Of a DNA stretch of 64,000 nt, positions 1 to 64,000 are shown piece by piece. The notes below the pieces were generated by a model that saw only the letters and a program-made list of their open reading frames with translations, searched no databases and was not told the origin of the DNA. Source of the stretch: Chrysoperla carnea (taxonomy: Eukaryota > Arthropoda > Insecta > Neuroptera > Chrysopidae); NCBI RefSeq assembly GCF_905475395.1, contig NC_058341.1:70625501-70689500 (forward strand), given 5' to 3'. The stretch's first letter is position 1; each line of letters starts with the position of its first letter. Both the position numbers and the translations under genes were made by a program.

Positions 1-119
1 TCAACTTTATAATTTAAAATGTTATTCGATCTCTTATCATCTAAATTAGCTATTAAAGAAACCCGAAGAACTAGGTCATGATGCCAGAATATGATGTCCT
101 CAATCCAACTCTGCCCCAT
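1..119. mobile_element. CAGGGTG-type foldback element, left remnant
   Basis: Matches the inner arm of the complete copy at 42143-42861 (CTAAATTAGCTATTAAAGAA, AACTCTGC). Its outer end resumes at 685-765 after HINE copy 1 (TTATTTTTTGATTGGTTAAC). The left edge of the window cuts the rest. Confidence 0.7.
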
Positions 120-684
120 TTTTACCATGTATATATGAAATATACATAGTATATTAAGTTTAGTCCCAAGTTTGTAACGCTTAAAAATAATGATGCTAGG
201 AAAAAAATTTTGTCATAGGTGTTCATAAAATCACCTAATTAGTCCATTTCCGGTTGTCCGTCCTTCCGTCCGTTCGTCCGTCCGTCCGTCTGTGGACACG
301 ATAACTCCAAAACGAAAAAAGATATCGAGCTGAAATTCTTACAGCGTACTCAGGACGTAAAAGTTCGTAAATGAGCATCATAGGTCAATTGGGTCTTGGG
401 TCCGTAGGACCCATCTTGTAAACCGTTAGAGATAGAACAAAAGTTTAAATGTAAAAAATGTTTCTTATCAAAAATTAAACAACTTTTGTTTGAAATATTT
501 TTTCGTAAACATCACTGTTTACCCGTGAGGGCGCAAATTAGGCGGAAATTTTATAATATGTACTATATTTGATTACCAGTTATGTATGTGTCACATGTTT
601 GTATGTGTAATGTGATAAAGAAATCAACAGAGACTATACATGGTATTTCAACAATTAACTCAGTCAATTGTTTGCTTTCACTTG
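120..684 (+). mobile_element. HINE-like element, copy 1
   Basis: Runs from ACCATGTATATATG to TTTCACTTG with all family landmarks: GTCC microsatellite, GGACCCATCTTGTAAACC, CATCACTGTTTACCCGTGAG, and the subterminal TATACATGGTATT before the 3' stem-loop AACAATT...AATTGTT. It interrupts a CAGGGTG-type foldback (1-119 and 685-765). Confidence 0.85.
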
Positions 685-770
685 TTTTTAAGTTATTTTT
701 TGATTGGTTAACTACAAAACGAGATAATTAGGTATTAGACTAAAGTGGCCCATTCTGTATATTTCATATA
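685..770. mobile_element. CAGGGTG-type foldback element, outer end after HINE insertion
   Basis: TTGATTGGTTAACTACAAAA followed by a degenerate terminus (GGCCCATTCTGTAT). Continuation of the element at 1-119. Confidence 0.65.
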
Positions 771-1494
771 CAGTGCTTTTTTAACTTGATATTTGGAAAA
801 AATGTTTGAAAGAAATTTGAAAACACACAATTTTATTTTTCAGACCAAAGTTCTCTCTTTTCTACAAAATAATGTAGGGTTCAATTTAAAAAGATGAAGT
901 TGACCATTCCTAAACCTAGAATCTATCCATCTAAAAATAAACATGCAATTGGAAATTATCAGGGCTTTCAAATGATCAAACTTTTGTTTGGAACAATTTT
1001 TAGTACTTTTTTTAAGTATTTTTGAAAATGTCAAATATAAGAAATAGCATAATTTACAAATAATAGCTAGCAGAGTAAAATTTTTTTATTAGGTATACAG
1101 GAAATAAAATCGATAAGAACGACACTTAATATATAGAAAAAAAATTGATGAGACACGTCTAAACTTTTTTTACGTCAGAAATTTAAAGAGGCCAGTTTAT
1201 TGACTATTTTTGTATAAAAAAAAAGCGTTGAATACGGTGGTGATAAAAAAAATTCTTGGGCTTTATTGTTAGAAATTATGATGTTTTTTGACTTTTCCAA
1301 AACTTTAGATTTTAACAAAATACGTCGTTTGGGTAATTTTATCTTTGACCGTTAAATTGTTATAAACAAAGGGTCAAAAATTAACAATTTCTTTCTGATT
1401 TTTTTTTTTTTTTTTTTGCTCAACGACCTTTTGTTGAGCAAAATATTTTATTTCGGTCAAAATATTATGTTTTGTTCATAGAATACACAGTCTT
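771..1494. other. No gene or element recognised
   Basis: AT-rich sequence with homopolymer runs. It contains a short hairpin TGCTCAACGAC...GTTGAGCA at about 1418-1441. The open frames are short and lack any family signature. Confidence 0.4.
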
Positions 1495-2010
1495 TATACC
1501 ATGTATATATAAAATATACATAGTATATTAAGTTTAGTCCCAAGTTTGTAACGCTTAAAAATATTGATGCTACCAACAAAATTTTGGTATAGGTGTTCAT
1601 TGAATCATCTAATTAGTTCATTTACGGTTGTCCTTCTGTCAACTCGATAACTCGAAAATGAAAAAGATATCAAGCTGAAATTTTTACAGCTCACTCAGGA
1701 CGAAAAAAGTGAGATCGAGTTCGTAAATGAGCAACATGGGTCAATTGGGTCTTGATATATCGGGTTAAAATAGAATAAAAGTTTAAATGTAAAATGTTCC
1801 TTATAAAAAAATAAACAACTTTTGAAAACATCACTGTTTACCCGTGAGAGCGCAAATTATACGCAAATTGTATAGGTACTATTTATTATAGGAGAATGTC
1901 AGTTATATATGTGTGACATGTTTGTATGTGTAATGTGTAATGTGAGTAATCAACACTGTCTATACATGGTATTTCAACAATTAACTCAGTCAATTGTTTG
2001 TTTTCACTTG
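1495..2010 (+). mobile_element. HINE-like element, copy 2
   Basis: TATACCATGTATATAT to TTTTCACTTG, flanked by T's. The GTCC repeat is reduced to a few units. Otherwise full length. Confidence 0.85.
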
Positions 2011-2110
2011 TTTTATATAAAATTAGTCAATAAACTAGTCTCTTTAAATTTCGAAGGGAAATGGCTTATTTTAACTTCAAAACACAACCAGCCCCTAAAA
2101 AAGTGCTAGA

Positions 2111-3065
2111 CAGTACCGGATCCATCCATATGGGCGTGATGGGCATGCCCATCACCTAAATAGACTTATGATTTAATAAAATTTAAAAAAAAGAACAATG
2201 AATCGCTTTAAATAGTTAGTCTATTGTTCCTAATTTCATACTAAAATCCCATCTGATAATTATTGGAGGGAACCAATAATCGAAAAAAAAATCCTAGCGG
2301 AATCGGTAGAAGTTTAATTTCGGAAATCAATTGACATACCCCCATATTCGATTCCGTTATCAATGAAACAAATGTTGGATATCGATAAACAAATACTTGA
2401 ATATCGATATCCAGACAGTGAAAAAAAGGGTTCAGATGTATTAATGATAGTGAATCAACTATTATAAATGAATACATACTCTGGATGAGCAAATGGAAAA
2501 CAGAATATGTGAAAATAATTCCGCCATACCAGAATCGCTCATCTCATTGAAGCATATGCGACCTATATTTACAGCGTAGGTACCGCAGACAGATCGTTTT
2601 CTACATTTTACGGGTAAAATCTTGGTTGCATGCCTTAATGGGACTGGAAAGATTATTCGGGCTTGCTTTCCTAAACATCTGGAAATCGATGATATTATCA
2701 ACGCTTTCGCGAAAAAAACAAAAGCTTGAATTTGTTATTTCCGTAAAGAACCTAAATAAAATTATTTAATGTAAAATGTATGTATACTAGCGTTTAATTT
2801 AATTTGAAGTTGTAAAAATTTCATCAAAATTGGTTCAGTATAGTTTAGAGTTTAAATGTGACACTGTGATCTATAAACAAACGCAGATTTACTTTTGTAA
2901 TTTTTGTGAGCGAACAAACTAACATTTTACAGGTTTATTAATTTACAAATACACTGTACAAAATCTTCAGGGCGTCATATATTTGGTAAACATCTCCTTA
3001 GGAATTAGAAAAGTTACTGTGCTGTGCCGTGCCCATCACCTTTTTGAGGGCTGGATCCGCGCTTG
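2111..3065. mobile_element. Degenerate hAT-like element with imperfect terminal inverted repeats
   Basis: The left end reads CAGTACCGGATCCATCC, then GGGCATGCCCATCACC. The reverse complement of the right end reads CAAGCGCGGATCCAGCCC, then GGTGATGGGCA. These imperfect ends (about 40-45 bp) bracket the hAT transposase remnant. No clean 8-bp target duplication was seen, so the exact borders are uncertain. Confidence 0.5.
2420..2735 (+). pseudogene. hAT transposase C-terminal remnant (frameshifted)
   Basis: In one + frame the region reads TADRSFSTF (about 2583-2610), a good match to the hAT core TATAERSFS. In a shifted frame it then gives LMGLERLFGLAFLNI (about 2636-2680), the usual dimerisation-region sequence, and in a third HLEIDDIINAFAKKTKA with a TGA. 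Order and spacing are those of the C-terminal dimerisation domain of hAT transposases, but at least two frameshifts break it. It lies inside a region bounded by inverted sequences (2111-3065) and is a dead copy. Confidence 0.65.
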
Positions 3066-3594
3066 TGGTTTAATATTGCCACAACCACTGGGGTGGTTTG
3101 ATCTTAACTTTATAATCCAATATCCAATACTTTAATAGTATGAAACACTGAGGGTGCAATAGGCCAAAACATTGAACGTTGCTTCAAATCAGATATTTGT
3201 GTTTCTTTGATATGTTGTTTGTAATGCAAAGGGAATGTTAAATCCAAGTTTTAGACCTCGGCAGCCGACCGGGTCATACCGAAAAATAAAAAAAAACTCG
3301 AAAATTTGCAACTCACTTCAGTTTTTGTCGATTTTGACCTAGAAGAACTGCAACCATTTGAGATTAAGTCGCTTTTTATAGGACCGATAGTTTTGGAGAT
3401 ACAGCTTTTCAAAGTTTGTCTATTTTTTCAAGTTATGGTTTTTCAAAAAATTTCATCAAACCCTTAGAGATAGAAAAAAAAGCTTAAATGTAAAAAGTGT
3501 TCCTTATAAAAAAATAAACAACTTTTGTTTAAAACATATTTCGTAAACATCACTGTTTAGCTACTCGCGAAGGCGCAAGTTAGAACAAAATATA

Positions 3595-4314
3595 TAGTGT
3601 GTCCCCGGATAGAGGTAACTATACTTGTAAATTTCCTTATTTTGCATTTTAAGAAAAAAGTCATTCTTCCTAAGAAGTTTTGCTTATTCTGAAACCTATG
3701 TAGGTATATTTAAAACTTCTTAATAATGTACAGGGTAGCCAAGAATTTGGAATCACTATTTTTGGTAAACTACCCTTCTTTTTTATAAGTTGGCGAAATG
3801 TGACTAAGAAAAATTACTCGCAATAAAAATTATGACTCTATACAAAATATCAAGTAGATACGTGTACTTTAATTATAGCATCATATTTGATTTGAACAAA
3901 AGCTCTAAAACGTAAGAAAGAAAATAATAGTAAATCAATTAACATGTACTATCCGAGAGTGTATTTTTTTGTGGACTAGTTTAGAAAATTAAAAAGAAAA
4001 TTTATTTTCTCGGATAAACATTCACTAAGAATGGAATTGTCAAAGTTAGGAAAATCTTCTTGATATTTTGTACAGAGTCATAATTGTTAATTTCAAGTAA
4101 CATTTTGTCAACTTTTAAAACGAAGGGTAGTTTACCCAAAAAAAAAAAATAGTGATACCAAATTTTTGGCTACCCTGTACATTATTATGAAGTTTTAAAT
4201 ATTCCTACATACTTTTCAGAATAAGCAAAACTTCTTATAAAGAATGACTTTTTTTCTTAAAATGCAAAATAAGAAAATTTACAAGTATAGTTACCTCTAT
4301 CCGGGGTCACACTG
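3595..4314. mobile_element. MITE with ~165-bp TIRs and TA duplication
   Basis: Ends read AGTGTGTCCCCGGATAGAGG and, in inverted orientation, CAGTGTGACCCCGGATAGAG; the arms continue for about 165 bp through GGTAACTATACTTG and GTACAGGGTAGCCA. TA lies on both sides (3593-3594 and 4315-4316), as expected for Tc1/mariner-type mobilisation. No transposase inside. Confidence 0.8.
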
Positions 4315-4448
4315 TATAAAGGGTTTCTTAGAAAATTATTAGTATATTAAACAAAAACAAACAATTGACTGAGTTAATTGTTGAAATAACCTGTATATGA
4401 AAGTGTTTAATGTCCGTGCTTGTATTATTTTTTTTATAAATTAGAAGA

Positions 4449-4687
4449 TCCCTGGTGGAAAAAATATTTGAAGAAAGAATCTTAATAAGTCTTAGAAAAC
4501 TCTAAAAAAGTCTTACGGAGTCTGAATAACTCTAAATTGCTCAACGTTTTTGGACTAGCCTGAATAACTCTGAATCAGACTAGTCCAAAAACGTTGAGAA
4601 ATTCAAAGTTCCGAAGACTTTTTCAGAGTTTCTAAGATTTTTTCAGAGTTTTCTGAGACTTATTAAGACTTCAAATATGACCAGGGA
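4449..4687. mobile_element. Palindromic CCCTGGTGGAAAAA element
   Basis: Starts CCCTGGTGGAAAAAATATTT and ends CAAATATGACCAGGG. Almost the whole element pairs with itself around GACTAG...CTAGTC. Two more copies lie at 8316-9139 (interrupted) and 28214-28407. Confidence 0.8.
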
Positions 4688-5085
4688 ATTTAAAAAAAAA
4701 AAAAAAAAAAAAATTTATTTGGTTTTCGAAAATTTTCCACAGTAATTTCTAGAATATTTTTCCTTTTTCCAAAATGTTTCACAAGATCACTATTTGAAGC
4801 AACCTGCAAATTTTCAACTAGGTCTCAAATTGATGTAAAGAATTAACCTTCTTTAAAAATGAATACCATAATTTTTTATGAAAAACCAGTCCTTCCAGGT
4901 CAAAATCCATAAAAACTGAAATAAGGTAAAAATTTCGAGGTTTTTTTTATTTTTCGGTATAACCCGAGTATACTTCGGTATACTGCCGAGGTCGAAAACT
5001 TAGATTTAACATTGCCTTTACATTGCAAACCAAATATCAAAAAACAAAATAAATAAAATACCCAATTTGATGCAGCGTTGAATTA

Positions 5086-5539
5086 TACAAGTGCAATTTG
5101 CATTTGTTCATTTTTAGATATTTAAAATCCACTTTTCCTCTTACCATAAAATTGATTAGAAGCCATATTAAACAAATCAAATGCAATTTTGTATTCAACA
5201 TTTTTATATAATTCACAAATATGATTAGAAATTAACATTAGACTAATTTATCTTTTAAATAAGTAAATTAACTAAATATACCAAATTTTTAATCTGATGC
5301 CCTACCATGAAAGGCCATATTATCAATTTTTTTTTACGTTTTGTAAACTTTTAGTCATCTACTAGCCGTTAACCGTCTGTCTCGGTGGACAATTCCAACT
5401 TTATACAAAAATATCACCACTCAAAATTACTCGTATGTCTGAAAAATCGTGAGTGGTTTCATTTCAGAGTAACTTACAACTTTTTCATTTACGAAAACTT
5501 TGGGAATATGGGTAATATTTTGGAAGCCGAAATTTTATA
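5086..5539. other. No gene or element recognised
   Basis: AT-rich, no open frame of note. The GTCATCTACTAGCCGTTAAC segment is unassigned. Confidence 0.4.
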
Positions 5540-5745
5540 TCAGAAATATTGATGATACGAGCAAAATTTTGGTATAGGTGTTCATAAAATCACCTAGTTA
5601 GTCCATTTCGGTTTGTCCGTCCGTCCATCTGTCAGCAAGATAACTCAAAAACAAGAAGAGATATTAAGCTGAAATTAAAGCGTGTCCACGGGGTAAAAAG
5701 TGAGTTTGCCTTCGAAAATGAGCAACATAGCTCAATTGAATCTTG
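5540..5745 (+). mobile_element. HINE-like fragment
   Basis: Internal piece only: GGTGTTCATAAAATCACCTA, GTCCGTCCGTCC, AGATAACTCAAAAACAAG and GAGCAACATAG. No ends present. Confidence 0.7.
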
Positions 5746-6059
5746 GTACTCTGAACATTTTAGTACTCTGAAAAACGTGATAGAATCTTATCTAAGAGCG
5801 AGAGGGTAATTCGAGAAATATTATGTACCTACGCTTACAAGGCGATAGAGAGAGTGCCCAAAAATTGCCAAAAACATCCTTACGATATTAATGAATGGTT
5901 CCTAAAATATTACCTAAACACAAGATTGCTGAAGTCGGTCAGAAGGACTTCAAACAGACGCACCAACAATTATTTATTATATAAAGATACATAAATAAAT
6001 GATTATCCCGATCACAATATAGTTACAATACTTAAAAAAATATGATAGGTATCTAATAG

Positions 6060-7940
6060 ACCACAAGCCCATGCTTGTGGTTTTGCGGGATAGTTTTCCA
6101 GGAGTTTTGAAAATGAGTGATTTTATAGATGTTGAGGTGCTTTTTTCGAATTTCCACTTTGCTACCTCGAAAGGCAATTTTTGGACGATATTTACTTTCC
6201 GAGTTATTTTACGAAGAAAAATCTAAATATAAAATTAAACTAAAAGAAATTTCCTACAATTAATGTCCATCCATTTTTTTAATAAATTAAAAAGTTTCGG
6301 CGTACGAGCGCCGCAAAGTGTCACCTCCCCTTCTAGAGGGTAGAAAAATACATGTTGAAAATATGGGAATCGATAGAGTGATGAAATCTAAGCAAAAAGT
6401 GTCATTTAAGTATATTTCGAAAAGTCAATACTTTCCGAGTTATTGACGATTTAAATTCGGAGTACCATTTTTTAATATTTTATTCAGCACAAGAACTATT
6501 AAATTTACCACGGGAACTAAAATTTAAGCTTGCCAGGTTCCAATTTACTTTATTAACGTACTGACAATATGCTCAAAAAATTCTAGCAGTTTCGAACATA
6601 TATTTTTTGAAATATTGGAATATAACTACCAAAAAAAAAACAAAAAAAAACAAAAAAACAAATGTCTTTATCGTTAAATAACTCGAAAAATAAATAAAGT
6701 TGCAAAAAAAATTTGGGAAATAAAATATTCTGCGGAAAAAGAACTAAATTTTTCTAAACGTTTTTTATAACTTTATTATTTTTCGAGTTATTTAACGATA
6801 AAGATAATTTTTTCGCAGTTTTCTTAATTTTTTTTTTTTTTTTTTTGCATTTTAATTTCAATATTTTTAAAACTCTGTATCCGAAACTATTAAAACTTTT
6901 TGAGCATGTTGTCAGTACCTAAATAAAGTAAATTGGAAAGCAGCAAGGATTAATTTTAGTTCCCGTGGTAAATTAATCATTTTTTGTGCTGGGTAAAACA
7001 TAAAAAAAGGTACGATAAACCATCTTTTCATTAAAATTCCGTTAATTTTCGTGCAAATGACTTGAAACTTTGTTCATTTCCAAAGTTTTTTTATACTGCT
7101 TTTAAGTGTATGATATACTTTTTCCAAAAAACGTCATATTTTTCAGTTATTTTACGTTAAATACTCGAATCAAAATATATAATTTTTCACTTAACGATGT
7201 TCCAGCATGGTATTTGCAGTTTCTATGTTAAAGCAATGGTACAATTTTTTTTTCGACAGAATTTAACGAAAAATTAAATTTAAGAATTTAATAATGCTTA
7301 CTATTAATTCCCAAAGTTTCAGAAATTTTGACCGTTTAAAATGGGAAATAATTATGCCAACGTCCCAATTTCGATCAATTTACGTCAAAATTAATATCTC
7401 GAAAGTGAAAATTAATTTCTAAATTTTTTTTTTAGAATTTTATTGTATAAACATTTTTTTCTACTTTTTCTTCAATATATAATAATATCATAAAAAATAG
7501 TTAGAGAGACCGGACATTTTACATGCTTTAAATGGGACATGACCCTCAAAATCGCGAACTTTGTCTTTAAATATCTCGCGATCTAAACGGTCAAAAATTA
7601 TGAAATTTTAGGAATTCATAAATAAAGCTATTATAAACACGAGAAAAAAAATTCGGCCAAATCTGTCGAAAAGTGATTTCATGCTGGTACTACCTTAATC
7701 TAATCTATAAACTGTAGGAAATTTTCGTATATGTTTAATTTTTTCGTATATATTTTCTCGTAAAATGATTCAAAAAGGAGATATTGTCAAAAAACTGCTT
7801 TTCGACGCCATTTGCCCAATATAGCGGCGCAAGCGTCAAGCATACAACGTAGCAAAGTGAAAATTCGAAAAGAGCACCTCAAAATCTATAAAATCGCGCG
7901 CATTTTCAAAATTCGTAGAAAACTTTCCAGATGACTATAC
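6060..7940. mobile_element. Very large foldback element (GGAACTAAAATTAA type), copy 1
   Basis: Outer arms share TTTTGAAAATGAGTGATTTT/TCTATAAAATCGCGCGCATT and GCGCCGCAAAGTG-type sequence. Inner arms share ACGGGAACTAAAAT / TTTTAGTTCCCGT, TTTATCGTTAAATAACTCG and AACTTTATTATTTTTCGAG. Total about 1.9 kb; no coding capacity. Confidence 0.75.
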
Positions 7941-8315
7941 TACGTCTTATTCGCTTGCTTCGATGAAATTTTGACTAAACCAAAAGGAGTGCTTGAACCC
8001 TCTTCCCTTACTCCTTAGACACAAAAAAGGTTTTGGTGTGCCTTCGATCTGCGATATTAGATCTCGCAATAGGTCCTAAGGTTTAATCCACTAGATGGGA
8101 GTCAAGCATAGTCAATCTCATATTTCGAAAGCCAATATATATACGAACCACTAAAGGTATACGGTATAAATATATACGATATCTATACATTTGATGCTTA
8201 CACCCATAAAGAGAGAACAAGGCAGTCTACGGATTGATTTCGACCTATCTTGGACCTGGTCTCAGAGCTCGCCACGTTCCAAAAATTATATTGATACTCA
8301 GATTTCCATCCCTAC
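7941..8315. other. No gene or element recognised
   Basis: A region of more even base composition than its surroundings (8000-8300), with no recognisable protein. The 69-codon frame at 8191-8400 runs into the palindromic element and is not supported. Confidence 0.35.
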
Positions 8316-9139
8316 CCTGGTGGAAAAAATATTTGAAGAAAGAATAAGAAATTCTGAAAAAGTCTTAGGAACTTTGAATTTCTCAACGTTTTCGGACTAG
8401 TCTAATTCAGAGTTATTCAGAGTTCTTAATACTTTTTTAAAGTTTCTAAGACTTTTTCAGAGTTTCCTAAGACTTATTAAGACTTATTCTTTTTATACCA
8501 TGCATATATGAAATATACATAGTATATTAAGTTTAGTCCCAAGTTTGTAACGCTTAAAAATAATGATGCTAGGAAAAAAATTTTGTCATAGCTGTTCATA
8601 AAATCACCTAATTAGTCCATTTCCGGCTGTCCGTCCGTCCGTCCGTCCGTCTGTGGACACGATAACTCAAAAACGAAAAAAGATATCGAGCTGATATATG
8701 AAACGAAAAAAGATTACAGCGTACTCAGGACGTAAAAAGTGAGGTCAAGTTCGTAAATGAGCATCATAGGCCAATTGGGTCTTGGGTCCGTAGGACCCAT
8801 CTTGTAAACCGTTAGAGATAGAACAAAAGTTTAAATGTAAAAAATGTTTCTTATAAAAAAATAAAAAACTTTTGTTTGAAACATTTTTTTGTAAACATCA
8901 CTGTTTACTCACGAGGGCGTTAATTAGGTGCAAATTTTATCGTATGTATTAATATAGGTATATATCTTTTGTTATTTACGTGACGTCATAAAAACAAACG
9001 ATTGCGCATCAACACTGTCTATACATTTTTGTATGTGCTATGTGATAAAGAAATCAACACTGACTATGCATGGTATTTCAACAATTAACTCAGTCAATTG
9101 TTTCTTTTCACTTGTTTCAAATATTTTTTCCACCAGGGT
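8316..9139. mobile_element. Palindromic CCCTGGTGGAAAAA element, split by HINE copy 3
   Basis: First part 8316-8493 and remainder 9115-9139 (ATTTTTTCCACCAGGG). Joined, they equal the complete copies elsewhere. Confidence 0.85.
8494..9114 (+). mobile_element. HINE-like element, copy 3 (inside a palindromic element)
   Basis: TATACCATGCATATATG to TTTTCACTTG. It carries the longer 3' region with TGACGTCA at 8981-8988. It interrupts a CCCTGGTGGAAAAA palindrome whose remaining end resumes at 9115 (TTTCAAATATTTTTTCCACC), so a TTT duplication or insertion between T's is visible. Confidence 0.9.
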
Positions 9140-9453
9140 AAAGCAGCATATATAAGTTAATTGTGGCGACTGTAACGTCTCAGATGACATTTTTCATTTA
9201 TGTCATGGAACTCCAACCGAAAGTTTTACCGTACAACATGCGCCGTCGATCGACTTTCAAATGTTTTTAGTTTTTATCAACTGTGCTAAATTGTTGAAAA
9301 ATTAAAAAATAATTATTAATTAAAATCAATGGCTTAAAACAATCCAAATAATTCAAATATCAATCGAAACATCGAACCATTGGTTAATCAATTTAACAAT
9401 ATTTTGAGGAATAATCATAATCAGTAGAACTTTATTGTAAAATTAAAATATAA
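9140..9453. other. Unassigned spacer between inverted HINE copies
   Basis: Contains GTAACGTCTCAGATGACATT and a CGCCGTCGATCGAC segment. No open frame or repeat match recognised. Confidence 0.35.
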
Positions 9454-10105
9454 CAAGTGAAAACAAACAATTGACTGAGTTAATTGTTGAAATACCATGT
9501 ATAGGCAGTGTTGATAACTCTGTCACATTTCACATACATACATATCTGACATATTTAACTGATATTCTCATATAATGCGCAAGTGTTGATGCGCAATAGT
9601 TTGTTTTTTTTGACGTCACGTAAATAACAAAAGATATTCACTTTGATATTCCTATATTAATACATACTATAAAATTTGTACCTAATTAACGCCCTCGTGG
9701 GTAAACAGTGATGTTCACAAAAAAATGTTTCAAACAAAAGTTGTTTATTTTTTTGTAAGGAACATTTTTTACATTTAAACTTTTATTCTATCTCTAACGG
9801 TTTACAAGATGGGTACTACGGACCCATGACCCAATTGACCCATGTTGCTCATTTACGAACTTGACCTCACTTTTTACGTCCTAAGCACGCTGTAAAAATT
9901 TCAGCTTGATATCTCTTTTCGTTTTTGAGTAATCGTGACCACAGACGGACGGGCGGACGGACGGACGGACAACCGGAAATGGATTAATTAGGTGATTTTA
10001 TGAACACCTATACCAATTTTTTTTTTGTAGCATCAATATTTTTAGGCGTTACAAACTTGGGACTAAACTTATAATACTATGTATATTTCATATATACATG
10101 GTATA
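9454..10105 (-). mobile_element. HINE-like element, copy 4
   Basis: Reverse orientation, CAAGTGAAAAC to CATGGTATA, flanked by A's. It carries the long 3' region with TGACGTCA (9612-9619) and several GGAC microsatellite units. It faces copy 3 as an inverted pair 340 bp apart. Confidence 0.9.
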
Positions 10106-10121
10106 AAAATCAAGCCTAACA

Positions 10122-11055
10122 CTATTGGTATGTGTCACCGGACATGGTGCGCTGACTGGTGGTCACATTATAAACTAGCGCTAGGGTGACAGCTGGTAGT
10201 TAGCCATACATAAGAATAAGGCAAATTTTTATGCTATCAAATTTTGTTTATTTATAATTCGTCTATTAATAATAAAAAGAATGTACATCAGTGAAAATTA
10301 ACACTTAACTATGGCCTCTGATTTATTAAATAATTGTGGAGCTAGATTTTCCCCAAAATAACAAAAAGTAGAAGAAAATACTGCTGTGTTAAAAATATTT
10401 ATGCCATACACTTGTGCTGATAACGTAGATTCTAAATCCTTGGAAAAGATTAATTCTTTAATTTCCTTCCGTACATCATCCGAAAACTCTTTCTCATTCT
10501 TCTTGATCTGATAGCATTTATGATGAGACAATGGATTGGCATCGTACTGTTCTAAACAAGCTTTTTGCGGAGCATTCCAAAAACATTTGTTGTCTGTACA
10601 TGATGAAATCTTCATGTGTGATATATCATGACTATAAATGAAAAATATAATTTGATAAGATATGCAAGTAAATTTTAAATTACAATTTCTTTTATTAGCT
10701 AAAAAAATTTATGCAAAGAATACACACTCTTTAAATCAGCAGACAAAGATTTTTTAATTTTTTCAAAATACAAAAATAATCTGCAATTTTACGAATATAT
10801 TTTTTACGATTTATATATGTATTTTATAATATTTCATTATTTTATTATTTTCTCTCCTTCTACAAAATTACGAGACTTAGGAGTAGCCTCAATAAAGTCA
10901 AGAACTTGGTTTAATGATAAAAACATTTCAATTATTTGCGATTATATAAATAAAAACTACGTAACTCTAGGTAATTAAATCACAGCTGTCACCCTAGCAG
11001 TAGTTATACTTTTTAACCACCAGAGCGCGTAGCGCCAAGTGACACTTACCAATAG
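10122..11055. mobile_element. TIR DNA transposon (~930 bp) carrying an exon-like ORF
   Basis: The left end CTATTGGTATGTGTCAC...GCTAGGGTGACAGCTG (10122 to about 10200) is matched in inverted orientation by the right end (about 10980-11055), whose reverse complement starts CTATTGGTAAGTGTCAC and also reaches GCTAGGGTGACAGCTG. Arms are about 75 bp. No target duplication was seen. The interior holds the - strand ORF at 10298-10631. Confidence 0.7.
10298..10631 (-). CDS. Exon-like ORF inside a TIR element, unknown protein
   Basis: The ORF begins HDISHMKISSCTDNKC if read from a good acceptor (ATTTATAG at about 10639-10632), continues with FWNAPQKAC and ends in KSEAIVKC and a stop at 10298. It has a CxxxxC then C...HHxC spacing that could bind a metal, followed by a charged helical region. 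Cys-rich CxxxxCxW motifs occur in some YqaJ/SWIM-type and transposon proteins, but I cannot assign a family. Because it sits between clear 70-80 bp inverted repeats, it is probably the last exon of a transposon gene or a captured exon. Confidence 0.4.
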
Positions 11056-11331
11056 AAAAAGATTAAAAAATCGAGAAATTATTAACATCGTTACATTTTT
11101 AATTAGCGAAGATTGACATATTTTATAATTTTTGTATTTCGAAGAAATTATGAAGTTATAATTTATTGCAATACATTTATTGTTATTCATAATAAATATA
11201 TTTATTATAAATATTTCCTCAAGAAGTAAATAAAAAGAATATTTAAATTTAAATTTATTGGGCGGTTTATCTTATTAGTTTGCGGTTTATCCGTAAGATC
11301 GCGCAATTTCCTTTGGAATATTTCTGGCAAC
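11056..11331. other. No gene recognised
   Basis: AT-rich sequence between the two TIR elements. The 71-codon - strand frame at 10975-11190 spans the right TIR of the preceding element and looks spurious. Confidence 0.35.
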
Positions 11332-11339
11332 CCTGCCAT

Positions 11340-11645
11340 CATGAAGAATGTAGAACAGGAGAACGATCGCTATAGAAAATATTGTCCCCAAAATATGTAT
11401 AAAATAAGTGAGGCGCTGCGATCAATATGTAGTATCAATAAAAGCAAGCTGTTGTGCGCTAATTTCAAATGATATATCAATTTGTACATTATGCTAACAA
11501 CAACAGCTAACTTCACAGATACTACTTCTTGTTGACAGCGCGACTGGTGGCTGAAAAATGAACTATAAATTCTACAAATTTTTAGGGACAGGTACGCTAA
11601 TGCTTTAGTACATAGCGATCTTTCTCCTGTTCTACATTCTTCATG
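11340..11645. mobile_element. MITE with 35-bp TIRs and exact 8-bp target duplication
   Basis: Left TIR CATGAAGAATGTAGAACAGG... and right TIR pair over about 35 bp with one mismatch (GAGAAC versus GAGAAA). Identical CCTGCCAT sequences flank it at 11332-11339 and 11646-11653, an 8-bp target site duplication as made by hAT or P-type transposases. It lies about 415 bp upstream of the NAF1 start codon. Confidence 0.85.
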
Positions 11646-12059
11646 CCTGCCATATAGAATCATAGAATATATAACCTTGTATAGAATATAGATGTCTCTA
11701 ATGAATATTCAAATGTTTACAACTTTAGAACGATTTTTACCTCTAAAGTTTTATTAATTTATTATTTTTAATAAATACTGATTGAATACTTAACTTACGT
11801 TTTAGAATACAAAACGTTTAAAAATACTTATTAAATAAAAAGTACAAAAAAACAACATACTTTTATTAATCAAATAAAACATAAAACCCATGTGACTTTC
11901 ATTAAATGTGTAAAAAAAAAAACGTGTAAAAAATATAAGTGTTAAATGTCAAATACATTAAAAAAAGAAGGTTGTCATTTGTTTGTTACAATTTTATTAA
12001 TAAAAACGTGCTATCAGCACTTATTTAATAAAGAATTTAATATTATACACAAATAAAAT

Positions 12060-15000
12060 ATGGAAAATCAAACACAAAATCAAATAGTGTTAAATAAAAA
12101 TACTGAATCACCTTTAGAACAAAATGAACAAACTGTAATCGGCGACACAACACAAGTAACTGATTTGCCTGAACAATTTTCCGATACAGTGACAGTCACA
12201 AATGAGAAAAATGTAAAAAATACAATTATTCAAAATATAAATGAAGATGGTGATAAAAAAATTGAAATAATCAGTGATGAAATTGTAGCGGAAAATTCAG
12301 AATTATATGAATCACTACAAAATAAATTTAAAACTTTTAAAACTGATTTTATGTCAATGATTGATGCCTTACAAACCGAAGATAAACAAATTACCGATAG
12401 TACTATGGATAAAACGAGTTTGAGTATGTTAGCGGATTACGGTACTAGTTCAACTGATGAGAGTAGCACAGATTCGGATTCGGATAGTGATGCAACTGAT
12501 AGTTCAGAAAGTTCCACAGACGATAGTTGTCCAGTGATTTCTAATACAAATGATAATGGGAATTTTCGATCAGCTATATATCCAGATGATTCAGATTCAT
12601 CATCATCATCATCTAGTTCATCCGATGATGAAGCGAGCTATAATTCTGATTCTTCAGATAATGAAAGGTATCTAAATATGAATTCTTTTTAAATTAAGGT
12701 ATTTGCATATTCTTCATATGTTTGAGTATCATAGTCGCATTAATGAATGTTTTTACTCGGAAGTCCTCAATAAAAGCTCCGATTTTGATGATTTTTTTTT
12801 TCTTCAAAATGATTCTGTTTGTATATTATTTAAAATCAGGAACATTTCAGTGAGAGGAAATAATTTGGAGTGAAATAAGGGATGAAAGTTTGAATGGAGT
12901 TATATACAAAGAGTCATTTTTGAGTTCACCACTTAACCGATTTTAAAAATTCTTTCATCTATAGACAAGTGGCATGCCCTTATTTTCTTTTCCAAATAAT
13001 TAGGGATTCGCACTAAAATTTAAAATCCATTAAATAGTGAACAAACAGGACGCTAAGAGAATTGAAGGCTATAACGTGGATAACTGCTAGTTATTTATAT
13101 TGTTTAAACAATATTTGTGAAACTTAATTTAAACAAATGAAAACAAACAATTGACTGAGTTAATTGTTAAAATACCATGCAAAGATAGCGTTGATTACTC
13201 TATCACATTACATATACATACATGTCACGCACATATAATTAACGCCGTTACGGATAAACAGTGATATTTACGAAAAAATGATTCAAACAAAAGTTGTTCA
13301 TTTTTTTATAAGGTATATTTTTTACATTTAAAACTTTGTTCTATCTCTAACGGTTTACAAGATGTGTCCTACGGACCCATAGGTCAAGACCCGATTGACC
13401 TATGTTGCTCATTTACGAACTCGACCTCACTTTTTATGCCCTGAATACGCTGTAAAAATTTCAACTTTTTGATCTTTTTTCGTTTTTAAGTTATCGTGTT
13501 GGCAGACAGACAGACAGACAACCGATAATGGACTATTTAAGTGATTTTATGAGCACCTATACCAAAATTTTGTTCATAGCAACAATATTTTTCATAGCAA
13601 CAAACTTGGGACTAAACTTAGTATACCTTTTGCATATTACATATATGCATGGTATAAAAATCACTCTTGCCTGATTTTTTCCACAAAAAAATGTATTTTA
13701 ACTTAATAACAATAAAAATGAATTTTTACTTTTGGTGCGGAGCCCTAACTATTTATACCATGTATATGAAATGTACATAGTATATTAAGTTTAGTCCCAA
13801 GTTTGTAACGCCTAAAAATATTGATGCTACGAAAAATAATTTAGTATAGGTGTTCATAGAATCACCTAATTAGTCCATTTCCGGTTGTCTGTCCGTCTGT
13901 CTATCAACACGATAACTCAAAAACAAAAAGAGATATCAAGATGAAATTTTTATAGCGTACTCAGGTCGTAAAAAGTGAGGTCGGGTTCGTAAATGAGTAA
14001 CATAGGTCAATTGGGTCTTGGGTCAGTAGGACCCATCTTGTTGTAAACCGTTAGGGATATAACAAAAGTTTAAATGTAAAAAATGTTCTTTATAACAAAA
14101 TAAACAAATTTTGTTTGAAACATTTTTTTATAAACATCACTGTTTACCCACGAGGGCGCTAATTAGGTATAAATTTTATAGTATGTATTAAAATGGGATT
14201 ATCAATTATATGTGTGTGGCTATTTAAAAGTGGATATCTTTTTTTATTTACGTGACATCAAAAAACAATCGATTGCGTCATCAACACTGTCTATACATGG
14301 TATTTCAACAATTAACTCAGTCAATTGTTTTTTTTCACTCGTTTTAAAATAAAATACAGCCCATGTTACTTGTTGATATTATAGCAATCTATAGGTGAAA
14401 GAATTGTTAAAATCAGTTAAGTAGTGAACTCAAAAATGTCGGTTTGTATATATTTTCATTCAAACTTTCATACCCTATTTCGAATAAGAATAATGAAAAA
14501 ATATTTTTTAAATGACACCCACAGTATAAACAATATCGTCTCGAAACAGCATAAAATCAACATTGTCTCGAAATTGCAAACTTCTATCATTAGCGATTAA
14601 CATATCAGTTGCGACATTTCCTACCCCCCCCCCTACCCCAGATTATTTCCTCTCACTGAAATGTTTCTGATTTTAAATAATATACAAAAAGAATCATTTT
14701 GAAGAAAAAAAATCATAAAATCGTAGCTGTTATTGAGGACTCCCAAAGAATGGCTATTTTATGTATTCCTTTATCCGACTATCAGAAGTATTTTAACAGT
14801 CTAAAGTTGGTACTGCTAAGAAATGTCGATGGCTGAAACTAATTTATGATACAGTTTTTCATAAAATCTCCATCCTAGTCCAATTTTGCTTGCCCGTTTC
14901 TCTTAGTTATGGAGCGCTCATTGCTAATCAGGTATCGAAAACAAAAAATTGTCCAAAAGCTCGGAATTTAAAAGTACACCTTCGATGTGTATGGGACCGG

Positions 15001-18000
15001 GTACCAACTGTTCGTATGAGAGTGTAAAAAAAAGTTACCTTAGTTAGAAAGTGTGGTCTTTAAATTTACGTACGTGAGCGCGCTTACAAGGTCGTAATAG
15101 CCAATCGCGCGGAAAAATAATGAAAATAGGAAAAAGTAATGGATATCATATTTTGAACTATTCTTGAACTCTTTTTGTTCTTTAACATTTTTTCCTAAAC
15201 CTTATTGTTTTTTAGGTATAAGCGTTATTTTGATGAAAATTTTATGATACGATTATTGCGTTGTTTTGATCAGATATTTGATTAGAAAATCAAATGATTT
15301 TATATTTTTAACTATTATTAACACTTCTAGAAGAAGAACTAACAAACTAAAAAATCGAACATTTTTTAAAAAACACCTATATCTCGAAAATAGTGAGGAT
15401 AGGAAAAAAAAATGCCATGATAAAAAAAGTGTTTAAAATAGTCCAAAATATAAAATCAGTTGGTTTTGTAATCAAATATTTGATCAAAACCACTCGATAC
15501 TCGTCAAACTTATTGATAATAAAATTTAGGCTAAAAAAAGCGATTTTTTTAAAACGCCGACATCTCGAAAACGGCGAGATTAGGTGAAAAAAGTCACTAG
15601 AAAAAAATGTTTAGAAATGTCTGCATAAAATATTTGATTAAAACCACACAATAATCGTTAATTTTGTCAATATCAAATTTTCATCAATATAACTAATAAT
15701 TTTATTTTTTTAACGTTTTTATTTATAAAACGGCGAGGTTTAGGAAAAATATTAAAAAGCGCTTAGAATAGTTCAAAATATAACATTAAATAGTAATAAT
15801 TTTTTCTATTTTCAGTACGATTGGTTATTAGGATCTTGTAAGCGCGCTCACGCGTGTAAATTCGTAGAGCACACTTTCTGGCCAAAGTGACATTTTTCTA
15901 CACCCTCATACAAACAGTTTGTTTACGGTCTCGTAAAAACCGGAGACGTGTTTTTAAATTCCGACCTCAAAAGTCTATTTTTTCAACTAAACATATTTTA
16001 CTAAATACGATTAAAAAAAATCATTGATTAGTAAAAATTGCATTCCATTTTTAACTTTTTCGAAAGTTGTGAACATCTTATTAGGATGGTCATTCTACAT
16101 TTTTTGGGCTAAAGCCAAGATACATCATCAAACATACATATAAAAAGTCGGAAATTTTCCGAAGAATTCAATGCACTATTTTTTTACGCTTTTAAAGTAA
16201 GGAATGACATTGAAAAAGGCGGTCAAAGTTGGTCAAAAAATTTTTTTATGTTTTTTATAAAATATACCAGATTAAATAATTAATTAATTATTATTTCAAA
16301 ATGTTTTACGACCGATTTCACCGATCAATTAATCAAGCGCGCAATACCCGCACATATTAAAGCAAATGTTGAAGAAAATTTTAAGCACAGAAACGTTTAT
16401 AAAAAAGCACGCGTATACGGGCAATTGGAAATTTAAAAAAAAACGTTTTGTTGTCGATAAAAGCGATTTTTGCCAAAACTTTTCAATATTTTTCAAATTT
16501 ACAAAAACGCTCTTCTTGGGCATATTAAGAGCTAAATTTTCACTAAATAAAATTTAAAAATATATTTTTTTAAAGAGATACGACTTTTTTCCAATAAATT
16601 GTTTATTTAATAATTTTTGAACATTGAGCTGGGCTAGATCGATACAAAATAAAAAGTTACACAAAAAAAAAAAAAAATCTGTTTTTCACTAACTTTGGCC
16701 GCCATTTTCAATGTGATCGCATACTTTAAAAGTGTTAAAAAATAGTGCCTTGAATTCCACGGAAAATTTCCGACTTTTTACATGTATTGGTTTGCTGTAT
16801 CTGGGCTACGACTACGACTAGACTTTTTGCTAATAGCTACCGATTTATATTTTTGAAAAAATTATTGATCACATTTAAATAATTTTCACTATTTTCAGAT
16901 TAGATGGAATTTTTTACTCATAATTACAAAATTATCTTTATTTAAATAATTTGTTGTTTTTCTTGAAGCAATGTAAAAAAAAATATACGGTCAAGTGCGA
17001 ATTGGACTTGCGTGGAGAACGTTCTGCCATGGTACTGCCCTGTAAAGTGTAAAGCAAAATTGTTGAATTGTCTATATTATTGAAGGTTTTCATATTAGAA
17101 ATTTTCTTATACAAATAATTTATGTGTAACATTTTTTATTTTGTTAAATTTCAAAGATATAAGATTTTTGGCTAAATTTTCATGTTAACTAGTTCACTAT
17201 GAATGAGGCCCTGCACTCGTTTTTATTTTAAAATTTTAGACTAAGATGTTGAACAAATTTTACTCTCACAATCAACACTTAAAATTAGAATTTCGCTTAT
17301 TTGAAACCATAACTAAAAGCACTCTATCGAACACCTCAAAATTATAAAGTGAAAATGCCTGGAAATATGTTACACCCGCGAAACTATTAAAAATTTGTTA
17401 ATTGTCTTTTCTATAAATTTTTGAGTTTTGCTTAAAAAAATTGATTTTGTTTTACAAAACACTTGCTTGAAATTTATAGGTCAATAGAATAACGGGAAAG
17501 GATATGGCTTACGTGTTGTTGTCGGATACAGGTCAGAAGTGGTTTTAATCTATGGATGGGGGTACGCACATAATGGACCTGCGAAGTCCTCTCGCCCGGA
17601 ACCTGGGAACTGGAGTTATTAAACAAATTCGGCAAAAAAAGTTTTTTTTAATTTCTTGTAAGCAATATAACTCGTAAATGGTGCACTTTAGAATACTGGA
17701 GCTATGGAACTTTTTGTTCCGTAGATGTTTTTCTAGAACTTCAAAGGAAAAAAAACAAATTTCTTGTTGCAAATTTTTGCGAAAAAATGTCTAAAAAACT
17801 CAATTTTTTAATTGAATTTATTTATTTGCAAATAATTGTTTTTGATAAAAGTGATATCTTGTAGCTGATATCTATATCTACTGCAACTTGTAGCTGATAC
17901 CTCAAAGAACAAAATTAGCTTTGAAACGTTCCATTTGGTCTAATAGTTTTGCACAATTCCATTTTGCAATAGATGTCTGAAAAAAAGTGGTTGACTTTGA

Positions 18001-21000
18001 GTAAGCCGCAAGGTTGAGTTTTTATCCGATCGCAATCTGCTTGATGGGAAACAATAGGGCGAAATGTCAATTACAGCGGTTTAAAAAACGGCGAAAATTC
18101 CTTATTTGCAAAATTAATTTTCTCAACGAAATTTTTTCAGACAACTAGTGCAAAATGGAATTGTGCAATAACTATTTAACCGAATGTAACGTTCCAAAGC
18201 TAACTTTGTTCTTTAAGGTATCAGCTACAAGATATAGGGGTCAATTTTATCAAAACCAATTATTTGCAAAATGCAAACATAATAAATTTTGAAGTTTTAG
18301 AAAAACATCTAAGGAACAAAAATTTCCATATCTCCAGTATTCTAAAGTGCACCATTTACGAGTTACATCGCTTGCAAGAAAGCAAAATAAAATTTTCAGA
18401 CGAATTTGTTTAATAAATCAAGTCCCTAGGTTTCGGGCGAGTAAAGTCGGCAGGTCCATTATATGAGTATCCCCCTTAAGAGATTAAAACCACTTCTGAC
18501 CTGTAACCAACAACAACACGTACAATCCGTAATTATATTGGCCTATTATACAATTTTAAGTAAATAATGGACCGTTTTTGAAAAAAAATTGTCTGGGTGA
18601 CAATTCTTGTTTATTAACTTCTGACAAACCTTTTGTTATAAATTATTTTTATTATGAAAACTCACTTCATAGTACCTCCTTGTATTCTTTCTCCTTTTTT
18701 TTTTTTGGTTCGATTGTTAAAAATAAAGTTTAATATCTCTTTTAACTGCTATAAATTATCTGGCTGACAATTTTTGTTAATAAATTTGCCAGACTTAATT
18801 TTGAATGCGCAAAAAATTAAGTCAAACCTTCTTTCAGAAAAAAAATTAAGCTGGTGTTTAATCGAAAAAGCATTTTAATAAAAAAACAAAAAATAAAGTG
18901 TTGTAGCTTTACAAGAAAAGCACGGTTTTAACGCGAAGAAATCGTTTTTTCGCAATTTATTTTCTCCGTTTTATGACTCACTTTCCCGTTTTTCTTTGCG
19001 TTTTCACAATTTTATCATGTATCTATGAGATTAATAATTATGCAGAGGTTGTAAAGCAACTCTACAAGAAGAAAATGATTTTTTAAAAATTGTCGTAGGG
19101 TGCTTCGTTACCGACTTCGCACACGGCTTTTTTAAGACACCTATTTTCGCAAATTGTGCGGAAACTTTATTTATTGCAAAAAAATGCCATTAAAATTTGA
19201 GCCCAGAACGAAATTCCTGGGAGTCATAAAAACCGAGAAAACAAATGTCAAAATTTGGACTTTTTCGCGATAAAACCGTGTTTTATCGTATAGTTTCCAT
19301 CGGATTTGACTTCAACTAGTCTTATTTTTTTCGTTTTTACAAGCCCCATTTTTTTTTCTTTTAGTAAAATTATTTTCCCTCCTTTTTTTTTTTGTAAATA
19401 ATCGATTTTTTCATAGTATTTTTTCTTAAAAACTACTATTTTTCTCCTAATTATCGCGTTGAAAATCGCGGTATATTTTCACTTAACTATATCTGGTAGA
19501 GCGTTATACGGTCCTTTTATAGACACCCTGTATAGTAAATTTTCTTAAACGTTCATTTAATTTTTGTAACTTGAGTAATGCGAATTTTATGAAAGAAAAA
19601 ATTACTTTCTAAAATTTATTTGATAATCAAAAAAGGCAAATCTAATAAGTTTAATTTTTAATTTTAGCATCAAAATTATTAGTTCAAACGCGAATGAAAA
19701 GAAGAAGTCACCAATACAACGTAAAAATAAAAAAACTGAATTAGATCTGAATGATTTACCACCGATTGAAAATTTACAAATATCTGTACCAGAATCTGTT
19801 TGTGTTGAACTAGGAAGTGTTGTCAGTATTGTTGAGGAACAGGGTAAGTTTTAAAAGATTATCTTCAAGGAACTGTGAAAATAAAAGAGGTGATTTTCAA
19901 TTTGATTGTATATTATTATTAGTATTTAATCGATAGGTGGTAGCTAAAACAACTTCAATCAATCTTTTTTAATATTTTTAGACCAAAAATAGTAATAACC
20001 TTTCAATCAATAAGCCTTCTATCCTGAACTTCCGTCAGGTGTTTGTTTTCCTCTTTTAGAGGATATCTTTAAGTTGTGCCTTTTGGCAAAGGCCTCCTTT
20101 AAACATTTTCCATTCTGCTCTATCTCTGGCAACCCTCCTCAAAAAAAAAAAAAAAATAATAATAATAATAATAATAACAAAAAGTATATTTTGATGAAAA
20201 CGAAAGTTTATCAGGCCTTCCTTTTTATTTTTTATTCAGCACAAAAACTGATGAATTTACCACGGGAACTAAAATTAATGGTTGCCACTTTTTTACTTTA
20301 TTTAAGTACTGGTAACAAGCTCAAGAAGTTCTAGCAGTTTCAGTTTAGGGAGGTCGCCTAAAAAATCATATTGTTCACTAGAATTACAACCTTTTGGTCT
20401 TGATCATCCTATTTTATTTCTTAAATTAAAAGCCTAATCAGAAATAAGTTTTAATTTTGATAAATATTTTTCAGTTGTAATAGCAGCGTTACCAAATATG
20501 CCTCCATTGGATATCGATACGGTATTATTTTTAAATAAAGGTGAAGAAACATTGGGTTTGATCTTTGATGTATTTGGTCCTGTGAATAATCCTATGTATA
20601 CAGTACGATTCAACAACAAAGAAGACATTTTAAATAAAAATGTTAAAGTTGGTATTCAAGTGTATTGTGCTCCAACCACTGAACATACTTCCTATGTTCT
20701 AGTTTCAGATTTAATGAAGTAGGTAAATGCATGTATAAACTACCTTTTCTTTCTATTCTATTCTATTCTAACTATTTTCATTCACTTTCTAATTAGTCCG
20801 GTATCCCAAGCACATATAACTCAAATTTTGTACGACAAAATAGGAAAAAATTATTTTATGCTAAATTTCCTCAGGAATTTGAGAAAAATAGTTTTACTTC
20901 AATCGGCTTTATATTTCAGTAACCTTATCGTCTGAAATTATGGGCCAGTCTGCATCAAATCCGGTAGTTCTGATCTTTCGCAGACGTGTTTATGAAGTTA

Positions 21001-24000
21001 TTCCAATGAATAATGCAAGGTTGTGACCTAGAGCGCCGAACGCAATTTTGTCAAAAATCGAAAAATCCGTGAAAATTTCGGATTTTAGCGATTATAAGTC
21101 TAAAGCACTAGTTTTTTGATGGAACCTTTTTTGAGCGTTTTTCAAGTAGACTAAATTTGCTTCAATATGAGACCAGATTGAACTCAGCAGATCCAATACT
21201 TTCAGAGATGAAGCCTTTCAAAATTTATCGACGTAACTTTATACAAAAGAGCAAACGTCAAATTCGGTAGTTCTGATTTTTAGCAAATTTGTTTATGATG
21301 CTGTCCCAATTAATTATCCAAGTTTGTGACCTCAAGCGCCGAACGCAACTTTGTCAAAAATCGAAAAAACCTGTGAAAATTTCGGCTTTTTTCAGATTTT
21401 GGCGATTTGATAATGATAAATTTTGAAAGGCCTTATCGCGGAAACTATTAGGTCTACAGAGATAATTCTTGTCTCATATTGTAGCAAATTTAGTCTACTT
21501 TAAAAACATTTTGAAAAGTACTTCAAAAACTACTCCTTTAGAGTTTTAATCGGTATAATCTGAAAAAAAAAATTCACGGGTTTTTTTTATTTTTGTCAAA
21601 GTTGCGGTTGCGAAAAACAGAACTACCGAATTTGATGCAGACTGTAATGTATAAAGTTATTGTAATATTATTTGTTTATTTAACAATTTATAAAAAAGTG
21701 TTTGTTTATTTAACAATTTATAAAAAAACGGATTTTCGCTTATAGCACCGCTTCTAGAGATCATAGAGTACTCAAATAAAGCTCACATTATTCGTAATGA
21801 AATACCTTAAATTCTATGTAGTAACTTATTTCATAACGAATAATTAGAGCTTGATTTGAATACTCTTATGATCTCTAGAAGAGGAGCTATAGGCGAAAAT
21901 CTGAATAAAAATTTCATTTTTTTAATCAATTGTTTAGTAAACAAATGAAATCTGAGGAAATTCTGCATAAAATAAATTTTTTCCAGGTTTGTCGTACAAA
22001 ATTTTCCTTGGATACCGGACTAAATCTATCTACTAACCCAGTGCATTTAGTTGTGCAACAAATGCAACCTCTAATACACGAAGCGAGCTGACGAAGTTCG
22101 AAGTTTTGGGCAATGGAAAGAATTTTATGCCGCAACCTGTATTCCCTCTTAAAATATGATCTGAACGAAAGCTTGGACATTTAAGGACACCCACTTACCA
22201 CCCTAATCCAATAATCTCTAACAAAAAAAACTAATTCTTACGAATCCTTTTTTAATATATCTAAAAAAATTATTTTATATGTATTATATTTCACGCGAAA
22301 CTTAAACCATTGAATTCTAATGTTGAATTAATTCACAAATTTTTAAAATATTAAAAAGTGACAAATTTTAGGAAATCTCTTTTATTACAGTAATAATTAA
22401 CAAATTTTTTCATATTTTCCAGACTTTTTCATTATTACTGGTTTAAAAACGCCGCCAACTCACTTTTTAATTATTTAAATGTTCAAACCTATATTTATAC
22501 ACTTGAAATTATTTTATTGCCATTTAGTTGGTCTCAAAAATTCATATGTACTCGTTGAAAAAGACTGGCAACATTTTTCGCTGTCTCTACATTTTAATTG
22601 AAATGAACATTCGATTTTCCGAATGTTCGCCCCATTTCTCTTCCCCCACCTATTGCGGGATAAAAATTCTTTAAAATGATCTAACAGAATATACTCTAAG
22701 GTGGAATACATGTCTTGACGTTTTATTTTTCCCACTTGTACCCTTACTAATAATAATGTGCAAAAAGTCGACCACAAAATGTTTGCTGTGTCCAACAACA
22801 TACTCATTTTAACAATAGAGAGAGATGTGAGTCCCTAAGGGCATATAAGATGGGCCATTTTAATCTATACACCTAAATATCTCGTTTTGTAGCCAACCAA
22901 TCAAAAAATAATTTAAACAAAAGTTGCAGAGTTTGATGGGGGATATCACGTTTTGACATCAGATTGGATCTAGTTCTTCGATCTAGTTTCTTTAATAGTA
23001 AATTTAGATCGTAAACGGTAAACGAGATAGAATAACACTTTTAATTAGAATGTTGATCTTCATGAAAAAACTAACATTTTTCATCTCAACCATTTTTTCG
23101 AAAATAGTCAGCTTTCATATAGTAGTATAGTATATTTATTTGTTCTAAGAAATAATCTTTTACAAAGGTTTAGGTACACTAATTAATATTTTCTAAAGTA
23201 TTTGAAAGATAGTTTCATTCTAATGTTTTTACCATAACAGGTTCGGTTAACCAAATTTAAAGAGCAACAGAATTAGTCACTTATAACCAATATTATGATA
23301 AAAATATTATACAGTTCTAACAAGAAATAGAATATTTTAACAAATTTAACATTCGATAACGAAAAAAAAAAAAAAAGAAAAAGACAACAAAATAGTCAGC
23401 TTTCATATGAATTGCGACTCTAAAATATTTAATAATCGAACGAAAACACGCTGACTACGGAAAATGCTTAAGCCAAAAATTGTCCACGGCAATAAAGGAC
23501 ATTCGCTTGTGTCCATGACTTTGACCTACAATCGCATCGCATTTCCTCTGAAAGCTAACGTTTTTTGAAAAAATTTGTTAGTTTTTTTTGAGGATCAACT
23601 TTCTAATTTAAAGGGTTATTCTATCTCTTACCGTTTAGAATCTAAATTGGCTATTAAAGAAACTCGAAGAACTAAGTCCAATCTGATGTCAGAACGTAAT
23701 GCTTCCCATCAAACTCTTCAACTTTTTTTAAAGTTATTTTTTGATTGATTAGATACAAAACGAAATGTATAATACAACCCAAAGAAATTTAAATCTTAAT
23801 TTGATAAAAAAGCAATATATTTGCAAAAAATTGATTTTTCGATCTTTGACTTTGAATAACTTACGCGAATAACTGACGCGAACAGCATTTTGTATCCGAC
23901 TTTTTACAAGTTGTAATAAAAGTATGCAGAGTGTCTCTGTTAACTTGACATCTGATGGAAGTTCGCAAAATAAATTTTATGAAGAAAGTAAAAAAGCACA

Positions 24001-26950
24001 TATTACGCGAATATTAAACTTGTCGACCTACGCTTTCACGTTCAAGTAAAAACTCACTCGGTTTCATAATTGGTAAGAGGTAGAACACTTCAAATTAGAA
24101 CGTTGAAACATTACTCCGGTAAACGAAACTTCTAAATTCTTTCCTATAGCCCTGATTGACCTGAAAATTTAAGATTAAGCTTTGTTTACCTTCTAGATCA
24201 AAATTTATATGGTGCCTAATGGTGGTTTTGTCTAGGGGGTGGTAACCACTCCTTCGAAGTGGTGGAAGAATATATGTTGAAAATGGCAACGGAAGTCAAA
24301 GAGCGATGAAATTTAAGCAAAATGTGTCATTTAAGTATATTTCGAATAGTTAATTCTTTAAAAAAAGTACTTTAAAAATGAAAAAATTTCAATTTATTTG
24401 CACGGAAATTAACGGAGTTATAATGAAAAGAAAGTTTCTTGTACCTTCTTTTAGATGTTTTAATTCAGAACAAAAATTGATAAATTTATCACGGGAACTA
24501 AAATTAATACTTGCCGCTTTCCACTTTACTTTATTTAGGTACTGACAACATGCTCAAAGTGTTTTAACAGTTTTTGAAAAATTGCAATTTAAATGAAAAA
24601 AAAATTTCGAAAAAAACCAAAAAATTGTCTTTATCGTTAAAAACTAATAAAGTTACAAAAAAAGTTAGAGGGAAAAAATCTAACATTTTTTCCGCAGAAT
24701 ATTTTACCTTCCAAACTTTTTTCTGTATCTTTATTATTTTTCGAGTTATGATAGACACTTTTTCGAAAAAAATTTTTACATTTCAATTGCAATATTTAAA
24801 AAAAATATATATCCGAAACTGTAAGAACTTTTAGAGCATGTTGCCAGTACCTAAATAAAGTAAAATGGAAAGCGGCAAGCATTAATTTTAGTTCATCAGC
24901 CGTGGTAAATTCATCAGCTTTTGTTCTAAATAAAGCATCTAAAAAAAGGTACGAGAAACTTTGTTTTCATTACAACTCCGTTAATTTTCGTGCAAATGAC
25001 TTGAAATTTGTTTATAGCACTTTAAAAAGTGTCTGATATACTTTTTTCAAAAAACGAATTTTTTCAGTTAATTAAATATTCCGAATTAAATTCGCCAATA
25101 ACTCGAAAAGTAGTGACTTTTCGAAATATACTTAAATGACACTTTTTGCTCAGATTTTCGCTCTATTGACTTCCTTTGCCATTTTCAACATATATTTTCC
25201 CACCGCTTCGAAGGGGTGGTTACCACCCCCTGGGCAAAAGCACCACTAGACACCATATAACTTTTGATCTAGAAGGTGAACAAAGCTTAATCCCAAATTT
25301 TTCATCAAAATCGGTGCTATCATAATCGGTCATTTAGAGATTTAGAGATTTCGTCTTTTTTACTCCTCGTTTATTGAAGTATCTGATAGTTATATTTTAT
25401 GAAATGTAAAATATTAGCAAATATCCCTGTTTGCCTAAAAAAATGATTTAACAGATGAAGGTAATTAATATTATCAACTTGTATATGCGCGATAATAGTG
25501 ATTGAAAAGATGCAGCCAACTCAGCTGCTGCATATTTTTTATGGTTTTTACTTTCGAGTAGACCAAAAGTCAGTCATTAGTTATGCAAGTCAGTGAAAAA
25601 TTACTAAAAATATTACTCTTGGTATTTTCACTAAAGTCTAAAGTCTAAAGTTTTCACTTAGGTAGTCTTGTCTACAGTTTTTTAGGCAACCCACGGCAGG
25701 CGCATGTTTGTTAACATATAATAATTTCATAAAAATTAACTTTCTTTCGATAAGCAGATGGGTGAAGGTCGATCTTAATTTGGCTCTTAGACTATACGTC
25801 TTATCAGTTATGAATCAAAGTGAGCATTGAAATAGACCCGTGCGCACGGGTGGGAGTGTTGGGAGGGGGTAACCCTCCTATTGAAAAAATCTTCACATAA
25901 ATTTGAAATAACAATATAGTAAATGCAGCCATTTATCAAACGCATTTACATTTCATTTTTGAGCTCGGTACATTCTTTGACTTTGTCTCTGAGTAATTCA
26001 AACAGAAAACCAGGATCTTGGCGAGACTATCGAACTGGTATGCAAACCAAAATCGGTATTTTATCAAATATTGTTTGTCTCTTTCCCATCAAAATGAAAA
26101 ATTTTGATGAAGATTCTTGCACTCAAATTTTTGAACAATAGTCTTCAAATTTGCACGATGACATCTGGGTCGACGAAGTTAAACTTTGGCGAAAACGCAT
26201 TGCCGGACAGGACGTTAAAAAGGCTACTTATATTTTAATACAACAGAAAAATTCACTGTTAATGGTAATAAATATAAAATATTTTCATTTTTGTTTAGGA
26301 TAAAAGGAAGCGATGCATCTTGGAAGGAGGATCAAGAACCACCAGCAAATTTGTTGGAATACTCAGATGATGAAGAAGAGCGTCGAATGCGTGCAAAAAG
26401 GAAAAATAAACAAAATAATGATGACGCTACCTCAAATGAACCATCGTCTACGAAGCAACTTAGTGAGTTTGAAAAACGTAAAAATGAACGTAATTTATAT
26501 TTAAATGATCGCTTTAACAACAAAAAGAAAGCATACAATCAAAATACTTCAGTGCGACCGAGAGGATTTGATTTCGCATCAAAATGGACAGACCACCGTA
26601 ACCGTACAAATACTGGTCCCCAATATCATACACCACCACCATCATCGTCAGCATTTCGACCACGACATTGGTGGGGTGATGGATCTCCAGGTCCATCTAG
26701 ATTTGTAAATCCTGTATGCCAACCGCAAATGTATCCAATGCCATATCATCCATACTTTGGTAACAATACACCTCCCTATGGACCAGCCTCCATTCCATTC
26801 CCCTCAACAGCGTCATCGAACATAACGACACCTCGACCCGATTTTAATTTATTTTGTGCTCCATTCCATTTTCCACAAAGTCAAATATTAGCACCGCCAC
26901 CTCCTCCTCCCCCACCAAAACAAAATAATAATACTACATCAGAAACATAA
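12060..26950 (+). CDS. NAF1: H/ACA ribonucleoprotein assembly factor NAF1 (4 coding exons, 559 aa)
   Basis: Coding exons are 12060-12667, 19668-19843, 20475-20718 and 26299-26950; all introns are GT-AG and the phases join to 1680 nt. The ATG follows an in-frame TAA at 12054. Residues 1-200 are acidic with an Asp/Ser-rich run (about 130-200). Exon 2 carries the family signature LPPIENLQISVPE; exon 3 carries LDIDTVLFLNKGEETLG and IFDVFGPV, the Gar1/Naf1 beta-barrel (about 235-340). Exon 4 opens with KGSDASW, then acidic and basic stretches and a proline-rich tail ending in eight consecutive prolines. In known NAF1 proteins the beta-barrel binds dyskerin/Cbf5 and holds nascent H/ACA snoRNPs (rRNA pseudouridylation, telomerase RNA in vertebrates) until GAR1 replaces it. 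Length and domain order fit the family. The 7.0 kb and 5.6 kb introns are full of transposons. Exon joins were deduced by eye from phase and family similarity. Confidence 0.95.
13134..13656 (-). mobile_element. HINE-like element, copy 5 (NAF1 intron 1)
   Basis: CAAATGAAAAC to TGCATGGTATA, flanked by A's. It contains a CAGA-type microsatellite in place of GGAC. Inserted in a foldback element in NAF1 intron 1. Confidence 0.85.
13754..14341 (+). mobile_element. HINE-like element, copy 6 (NAF1 intron 1)
   Basis: TATACCATGTATATG to TTTTCACTCG. Long 3' form, with the CRE-like site mutated to TGACATCA. It forms an inverted pair with copy 5, with about 100 bp between them, within the same foldback. 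Confidence 0.85.
14960..15990. mobile_element. Foldback element with internal 'ACGGCGAGATTAGG' repeats (NAF1 intron 1)
   Basis: Arms: CTGTTCGTATGAGAGTGTA and GCGCGCTTACAAGGTC versus inverted GATCTTGTAAGCGCGC and ACACCCTCATACAAACAG. Between them a unit around TCTCGAAAACGGCGAG recurs at about 15375, 15560 and 15725. A related element lies at 42865-43815. Confidence 0.7.
16090..16815. mobile_element. Foldback element (AAAAAGTCGGAAATTTTCCG type), NAF1 intron 1
   Basis: AAAAAGTCGGAAATTTTCCG, AATGCACTATTTTTT and GGCGGTCAAAGTTGGT on the left recur inverted on the right (ACTTTGGCCGCC, AAAAAATAGTGC, GGAAAATTTCCGACTTTTT). About 130-bp arms. Confidence 0.75.
17480..18545. mobile_element. Foldback element (GGTCAGAAGTGGTTTTAATC type), NAF1 intron 1
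   Basis: ACAGGTCAGAAGTGGTTTTA, CATAATGGACCTGC and TTATTAAACAAATTCG on the left match inverted sequence on the right around 18400-18530. The arms continue inward through GTAAATGGTGCACTTTAGAA. Confidence 0.75.
18546..19667. other. Rest of NAF1 intron 1: unassigned repeat-like sequence
   Basis: Contains GGTGACAATTCTTGTTTATT and an echo (CTGACAATTTTTGTTAATAA). The block TTTTTCTTAAAAACTACT...AATTATCGCGTTG (about 19410-19460) recurs at about 38070-38116, so it is a dispersed repeat. No gene seen. Confidence 0.4.
20010..20177 (+). mobile_element. Retroposon-like fragment ending in (A)n(AAT)n
   Basis: About 130 bp including TTTGGCAAAGGCCTCCTTTA and TCTGCTCTATCTCTGGCAAC, followed by a poly-A run and about seven AAT units. 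The A-rich/trinucleotide tail suggests a LINE or SINE 3' end. It lies in NAF1 intron 2. Confidence 0.45.
20178..20342. mobile_element. Fragment of the GGAACTAAAATTAA foldback
   Basis: One arm portion only: CAGCACAAAAACTGATGAAT and CACGGGAACTAAAATTAATG, ending TTCTAGCAGTTTC. NAF1 intron 2. Confidence 0.7.
20943..21645. mobile_element. MITE with CAGTCTGCATCAAATC ends, copy 1
   Basis: Left CAGTCTGCATCAAATCCGGT and right inverted CGAATTTGATGCAGACTG. The arms continue through GTTCTGATC and CGAACGCAATTTTGTCAAAA. A second copy forms the 3' border of the TMEM248 coding sequence (32672-33102). Confidence 0.8.
21731..21902. mobile_element. Short palindromic MITE (~170 bp)
   Basis: GATTTTCGCTTATAGCACC and GCTTCTAGAGATCATAGAGT pair with GATCTCTAGAAGAGGAGCTA and TAGGCGAAAATC. 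The arms cover most of the element. Confidence 0.75.
22023..22850. other. NAF1 intron 3, no repeat assigned; one unsupported ORF
   Basis: A 97-codon open frame on the - strand (22514-22807) has no family signature that I recognise. Base composition around 22560-22800 is less AT-rich than its flanks, so it could be an old element. Confidence 0.3.
22851..23785. mobile_element. CAGGGTG-type foldback element, degenerate copy (NAF1 intron 3)
   Basis: GGGCCATTTTAATCTATACA, CTCGTTTTGTAGCCAACCAA and AAAAGTTGCAGAGTTTGATG are matched inverted at about 23640-23775 (CATCAAACTCTTCAACTTTT, GATTAGATACAAAACGA). Confidence 0.75.
24150..25315. mobile_element. GGAACTAAAATTAA foldback, copy 2 (NAF1 intron 3)
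   Basis: Outer arms GGGGGTGGTAACCACTCC and inverted GGTGGTTACCACCCCC with ATGGTGCCTAATGGTGG; inner arms ACGGGAACTAAAATTAA and TTAGTTCATC. The ends resemble CTAGATCAAAA/TTTTGATCTAG. Confidence 0.8.
25316..26298. other. 3' part of NAF1 intron 3 with a foldback relative
   Basis: The segment 26045-26160 (TATTTTATCAAATATTG, TTGTCTCTTTC, TTTTGATGAAGATTC) is homologous to the arm of the foldback at 47895-49254. The rest is unassigned; a GC-richer run (GACCCGTGCGCACGGGTGGG) lies at about 25836. Confidence 0.45.
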
Positions 26951-27599
26951 GAATTTGTTATTATTTCAGAAAATTATAATTTATTTTTATTATTATTGAA
27001 TATAAGAAATAGTTTTCATTTTATTTTTCGTATAGAATTTTCTTGTAAGGATGTAAAAATTTTTTGTTGTGTTTTATGTCGATTGTATAAACAAGTGTTT
27101 AATATGTTACGTTTGAAGCCTTGATAGTGAATAAATACTTTGATTTTCTTACAAATTTCCGCATTTTTCATTATATTTTAAGAATTCCATAATTAGTAAA
27201 GGGACAAGAAAAATATTCCTCCTTATATTTTGGTCCACAGGTTAGTAAACTTTGTGAAAAATTAACTCCTTAGCTGCTAGTGATACTTAATAATACAGTT
27301 AGTGTAGGCGCTGAGTGGGTTTCGTATGCATTTACAGGTCCCATCGAACAAGGATTGTATTTCGATTAATTGTATATACGGTCATAGATCCTAAACTATT
27401 TAAAATTTAGCAAAAAATTTTGAACCATTTTATTCTATATGAAAAAAAAAATATAGAACCTTTGTAATTAGTTGATAATATCATTTTGAAATTATAAGAA
27501 ATCTGAAACAATTGGAACCAATTCACAGCTCCGTATGTCTTATAGTTTTTGATTTATGATGCTTGAAAAATTCACATGAAAGGTAATTACCTTTCTTAA
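26951..27599. other. NAF1 3' UTR and downstream sequence
   Basis: The AT-rich 3' UTR extends to the AATAAA at 27130. Beyond it is unassigned sequence leading into the Penelope-like remnant. No other gene seen. Confidence 0.45.
27130..27135 (+). promoter_or_regulatory. candidate NAF1 poly(A) signal AATAAA
   Basis: A canonical AATAAA lies about 180 bases after the NAF1 stop codon, after an AT-rich 3' UTR. No other clear signal of this kind was seen between it and the stop. Cleavage would be expected about 15-30 bases downstream. Confidence 0.5.
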
Positions 27600-28160
27600 G
27601 CGCAAAACAGGGTCTGTAAACCGTAGGCATTCAAAGGAATTGGACCCTTAGTTTGACCTAAGATGTGTTACAACTTCTGGGATGTAAGACCGACTTTAAT
27701 CCCAGATTTGTTCAAAATTCTATCGCTATCCTGCTATTACTATGGTGGTTAAATATACCTCTAGCCCACTTAGCCTTTTCGGAAACTTTCTCAAAGGAGG
27801 TTGTATCCCTAGTTCTTTTGCGCCATTGGCGTTTTCGAATAATAGAACCTGCAACATCGGTTGAGTAACTAGTAAAAACGGTAACATTTTTAATGTTTTT
27901 TAATTCCTTAAGCTAAAAGGATTTAGAAAAGCTGCAAATTTTTGGCTATTGTGACAATAAGAAATTGATATGATGTATTTGTCAGTATGACTCGGTTTTC
28001 TGTAAATATCAAAACAGAATTTGTTTTTATGACGAGAAATTAAAAGGTCTAAAAATGGTAAAGTACCATTTGACTCCAATTCGGTCGTGGAATTTATATT
28101 TTCATGTTTGCCCTTGATGTGTTTCATAAATTCCGATATATTTAATTTAAACTGTCATAA
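27600..28160 (-). pseudogene. Penelope-like element reverse transcriptase remnant
   Basis: On the - strand, 28127-27900 encodes an open stretch with LPFLDLLISRHKNKFCFDIY followed by RKPSHTDKYI and the SYCHNSQKFAAF segment. This is the layout of the thumb-side part of Penelope-like (PLE) reverse transcriptases. Further along the same strand (about 27690-27620), degenerate sequence includes GPIPLNAYGL, resembling the linker before the GIY of the GIY-YIG nuclease domain, with stops in frame. Both ends are missing, so this is a fragment. A palindromic element (28214-28407) interrupts the upstream side. Confidence 0.7.
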
Positions 28161-28213
28161 CGATTTTGTGTAGTTTATTCAAGAACAGCTTGTGCAAATT
28201 TTAGTGTACTTAC

Positions 28214-28407
28214 CCCTGGTGGAAAAAATATTTGAAAAAAGAATAAGTCTTAGGAAACTCTGAAAAAGTCTTAGAAACTTTAAAAAAGTGTTAAGAACTC
28301 TGAATAACTCTGAATTAGACTATTCCGAAAACGTTGAGAAATTCAAAGTTCCTAAGACTTTTTCAGAATTTCTTATTCTTTTTTCAAATATTTTTTTCCA
28401 CCAGGGA
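28214..28407. mobile_element. Palindromic CCCTGGTGGAAAAA element, complete copy
   Basis: Starts CCCTGGTGGAAAAAATATTT and ends with its inverted equivalent AATATTTTTTTCCACCAGGG. About 194 bp, self-complementary almost throughout. Confidence 0.9.
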
Positions 28408-28609
28408 CTTGTTTAATATTACTGCGAAAATCAAAATACCTTCTTTTCTCGTACTCTTCATTCAATTCCTTGCCGCAAAGTAAGCTTAGTTTTTTAAAAC
28501 AAACATAGTTCTTCATGTTGTCTTTTAATAGCTACAGCAAAAGGACACTTTCGAGTATAATTTTAACAACACTCCACATGTATGGTCACAGAATTCTGAC
28601 CTTTTAGTA

Positions 28610-30130
28610 TAGTTCATCTGGTAGTTTTACCTGGAAAGTTTTCTACGAGTTTTGAAAATGGGCGTGATTTTATAGATTTTGAGGTGCTCTTTTCAAATTT
28701 TCACTTTGCTACCTTGTATGCTTGACGCTTGCGCCGCTATATTGAAAAAATAGCGTCGAAAAAAGTTTTTGGCAATATCTCCTCTTCGGATCATTTTACA
28801 AGGAAAATATACACATACAAAATTAAACCTCAGAAAATTTCCTAGAATTTATGTCTTTGCAATTTTTTTTCGTAAAATTAATAGTTTTGGCTTACGAGCG
28901 CCGCAAAGTGATTAAATTAAGTGAAAGATTATATATTTCGAGTATTTAACGTTAAATAACTGAAAAAACTGACGTTTTTTTAAAAAAGTATATCGTACAT
29001 TTTTTAAAGTGCTATAAAAAACCTTGAAAATAAAAAAAGTTTCAAGTCATTTGCACAAAAATTAACGGAGTTTAATTTGCACAAAAATTAATGAAAATAT
29101 TGTTTCTCGTATCTTTTTTTTATTTTTTACTCAGTACAAAAACTGATGAATTTACCACGGGAACTAAAATTAATGCTTGCTGCTTTCCAATTTACATTAA
29201 TTAGGTATACTGACGACATTCTGAAAAAGTTTTAACAGTTTCGGATACAGAGTTTTCAAAATATTACAATTTAAATGCAAAAAAAAAATTTAGAAAAATG
29301 CGAAACAATTGACTTTATCTTTAAATAACTTGATAAATAATTAAGTTACAAAAAAAAGTTAAGAAGAAAAAAATTTAGTTCTTTTTCCGCAGAATATTTT
29401 ACCTACCAAACTTTTTTTGTAACTTTATTATTTTTCGAGTTATTTAACGATAAACACTTTTTTTTTTTTCGAAACATTTTTTTGCATTTAAATTCCAATA
29501 TTTCAAAAAAATCCGAAACTGCTAGAACTTTTTGTCAGTACCTTAATAAAGTAAATTGTAAAGTGGCAAGCATTAATTTTAGTTCCAATTAATTAATTTA
29601 GTTTTTGTGATGAATAACACATAAAAAAATAGTACGAGAAACTTTCTTTTCATTATAACTCCGTGTATAAATTACTTTTTTCAAAAAAACGTCCAATTTT
29701 TGAGTTATTTAACGTTAAATACTCCGAATTTAAATCGTCAATAACTCGGAAAGTTTTTACTTTTCGAAATGTACTTAAATGACACTTTTTCCTTAGATTT
29801 CATCACTCTATCGATTCCCGGTTTCAACATATTCATTTTAACATATATTTTTCTACTCCCTAGAAGGGGTGGTTACACTTTGCTTCGCTCGTACGCTGAA
29901 ACGATTTAATTTATAAAAAAATTTTTCTAGTTTAATTTTCTATTTAGATTTTTTCCTCGTAAAATGACTCGGAAAGTAGATATAGTCAAAAAACTGCTTT
30001 TCGACGCCATTTTTTCATTATACAAGCGGCAAGGATAAGAGGTAGCAAAGTGGAAATTCGAAAAGAGCATCTCAAAATCTATAAAATCACTCATTTTCAA
30101 AACCCCGGAAAACTTTCCAGGTAACACTCT
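28610..30130. mobile_element. GGAACTAAAATTAA foldback, copy 3
   Basis: Outer arms TTTACCTGGAAAGTTTTC, TGATTTTATAGATTTTGAGG and CACTTTGCTACC versus inverted GGTAGCAAAGTG, CCTC/CTCAAAATCTATAAAATCA and GGAAAACTTTCCAGGTAA. It shares its inner arms with the other copies. Confidence 0.8.
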
Positions 30131-31796
30131 TTTTTTTTATTAATGTCTTCAAGTCACGTTCTCGATAATTATTTATTCAATAAATCTTATGTGTTTGATT
30201 CATAATTTGGCTGGTTTATCAACTTATTTCATATTGCAATAATTCCCTAAACAACCGTTTCATCCGTTTTTTTTATCGCCAGAAATCGTGAATTTTGTCA
30301 AAAATAAAAACCAATTTATAGGTCTGAAAACGCTCTACAAGTTTGATACCAGACATTTTTTTGATATCTTTCCCGGGAAAAAAGAATATAGCAAATGTCA
30401 CTAAACAAAAATTCTGTTTTTTTCGATCGATATCTCAACAACGATGGACGATAGGTCAAAAATGAAAAGGACCTTAATTGTAGATCGTGAGAAAAGTAGC
30501 AAAAAAGTATGGCATAAAAATTCCTCAAAGGAGAACCGAGTTATTATGAAAAAACTGAATTTAACTCTTTTTTCAAGATGGCGGAAATTCACAAAAAAAT
30601 TTCGGTTGACAATTCGAAGTTAAGTTTTCCAAGCCCCCTCTCCACGTAATATCAAAAATTTAGCTTGTTAAGTTCACATGCTTATCGACCCCGTTTTTTC
30701 CGACGTAATGACTGGATTTTGGAATTTTTTGGCTTATTTCACTCTGCTAAAAGGATTTATTGAAAAAAAAAAACACACAATTAAATTAATAATAATAATA
30801 GCTGCTGTGTTAATTATTTATTTATGACACAAAATATATCACAACCAAATTAAAAAAATAATTATAATTACACGAACTGGGAATCTCTGATATTTAAGTA
30901 TCTAATAGCACCTAGAAACAAAAGTATAAAAAATTAAAAGATATATTTAAATGTTGACTATATTACTTTGAACATGGAAGTAAACAGAAGAAGTACCTTG
31001 TATGCATGATTGGTCAAAATAATGTATTAGATCGGGAGCCCACCCTCACTCGCGTCTAAAAGCCAAATTATGTCGCGGAATGTGAAATTTGAAATCTTTT
31101 ATAGATATACGGCCATGGTGGATCCATTGGACAGTTTATACAGCTTTCGCTTCTGAACGGACTCGTTTTTTATCCAAAAGGAGTAAGCAACTACACGTTA
31201 AGGCGAACATTTTCGGAATCGTCGTGAAAAGTGAAAACCCATACATCTTCTACCGGCATCGAATTCGTTCAAGTCAAATTAAAACCTTACTCTGATTCAT
31301 AACTGACAAACATTGGATGTACGCCTTAAATTAGAAAGTTGTTCTTTATAAATACTCAAACATATTTTGTTTGAAACATTTAGCTTGTTAAGTTCACATG
31401 CTTATCGACCCCGTTTTTTCCCGACGTAATGACTGAATTATGAAATTTTTTTGTTTGTAAATCGATTAGTTTAGACAGTAATTGGTAGAAAAAATCTAGC
31501 TTTTTGTGCGTTTGTTCCCTCCTCCTGCTATTCGGAATATCTCTACACATATTTGGACTAAAATATAATGTATTCATTTCAAAAGTATCCACCCTTAATA
31601 ACTCGTATTAAGGGAGATTATTATTATTGTTTTGATTGAAAACAAATCGATTTAAATATCGAGGGGAAAAGTTCAAAAATGGTACCTAGAGAATTTTAGG
31701 TTCCTGTATAATTAGTTAGTGCAAGAAATAATTTTAAATTATTTTGAGTAGCAATGTAACATTGAACGCGTAACAACTTCAAAAATAGTAATTTTA
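30131..31796. other. Gene-free region with a 65-bp direct repeat
   Basis: The block TAGCTTGTTAAGTTCACATG...GACGTAATGACTG occurs at 30661-30713 and again at 31381-31434 in the same orientation. The open frames here show no family signature. Confidence 0.4.
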
Positions 31797-32520
31797 GAAA
31801 TCAATTGACTGAATTAATTGTTGAAATACCATGTATAGAAAGTTTTGATTACACTGTCACATTAACATACATAAATGTCACAGATATACATATATATAAC
31901 TGATATACCCATATAATACTATACAATTTGCGCTCTCACGGGTAAACAGTTACGTTTACGAAAATATGTCTCAAACAAAAGTTGTTTATTTTTTATAAGG
32001 AATATTTTTTACATTTAAACTTTTAAATTTCGATTTTTGCCCCAATTCCTAGATCAGTTTTTTGTATTTTTAAAAATACGTATTTTCGACTACCAAGTAG
32101 TCATCATCAGTAAGAATTAGCTAGTGAATGTTACTCTTTGCTAATTTTGGTGGCGGACTGCTCTATCTTCGATAATATTTATATTTAAACTTTTGTTCTA
32201 TCTCTAACGGTTTACAAGATGGGTCTTACGGACCCAAGACCCAATTGACCTATATTGCTCATTTACGAACTTGACCTCACTTTTTACGCCCTCAGTACGC
32301 TATAAAAATTTCAGATAAATATCTCTTTTCGTTTTTGAGTAATCGTGATAACAGACGGACAGACACACGACAGACGACAGGCAGACAACCAGAAATGGAC
32401 TAATTAGGTGATTTTATGAACACTTATACCAACATTTTTTTTAATAGCATCTTTTTTTTTATGGTTACAAACTTGGGACTAAACTTATTATACCTTTGTA
32501 TATTTCATATACATGGTATA
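31797..32520 (-). mobile_element. HINE-like element, copy 7, split by a retroposed fragment
   Basis: From CAATTGACTGAATTAATTG to ACATGGTATA. A 158-bp foreign segment (32025-32182) with a 12-bp duplication interrupts it. Confidence 0.85.
32025..32182 (-). mobile_element. Short retroposed fragment with 12-bp target duplication
   Basis: ATTTAAACTTTT occurs at 32013-32024 and again at 32183-32194, flanking 158 bp foreign to the host HINE. The insert contains GTAGTCATCATCAG and a TTTTAAAAATACGTATTTT stretch. I read it as a LINE 3' end or SINE-like piece; strand is a guess. Confidence 0.6.
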
Positions 32521-32671
32521 GAAATTTAGTTATCTACAATAAAGGTTATTACCATTTTTAACTCTTCTGCCCTCTAAATTTGTAAGGATTTTGTGCATAA
32601 TAACTAACTCCTGTTATTGAATGCAAAAAAATTATGTATTATCTGTATAGTACAGTAACTTTATACATTAC

Positions 32672-33102
32672 AGTCTGGGTCAAATCGGTAGTTGTGATTT
32701 TTCGCAGACTTCTTTATGATGTTTGTCAATTTTGGCGATTATAACAATTAAGAACTAGATTTTGATGATACCTTTTCATGTCATTTTTAAAGTAGACTAA
32801 ATTTGCAACAATATGAGACTAGAATAGACTCTAGACTCAATAGTTTCCGAGATAAAGCCTTTCAAAGTTTATCATTTTTTCGTAATTTCTTAGTCTACTT
32901 TAAAAACATATTAAAAAGATATTTTCAAAAACCAGTCCTTTAAGGTTATGATCGCCACAATCTGAAAAAAAAAATCCGAAATTTTCACTGTATTTTTTTT
33001 AATTTTTGACAAAGTTGCGTTCAGCGCTCGAGATCACAAACTTGGAATATTCATTGGACCAACATCATAAATAAGTAGAACTAGCGGATTTGATGCAAAC
33101 TA
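32672..33102. mobile_element. MITE with CAGTCTGCATCAAATC ends, copy 2, abutting TMEM248
   Basis: Left ACAGTCTGGGTCAAATCGGT and right inverted GCGGATTTGATGCAAACTA. Internal arms match copy 1 (20943-21645). Its last three bases are the TMEM248 stop codon on the - strand. Confidence 0.75.
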
Positions 33103-36100
33103 CCCCGTACTTTCAGACGGCAAAGTCACGATATTATCTGGTATATTATGCAAGAACATAATTGTATCCAATTTAAATTTGAGTGTGTTTACTTCTATAT
33201 TCAAAGCTCTATTGTAATAGTAAATAACAGATAAACCTACCTTATCAATAGATAACTTATTTTTTGGTTTACCACGAATAACAGCATAACATATTAATGT
33301 TATTGCCATTACAAATAAAAAGTAACTAGTGTGAACTAAATGAAGATTTATTATGGATCGATCCGTCTGAAAACAGAAATATTCAATTATAAAATCATTT
33401 ATAAAAACAAATAACTGCATTCATGTATTCATTATAATTATAATATATTCATTAATGTTTTAACTGTTTTGTTTATATAATTAGTTTAGTTAAAAAGTTC
33501 AAGTTGCTTAAATATAGAAATAATGGTCTTAAAAATACATGTGATAGCTTGTTGGATTCGGAATGAAGTCTAGAAAAATGTGCTAGAAACGTTTTTCAGC
33601 AAGTTATAAACAATTAAAGAAAAAAAAAACGTTATTTCGTTTTTCGCCAATTTATTAAATATTAATATAAAATATTAATATTTAAGAAATTTTAAAAAAA
33701 GTTTCTTCGAAAGAAGAAAATTTTCAATGTAAAACTCCCACTTCCGGAAGTCTATCTCTATTATTTGTAATTTTAATTTAAAGCAGAAAATAGATCTTTT
33801 TGCGTCATTTTTATATGTTATTTATTATTAAATTAGTACGAGCACCAAGGCAATTTTAGATTTAGGGTTGAAATTATTTGTACCTTATTTTAAATTTGAT
33901 GATGAATTTTGTTATACTTATAACTTCATGAATGTAGACGAAAAATAAGAATAAAATTTTTCGATATCTGCCTTGGTTTTCGAAATATCTAAAGCTAAAT
34001 AATTATTCTAATAATAATTTCTATTATTCTAAATAATTATTATTATTTTGAAAATTACTCCAGATATCGAAAAATTCAATTCTTACTTTTCGTCTTATAT
34101 TGTTAAGTTATAACATAATTCACCATCAAAATTGAAAAATATATTTTTTTAAATTTGTGTCTCCACTTCCGAGCTTATACATCCTTAATTAGTCGAGCAC
34201 AACGGATTTTTTTGTTTTGTTTTGTTTTTTGTTTTGTTTTTTTTTTTTTTCAATAATTTATTAATAGGCCAATCAATTGAAGCAAACAGATATTGAGTTA
34301 GCAAATTAAATCTTAGTAGATTGAAAGTAGTTTTATAAGGTCGAGTATTGATATCCGTGGTAGTGCATCCCAAAAAAGTTGCAGAAACAAAATGGCGAAT
34401 CCTCTTTCGTACGAAAAACATGAAAAAATCGATTTCTCTAATCTAGCGGCTGACCTATCGTTTATATCGCAAAAAGTCAAAGGGAAAAAGTTTTTTATTT
34501 TGTAAAAATCTACCAAATGCCATTGTTAGCATGAAAGTCCGTCAATTTTCGCACAGATCTAAAAAACCATTTTAAAAAGGCAATTTTTAATTTTGCAATT
34601 AATTCAGCAATAATTAATTTATAGAGTAAACAATCTCAGAAATTATGCGCCTTGATATCCTCAATAACTCTCTTCAAGCGGAATCCTGATATATAGTTGC
34701 CGAGAAATTCAATTTTTTTTTGAAAATAGGCGGTACTGTTAAATAGCAATTGTCCGAATTAAGAAGTTTCGATTTCAATTTTACAAAACACCTTCTCTTG
34801 TCGAAGAGTGATACTATGACATGCAATTGAAGCCAGACTGAAAAATAATAATTAATTTGTTTAAAAATCGAATCGAAAATTACAAAAGTTATAGCGTACT
34901 TTTGTCCTTTAACTTTTTGCAATATAAATGATAAATCAGCCGCTAGATTATAAAACCCGATTTTTTCATGTTTTTAGTTCGAAAGAAGATTTTTATTTAA
35001 AATTGCCTTAGTGCTCTTACATCCTTAAGATAAATAATATAAAAAATTTGCCTTTGTACGCCAGGTATGCCAGGACTGCAGCATGAATTTATAAATATTC
35101 GTACGAGGTGGAATTTAAAAACTATATACTTACAATACTTAAAACAACCGAATTTTCAGGATTTATTTTATAAGACAGACGAGCTGTAACACCATCTGTA
35201 CACCAAGCATCAACACGTTCACCTAAGGCTGGTGGGCCAGCTCTTGTAACCAATATCCCCGATGCCTAGAAAAAAATAATTGACGAATATTAATTGAGGT
35301 AAATTTTAAATTAGTCGCATAAAGGAATACATAAAATAGCCATTCATAGGTAGTCCTCAATATCAGCTCCAATTTTGATAATTTTTTTAAAAATGTTTCT
35401 TTTTATATATTGTTTAAAATCAGAAACCTTTCAGAGTTCAATGTTCCAACTGGTATATTAATGCCTAGCCTAAATCGTTAATGATAGAAGTTTAAAATTT
35501 CCAGAGGATATTGATTTTATATTGTAGGTGTCATTTTAGAAAGAATTTTTTGAAATTTATACTCTAAACAGGGTCAAATGGGGGATGAAAGTTTGTATGA
35601 AAATACATATAAATCTTCATTTTTTAGTTCACTACTTAACCGATTAAAAAATTTTTGCATCTAGAATCTACATTATCACCAATTAATATGTGTTGTATTT
35701 TATTTTCAAAAAAAGTTAGGGTTCCGCATTAAAAGTTAAATCCATTTTTTTTGTTATTAAGTTAAAATAAATTTTTTGTGGAAAAAAATCACGCAAGAGT
35801 GATTTTTTTTATATAAGCTGCACAAATATTGTTTAAACAATATAAATACATAACTAGCAGTTATCCACGTTATAGCCTTCAATTCTCTTAACTTCACTTT
35901 TGTTCGCTATTTAATGAATTTTAACTTTAGTGCGAATCCCTAATTATTTTGAAAAGATAATACGGCAATGTTACCTGCTCATAATGTAGCATTCTACAGA
36001 TGAAAGAATTTCTAAAATCGTTTACGTAGTGAACTCAAAAATGCAGGTTTCAGTATTTAATGGATTTTTACTTTTGGAGCGGAATCTAAATTGTTTTGAA

Positions 36101-39100
36101 AATAAAATATAGCCCACGTTGTTGATAATGTAGCATTCTATAGGTGAAAGAATTTTAAAAATAGGTTAAGTACTGAACTCAAAAATGACGGTTTGTGTAT
36201 ATTTTCATACAAACTTTCATCCCTTATTTCACCCTTTTAGAGGATGAATTTAGGGGGAAAAAATCCTTTCTTAAATGATACCTGCAGTATAAAATCAACA
36301 TCTCCTTGATATTTCAAACTTTTATCATTAGCGATTTAGGCTGGTTGTCGATATATCAGCTGGAACATTGCCTTTTCCCCCTTCAGATTATTTCCCACCT
36401 CTGAAATGTTTGAGTTTAAATAATATACAAACAGAATCATTTTGAAGAAAAAAAATCATCAAAATCGGAGCTGTTATTGGGACTGCTGGGTAAAAACATT
36501 CATTGATGCGACTAAATACTATTTTTGCAAATACTACCTGTTGAGACGGTGCAGCTGCACATGCAGGAGGTGAGCTTGCCATTGATAGAATAGTTTTAGG
36601 GCCAGTTAATGTAACACACACATCTTGTACTTTGCTGCTGTTTTGTTGTACATTTACATTATCCAAATTAAATGATATTCCAAGTGAAGTATCTGAAAAT
36701 GGAGTCGCTGTTGGACATAAACTCTTCCACCCTAATAATGTATAAAATAAAAACCATAACGATATCGAGTACGCTACTTTTTAAAAAATTAATGTTTCTA
36801 AAAAAATTAGGCACTATTTTCTGAAGAGTTTAATTTTTAGTTCAGTCTCCTAATCGGCCACAAAACAAGATAATCTTTTGTGAGGTACACACTTCGTGAC
36901 CATGAAGGATGGGTTCTTAAACTTATCAAAAACAAAAATAAAAAAATTTGCCCGGAACGATCTTTTTTGGCGAGTTTTTGAAATATTTAAAAAAAATATA
37001 TATTTAAAAAAGAGGCTTTTTTACGGGAAAACTATTGATTTTCGTTGATAACCTTAAATGGGAAAGTTGAAAATACGTATTTTGAGCCAAGATGTGAGGG
37101 GATAATGATAGTTGTTTTTTTTTTTAATTGATGGACCGCCACTGACATTTGATTGGGTTAGCGAACAAAATAAACCCCTTCAGCTCGAAGTACGACTAAA
37201 TATCTACAAAATATCAAAAAATCAAATTGTTTTAATTAACTTGCCTGGCAGTAGGTGCAGAGTTAACATTTGTTAACTCTTTGAAAAATAATTAATTTTT
37301 TTAATAAATGTTTATTCTGCAATTACTGACAAAAGTAAATTAAAAAATTTGATTTTTAACTTCCCACTATAGGAAGTCATTGTAATGGGTCCTATTTTCG
37401 AAATCGAAATTTTCAACATATCTATACGTTTCATGGTTAGGACAAGACATTAACACCAATTTGGAGAAAAAGTATGTGTGTAAGTGAACATTTTTTTCGT
37501 CGTCAATATCGCGCGAACAAAAAATTTTATCGTCTTAGTTGAGGTGTCGATCGAAGCGTATTAAAGGCAAAATGATCCGAAAAGAATTTCATAACATTCG
37601 GTCGAGCCGTTTCGATTCGAGCGAGCTTTTTTTTAAATTTTATACGGATCGATATCGCGCGAACAAAAAATAATATCGATTTCGTTTAGGTGCCGATCGA
37701 AGCGTATTAAAGACAATATGATCCGAAAAGAATTTTATTACATTCGGTCAAGCCGTTTCTAGCTGAGCGAGCTTTTTCTTGAATTATATTCCGATCGATA
37801 TCGAGCGAACAAAAAATGATATCGACTTCGTTGAGGTACCGATTGAAGCGTATTAACTGATCTGAAAAGAATTTCATAACATTCGGTCGAATCGGGCGTG
37901 ACTTTCCTTAAATTTTTTTAGAATCGATATCGTGCGAACAACAAATGATATCGATTTCGTTGAGGTATCGATCGATGCGTATTAAAAGCAATATGATCCG
38001 AAAAGAATTTCATAACATACAGTTTTCACTTGTTTTAAATAAGTTCCTACATTCCGATTTTTGCCAAATTATTTTTTCTTAAAAACTACTAATTTTTCTC
38101 CCAATTATCGCGTTGTAAAAGCGGACGAGTTAATTTTTTTTATTACTGAGATATTTTGCGTCCATATACTGTAATAGTATCAATAAATAAATATATGTAG
38201 ATAAAACGTTTACCTGATACTAAAAGATAGCCATTTACATAGCTAATATTCGGTGGCAATGAAGCAACATTCAGCGTGGCTAAAATATGTACTGACACGT
38301 TTGCATAATCTAACGTGTCATTATTGAACGCGATATGATTGTTGTACACATACGATGCAGATGAAGATGAATGCTGGATACAAAGTTCTTGAGCACTCAA
38401 ATAACGTATAAGTGATTTCCAATCCTGTAACAAATATCTAATTTAATAGAGTAGTGAAAACTTTAACTTTCGGTTGTCAAAAATAAATTATGAAATTTGA
38501 TAAAAATTAAAATTTATGTAGAAATATGCTTAAATATTCTGATTTTGAGTTATAAAAGCACATTATTGTTAACAGAGAGCCATAAGGTATAAATATCTCA
38601 AAAATTCGGAATCCAGGGTCAATAAATGAATCTTTATAAAAACTGTTACATTGTTTAAAGCTTACTTAAAGAAATTAAAAACAAAAATTTGTGGGATCTT
38701 ATCCAGGGGGTAGGAGCCACCCCTTCTTGGGTGTGGAAAAATTTATGTTGAAAATGACAACGCGAATCGGTAGAAGGATGAATTCTAAACAAAAAAAGTC
38801 ATTCAAGCATATTTCAAAAAGTCAATACTATCCGAGTTATTAGGGATTGAAATTCGGAATATGTAACATCAAATAACTGAAAAGTTTGCAGTTTTTTGAA
38901 GAAAGTATATCATACTCTTTTTGAAGTACTTTTAAACCATGAAAATGTAAGAAGTTTCAAGTCATTTGCATGAAAATCAGCTGAGTTATAATGAAAACAA
39001 AGTTTCTCGTACGTTTTTTTTTTTGTTTTATTCAGCACAAAAACTGATGAATTTACCACGGGAACTAAAATTAAGGTTGCCACTATCCAGTGTGGCTCAA

Positions 39101-42100
39101 AAAGTTCTGGCAGTCTCGGATATATATTTTTTTAAATATTGCAATTTTAATGCAAAACTTTTTTTCGAAAAATACAAAAAAATGTCTTTATCGTTAAATA
39201 ATTCGAAAAAAATAAAGTTTTTTTTTTTATTAAAAGTGGCTTCAGCAAATCTGCTATATAGCCAAAAATAAAGTTACCGAGTGAGAAAATTGCTTCTTTT
39301 CTCACGGGCGTAGATAATATATTATCAGATTATTCAAGCTCATTTGTATTAATTGTAGAACAGCCAAAATGATAGTCTAAGTAATGGCATTGATCTGCCC
39401 CTCAAGGTATCTTACACTTTTATTATTTTACATTTTTCAGGGTCATTAGAATAAAATACTTACTGGCCTAATTCTTAAGTTATCGTGATATTGTATGTAT
39501 ATTTAACACTAATCTCTATATAACTGGATAAAGGATCTATATGGCGTAAAAGAAATTTATGTTGAAGCACTCCCAGCACCCCAGGAATGGCTAGGAACTA
39601 AATGGAACTATTGTGCGCACCATAAATTTGTTACGATTTCACATGAAGTATAAATTTGTTCAATATGCGCTTTTGTCATTTCATTTTTTTAGTTCTATCC
39701 ACTCATTTGATCAATTTCAATACATAGGATCCTCTACCCAGTTATATGGAGATCAGTGATATATATATATATATATATGTACGGAGTGTTTTTTTAAGTA
39801 GTCATGCATTTGAAACTCGAAAAATAAGTTTTTTCGGGGCGAAATATATATCGGGAAGAAAATCTTTCTGTTGTCACTTTATGCCTCGGGAGCAAGTAAA
39901 GAATGTCTCAGATTTCATGTTTGTCACCCTTGGCCTCGCCTCGAGCCATAATGAACATGGGATCTGAGACATTCTTTACTTTTGCTCCCTAGTTGTGTAA
40001 TATACTATTTATAGAGAAAAATGCTTCAAGCAAAAAATGTGGAGTTCATTGGCACACATTTTACGCAATCATTATATTCAACCTGGGCTTTCAGGTTCAA
40101 TAAAAAGCTCATTCTGCTTCATAACTGATAAGAAATAGAAAAACAACTTTAAATTAGAAAGTAATTCCTTATTTACAAGGTAACATTTTTTGTTCGAATC
40201 ATTTTTTCTTTGCATCTTTAAGACAGAAACTGACTGCGAAGTTGTACCCTAAATTATCTCTTACTTTTTTTTTTCCGAAAATTGCATTAAAAAATTCACA
40301 AAAGAGTTGATTTAGTTAGACAGAAATTGAATCTAAACTATTCAGTTTCAGAAATTCTTCAAACAAAAAATTTTGGCATTTTAATAAAGCACAACTTTCT
40401 AATTTAAAATGTTCTTCTACTATTTCTTATCAGTTATGAAGCAGAGTGAGCTTTTCATTGACCCTGAAGGACGAGGTCGAATTAAATGTCTAACTTTTCT
40501 TTTCAGACATACTGTAATATAATAAAGTTTTATAACAAAAATATGATAATGGAAAGTAAATTATTTTTTTGGTAAAGCTTACAAAACAATATGTAAGGGC
40601 TTAGGAGAAGGCAGTTTAAGTTTTCAAAAGATATGAGAATTTTAAATCCAGAAGTGTTAATTTTGCTTGGAAAGAGAATATCTTAGTCTAAAAAGCTCAT
40701 ACGGGAATTTTTTATAGCTGATTTTCAAGAAAAATAAACAAACATTCGAATTAACAAACTTCATATAAAATTTAGGGATAACATTTCTCACCCTTTCAAT
40801 AGATGATAACAATTTTTGAGCAATAGATTACAACACTAGAAAGTACAAGTTTTCAAATGAGCTATTGTGGTTCCAAATTCGATGATTTTTTGCAGAAATA
40901 CAGTTGTTTAAAATTTAGGTAAAATTTTTTGTTGTTGTATTTTATTTTATGTTAATATGTTAATAAATGTTCCTTTTATTCTTTGGTTGATATTTTGTTA
41001 CAAAAAAGGCGGATTAAGATGCCAAAGACTTAGAGCGCCGTCACCGTGAAACCAACTAGTTTGATCTTATGTTTATAGGACTTTTTTAGTTATTTTTATG
41101 TACCGAATTAAATAATAATAATTTACTTACTACTATCATATTTTTGTTATAAAGCTGTACCATGAAAGTATCTCGAAAATAAAAAGTTTCTCAGTGTATT
41201 ATCAAATCACTCTCTTACAAGTAATTTGGTCGGGAAAATTCCACGAGCCATTTATGCATAAGTTATGTTCAAAGGCGACTACGAAAAAAAGTTGGTGAGC
41301 CATCGCGTCAAACTAACTTGAAATTATTTGTTTAGGTACGTGTGTTTCAAAATATTAACAAATCAGATTTTCTCATGGACCAATATGTCTACTATTACAC
41401 TAATAGTTTACAAAATAAAATAAAAAAGTTTTGTTCTAGTTTGCACCCTCACGGGTACACAGTGATGTTTGCCAAAAAATGTTTCTAACAAAAGTTGTTT
41501 ATTTTATATATTAAATAACTTTTACATTTAAACTTTGGTTCTCTCTCTAACGGTTTACAAGATGGGTCCTACGGACCCAACGGACCAAAAATTTCAGCTT
41601 GATTTCTCTTTTCGTTTTAGAGTTATGGTGATCGCAGACGGACAGACAGACAGACCGGAAATGGACTAATTCAGTGATTTTATGAACATCTATACCAAGA
41701 GTTTATTGGTAGTATTAATATTTTTAAGCGTTACAAACTTGGGACTGAACTTAGTATATCTTGATATATTTCATATACAGTGTGTCGACTTTTAGATGAA
41801 GACACCCTCATATTTTCATTATTTATAGGAAGTATCGATTTGAAATTTTCCACAGTCATACAAAAAATGTTCCTTATAAAAATTAAAAAAAAAATTTTGT
41901 TTGAAACGTTTTTTCGTAAACATTACCTCTCTGGACTAAAAATTTCTGTTTTGCTTCCCTTGACACAAAAACTGGATACGACCATGCAAACACCCTTGAA
42001 AATTTTCCGAAATGCATTATTTTCTATTTTTATCTTATCTTTCATAAATTTATTTATTTAAATATTATCTTTTTGTGAACGTCCATTGAACATTAGACTA

Positions 42101-44358
42101 CTAGACAGAAATAATAAAAAAAATAATTTAAAATGATTACATACAGGGTGGACCATTTTAAACTATAATGATTAATAGCTCGTTTTGCAAGTAACCAATA
42201 AAAAAATAACTTAAACAAAATTTGTAGAGTTTGTTGGGGAACATCAGGTTCTGTGATCAGATTGGACTTAGTTCTCCGGGTTGGTCTAATAGTCAAATTA
42301 GATCAAAGAAGGTAAGAGATAAAACAACACTTTAAATAAGAAAGTTGATCCTCATTAAAAAAACTAACATTTTTTATTTAGAACATTTATTCGAAAATCG
42401 TTAGCTTTCGGAAAAATGTTGTTGGATTTAATCGAAAGAACGAAAGAACACACAGTAACAACAGAAAAATGCTTTAGCGAAAAGTTATCAAGGCCAATAG
42501 AAGACATTCAACCGTATGTCCATGACTTTGACCTAGATAATTATTGATAAACTTAAGGCGTATTTTCTCTCGATTAAATGCAATAATGACATATTTTAAA
42601 GTCGCACTTCCTCTGAAAGGTAACGTTTTAATTGTTAGTTTTTGTTTTATGAGCATCAACTTTCTAATTTAAAGTATTATTCTTTTTCTTACCGATTAGA
42701 ATCTAAATTGGCTATTAAAGTAGCCCGAAAAATTAGATCCAATTTGATGTCAGAACATGATATCCCTCATCAAACTCTGCAATTTTTGCATAAGTTATTT
42801 TTTGATTGGTTAACTACAAAACGAGCTATTAGCCATTATAGATTAAAATAGTTCACCCTGTATAATCGAGGAAATAAAACTGAAAAATCATTATGACCCA
42901 GGAATTGACTCCTCGTCAGTGGATTTTTATGGGAGCCGGTGAAAAATGTTTGTCTAAGTGTACTCAACAAAATCATATTCATGCGTAACTTGTGCTTTAA
43001 TTTCGATTTACATTCATAAGGTGGGGCAGAAGTTCTCTACTTCCGGATACCGCATTCTCTTTATTTAACATTTTAAAAAACTATTGCATTATAAAAACGA
43101 CAATTCTCAGTACTTTTTTATCATTGACATATTTTAGCTAACCTTACGGTTTTCGAGATATAAGCATTTATTAAAAAGTGCGGGTTTTCGCCGAAAACTC
43201 GTTAGTGACGAAAATAAAGATTATTTTGTGGTTCCGGTCAAAATTTTAATTTGAAAGTAATAAGATATTATATTTTGGACGCTTCTAAACATTTTTTGGC
43301 TCTTGGCAATTTTTACCAAACCTCACTGTATGGATGAGAAAAAAAGTTCGGGGTTTTGCTGAAAATAAATATTTTTTTTTATTCTGGTCAAAAATAGGGT
43401 TAAAAAACTATATGACAATATATATTGGACCATTCTAAACTAAAAAGAGTAAAAAAATTCTTAGAACCGTCCAAAATATAATATTCAATGACTATCCAAT
43501 TAAATATTTGACCGGAACCAAAAAAAGAATCTTATTTTCGTTATTAACGAGTTCTCGTCGAAAAGCAAAATTTTGTTTCAAATGCTTATATATCGAAAAC
43601 GGTGAGGTTAGGTAAAAAATGTCAATGTTCAAAAAATGCTGAGAATTGTTCAAAATATCTTTTTTTAAATCCAATAACTTTTTTAAATGTTAAATAAAGA
43701 GGATGTGGTGTCCGGATGTAAACCGAAAAAGTACAAGTACTCATGTATATATTCCACCGGCTTCCATAAAAATCAACTGGCGAGGAGTCAATTCCTTGAT
43801 CAAATGCTTTATTTCATCAAATAATAAGAAAATTGGCCAATGAAAAATTGCATACTTGCACACCTGCCTAAGTTTACAATTTTCACCCAATTTGCTCCCG
43901 TGGTTCGCCAAAATTTTTTGCACTTTACTTTGAACATTGTTTGCACATAAACGGCTCGTGGAGTTATTATGACCAAAGTATGTTTTATATATAAATAGAT
44001 ATACGATATCACAACAGCTAAAAGGATTTGTCCTACAAGCTGCTATTTTACTAAACAATCTTTTCTAGCTACTCTAGCATAAAACGGACCCAAAGCGTCA
44101 TCAAACATGGCTAAATAAAAAATCACTCTGTTAAGCAATGCCTCTACTTAAGACTATGACTGTAGAATTGATAACAAAAAGTAATATTTAGCATACCCGA
44201 TGTGCGTCAATATTTTGTAATTCATTCTCATTACGAACAAAATATGATAACCATAATGTTGTCAAGGCAAAAGCTGTAAGGCATAAAGTAAATACAAGTA
44301 AAGGTGGTCGGGAAGTAGCAAACCCCCGTAAACTAACAAACGGGCCTCCAACAACCAT
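33100..44358 (-). CDS. TMEM248: Transmembrane protein 248-type two-pass membrane protein (5 coding exons, 321 aa)
   Basis: Coding exons on the - strand are 44358-44197, 38424-38214, 36731-36538, 35265-35134 and 33366-33100 (162+211+194+132+267 = 966 nt); phases agree at every join. The chosen ATG gives MVVGGPFVSLRGFATSRPPL, which lines up without gaps with the start of vertebrate TMEM248; an AG acceptor at 44373-44374 leaves 14 nt of 5' UTR in this exon. TM1 is about residues 19-42. A long luminal/extracellular domain follows, with four N-glycosylation sequons (NDT, NVS, NIS, NSS) and several Cys. TM2 is about 247-263, preceded by the conserved DRSIINLHLVHTSYF. The cytosolic tail is basic. 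Length is close to the vertebrate protein (about 314 aa). Function of the family is poorly known. The stop codon is the TAG at 33102-33100, which is also the first three bases of a repeat's terminal inverted repeat, so the last residues may be altered. The 5' non-coding exon was not found. Confidence 0.9.
33740..35035. mobile_element. Foldback sequences filling TMEM248 intron 4
   Basis: Two foldbacks: 33898-34130 (GATGATGAATTTTGTTATAC and inverted TATAACATAATTCACCATC) and 34400-34995 (AACATGAAAAAATCGATTTC and TCTAGCGGCTGA versus inverted TCAGCCGCTAGA and TTTTTTCATG). The outermost AGCACCAAGGCAATTTTAGA and AAATTGCCTTAGTGCT may mark a single larger element. Confidence 0.6.
35311..36516. mobile_element. 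TAGTCGCAT-type foldback, copy 2, filling TMEM248 intron 3
   Basis: Left TTAGTCGCATAAAGG and right inverted end TTTAGTCGCATCAATG; the arms continue with GTCCTCAATATCAGCTCC. It occupies all but about 66 bp of intron 3 (35266-36537). Confidence 0.8.
36732..37357. other. TMEM248 intron 2, unassigned part
   Basis: AT-rich sequence, no open frame or repeat match recognised apart from homopolymer runs. Confidence 0.35.
37358..38034 (+). mobile_element. Tandem-repeat Helentron-like element (~145-bp units) in TMEM248 intron 2
   Basis: Starts near AACTTCCCACTATAGGAAG, then contains four degenerate tandem units marked by CGATATCGCGCGAACAA at about 37507, 37649, 37797 and 37926 (steps of about 142, 148 and 129) with GATCCGAAAAGAATTTCATA in each. 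It ends in GTTTTCACTTG followed by T's, the same terminus as the HINE-like family. It carries a subterminal tandem array as some Helentron-derived repeats do. Confidence 0.65.
38585..39262. mobile_element. GGAACTAAAATTAA foldback, half copy (TMEM248 intron 1)
   Basis: The left arm only: GGATCTTATCCAGGGGGTAG, GTCATTTGCATGAAAATCAG and CACGGGAACTAAAATTAAGG. It matches the inverted right arm of the copy at 62510-63790, including the outermost ATAAGGTATAAATAT and CGGAATCCA. Confidence 0.7.
39507..39758. mobile_element. MITE with CACTRATCTC ends (252 bp)
   Basis: Left CACTAATCTCTATATAACTG and right inverted CACTGATCTCCATATAACTG; TIRs about 35 bp. A short AT microsatellite follows at about 39759-39778. 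TMEM248 intron 1. Confidence 0.7.
39888..39989. repeat. Hairpin with ~27-bp arms
   Basis: GGGAGCAAGTAAAGAATGTC...CAGAT on the left pairs with ATCTGAGACATTCTTTAC...TTTGCTCCC on the right, apart from a 2-bp bulge. The loop is GC-richer (CCTCGCCTCGAG). Confidence 0.7.
40080..40480. mobile_element. Foldback element (GCTTCATAACTGATAAG type)
   Basis: CTCATTCTGCTTCATAACTG and AACTTTAAATTAGAAAG on the left; CTTTCTAATTTAAAATG and CAGTTATGAAGCAGAGTGAG inverted on the right. Related single arms occur at about 25800 and 61810. TMEM248 intron 1. Confidence 0.65.
40481..41436. other. TMEM248 intron 1, unassigned
   Basis: No open frame or repeat arm recognised. ACTTAGAGCGCCGTCACCGTG at about 41027 is the least AT-rich part. 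Confidence 0.35.
41437..41780 (-). mobile_element. HINE-like element, copy 8, 3'-truncated
   Basis: Contains the CTCACGGGTACACAGTGATG, GGTTTACAAGATGGGTCC, CAGACGGACAGACAG and CAAACTTGGGACTGAACT landmarks in reverse orientation but lacks the CAAGTGAAAAC end. A second small + fragment follows at about 41865-41925. It lies in TMEM248 intron 1. Confidence 0.75.
42143..42861. mobile_element. CAGGGTG-type foldback MITE, complete copy (TMEM248 intron 1)
   Basis: Ends CAGGGTGGACCATTTTAAAC and inverted CAGGGTGAACTATTTTAATC; arms of about 280 bp. TA (ATA...TAT) lies on both sides, pointing to Tc1/mariner-type mobilisation. Best reference copy of its family here. Confidence 0.85.
42865..43815. mobile_element. 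Foldback element (GGAATTGACTCCTCG type), TMEM248 intron 1
   Basis: GGAATTGACTCCTCGTCAGT and CCGGTGAAAAATG match inverted GGCGAGGAGTCAATTCC and TTCCACCGGCTTCC. Inner arms contain TAACCTTACGGTTTTCGAGA / TCGAAAACGGTGAGGTTAGG, shared with the element at 14960-15990. Confidence 0.8.
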
Positions 44359-44819
44359 CGTACGTCTAGTACCTAAATATAAAAAGATCAACAATTAGTA
44401 TTTATATCTTTTTAAGTTTATGTAAATATTTTAAAACTTACGAAAGTTCTTTAAAAATTATTGCCATTATTTTTGAATTGTAGTTAAACGTGGAAATTAA
44501 AATTTTTTATTGACATTTATTAGACAGATTTATATGTCAAACTGAGATATCAACAATTTCATTATTTTAAATTTGTAGATAGCTTCACATGAATTGAGGT
44601 CAAGTCATAATTTCATAAGGGTACAGGAAAAAACACAGAATATCACAATATTTGTAAAAACATCCGTCAATAGGTAAGTCCTTTTTGCCTAAAGGTGTAT
44701 TTTCACGCTGACGGTAGACGCTGTGTTTAAGCGTCAAATTAGATCAAGTGATCAGTTTAGGTGGTGCTGTTATCTGGGAAAAAACTAAGCCGCGTCTAAT
44801 TATTTTACATTTAACTTTT

Positions 44820-45400
44820 TATACCATGCATATATGTAATATGCAAGGTATACTAAGTTTAGTCCCAAGTTTGTAACGCTTAAAAATATCAATGCTAAGC
44901 AAAAAATTTTGGTATAAGTGTTCATAAAATCACCTAATTAATCCATTACCGGTTGTCTGTCTGTCTGTCGTTTGTCGCCTGTCCGTATGCCATCACGATT
45001 ACTCAAAAACGAAAAGAGATATCAAGCTGAAATTTTTATAGCGTACTGAGGACGTAAAAAGTGAGGTCAAGTTCGTAAATGAGCAATATAGGGCAATTGG
45101 GTCTTGGGTCCGTAGGTCCGTAGGACACATTTTGTAAACCGTTAGAGATGGAACAATAGTTTAAATATAAAAAATATTCCTTATAAAAAAAATAACCAAC
45201 TTTTGTTTGAAACATTTTTTCGTAAATATCACTGTTTACCCGTGAGGGGTGCAAATTAGGCGTAAATTATATAGTATGTAATTATGAGAATATCAGTTAT
45301 GTATGTGTGACATGTATGTATGTGTAATGTGATAGAGTCATCAACACTGTCTATGCATGGTATTTAAACAATTGACTCAGTCAATTTTTGTTTTCACTTG
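44820..45400 (+). mobile_element. HINE-like element, copy 9
   Basis: TATACCATGCATATATG to TTTTCACTTG, flanked by T runs on both sides. Full length. The microsatellite is TGTC-based. Confidence 0.9.
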
Positions 45401-45454
45401 TTTTTTATTTGCGCTTCACGAATTATTTTTTGACCATGGCAAACCGATAATTGA

Positions 45455-46495
45455 TTATCATATTTACCACCCATCATTGATATAGTTGTTTATTGATCAT
45501 TTCCATGTGATTTATCAAAAATGAGCTTAGAGACTTACTTATAGTATCTCTAGTTAGCGAATGTCGATATTAATAAACTTTTTTGTCATTCATTTTTACA
45601 ATTTGGCGCTGACGCTTGACATAAGTCTATTTTTTCAGCTAGATGGAAACGTAATTTGACTCTCAGAGCCAGCGTCAAGCGTCATCATGAGGTTACATTA
45701 TTTAGTGTAGAGTGTTGTGTAGGTGTATTTTCATGCTGGCATTTGACTCTGAGTTTGAGTAGGTCACGTGTCCAGTTTAAGTCATGCTGAAATCTAGAAA
45801 AAACTTAGCAGCATTACATCGTAAAAAATTAAACATAGTTTTTTATTTACAGGATTGATTTTGATAGTAGAGTTCGTACAAAACGAAGTGGCACCGAGCA
45901 AGAGAGAGTGTATGATGTATATGTATGTGCACTCGTATCTACACTCTCTCTTGCTCGGTGCCACTTCGTTTTGTACGAACTCTATTGGGTACTGGATAAA
46001 TAAATTTACATTTAACTATCTAATTAGCCCACAATTAATAAACGTATTACCAGTCATTATGAATAAGTTGTTTACTTATTATTACGTGTTTTATCAAAAA
46101 TGAAGTTAGGGAGTTACTTTTAGTATGTATATCTCGAGATATCGACTACCGATTTCGACATTAAAAAATTTTCTTGTCACTCATTTTTAAAATTTGACAC
46201 TTGAAATACTCTGTTATTTTCAGCTAGATGGAATCCAAATTTGTGGCAAGAATTCAGAGCCAAGGATCATCATAAGGTAACATCATAAAGATGTAATTTC
46301 ATGATGACGCTTGACGCTGGCTTTGAGCGTCAAATATGGAATCCACCTAGCTGAAAAAAATAGAACTATGTCCAGCGTCAAATTGTAAAAAGGAGCGACT
46401 AAAAACAAAAAGTTTATTAATCCATAGCCTCAATTTTAATAAGACACGGTAATGATAAACAACTATATCCATGATGGGTGGAGAATATGAGCTTG
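45455..46495. mobile_element. Foldback element (TTTTTTCAGCTAGATGGA type) with a nested hairpin
   Basis: ACCACCCATCATTGATATAG, TTTTTTCAGCTAGATGGA and GCCAGCGTCAAGCGTCATCA on the left recur inverted at 46300-46490 (TGACGCTTGACGCTGGC, TCCACCTAGCTGAAAAAA, CATGATGGGTGG). The perfect hairpin 45868-45984 sits inside. Confidence 0.75.
45868..45984. repeat. Perfect hairpin: two 45-bp arms, 27-nt loop
   Basis: TAGAGTTCGTACAAAACGAA...GAGAGTGTA (45868-45912) is exactly complementary to 45940-45984. I found no mismatch across 45 pairs. The arms are less AT-rich than the surroundings. Confidence 0.95.
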
Positions 46496-46664
46496 GTAGA
46501 ACTAGACAAATATGAGTATCAACTGTTCCAAAAAATTCTTTGGAAATGGCAAAAAATTGAAAATAAAATTTTTTTAAATTAACCCTTCTCGTTTAATAAA
46601 ACATTAAAAAATATATATTATAAATTTATTTATCTAATACTCTCAAAATTAATAATGATAATAA

Positions 46665-47221
46665 CAAGTGAAAACAAACAATTGACTGAGTTAATTGTTG
46701 AAATACCATGCATAGTCAGTGTTGATTTCTTTATCACATTACACATACAAACATGTGACACGTACATAACTGATAATCAAGTATAGTACATTTTATAAAA
46801 TTTCCACCTAATTGGCGCCCTCACGGGTAAACAGTGATGTTTACGAAAAAATGTTTCAAACAAAAGTTGTTTAATTTTTTATAAGGAACATTTTTTTATA
46901 TTTAAACTTTTGTTCTATCTCTAACGGTTTACAAGATGGGTCCTACGGACCCAAGACCCAATGGACCTATGATGCTCATTTACGAACTTGATCTCACTTT
47001 TTGCGTCCTGAGTACGCTGTAAAAAGCTCGATATCTTTTTTCGTTTTTGAGTTATCGTGTCCACAGACGGACGGACGGACGGTCGGACGGACAACCGAAA
47101 ATGGACTAATTAGATGATTTTACCTATGACAAAATGTTTTTCCTAGCATCATTATTTTTAAGCGTTACAAACTTGGGACTAAACTTAATATACTATGTAT
47201 ATTTCATATATACATGGTATA
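46665..47221 (-). mobile_element. HINE-like element, copy 10
   Basis: CAAGTGAAAAC to ACATGGTATA, A-flanked, with clean GGAC microsatellite units. Short 3' form. By eye it is very close in sequence to copies 1 and 12. Confidence 0.9.
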
Positions 47222-47894
47222 AAAATAGGATATAGGTACTTTTCTATGATAAAAAGTCAGTTTAGGCCTATCACATAAAAACAGTCATATCACATATTAT
47301 AATTTATTTTTAATTAAAAACTATAATCTGTGATCTATTATATTGATAACTGGGAGCTGCAACTCGCCAACTGGCGATAATAATTCGTACTAATTAAAAC
47401 AAGAAGTGGGTCCGAATTAGTAGTTCCAATTTAGACTACCAGATAGCAATACTAGTACATACCATTTTTTAAGGCCAATCAAAATATTCAAATCAGTTAA
47501 TATTTAAAACAGGAAGTGGATCGCTTTTCAGTAGTTCTAATTTAGACCACCAGGTTACTTACCAATTATAATTTACCATTTAGAAAATGTTTTAGTTTCA
47601 TTATTAAACACTAGACTTCGCCACATATTTCAAATCCAAATAGCAATATTAATCGAAAATTTAAAATAAATAAACAAGTTTTAGTTTTGTATTGAGTAAA
47701 TATATTTTATTACGATTTAACAAAAAAAAAACAAATTTAGTACAAAGTTTTTACATATGAAACGAACAATTTTTCAAAATTAAATGATTACATTTTAATT
47801 TATTATTTAATAACTAACAAGAAAAACTGAACTGATTTTTAACTTAAAAAAAAGTTATTTACATACATTATCAAAATAAAACTGAAATATATTT
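47222..47894. other. Gene-free AT-rich sequence
   Basis: A loose direct repeat around AACAGGAAGTGGATCGC / AACAAGAAGTGGGTCCG (about 47399 and 47510). Nothing else recognised. Confidence 0.35.
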
Positions 47895-49254
47895 CGAGGA
47901 AAAATTATCTACCTAAATATTACAGTAATTCTAGCCGAAATGCTATATAGTAAATTGTAATTTTTGGGGAGAAACCCGACTTATTGGTTACCATTAGGGT
48001 TGGGTCCGTGCACAGGAATTATGTAAGAGAGGAGTTCAACCTTTTTCATCTTAGTTCATAATCAATAAAAACAAGTAACACATTTTTCGAGTAAGGTAAC
48101 TTTTTATTAGGTCAAAATATGACATGTTTTCCAACATTCTGTGCGCATCGACCTCTACATCGAGATGTATATCGAGCGAGGCTAAACTGATTGGAGGATC
48201 TTAAGATATTATCGACCTAAGCTATACTTTCTATAAAAAAAACGCACGCCTATACACAGAATATATTTTCTATAAAGTGCGTTTTTTTATGACACAGAGA
48301 TATCTTTCGATTTGGAAACGCATCTTTCTTGTAAATTTCGAGTGAATTTTTAACGTCCCGCCCGGCAAATGTCACGGTAATCACCGTGCAAAATAAAATA
48401 ATGTAACTCAAAAACTTGAGCGAAAGTCTTCATCGAAATATTTCAATTTATTGAGAAAGAGACAAGGAAATTTGATAAAATATTGCGATCATTCAGAAAT
48501 CGATTTATAATATATGCCTTTTTAAAATGTATCATAATAAAATTTTTTTACTAACTACATAAGACAAATTATAAACATTATCATATTATCATTAAATCCG
48601 GACATACAATTATTAATAATTCCAGGCCTTTTTCCTCTGAAGATAAAAAAAAAATCCGCTAAATGGCAACACTAGGGGGGAAGGGGTACAATTATATCCT
48701 GCCATTTACAGGATCTTTTTTTAATATTCAAAGGAAAAAGGCCAATTTTAAATGAATCAGCCTGTATATTTGAGCGTTGAGTCTATTATGACGCGAATCT
48801 TGGCTTTGTAATGGAATCAAGTTATCCACTAAAAAACAGTTTATATGGAAACCAAGATTATATCAATAAGATTCTAAATTTAATAATCAGTTCGACCATT
48901 TATGTCGACAAGCAAGCATCTCCTTCAAATACATAAACATTATGTAACTTTTTATATACATGAATAAATAATTTAAATATACATCTTCGGTGTTATAGCT
49001 TCCACAATTCTATAAATCGATTTCTGAATAATCACAATATTTTATCAAATTTCTTTGTCTCTTTCTTAACAAATTGAAATATTTTGATGAAGACTTTTGC
49101 GCTCAACTTTTTGAAGTAGACTGAATAGTGACTGAATGAAAAGATGAAAAAGTTTGAACTCCCTCCTTACATAATTCCTGTGCACGAACGCGTTTCGGCT
49201 AGGATTACTGTAATATTGTAGTTATGTAATATTTAGGTAGATAATTTTTCCTCG
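47895..49254. mobile_element. 1.36-kb foldback element directly 3' of the THAP gene
   Basis: Ends CGAGGAAAAATTATCTACCT and, inverted, the same sequence at 49235-49254. The arms also share GTGCACAGGAATTATGTAAG, GTTCAACCTTTTTCATC, GAAAGTCTTCATCGAAATAT and AGAAATCGATTTATA. The right end lies 22 bp beyond the THAP gene's stop codon. Confidence 0.85.
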
Positions 49255-49276
49255 ATACTCTAGGATGATTGTACTA

Positions 49277-52200
49277 CTATTTAAAATGAATACGTTTATG
49301 TTTATCTAAAGATGTTTGCTGCGTAAATCTTTTATTACAAATATCACATAAAAATGGTTTTTCTCCTGTGTGAATACGTTTATGTTTCACCAAACTACAT
49401 TGCTGAGTAAATCTTTTACTACAAACATCACATGAAAATGGTTTTTCCCCGCTATGAATTAATTTATGTGTAATTAAATAATGTCGATAAGTAAATGTTT
49501 TATCACAAATATCACATGAAAATGGTTTTTCTCCGCTATGAATCTGTTTATGTCTACCTAAAGTTCTTTGATTAGTAAATGATTTATTACAAACATCACA
49601 TGAAAATGGTTTTTCTCCACTGTGAATACGTTTATGTACAACTAAATTATGCTGATTAGCAAATCTTTTATTACAAATATCGCAAGAAAATGGTTTTTCC
49701 CCGGTGTGAATACGATTATGGTTAACTAAATTATGTTGATAAGCAAATGTTTTATTACAAAAATCACATGAAAATGATTTTTCTTCACTGTGAATACGTT
49801 TATGTTGAACTAAATTATGTTGATAAGTAAATGTTTTATTACAAATATCACATGCAAATGAATTTTCTCCACTATGAATCTTTTTATGCTTAACTAAATT
49901 ACTTTTCTCGGTAAAGGTTTTCTTACAAATATCACATGAAAATGGTTTCTCTCCACTATGAATCCGTTTGTGCGCAACTAAATTACCTTGCTGACTAAAT
50001 GTTTTATTACAAATATCACATAAAAATTGTTTTTGTCCACTATGAATCTGTTTATGTTTAACTAAAGAACTTTTCTCAGTAAATGTTTTTTTACAAATAT
50101 CACATGAAAACGGTTTTTCTCCACTGTGAATCCGTTTATGCTGAACTAAAGAACTTTGCTGAGTAAATGTTTTATTACAAACATCACATAAAAATGGTTT
50201 TTCTCCAGTGTGAATACGTTTATGTGTATTTAAATTACTTTTATAGTTAAATCTTTTATTACAAACATCACATGAAAATGATTGGTTTGTACTTGGAGTA
50301 TGAATTTCTTGTGATTCCAAAATAGATTTTTCATTTAATATTTCATCTTTAATAATCAGTTCTGTATGTAATTCTTGTTCAGGTTTAATATTTTCGTAGT
50401 TAATTGTACACAATTGTTGATCATTTTCACAAACACTCACAACACTATTAATATCATTGCTGTCTTCTTCTGGTGTTTCATTTTTAATTCGTTCAACTTC
50501 CATTACAACATTTTCATCGAATATTTCACTTTTAATCATCACTTCTTCATAATTAATCATACTTGTGTACAAATCTTGATCATTTTCATAAATTGGTTCT
50601 TGTTTTACATTTTTAATGCTGTTGTTAAGTATTTCTTCCTTCATTAAATCATTGCTGCCGTCTAATGTTTCCATATTAATCATTATTTCTGTAAAATTCG
50701 TATTTTTTGAAGTAGTTGCAGTGTTAGCTGTATTGAAAAACCGGGGCACAACTCCTTCTTTTAAAATTTTTCGAGCATTAGGCACCGTCGTTACATAAAA
50801 ATAGTTTTCCAAATCTTCCTTTAACTGTAATAAAAACATACAAATAATATATTAACAAGTGAAAACAAACAATTGACTGAGTTAATTGTTGAAATACCAT
50901 GCATAGTCAGTGTTGATTTCTTTATCACATTACACATACAAACATGTGACACATACATAACTGATAATCGAGTATAGTACATGTTATAAAATTTTCGCCT
51001 AATTTGCGCCCTCACGGGTAAACAGTGATGTTTACGAAAAAATGTTTCAAACAAAAGTTGTTTAATTTCTGATAAGGAACATTTTTTACATTTAAACTTT
51101 TGTTCTATCTCTAACGGTTTACAATATGGGTCCTACGGACCCAAGACCCAACATTTTTTACAACATTAATTATTGTTTGAGCATATAATTATATTTTAAA
51201 TAGTATGTATATCCTGTATATATGAAGTATATAGCAAGGTAAAAAAAAATATAGCAAGCAGAAGTTTTTATAGCCCGCTCACGACCTACAGAGTGAGTTT
51301 GCGTTCGTAAAGTTCAATTGAGTATTTTTAAACCGTTAGAGATAGAACAAAAGTTAAAATATAAAAAAATATTTCTTATAAAAAAATAAACAACTTTTGT
51401 TTGAAACATTTTTTCATAAACACCACTGTTTACCTGCGAAGGAGCAAATTAAGACAAAACTTTGGTTTTCATTTTCCACATAACTATAAAAGATAGAGTT
51501 GAAAATTTGCAGGTAGAATCAACTAATAGTTTTGTAAAACACTCTCGAAAAACTTTTCGAAATTTTCATAATTTTTGAAAGTATCTTCTAGGCGCTTTCA
51601 CAGGTAAACAATGATGTTTACAAAAAAATATTTCAAACAGTTGTGTATTTTTTTATAGGAAACATTTTTTACCCTGACATTTTTGCTCTGTCTCTAACGG
51701 CTTACAAGATAGGTCCTTTTTCATTTGATTGAATGAAAACAAAATTTTTAGGGTATTTTCTAGGCCCGTTCACGGGTAAACGGTGATGTTTATGTGTATT
51801 TTCTTTTGTTGGGGATGGAAGTATTCCAATAACGTGTTCATTCCAATAACAATGAATCAATTACCAGCTCCAGATAATCTTTATAATTAAAATAAGGGAA
51901 GTAGAAGAAAATTTATGATTTAAAAAAATTATAAAGTATTTAAATATAAACAAGTATTATTTTTCCCGATTCCTATCTGTATGTTTAGCTATTCGCTGTG
52001 TGCGTAGTCATGGTAGGGACAATAAAATCGATGCCAGCGCTTCCAGTGAAAAATTTTGGCGTTAAAGGGGGCTGTTATGACTAATTTGCAGTTCTTTAGA
52101 AATGTCAAATTAAAATTATTGTAAACACTAATTAATTAAACTTAATGCATTAAAAATTGTGAAAATAAGAAATCAAATTGCACAAATATTATTTTTCAAA

Positions 52201-53092
52201 TGTAAATTAACATAATTATTTATTTAAATTTGTGAGACAATAATATTAAATTTTCAATGTGAGTCTTAAATGCAATCCATACAATTATATATGCATCTAC
52301 ACAATTCTATAATTAAAGTAGTGTATCGTTACCATGGAAACGAAACTCACGCACAGAGCGAATAACATGTATTCGAATATTTGAATTATTGAAATTATTA
52401 ATTTGCAAATGATATTTACAATATTTATCAAAAAAAAAAACCGACAAATGTTTGGGGTACGAAACCCTAATCTCGTACTTGAAACATAACCAAGAACACT
52501 CCATTAAATTACATTTTTCCTTATAGCTCTCTCCCAATTGAACCGACTTTGACGATCATCGCCTGTTTTTTAGTTATTCAGGTACGGAATCCTAAATCGC
52601 ACTTGAAACATAGCTAAGAACGCTCTCTGTTAAATTACCTTCGAAGCAAATAAAAAAAACTTAAAATCGGTTCATCCGTTTAGGAGCTACGATGCCATAG
52701 GTTTAAATTCGGGGGTTAAAAATCGAGAGCACAATTTTTTAAGAGGTAAACTTTTTCATTTATATTACCAGCTAAACATTCCATATATTTTTTTAATTTT
52801 TCATTCACTGTCTCGGATTTCCGAGCTTTTTATGTTTTTACTACTCTAGGAACTGCACTATATATATGTATACACTTACATCAAAATGGTCTTCGCAACA
52901 ATAAGATTCAGTTTCAAGACGTTTATCAGGGCAATTAGCAGCAATACACCATTGTTTTCTCACTTCATCATTTTTGGGAACAGAAATAAAATGTTTTTCC
53001 GGAGTAGTATAAGTAGTGTTGCGACACGAAGGTACAAAACAATATTTGTTACTTTTGTGATTTGGTGAAGTATCAATATTGCTAAAATCCAT
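49277..53092 (-). CDS. THAP-domain protein with twelve C2H2 zinc fingers (2 exons, 586 aa)
   Basis: Exons are 53092-52880 (71 codons) and 50824-49277 (515 codons plus TAG), with donor GTAAGT, acceptor TTACAG and phase 0. The ATG at 53092 is the first in frame after an upstream TGA. Residues 1-101 form a THAP zinc domain: C18, C23, C66 and H69 as the C2CH ligands, W48, and a closing VVPRFF at 96-101, which matches the family's AVPTIF box and confirms the exon join. An acidic linker (about 105-250) has five PsiKxE SUMO-type motifs (VKQE 144, IKSE 168, IKNE 184, IKPE 217, IKDE 229) and an internal duplication around ENDQ-L-T-INYE. Twelve C2H2 fingers of 28 residues run from about residue 256 to the end, mostly joined by T/SGEKP linkers; the linkers after fingers 3, 5 and 6 are degenerate. 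Likely a nuclear sequence-specific DNA-binding regulator; target unknown. The single 2.06 kb intron contains HINE pieces. Confidence 0.9.
50856..51152 (-). mobile_element. HINE-like element, copy 11, 5'-truncated, in THAP gene intron
   Basis: Starts CAAGTGAAAAC and ends after GGACCCAAGACCCAA, so only the 3' half is present. It lies 31 bp from the exon 2 acceptor of the THAP zinc-finger gene. Further degenerate family pieces follow at about 51266-51453 (+) and 51588-51720 (-). Confidence 0.8.
51153..52443. other. THAP gene intron: degenerate HINE pieces and unassigned sequence
   Basis: CACTGTTTACC-type blocks at about 51266-51453 (+), 51588-51720 (-) and 51765-51800 (-) are HINE debris. The rest, 51800-52443, is AT-rich with no match. 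Confidence 0.45.
52444..52706 (+). repeat. Dispersed repeat with internal duplication, copy 1
   Basis: Two ~115-bp units each carrying ACTTGAAACATA and AAGAAC, followed by AAAATCGGTTCATCCGTTTA and GAGCTACGATGCCA. A second copy in the same orientation lies at 62263-62519. Confidence 0.7.
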
Positions 53093-54341
53093 TTGTCCGC
53101 ACTTATTTGTTAATTTTTTCTTTACCAAAAATTTTTTTATGTTAATTAATTTACTTCAAAACAAATATAACCTTAACCCTGATGGAACCATAAAATATAA
53201 TCATTTCTATTGGTCGAAACTACCAAAAACAAGGCTGCCTTAATATTATATTATGAGTGAGTAAGATAAATAGATATTGTGTTGACCCAAAAAAGACATA
53301 TACTAGTAATATCAATGCGATCAATACACAGACTATGGAGTGTAGAGTAAACTTTACTCTACACTCCATAACACAGACATTATAACCAAATATACCAACC
53401 TAATAAAAAAATTAAAGGAATAGGGAATATTCATGAAATTTAAATTTGGTTCCAATATTTTTCTTCCGAAACTTTAATTACTGGACATTTCAACTTAACC
53501 ATTATTTTAGTAATTAATATCTTTTTAACTACTTAAAATTAATTAATAAAAGTACAAATTCAGTGAGGGCATTTAAAAGTTTCTAAACAGGAAATTCAAA
53601 TTTTTATACGGGCGTGACATCATAGTAAGTAACAATGTAATAAGCTATTTTATAGGAAATGAAAATCTAATTCAGCTATAACTTTTCGGATATGGAACTT
53701 TTTGTAATTATCTCAGAAGAATACTAATTTTGCAGATCAAAGAATGACATAAATTTACATAATGATATCAATGAACCTGCGCTTATCATTTAAAAATTGG
53801 CATATTGACAACGTGCGCATGCGCAATAAAAGGAGAAAAAATTGAATTGAATTGATGAAAAAATTTAATTATTAGTTAATGTGAAAAATTTATGATCCAA
53901 AAATTGCGAATATTGAACGAACAATCATTGATTTGTTAAAATACATTGATTATGGAAGTAAAAAGAAGAAATAAATAGTATGGGGGGCTAACTTAATGAC
54001 AAATATTGTTTAATAAATAATAAATAAACAACGCTCGAACAAATTTTAATGGTCAAGCAATGAAAAACAAACAACGAACAATGGATTAAAATAGATTTAC
54101 AATTAATTAACCCGAAAAAAATTTTGTGTGGGGCCAAATTACATTAGCTTAATTAACAATCATAATTACGGCGATGCCATCCGTAAATCTATATAATATT
54201 CTATGTGTATAAAGTGACCTATAAAAAGGTTCCAATTAAAGTCAGTAGATATAGAATCATCATTAGACGAAGAACTTATATACGATATAAGAAAATAAAA
54301 ATTCAAAAATAAAAAAATTCTGGCGGGAAAAAGTTGATGAA
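53093..54341. other. Intergenic region between two - strand genes
   Basis: Should hold the THAP gene's promoter and the HMG-like gene's 3' UTR. A perfect palindrome lies at 53334-53370. No TATA box could be assigned with confidence. Confidence 0.4.
53334..53370. repeat. Perfect 18-bp-arm palindrome
   Basis: TATGGAGTGTAGAGTAAA, a single C, then its exact complement. It lies 240 bp upstream of the THAP gene's ATG. Confidence 0.9.
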
Positions 54342-56321
54342 CTATCTTTTTGTTATTAAAATAAAAAACATCATAACACCAAATAGAAAAACATTTGTGA
54401 CACGTTGCCAACGTACAGGACGTGCATGAGCAATAACACCCCCTTCTTGGAGCAGGGAAATGATTTGCGGAACACGCGGACTTTGTAGCATATGATGATG
54501 ATGAAGATGGTGCGGATAATCATTATAATTATCTTTATTCAAACGTGGAGTACAATCTTCACAAGTACAATCCTTCTCGCTTTGGGATGGTTTTAATAGG
54601 AAATACTTTAATCGATCGTGTAGCGGCATAGTACGCCATTGTTGTGCAGCCATACAAATCACATCTCTCATATTCTTTCGTTCATTTTTATGTTTCTAGA
54701 AAAAAATAGAATTAAATACTCCATTAAACGAGCTGAGAAAAAAAGACGAAATACTCTAAATTTTGACCTATAGAATCTATTTCGATAAAAATTTGGAATT
54801 AACCATTGTTCACCCTCTTGAACAAAAGTTGTATGGTGCCGAATGGTGCTTTTCTCAGGGAGTAGAAAAATGGCAACATGAATCGATAAAACGATGAAAT
54901 CCAAACAAAAAAAATAGTTTAAATATATGTCGAAAAATAAATACTTTCCGAGTTATTGGCGAATGAAATTCGGAGTATTTAACGTTAAATAACATATCAA
55001 TTGGACGTTTTTTGAAAAAATTATATCGTACACTTTTTAAAGTACTATAAAAAATCTTGAAAATGAAAAAAGTTTTAAGTCATTTGCATGAAAATTACCA
55101 GAGTTATAATGAATAGAAAGCTTCTCGTACTTTTTATTATTTTATTCAGAACAAAAATTGATGAAAAAATTAAAGACGTTTTGGATAACATTTTTTCGAA
55201 ATATTGAAATTTAATGCAAAACAAAAAAAAGTCTTTATCGTTAAATAAATCGAAAAATAATAAAGTTACAAAAAAAAGTTTGGAAGGTAACATATTCTGT
55301 GGAAAAAGAGGTAAATTTTTCCCCTTTAAACTTTTTTTGTAACTTTATTATTTTTCGAATTATTTAGGATAGATTAGGTTAGGTTAGAGTGGCTGTCCTG
55401 AGGTGGGACAGACTTAAACCATAGGGTCCTTCGAATAATTTAACTATAAGGACAATTTTTTGTTTTTTTCGAAATTTTTTTTTGCATTTAAATTGTAATA
55501 TTTCCAAAACGTCTTGAACTTTTGGCATGATGCCAGTACTTAAATAAAGTAAACTGGAAACCGGCAAGCATTAATTTTAGTTCCCGAGATAAATTCATCA
55601 GTTTTTGTGCTGAATAAAACATTAAAAAAAGGTACGAGAAACTTTCTTTTCATTATAACTCCGTTAATTTTCATGACAATAACTTGAAACTTTTTTCATT
55701 TTCAAGGTATTTTATAGTTCTTTAAAAAGTGAGTGATAAATAAAATAAACTGGAAACCGGCAAGCATTAATTTTAGTTCCCGAGATAAATTCATCAGTTT
55801 TTGTGCTGATGAATGCTAATTAAGAAACTTTAAAAAATGCTAATTAAGAAACTTTTTTCGTTTTTTCAAAAAACGTTCAATTTTTAAGTTATTTAAAGTT
55901 TAATACTCCGAATTTCAATAACCAATAACTCGGAATATACTTGAAGCACACTTTTTGCTTAGATTTCATCGTTTTATCGTTTCCCGTTGCCATTTCCAAC
56001 ATATATTTTCCACCCCCTGGGCAAAATCACCACTAGGCACCATATAAGTCAATCGGAGGTATAGGAAAGAATTTAGGAGGTTAGAGAAAAGCTTTATTCG
56101 AACATTTGTTTTTACACAAAAATGAAATTTACCCTAATAAAACTTTTAACAAAATTTCTATAGCCATGTTGTCTAGTTTGAGTTGATTTATTATTATATA
56201 CCTTTTTACTTTTCTTTTTATCATCCGTGGCCTGCCCAAAAAAAAAATAGGAATAATTTAATAAAAACAAAAACATTAACATTATTGTTTAAATTATATT
56301 TACCCAGTTTTGTTTAGCCAT
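54342..56321 (-). CDS. Small HMG-box-like protein with hydrophobic C-terminal segment (3 exons, 133 aa)
   Basis: Three exons on the - strand, 56321-56304 (18 nt), 56231-56202 (30 nt) and 54695-54342 (354 nt), join in phase 0 with GT donors (GTAAAT, GTATAT) and AG acceptors. The start MAKQNWATDDKKKSKKKHK is strongly basic. It runs into a segment reading VICMAAQQWRTMPLHDRLKY, which resembles the second and third helices of HMG boxes (small residues, W, then R/K..Y). Next come a Cys/Asp patch (CTCEDC), a His-rich run (HHLHHHH) and a C-terminal hydrophobic stretch (VFLFGVMMFFILI) just before the stop. I cannot name the family: HMG-like testis chromatin proteins are one possibility, but the hydrophobic end would be unusual, and the real 3' end might instead be spliced. 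The larger intron (54696-56201) is almost entirely a foldback repeat. The two tiny exons rest on phase agreement and splice motifs only. Confidence 0.6.
54770..56060. mobile_element. GGAACTAAAATTAA foldback filling the HMG-like gene's intron
   Basis: ATGGTGCCGAATGGTGCTTT and GGGAGTAGAAAAATGGCAAC on the left; ATGGTGCC (inverted) and CACCCCCTGGGCAAAATCAC on the right; inner arm TTAATTTTAGTTCCCG (present twice, an internal duplication near 55550-55810). A 65-bp insert lies at 55367-55431. Confidence 0.75.
55367..55431. mobile_element. 65-bp insert with TTAGG-like run and 11-bp flanking duplication
   Basis: GATTAGGTTAGGTTAGAGTG opens the insert. CGAATTATTTA (55356-55366) and CGAATAATTTA (55432-55442) flank it, one mismatch, in a spot where other family copies are uninterrupted. 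Confidence 0.6.
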
Positions 56322-56750
56322 TAAACGAAAATTTTATAAAATAAAAACTATTCTATAAAATAAACTTTTGTATTTGTTAGTCATATTTTCCAAAAAGGTT
56401 TTTAAATAGAAAGCAATTTTTATGTATAAATATAAAATTGATTTTATTTGATCATATATCCATGGAAATGACGAATAAATACATCCAAATATATACTGAC
56501 AGGAAAATGAAGTTGGTTTTTGAAAATGTTTACAAGTACGTAAAATATGAACGTATAAAATTACTAATTAAACAAAGAGGAAGATATAGGTTAGTGACGT
56601 AATTTACCGATATATTTCCATAGAGATTAGATATAAAACTTTGTTTGCTAAAAAGGAGATGGGCAACAATCTTTGAATGCTTATAGCTTTTTCGTTTTTA
56701 AGAGCGTATTATGAGCGCCAGGGCAATTTTGGATAAAAGGCTTGATTTTT

Positions 56751-57299
56751 TATACCATGCATATATGAAAAATACATAGTATATTAAGTTTAGTCTCAAG
56801 TTTGTAACGCTTAAAAATAATGAAGCTACGAAAAAAATTTTGCCATAGGTGTTCATAAAATCACCTAATTAGTCCCATTCCGGCTGTCCGTCCGTCCGTC
56901 TGTGGACACGATAACTCAAAAACGAAAAAATATATCGAGCTGAAATTTTTACAGCGTACTCAGGACGTAAAAAGTGAGGTCAAGTTCGTAAATGAGCATC
57001 ATAGGTCAATTGGGTCTTGGGTCCGTAGGACCCATCTTGTAAACCGTTAGAGATAGAACAAAAGTTTAAATGTTCCTTATCAAAACTTAAACAACTTTTG
57101 TTTGCAACATTTTTTCGTAAACATCACTGTTTACCCGTGAGGGCGCCAATTAGGCGGAAATTTTATAATAATATGTACTATACTTGATTATCAGTTATGT
57201 ATGTGTCCCATGTTTGTATGTGCAATGTGATAAAGAAATCAACACTAACTATGCATGGTATTTCAACAATTAACTCAGTCAATTGATTGTTTTCACTTG
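56751..57299 (+). mobile_element. HINE-like element, copy 12
   Basis: TATACCATGCATATATG to TTTTCACTTG, T-flanked. Short 3' form. It lies between the divergent HMG-like gene and the partial gene at 58981. Confidence 0.9.
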
Positions 57300-58458
57300 T
57301 TTAATAATGAAATTGAACTAAGTCTAAATCAATTCTGAAAATTTTAGGAAAGGTTACCCGATTATTTAAATAAATAAATGATTTCTAAAACTAATTACAA
57401 TTAAAACCTTAATAACTTGTTGAAAAAAAAAATCGCTCAAGAATTTTGGAAAATTACTAAAGTCGGCGAAAATATTATACATTTTTTTTCGTTACGGCAC
57501 TATTTTTTGCACTAAATTAACTTCTAACTTAATTTCTAAGTATAGAGTAATCTATAAGACCTTTCGAGTGTCACCTGAACTTAAATATTATCAAACTATT
57601 AATTTTTTTCTTGAAGTTGGCTTAATAAAAATAGAAATAAGACTAAAGAAAATTTAAAATAAGTACATTTTTAAAAATTACCATAATCGGCGAAAATCAA
57701 TTTTTGAAAAAAATTTATTTAGAGTTACAACCTAATTGCTTATACAAACGGAAATTAAAAAAAAAAAAAACATCAATTTTCGTCGATTTTAGTATTTTTC
57801 AAAAATTTTGAGCTACTTTTTTTTATGAGATTAGATATGCGCATAACATGTATTTTTGTTATAAAATACCAATTATGCGCCTAGAGCCATCTATCAGTTA
57901 ATACAACAAATCAATGCATATCTAGTAGGATGGCCCAAAAAAAAAACGAATATTTTTTCTTCTATGAAAATATGTTAGTTTATCATATTTTAAGACCCCC
58001 CTCCAAAGGACAGCTCAAAAAAAAATTTTTAAAAGGTCACTCCGAATTTTTTAAAAATTCCAAAAACGTTGAAAACCGGATTGTTTTTGTTTTAAATTTT
58101 TTTTTCTCATTATTTTCTTTTTTTCTAAGAGAAAAATTATGAAGATCCCGAAAATTTCAAGTTGAAATTTTAATATTGAAAGGTCGCTCTGAATTTTTCT
58201 AAGGTTCCAAGTCGAGCACTTTATATTTTTTCGAAGCTACTTTTGAACATGAATATTAACGAACTTTTATTTTATTTTTTTTAATATTTCATACTAAAGG
58301 ATGAAATTGAAACACGAGAAATTTAATGAAAAAAAATTTAAAGAACATTTTTCACTATTGTAATGCAATTGTCAAAAAATCATAATTTTTTGACAATTTT
58401 CAAACGATGGGCTATTGATAAAAAAAAAATTAATATTCAAAAATTAAAAAGAAAAAAT
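57300..58458. other. Gene-free region with a weak foldback
   Basis: ATTACTAAAGTCGGCGAAAA (about 57465) is loosely inverted at about 57775-57800 (TTTTCGTCGATTTTAGTA). The frame at 57930-58142 is lysine/phenylalanine-rich and not supported as a gene. Confidence 0.4.
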
Positions 58459-58720
58459 TGAGTGAAAACAAACAATTGACTGAGTTAATTGTTGAAATAC
58501 CATGTATAGACAGTGTTGATGAAGCAATCGTTTGTTTTTTGACGTCACGTTAATAAAAAAAGATATCCACTTTTAAATAGCTACACACACACTGATATTC
58601 CCATATTAATGCATACTATAAAATTTGCACCTAATAAGCGCCCTCGTGGGTAAACAGTGAAGTTTAAAAAAAAATGTTTCAAACAAAAGTTTTATGTATA
58701 TTTCATATATACATGGTATA
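58459..58720 (-). mobile_element. HINE-like element, copy 13, internally deleted
   Basis: Both ends are present (GAGTGAAAAC and ACATGGTATA) with TGACGTCA at 58540-58547. About 250-300 bp, including the microsatellite and the GGACCC block, is missing between CAAACAAAAGTT and TATGTATATTTC. It lies 260 bp upstream of the partial gene's ATG. Confidence 0.85.
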
Positions 58721-58980
58721 AAAATTCTGATGAGCCAAATTTGAAGAACAAAAAGAAACGTGTTTTTTGTGTTTAATATTGGTCGTCTATTTTTATAACA
58801 TCTATGAATCTTAAATCTGTGGATATGGTCGTAAAAAATAAAAGTTTAGGGAATTTTAATATTTTTATATTATTTATTCCCGCGCTTAATATTACATTTG
58901 ATTATTCAAATGTCTTAATTATTTTTGGTTAATGTAAACACGAGCTATTAAATATTAAACTTTATTCAGTTGAAATCAAC

Positions 58981-61900
58981 ATGTCAAGTAAAAAAGTGAA
59001 ACGACAGAGAATAGAAGATGATTTAGAAGAAAGTGTTGTTGAACCAGAGAAAAATCACAACAGCGAAGATGACAATGAAGATGAAGAAGTTTCAGGGAGT
59101 ACCAGAAAGCCGAAAAGAGCTTTAGGTTTAGGTGAGTTTCGTTTCATCATTGTTTGGTTTACCATTTATTTTTTAAGGAATAAGTTTTGAGTAAGTTTCT
59201 AGTAAAGAAAAGGTTAATTATGAATAAAACTACCAAACAATTCATGAAAGCCGAAAACTATATTTTTACGGAACCTAGTGCGAGATAAGTTGGTCGTGTA
59301 ATCGAGTGACAAGTTGGTCGTGTGAAAATTCGATTTTACTTTATTTTCTCGAAAAACATCAGAAACAATAAAAAGTTCCAATAAAAACTGTTTCTTTCAA
59401 AATTCTCTTTATTTTGGTATTTTATGCAACCAACAGATTGTTCGAGATAAACACTAATTTTAGAGATTTCATTTGTGATATAAAAAAGTGTGTAATCATT
59501 AAAAGAATGTAACAGAGCATTCGACACTTAATCGTGAAAAAAACGCAAAATTATTAGAACTCTCGGTTTCTTTTTTAAAGTAAGTAATTGTATAAGTACT
59601 TTCAAAATGGGATTTAGTAGAAGTCATTAATATGGAAACGGACAGAGCTAACAATAAGTCGAACCGGCTTGATTAAATGATGAACTACCAAAGAATATAA
59701 GTTGATAGTTCAAAAACAATTTTATTCGAAATTTCGAAAATAAGAAAACAAACACAAATCACAATTAGTGTTGTGGTAAATTTTAATGAGATTTTATTGG
59801 AACTACTGGTAGGGGAGATTTTATCACATTTTATCAATAGTGCTGACTCAATACATGGGTAAACTATTGATCTTCCAAGCCGTATACGTTGCAATTCAAT
59901 TTGATTAGAGACAAACTTATTTTTAACGATTAATTAAAGTCAAAGAAATGAGAAAATGTAAATCTTCCATTCGAAAAATATTGTTAAATGCATCTTCCCA
60001 CGTGTTAGGCATTGCAAAAATAATTTTAAAATGTACAAAGTGATCAATGTTGAGCTTTTGTCAGTAGATAGTTGGTCTTCGTCTTCCATTAAATTACAGT
60101 TGCAAACCTCGTCTTCCAAGAGCTTCAAGTCTTCCCAGCTGTTAGACATTGGACGAATAATTTTAAAATTTACAAATTGACCAAGGTTGAGCTTTTATCA
60201 GTACATACCTGGCGTAGTAAGTAAACGGAAAATTATCGTCTTCCATTAAATGAAAGTTGCGAACATCGTCTACCCAGGTGTTAAGACATTGTAAAAATAA
60301 TTTTAAAATGTACAAGTTGACCAAGTTTGAGCTTTTCTCAGTACATACCTAGCGTAATAAGTAAACGGAAAGTCATCGTCTTTCGTTAAATAACAGTTAG
60401 AAACATCGTCTTCTCAGAGAAGACTTGGAGCTCTTGGAAGACGATGTTCGCAACTTTCATTTAATAGAAGATAATTTTCCGTTTACTTATTACACCAACT
60501 ATCTACTAACAAAAGCTCAACCTTGGTCAGTTTGTAAGTTTTAAAATTATTTGCGCAATGTCTAACACATGGGAAGACGCATTTTACAACTGTACGCGGT
60601 TTTACAACATATTTCCAATGGAAGATTTACATTTTCTTATTTCTTTGACTTTAATTAATCGGTTCTGTGGCGGGAATCTGCAAAGCATACGGTTTTCAAG
60701 ACCAATAGCTTCCTCATGTATTGGGTCAGTTCTATCGATAAAATGTGTTCTCAACTTTGCTTAAATGATGACATAAAAACTGTCACCAGCTCCCCTACCA
60801 TACTCTTTTGTATATGGAATTTTTTTCCATGAAAATAAAGAAAAATTTTTTTACTACCCTTATCATTCATATCTTGTATGGTTCCAGTGGATCCGTAATC
60901 AACTAAACGATTATATTATTCTATGAACTAAACCTAAGTTATAGGGCTAATGACCAAAGTTATAGGGCTGCACAAATTATTATACCTTGTATATACAAGA
61001 GAGGCCATTTTAATTTATGCATCTGAATATCTCGCCAGAGAACTTATTATGACCTCAACAAAAGTTGCAGAGTTTGTTAGGAGATATCATGTTCTGATAT
61101 CAGATTTGCGCCAGTTCTTCGGGTTGCTTAAATAGCTAATTTAGATCCTAAACGGTAAGATATAGAATAATACTTTAAATTAGAAAGTTGATCCTCATAA
61201 ATAACTAACATTTTTCATTAAAATCATTTTTTCGAAAATCGTCAGCTCTCGGAGGAAATGCGACTGAAAAATATATCAACGTAAAATGCTTTATCCAAAA
61301 GTTGTCAAGGGCAACACATTCGCCTGTATCCATGACTTTGACCTATAATTATCGATAAACATCGTATTTTCTTTCGATATTTTTAAGTCGCATTTCTTCC
61401 GAAAGCTGACGATTTTCAAAAAAATGATTTAAATAAAAAATGTTAGCTTTTTATGAGGATCAACTTTCTAATTTAAAGTGTTATTCTATATCTTACCGTT
61501 TAGGATCTAAATTGGCTGTTGAAGAAATCCGAAGAATTAGGTCCAATCTGATGTCAGACCCTTTTTCATTTAAACCAAGAACATCAACATGATGTTCTGA
61601 CATCAAACTCTACAATTTTGGTTGAGGTCATTTTTTAATAGGTGGTGCCTCTGGCGAGATATTCAGATCCAATTTAAGTGAACAAGTTTTTTTGCCGACC
61701 AGTTTAGAATCCAAAAATTTAACGGCTCATACAATTTTGTGTAGACGATTTTTGCCGAAAAGTAGTTTGTTAGAAAGTTGTTTGTTGTTTTGTAAAGAAA
61801 AGTTTTCTGATTTAAAGTGGTCATCTATTTCTTACCAGTTACGAAAACGAGTTTAAATAACGCACTCCCGGTCGAAATTGAAAGATGAAAACAAATTCAA

Positions 61901-62111
61901 TGGATCGGCCATATTGGTTCCATACTTTAGATTAGAGTCCACGACATACTTAGATTTTTCTATGGAATGTACGAGTACTTTCAGACATCCGATCTAAACA
62001 GAAATAATAAATCTTTGAAATGAAATGTATAATATTTAATTGCTTGTAATATTTATTTTAGATGTTGCTGATCAAAATTCGTTTTTGGACTTTTTACACA
62101 GTTTACCCGAA
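58981..62111 (+). CDS. 5' part of an unidentified, probably nuclear protein (2 exons seen, continues past window)
   Basis: Exon 1 (58981-59131) starts MSSKKVKRQRIEDDLEESVV and ends at a GTGAGT donor after KRALGL. A TTTTAG acceptor opens exon 2 at 62062, giving DVADQNSFLDFLHSLPE, which ends at a GTAAGT donor after 62111. Phases agree (151 + 50 nt = 67 codons). The N-terminus has a basic nuclear-localisation-like start (KKVKRQR), an acidic Glu/Asp stretch, then a second basic patch (RKPKR). The second exon looks like the start of an amphipathic helical domain. I do not recognise the family. No further exon was found before the right edge, which is filled by a foldback repeat, so the gene should continue beyond 64000. 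The 2.9 kb intron holds a 1 kb foldback and other repeats. Confidence 0.6.
59805..60805. mobile_element. 1-kb foldback with three internal direct repeats
   Basis: GGTAGGGGAG...TTTTATCAATAG and AAATGTAAATCTTCCATTCG on the left are inverted on the right (CCAATGGAAGATTTACATTT, TCGATAAAATGTG, AGCTCCCCTACC). The left half contains about three ~150-bp tandem units marked by AATAATTTTAAAATGTACAA and GTTGAGCTTTT; the right half has one inverted unit. It lies in the intron of the partial gene. Confidence 0.75.
61005..61685. mobile_element. CAGGGTG-type foldback element, degenerate copy
   Basis: GGCCATTTTAATTTATGCAT, CAAAAGTTGCAGAGTTTGTT and CAGTTCTTCGGGTTGC are inverted at 61500-61680 (AAATCCGAAGAATTAGG, CATCAAACTCTACAATTTT). 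In the intron of the partial gene. Confidence 0.75.
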
Positions 62112-62262
62112 GTAAGTTATATTATTATCTATATTTATTTTTTATTTTGTTTATTTTCTTAATGTGGTAAATCTACCGGATTTTGAGAATCAATACGGAA
62201 AGTTTTGTGAGAAGGCTAATTAAGTAAAATTTACAAAATTTAAAAAACCCTCGACAATTTTT

Positions 62263-62519
62263 TCGGGTACGAAACCTTAAACTCGCACTTGAAACATATC
62301 TAAGAACACTTTCCATTAAATTATCTTTTTCCTTTAAGCCTTTTCCAATCTGAGCCGATTTTGATGATCATCGGCAATTTTTAGTTTTCTTAGGAATGGA
62401 TCCTTAAACTCGCACTTGAAACATAGCTAAGAACACTCGCCATTGAATTGCCTTTCAAACGAAACAAAAAAATCAAAATCGGTTCTTCCGTTTAGGCACT
62501 ACGATGCCACAGGCAGGCA
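62263..62519 (+). repeat. Dispersed repeat with internal duplication, copy 2
   Basis: CTCGCACTTGAAACATA appears twice, about 125 bp apart, followed by AAAATCGGTTCTTCCGTTTA and CACTACGATGCCACAG. Same order and orientation as 52444-52706. Confidence 0.7.
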
Positions 62520-63790
62520 GTGGAAAAAATTATGCTAAAAATGACAATGGGAATCGATTTAGGAATGAATTCTAAGCAAAAAGTGTAATTGAAACATATT
62601 TCGAAAAGTCAAACCTTGTCCGAGCTATTGGCGATTGAAATTCGGAGTATTTAACGCCAAGTAACTGAAAAATTTGACGAATTTGAAAAAAGTATATCAT
62701 ATAATTTAAAGTACTATAAAAAATCTTGAAAATGAAAAAAGTTTTGAAAATGAAAAGTCATTTGCTCGAAAATTAACGGAGTTATATCGAAAATAAAGTT
62801 GCTCGTACCGTTTAAGTTTTTTTCATTTTTATTCATCACAAAAACAGATGTACCTACCACGGGAGATAAAATTAATGCATACCGCTTTGTAATTTATTTA
62901 ATTTTGGTACTGACAACATGCTTAAAAGTTCTAGCGATTTCGTACATATAATTTTTGAAATATTACAATTTAAAAGCAAAAAAAAATTTTCGAAAAAAAA
63001 CAACAAAAATGTCTTTATCGTTAAATACCTCAAAAAAATAATAAACTTACAAAAAAAATCTAGAGGACAAAAACTGAGCTGTTTTTCCGCAAAATATTTT
63101 ACCTTCTAGACTTTTTTTTGGGACTCTAATATTTTTCATTTTATTTAACGATAAAGACATTTATTGTTACTTTAAAATTTTTTTCTTTTAAATTGCAATA
63201 TTTAAAGAAATATATATCCGAAACTGCTACAACTTTTTGAGCATGCTGCCAGTACCCAAATAAAGTACATTGAACAGCGTCAAGCATTAATTTTAGTCCC
63301 CGTAGTAAATTCATCAGTCTTTGTGCTGAATATAACATAAAAAGGAAGGTACGAAAAACTTTGTTTTCATTATAACTCCGTCAATTTTCATGCAAATGAC
63401 TTGAAAATTTTTCCATTTTCATGGTTTTTTTATAGTACTTTAAAAAGTGTACCGTGTACTTTCTTCAAAAAACTTCAAATTTTTCAGTTATTTGACGTTA
63501 AATACTCCGAATTTCAATTGCTCATAACTCGGAAAGTATTGACTTTTCGAAATGTACTTAAATGACTTTTTTTTTTATTAGAATTCGCCCTTCTATCGAT
63601 TCCCGTTGTAATTTTTCATAAACTTTTCACCCTCAAGAAGGGGTAGCCCCCACCCCCTGGACAAGATCGCACAAATTTTTGTTTTTAACTTCTTAAGTAA
63701 GCTTTAAACAATGCAATTGAACAGTTTTTATAAAGATTCATTGACTATCCTTGGATTCCGAGCTTTTAACATATTTATACCTTACGGAAA
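62510..63790. mobile_element. GGAACTAAAATTAA foldback, copy near the right edge
   Basis: GGAGTATTTAACGCCAAGTA, ACGGGAGATAAAATTAATG and GTCTTTATCGTTAAATAC on the left; inverted TTAATTTTAGTCCCCG, TTATTTGACGTTAAATACTC and CACCCCCTGGACAAGATC on the right. The right arm extends to about 63790. Confidence 0.75.
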
Positions 63791-63904
63791 ACAAAAATGC
63801 AAAAAACTCCGAAAAATCCAGATTGAATTGGAAATTGTTTCGGCTTATAATCAGGTTCTGAAAAAAAAAAAAACTGTACGTACTCTAATCATCTGGTTAT
63901 AAAA

Positions 63905-64000
63905 AAGGGGTTATCTGTAAAGTTTTTCGGAGTTTTGAAAATGAGTGATTTTATAGATTTTGAGGAGGTGCTTTTCTCGAATTTCCACTTTGTTAAATCG
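63905..64000. mobile_element. Start of another GGAACTAAAATTAA foldback, cut by window end
   Basis: GAGTTTTGAAAATGAGTGAT, TTTATAGATTTTGAGG and TCGAATTTCCACTTTG match the outer arm of the copies at 6060 and 28610. Confidence 0.6.

What the first reader, a model, noticed from the sequence alone, without database searches (positions are those of the whole stretch)
120..58720. A C/T variant covaries between the 5' motif and its subterminal 3' inverted copy
The motif is ATACCATGTATA or ATACCATGCATA. In the eleven copies with both ends readable, the two motifs agree in ten: T/T at 120, 1495, 9454, 13754, 31797 and 58459; C/C at 8494, 13134, 44820 and 56751. Only 46665 differs (5' T, 3' C). By hand, the hypergeometric chance of this association is about 0.015. 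The variant does not follow the long/short 3' subfamily split (8494 is C and 9454 is T, both long). Because the copies are inverted they could pair with each other, so matched changes may reflect a pairing or co-recognition requirement, gene conversion, or two sublineages.
Basis: partly seen in the sequence, partly recalled or inferred. Interest (0 to 1): 0.7.

Follow-up and report, generated by a model that had tools for sequence, protein, structure and literature searches.

The report
Matched ends in insect-type jumping DNA
Short jumping-DNA elements scattered through this stretch carry the same small DNA word near both ends, and a one-letter variant of that word usually appears at both ends together; this fits a known class of rolling-circle transposons with matched ends, and eleven copies are too few to show more than that.

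Summary
In 11 two-ended copies the 12-bp word ATACCATG[T/C]ATA near the 5' end agrees with its inverted copy near the 3' end in 10 of 11 (6 T/T, 4 C/C, 1 T/C; Fisher p = 0.015). The copies are a non-autonomous Helentron-type (HINE/DINE-1-like) family: subterminal inverted repeats (subTIRs), a partial inverted arm beside the 5' one, a GTCY microsatellite, a 3' stem-loop, insertion at T-runs. Matched subTIRs define that class, and published types differ in them as pairs.

One monophyletic C subfamily is not enough: C/C occurs in at least two places on the trees, and close lineage Y holds T/T, T/C and C/C. Tree-based simulation gives a positive association as strong in 0.3-1.5%. The signal is fragile: p = 0.048 after dropping any one T/T copy, 0.083 without the pair X, 1 inside Y. 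The local 5' hairpin does not explain it: both Y C/C copies lose a hairpin pair but keep 5'/3' identity. Copies 8491 and 9448 read as having two successive 3' ends. Best reading: matched subTIRs, inherited as pairs and kept matched by recognition at both ends. The genome-wide test could not be run.

The parts
116..690 (+). HINE-like copy, lineage Y, T/T; 5' motif 122-133 (TTACCATGTATA), local arm 141-152, 3' motif 635-646, 3' stem-loop within 647-672
   Evidence: related repeats without the insertion, at about 75-89% identity, near 42780, 23717 and others
1491..2020 (+). copy, T/T; 5' motif 1496-1507, local arm 1515-1526, 3' motif 1961-1972, stem-loop within 1973-1998
8491..9123 (+). copy with lineage-Y ends, C/C; 5' motif 8495-8506, local arm 8514-8525 (A kept opposite the C), 3' motif 9065-9076; reads as a chimera with a relic T-type 3' end (TATACAT at 9020-9026) inside
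   Evidence: paralogous empty site at 28231-28242
9448..10108 (-). copy, T/T; 5' motif 10093-10104, local arm 10074-10085, 3' motif 9492-9503; relic 3' end of the long type around 9567-9600 inside
13131..13659 (-). copy of pair X, C/C; 5' motif 13644-13655, 3' motif 13172-13183 (ATACCATGCAAA), local arm carries the matching G
   Evidence: paralogous empty site at 35807-35814
13751..14346 (+). copy, T/T, long 3' type; 5' motif 13755-13766, 3' motif 14292-14303
   Evidence: both flanks match one related repeat up to 35710, not aligned across the join
31796..32523 (-). copy, T/T, with an interior insertion and a short 3' tail; 5' motif 32508-32519, 3' motif 31826-31837
44817..45408 (+). copy of pair X, C/C; 5' motif 44821-44832, local arm 44840-44851 with matching G, 3' motif 45352-45363
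46658..47224 (-). copy, lineage Y, 5' T / 3' C, the only mismatch; 5' motif 47209-47220, local arm 47190-47201, 3' motif 46703-46714
50854..51151 (-). 5'-truncated copy, lineage Y, 3' motif only (C) at 50894-50905; left out of the association counts
56748..57306 (+). copy, lineage Y, C/C; 5' motif 56752-56763, local arm 56771-56782 (A kept opposite the C, one further change), 3' motif 57250-57261
58460..58723 (-). internally deleted copy, T/T; 5' motif 58708-58719, 3' motif 58497-58508

Best explanation
The copies are a non-autonomous Helentron-type (HINE/DINE-1-like) rolling-circle transposon family, about 0.5-0.7 kb in the ten two-ended copies that are not internally deleted, whose two 12-bp motifs are the subterminal inverted repeats (subTIRs). 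The C/T variant marks subTIR versions that exist as matched pairs in source copies and are inherited at both ends together. Mismatched copies are rare, most likely because one transposase/helicase supplied by an autonomous relative recognises the same site at both ends, so copies with matched ends are copied more. Shown here: the anatomy, T-run insertion, the 10 of 11 agreement, C/C in at least two places on the trees. Read from the sequence: modular 3' ends in two copies. Inferred: an outside enzyme, recognition of both subTIRs, and selection for matching.
For: Anatomy and T-run insertion at related unoccupied sites match the published DINE-1/HINE description (PMC2374699, PMC4067079). 10 of 11 copies agree. 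The 24 subTIR positions vary at 4 (two are the C/T site, two are private changes), against 46% of 504 other columns. Dependent against independent change: likelihood ratio 8.5, 8.5 and 7.2 on the interior, 3'-half and 5'-half trees; associations as strong and positive in 0.3%, 0.6% and 1.5% of 4000 simulations each (either direction 0.7%, 0.8%, 2.4%). Precedent: D. willistoni DINE-1 types 2 and 3 are listed with subTIRs differing at one base; oyster Cg_HINE elements have element-specific subTIR changes.
Against: Only 11 copies from one window; p rises to 0.048 on dropping any one T/T copy and to 0.083 without X; inside Y p = 1. The independent-pairs test on the trees had too few pairs to decide (2 on well supported branches, same direction in 1.5 of 2 on average, median p 1). 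Fitted change rates of the C/T sites are so high (tens to hundreds per unit branch length) that the trees constrain the test little. One-mismatch subTIRs are tolerated elsewhere: they predominate in most oyster HINEs, and D. mojavensis DINE-1 has one mismatch. No Helitron protein among the 10 of 65 stop-to-stop ORFs scanned.
Confidence: 0.6

Rival explanations
1. Shared ancestry alone: a few sublineages with fixed end pairs, no selection for matching; the rest is chance in 11 copies.
For: 13131 and 44817 share a distinct local arm. p is only 0.083 without them and 1 inside Y. Support inside Y is low.
Against: C is not one clade, and Y holds T/T, T/C and C/C; parsimony needs 3-4 changes at the 5' site and 4 at the 3' site. 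Independent change on the trees gives a positive association as strong in only 0.3-1.5%. Neither subTIR site associates with interior sites at p<=0.015 (69 tried, many too rare to reach it).
Confidence: 0.25
2. Gene conversion or template switching copies one end's motif into the other inverted copy of the same element.
For: Copy 8491 reads as having a junction inside a relic 3' motif followed by a second 3' end, and 9448 as having two successive 3' ends, so end sequence is replaced at times.
Against: By eye, no tract beyond the 12-bp motif is shared between the two ends, though conversion of a short tract would leave no trace. The local arm, nearer to the 5' motif, was not converted in Y C/C copies.
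Confidence: 0.07
3. Base pairing between the two ends (long-range stem in single-stranded DNA) is required, and the changes are compensatory.
For: The single exception, 46658, is the direction that leaves a T-G wobble on the element's + strand; the C-A direction was seen in 0 of 11.
Against: One exception carries no weight. The local 5' hairpin (-6.1 to -9.3 kcal/mol in the five T and X copies folded) would compete. A long-range stem was not itself folded.
Confidence: 0.05
4. Linkage across the end-to-end junction of a circular intermediate keeps the two ends together while interiors recombine.
For: Circles are reported for Helraiser and, from joined-end amplicons, for a Fusarium Helitron2-type element. 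8491 has Y-type ends around a long-type stretch.
Against: Site pairs far apart in line but close on a circle show no extra association: mean r2 0.135 for 77 pairs against 0.151 for 84 other distant pairs.
Confidence: 0.03

Closest known systems
DINE-1 / INE-1 of Drosophila (Yang and Barbash 2008, PMC2374699; sections 6 (part 1) and 7 and passages seen)
   Same: [quoted passage not shown] GTCY microsatellite; stem-loop after the 3' subTIR; insertion in T-rich sites; no ORF. All 14 listed Drosophila subTIRs contain TACC near the start, as this one does; D. willistoni type 1 begins TATACCAT.
   Different: The rest of the subTIR differs. No central repeat array was noticed in the copies (Tandem Repeats Finder, lists only the GTCC run of copy 116 and a few short arrays in or beside copies). 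Homology of the core to DINE-1 was not tested by alignment.
HINE families of mites and Culex (Thomas et al. 2014, PMC4067079; passages seen)
   Same: subTIRs, 3' palindrome, T-rich target without clear target modification, non-autonomous.
   Different: Their subTIRs are themselves palindromic, and the mite families lack the separate 5' inverted arm; this family has the arm, as DINE-1 does.
Cg_HINE elements of the Pacific oyster (PMC7492417; passages seen)
   Same: subTIR, complementary arm, microsatellite, 3' subTIR, palindrome; element-specific subTIR changes.
   Different: They carry satellite arrays; one-mismatch subTIRs predominate in most of them.
Canonical Helitrons such as Helraiser (PMC4778049; passages seen)
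   Same: 3' hairpin; 3'-end bypass giving new ends, comparable to the double 3' ends read in 8491 and 9448.
   Different: No 5'-TC / CTRR-3' ends here and no insertion between A and T.

Membership tests
HINE / DINE-1-like non-autonomous Helentron | 11-15 bp subTIRs near the 5' end and internal at the 3' end | tested here: met
   12-bp inverted pair, 100% complementary in copy 13751; 20 of 22 motifs exact in 11 copies; the 3' motif lies 37-38 bp before the end of the CACTTG-like tail in the 10 of 12 copies that have that tail
HINE / DINE-1-like non-autonomous Helentron | partial inverted arm beside the 5' subTIR (DINE-1 form) | tested here: met
   seen in 10 of the 11 two-ended copies; in deleted copy 58460 only its start remains. 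Of 7 copies folded, 5 form the hairpin at -6.1 to -9.3 kcal/mol; in 8491 and 56748 it is weak and the centroid is unpaired
HINE / DINE-1-like non-autonomous Helentron | GTCY microsatellite in the 5' block | tested here: met
   clean run of 12-24 bases in 9 of 12 copies; none in 50854 and 58460, which lack that part, nor in 1491, where it is decayed
HINE / DINE-1-like non-autonomous Helentron | stem-loop just downstream of the 3' subTIR | tested here: met
   sequence found in 12 of 12 copies with up to 3 errors; 7-bp stem in 3 of 4 folds and a longer one in 44817, but the folding energy of these 3' ends is not unusual against shuffles (z -0.1 to -1.7)
HINE / DINE-1-like non-autonomous Helentron | insertion in TT / T-rich target, no other target duplication | tested here: met
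   joins aligned to related unoccupied sites for 116, 8491 and 13131 (116 only to diverged repeats), flank matches for 13751; three or more T before the 5' motif in 10 of 11 copies. How many T's belong to the element, and a TT duplication, cannot be settled
HINE / DINE-1-like non-autonomous Helentron | no coding capacity | tested here: met
   longest stop-free stretch 38-93 codons per copy, 12 copies
HINE / DINE-1-like non-autonomous Helentron | autonomous partner with Rep/helicase/endonuclease sharing the ends | not testable with these tools
   own-genome search unanswered in 16 tries; no Helitron domain in the 10 of 65 window ORFs (75 codons or more, stop to stop) scanned with Pfam
Canonical Helitron (Helitron1) | 5'-TC and CTRR-3' ends, insertion between A and T | tested here: not met
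   ends are T-run/ATACC and CACTTG/T-run at the unoccupied sites; CACTTGTT in 8 of 12 copies
MITE of a cut-and-paste transposon | terminal inverted repeats and target duplication | tested here: not met
   the 3' repeat lies about 40 bp inside the end and is followed by a stem-loop; a TT target duplication cannot be excluded

The most novel reading that the evidence does not exclude
Within one family of one genome, the two subTIRs of a Helentron-type element change together copy by copy, through mismatched intermediates such as 46658 and with the local hairpin sacrificed. This would show that the transposition machinery needs the two subTIRs to be identical to each other more than it needs the 5' hairpin.
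Probability: 0.2. Interest if true: 0.5.

Novelty: new member of a known kind. Interest (0 to 1): 0.22.

Why it matters
How Helentrons recognise their two ends has not, as far as I recall, been worked out at the bench (I searched only listings). A natural C/T polymorphism at both ends, with a mismatched copy, is a ready-made test in a genome with many copies. As it stands, the finding mainly identifies one more HINE family and gives a small example of matched subTIR evolution inside a single family.

Tried and rejected
Tried without result: exact 20-26 base pieces of the element in viral contigs and genome contigs gave 0 matches each. A literature search for the motif letters and one 21-base piece gave five papers whose listed titles are unrelated. 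Pfam on 10 of the window's 65 stop-to-stop ORFs of 75 codons or more found no Helitron protein.

Considered and rejected or lowered: MITE and canonical Helitron (ends and target); maintenance by the local 5' hairpin (5' motif and local arm agree in 9 of 11, p = 0.11, against 10 of 11, p = 0.015, for the two ends); circle-junction linkage; one monophyletic C subfamily.

Limits: the alignment misplaces the 5' part of deleted copy 58460 and some 5' gaps in 13751 and 31796, so end states were read directly. 50854 was left out of the association counts, and 50854 and 58460 out of the 5'-half tree. Simulations used fixed best trees and kept only draws with 3 or more of the rarer state.
Full report
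WHAT WAS CHECKED. The word ATACCATGYATA occurs 21 times exactly in the window, against a mean of 0.01 in shuffles. With one base off, two more end motifs belong to copies (TTACCATGTATA at 122, ATACCATGCAAA at 13172). A BLAST of four copies against the window gave 34 merged stretches; I took 18 of them for reading, of which 12 have at least one clear end motif and 11 have both. Of those 11, six are T/T, four C/C and one (46658) is 5' T / 3' C. Fisher p is 0.0152.

WHAT THE COPIES ARE. Three or more T's precede the 5' motif in 10 of 11 copies (31796 has TTTCT). After the motif come a short loop and a partial inverted arm (10 of 11), then a conserved block and a GTCY microsatellite (clean run in 9 of 12). 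No copy has a stop-free stretch above 93 codons (12 copies). Near the 3' end comes the inverted motif, then a stem-loop (12 of 12 with up to 3 errors), then a tail with CACTTGTT in 8 of 12 copies. For 116, 8491 and 13131 the joined flanks align with related sequence elsewhere in the window that lacks the insertion, the join lying in or next to a T-run; 8491 and 13131 are clear, 116 is matched only by diverged repeats. Both flanks of 13751 match one related repeat. This is the published plan of DINE-1/HINE elements: subTIRs, a 5' partial inverted repeat, a GTCY microsatellite, a stem-loop after the 3' subTIR and TT insertion (PMC2374699; PMC4067079). I file it as a new family of that kind. The autonomous partner was not seen.

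IS THE COVARIATION MORE THAN ANCESTRY? Trees of the interior without the motifs support lineage Y: 116, 46658, 56748 and 8491 in the 5' half (99/97); 116, 46658, 50854 and 56748 in the 3' half (99/99), with 8491 outside. Y holds T/T, T/C, C/C, C/C and one 3'-only C. The other C/C copies, 13131 and 44817 (X), share a local arm with the matching G, but the trees do not support them as a clade: two of three put 44817 with the T/T copy 31796, and the 3'-half tree pairs X at 79/67. So C is not one clade: the 5' site needs 3-4 changes and the 3' site 4. The independent-pairs test found only 2 usable pairs on well supported branches (same direction in 1.5 on average, opposite in 0) and cannot decide. 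Of left-right pairs of informative interior sites 4 of 1166 are as strong as the motif pair, and the fair figure is 4 of 231 with minor counts of at least 3 on both sides; by r2, 55 of 2342 interior pairs equal or exceed it. Neither motif site reaches p<=0.015 with any of 69 interior sites, many of which are too rare to do so. A model with faster return to matching fits better (likelihood ratio 8.5, 8.5, 7.2; one extra rate), and independent change gives a positive association as strong in 0.3%, 0.6% and 1.5% of 4000 simulations on the interior, 3'-half and 5'-half trees, or 0.7%, 0.8% and 2.4% in either direction. The fitted rates of these two sites are very high, so the trees constrain the test little. 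Removing single copies gives p 0.033-0.048 (0.005 without the exception 46658), removing X 0.083, removing Y 0.048, and inside Y there is no signal. The position was also picked because it looked striking. I call it suggestive.

WHAT THE ANATOMY SAYS ABOUT MECHANISM. If the C/T change were kept in step by the 5' hairpin, the local arm should change too. It does in X (hairpin -9.3 in 44817 and -6.4 kcal/mol in 13131) but not in the two Y C/C copies, where the hairpin falls to -2.7 (8491) and -0.6 (56748, which has a second change in the arm) against -6.1 in the T copies 1491 and 46658 and -6.7 in 31796. In Y, then, the two ends match each other at the cost of the hairpin. That favours recognition of the same site at both ends, or inheritance of matched pairs, over a hairpin requirement. 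Two copies are little evidence. Long-range pairing and gene conversion remain possible but have no specific support.

MODULAR 3' ENDS. Copy 8491 reads as carrying a long-type 3' end up to CTATACAT (TATACAT at 9020-9026) and then a second, Y-type 3' end; copy 9448 reads as a long-type 3' end up to ATCAACACT and then a second, short-type one (by reading and segment identities, no formal breakpoint test). Linkage of the ends across a circle junction was tested and found no support (mean r2 0.135 for 77 pairs against 0.151 for 84).

COMPARISON AND NOVELTY. Matched subTIRs that differ between types are known. D. willistoni DINE-1 types 2 and 3 are listed with subTIRs differing at one base, and D. 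mojavensis with one mismatch between its two ends; oyster HINEs show element-specific subTIR changes while one-mismatch pairs predominate in most elements. What is added here is a small within-family case. I saw no paper that tests copy-level covariation of subTIRs in the listings of searches or in the passages of the papers opened. The genome-wide test is decisive and could not be run: sixteen identical requests were unanswered.

Noticed in passing
8491-9123 and 9448-10108: Both copies read as carrying two successive 3' ends, as if replication ran past one 3' end and stopped at the next, or two elements recombined; the junction in 8491 lies inside a relic 3' motif.
   Followed up: partly
50854-51151: A 5'-truncated copy lies about 15 bp upstream of the listed ATG of a C2H2 zinc-finger ORF (49277-50839, minus strand); a splice-acceptor-like TTTTTATTACAG follows that ATG, so the copy is probably in an intron (inference).
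   Followed up: partly
13131-13659 and 13751-14346: Two copies in opposite orientation lie 91 bp apart in one other repeat, whose relatives lie at about 35576-36230.
   Followed up: partly
8316-8490 and 9117-9138: Copy 8491 sits inside another repeat with inverted ends (CCTGGTGGAAAAAATA); related stretches at about 4451 and 28215.
   Followed up: partly
20438-20719: Exon-like ORF with a Gar1/Naf1 RNA-binding domain (Pfam E 8.6e-17); 26219-26947 may be the same gene's C-terminal part (my guess; no Pfam match).
   Followed up: no
52844-53155: THAP-domain ORF (Pfam E 2.9e-9).
   Followed up: no
37506-38018: Tandem array of a 146-bp unit, 3.6 copies.
   Followed up: no
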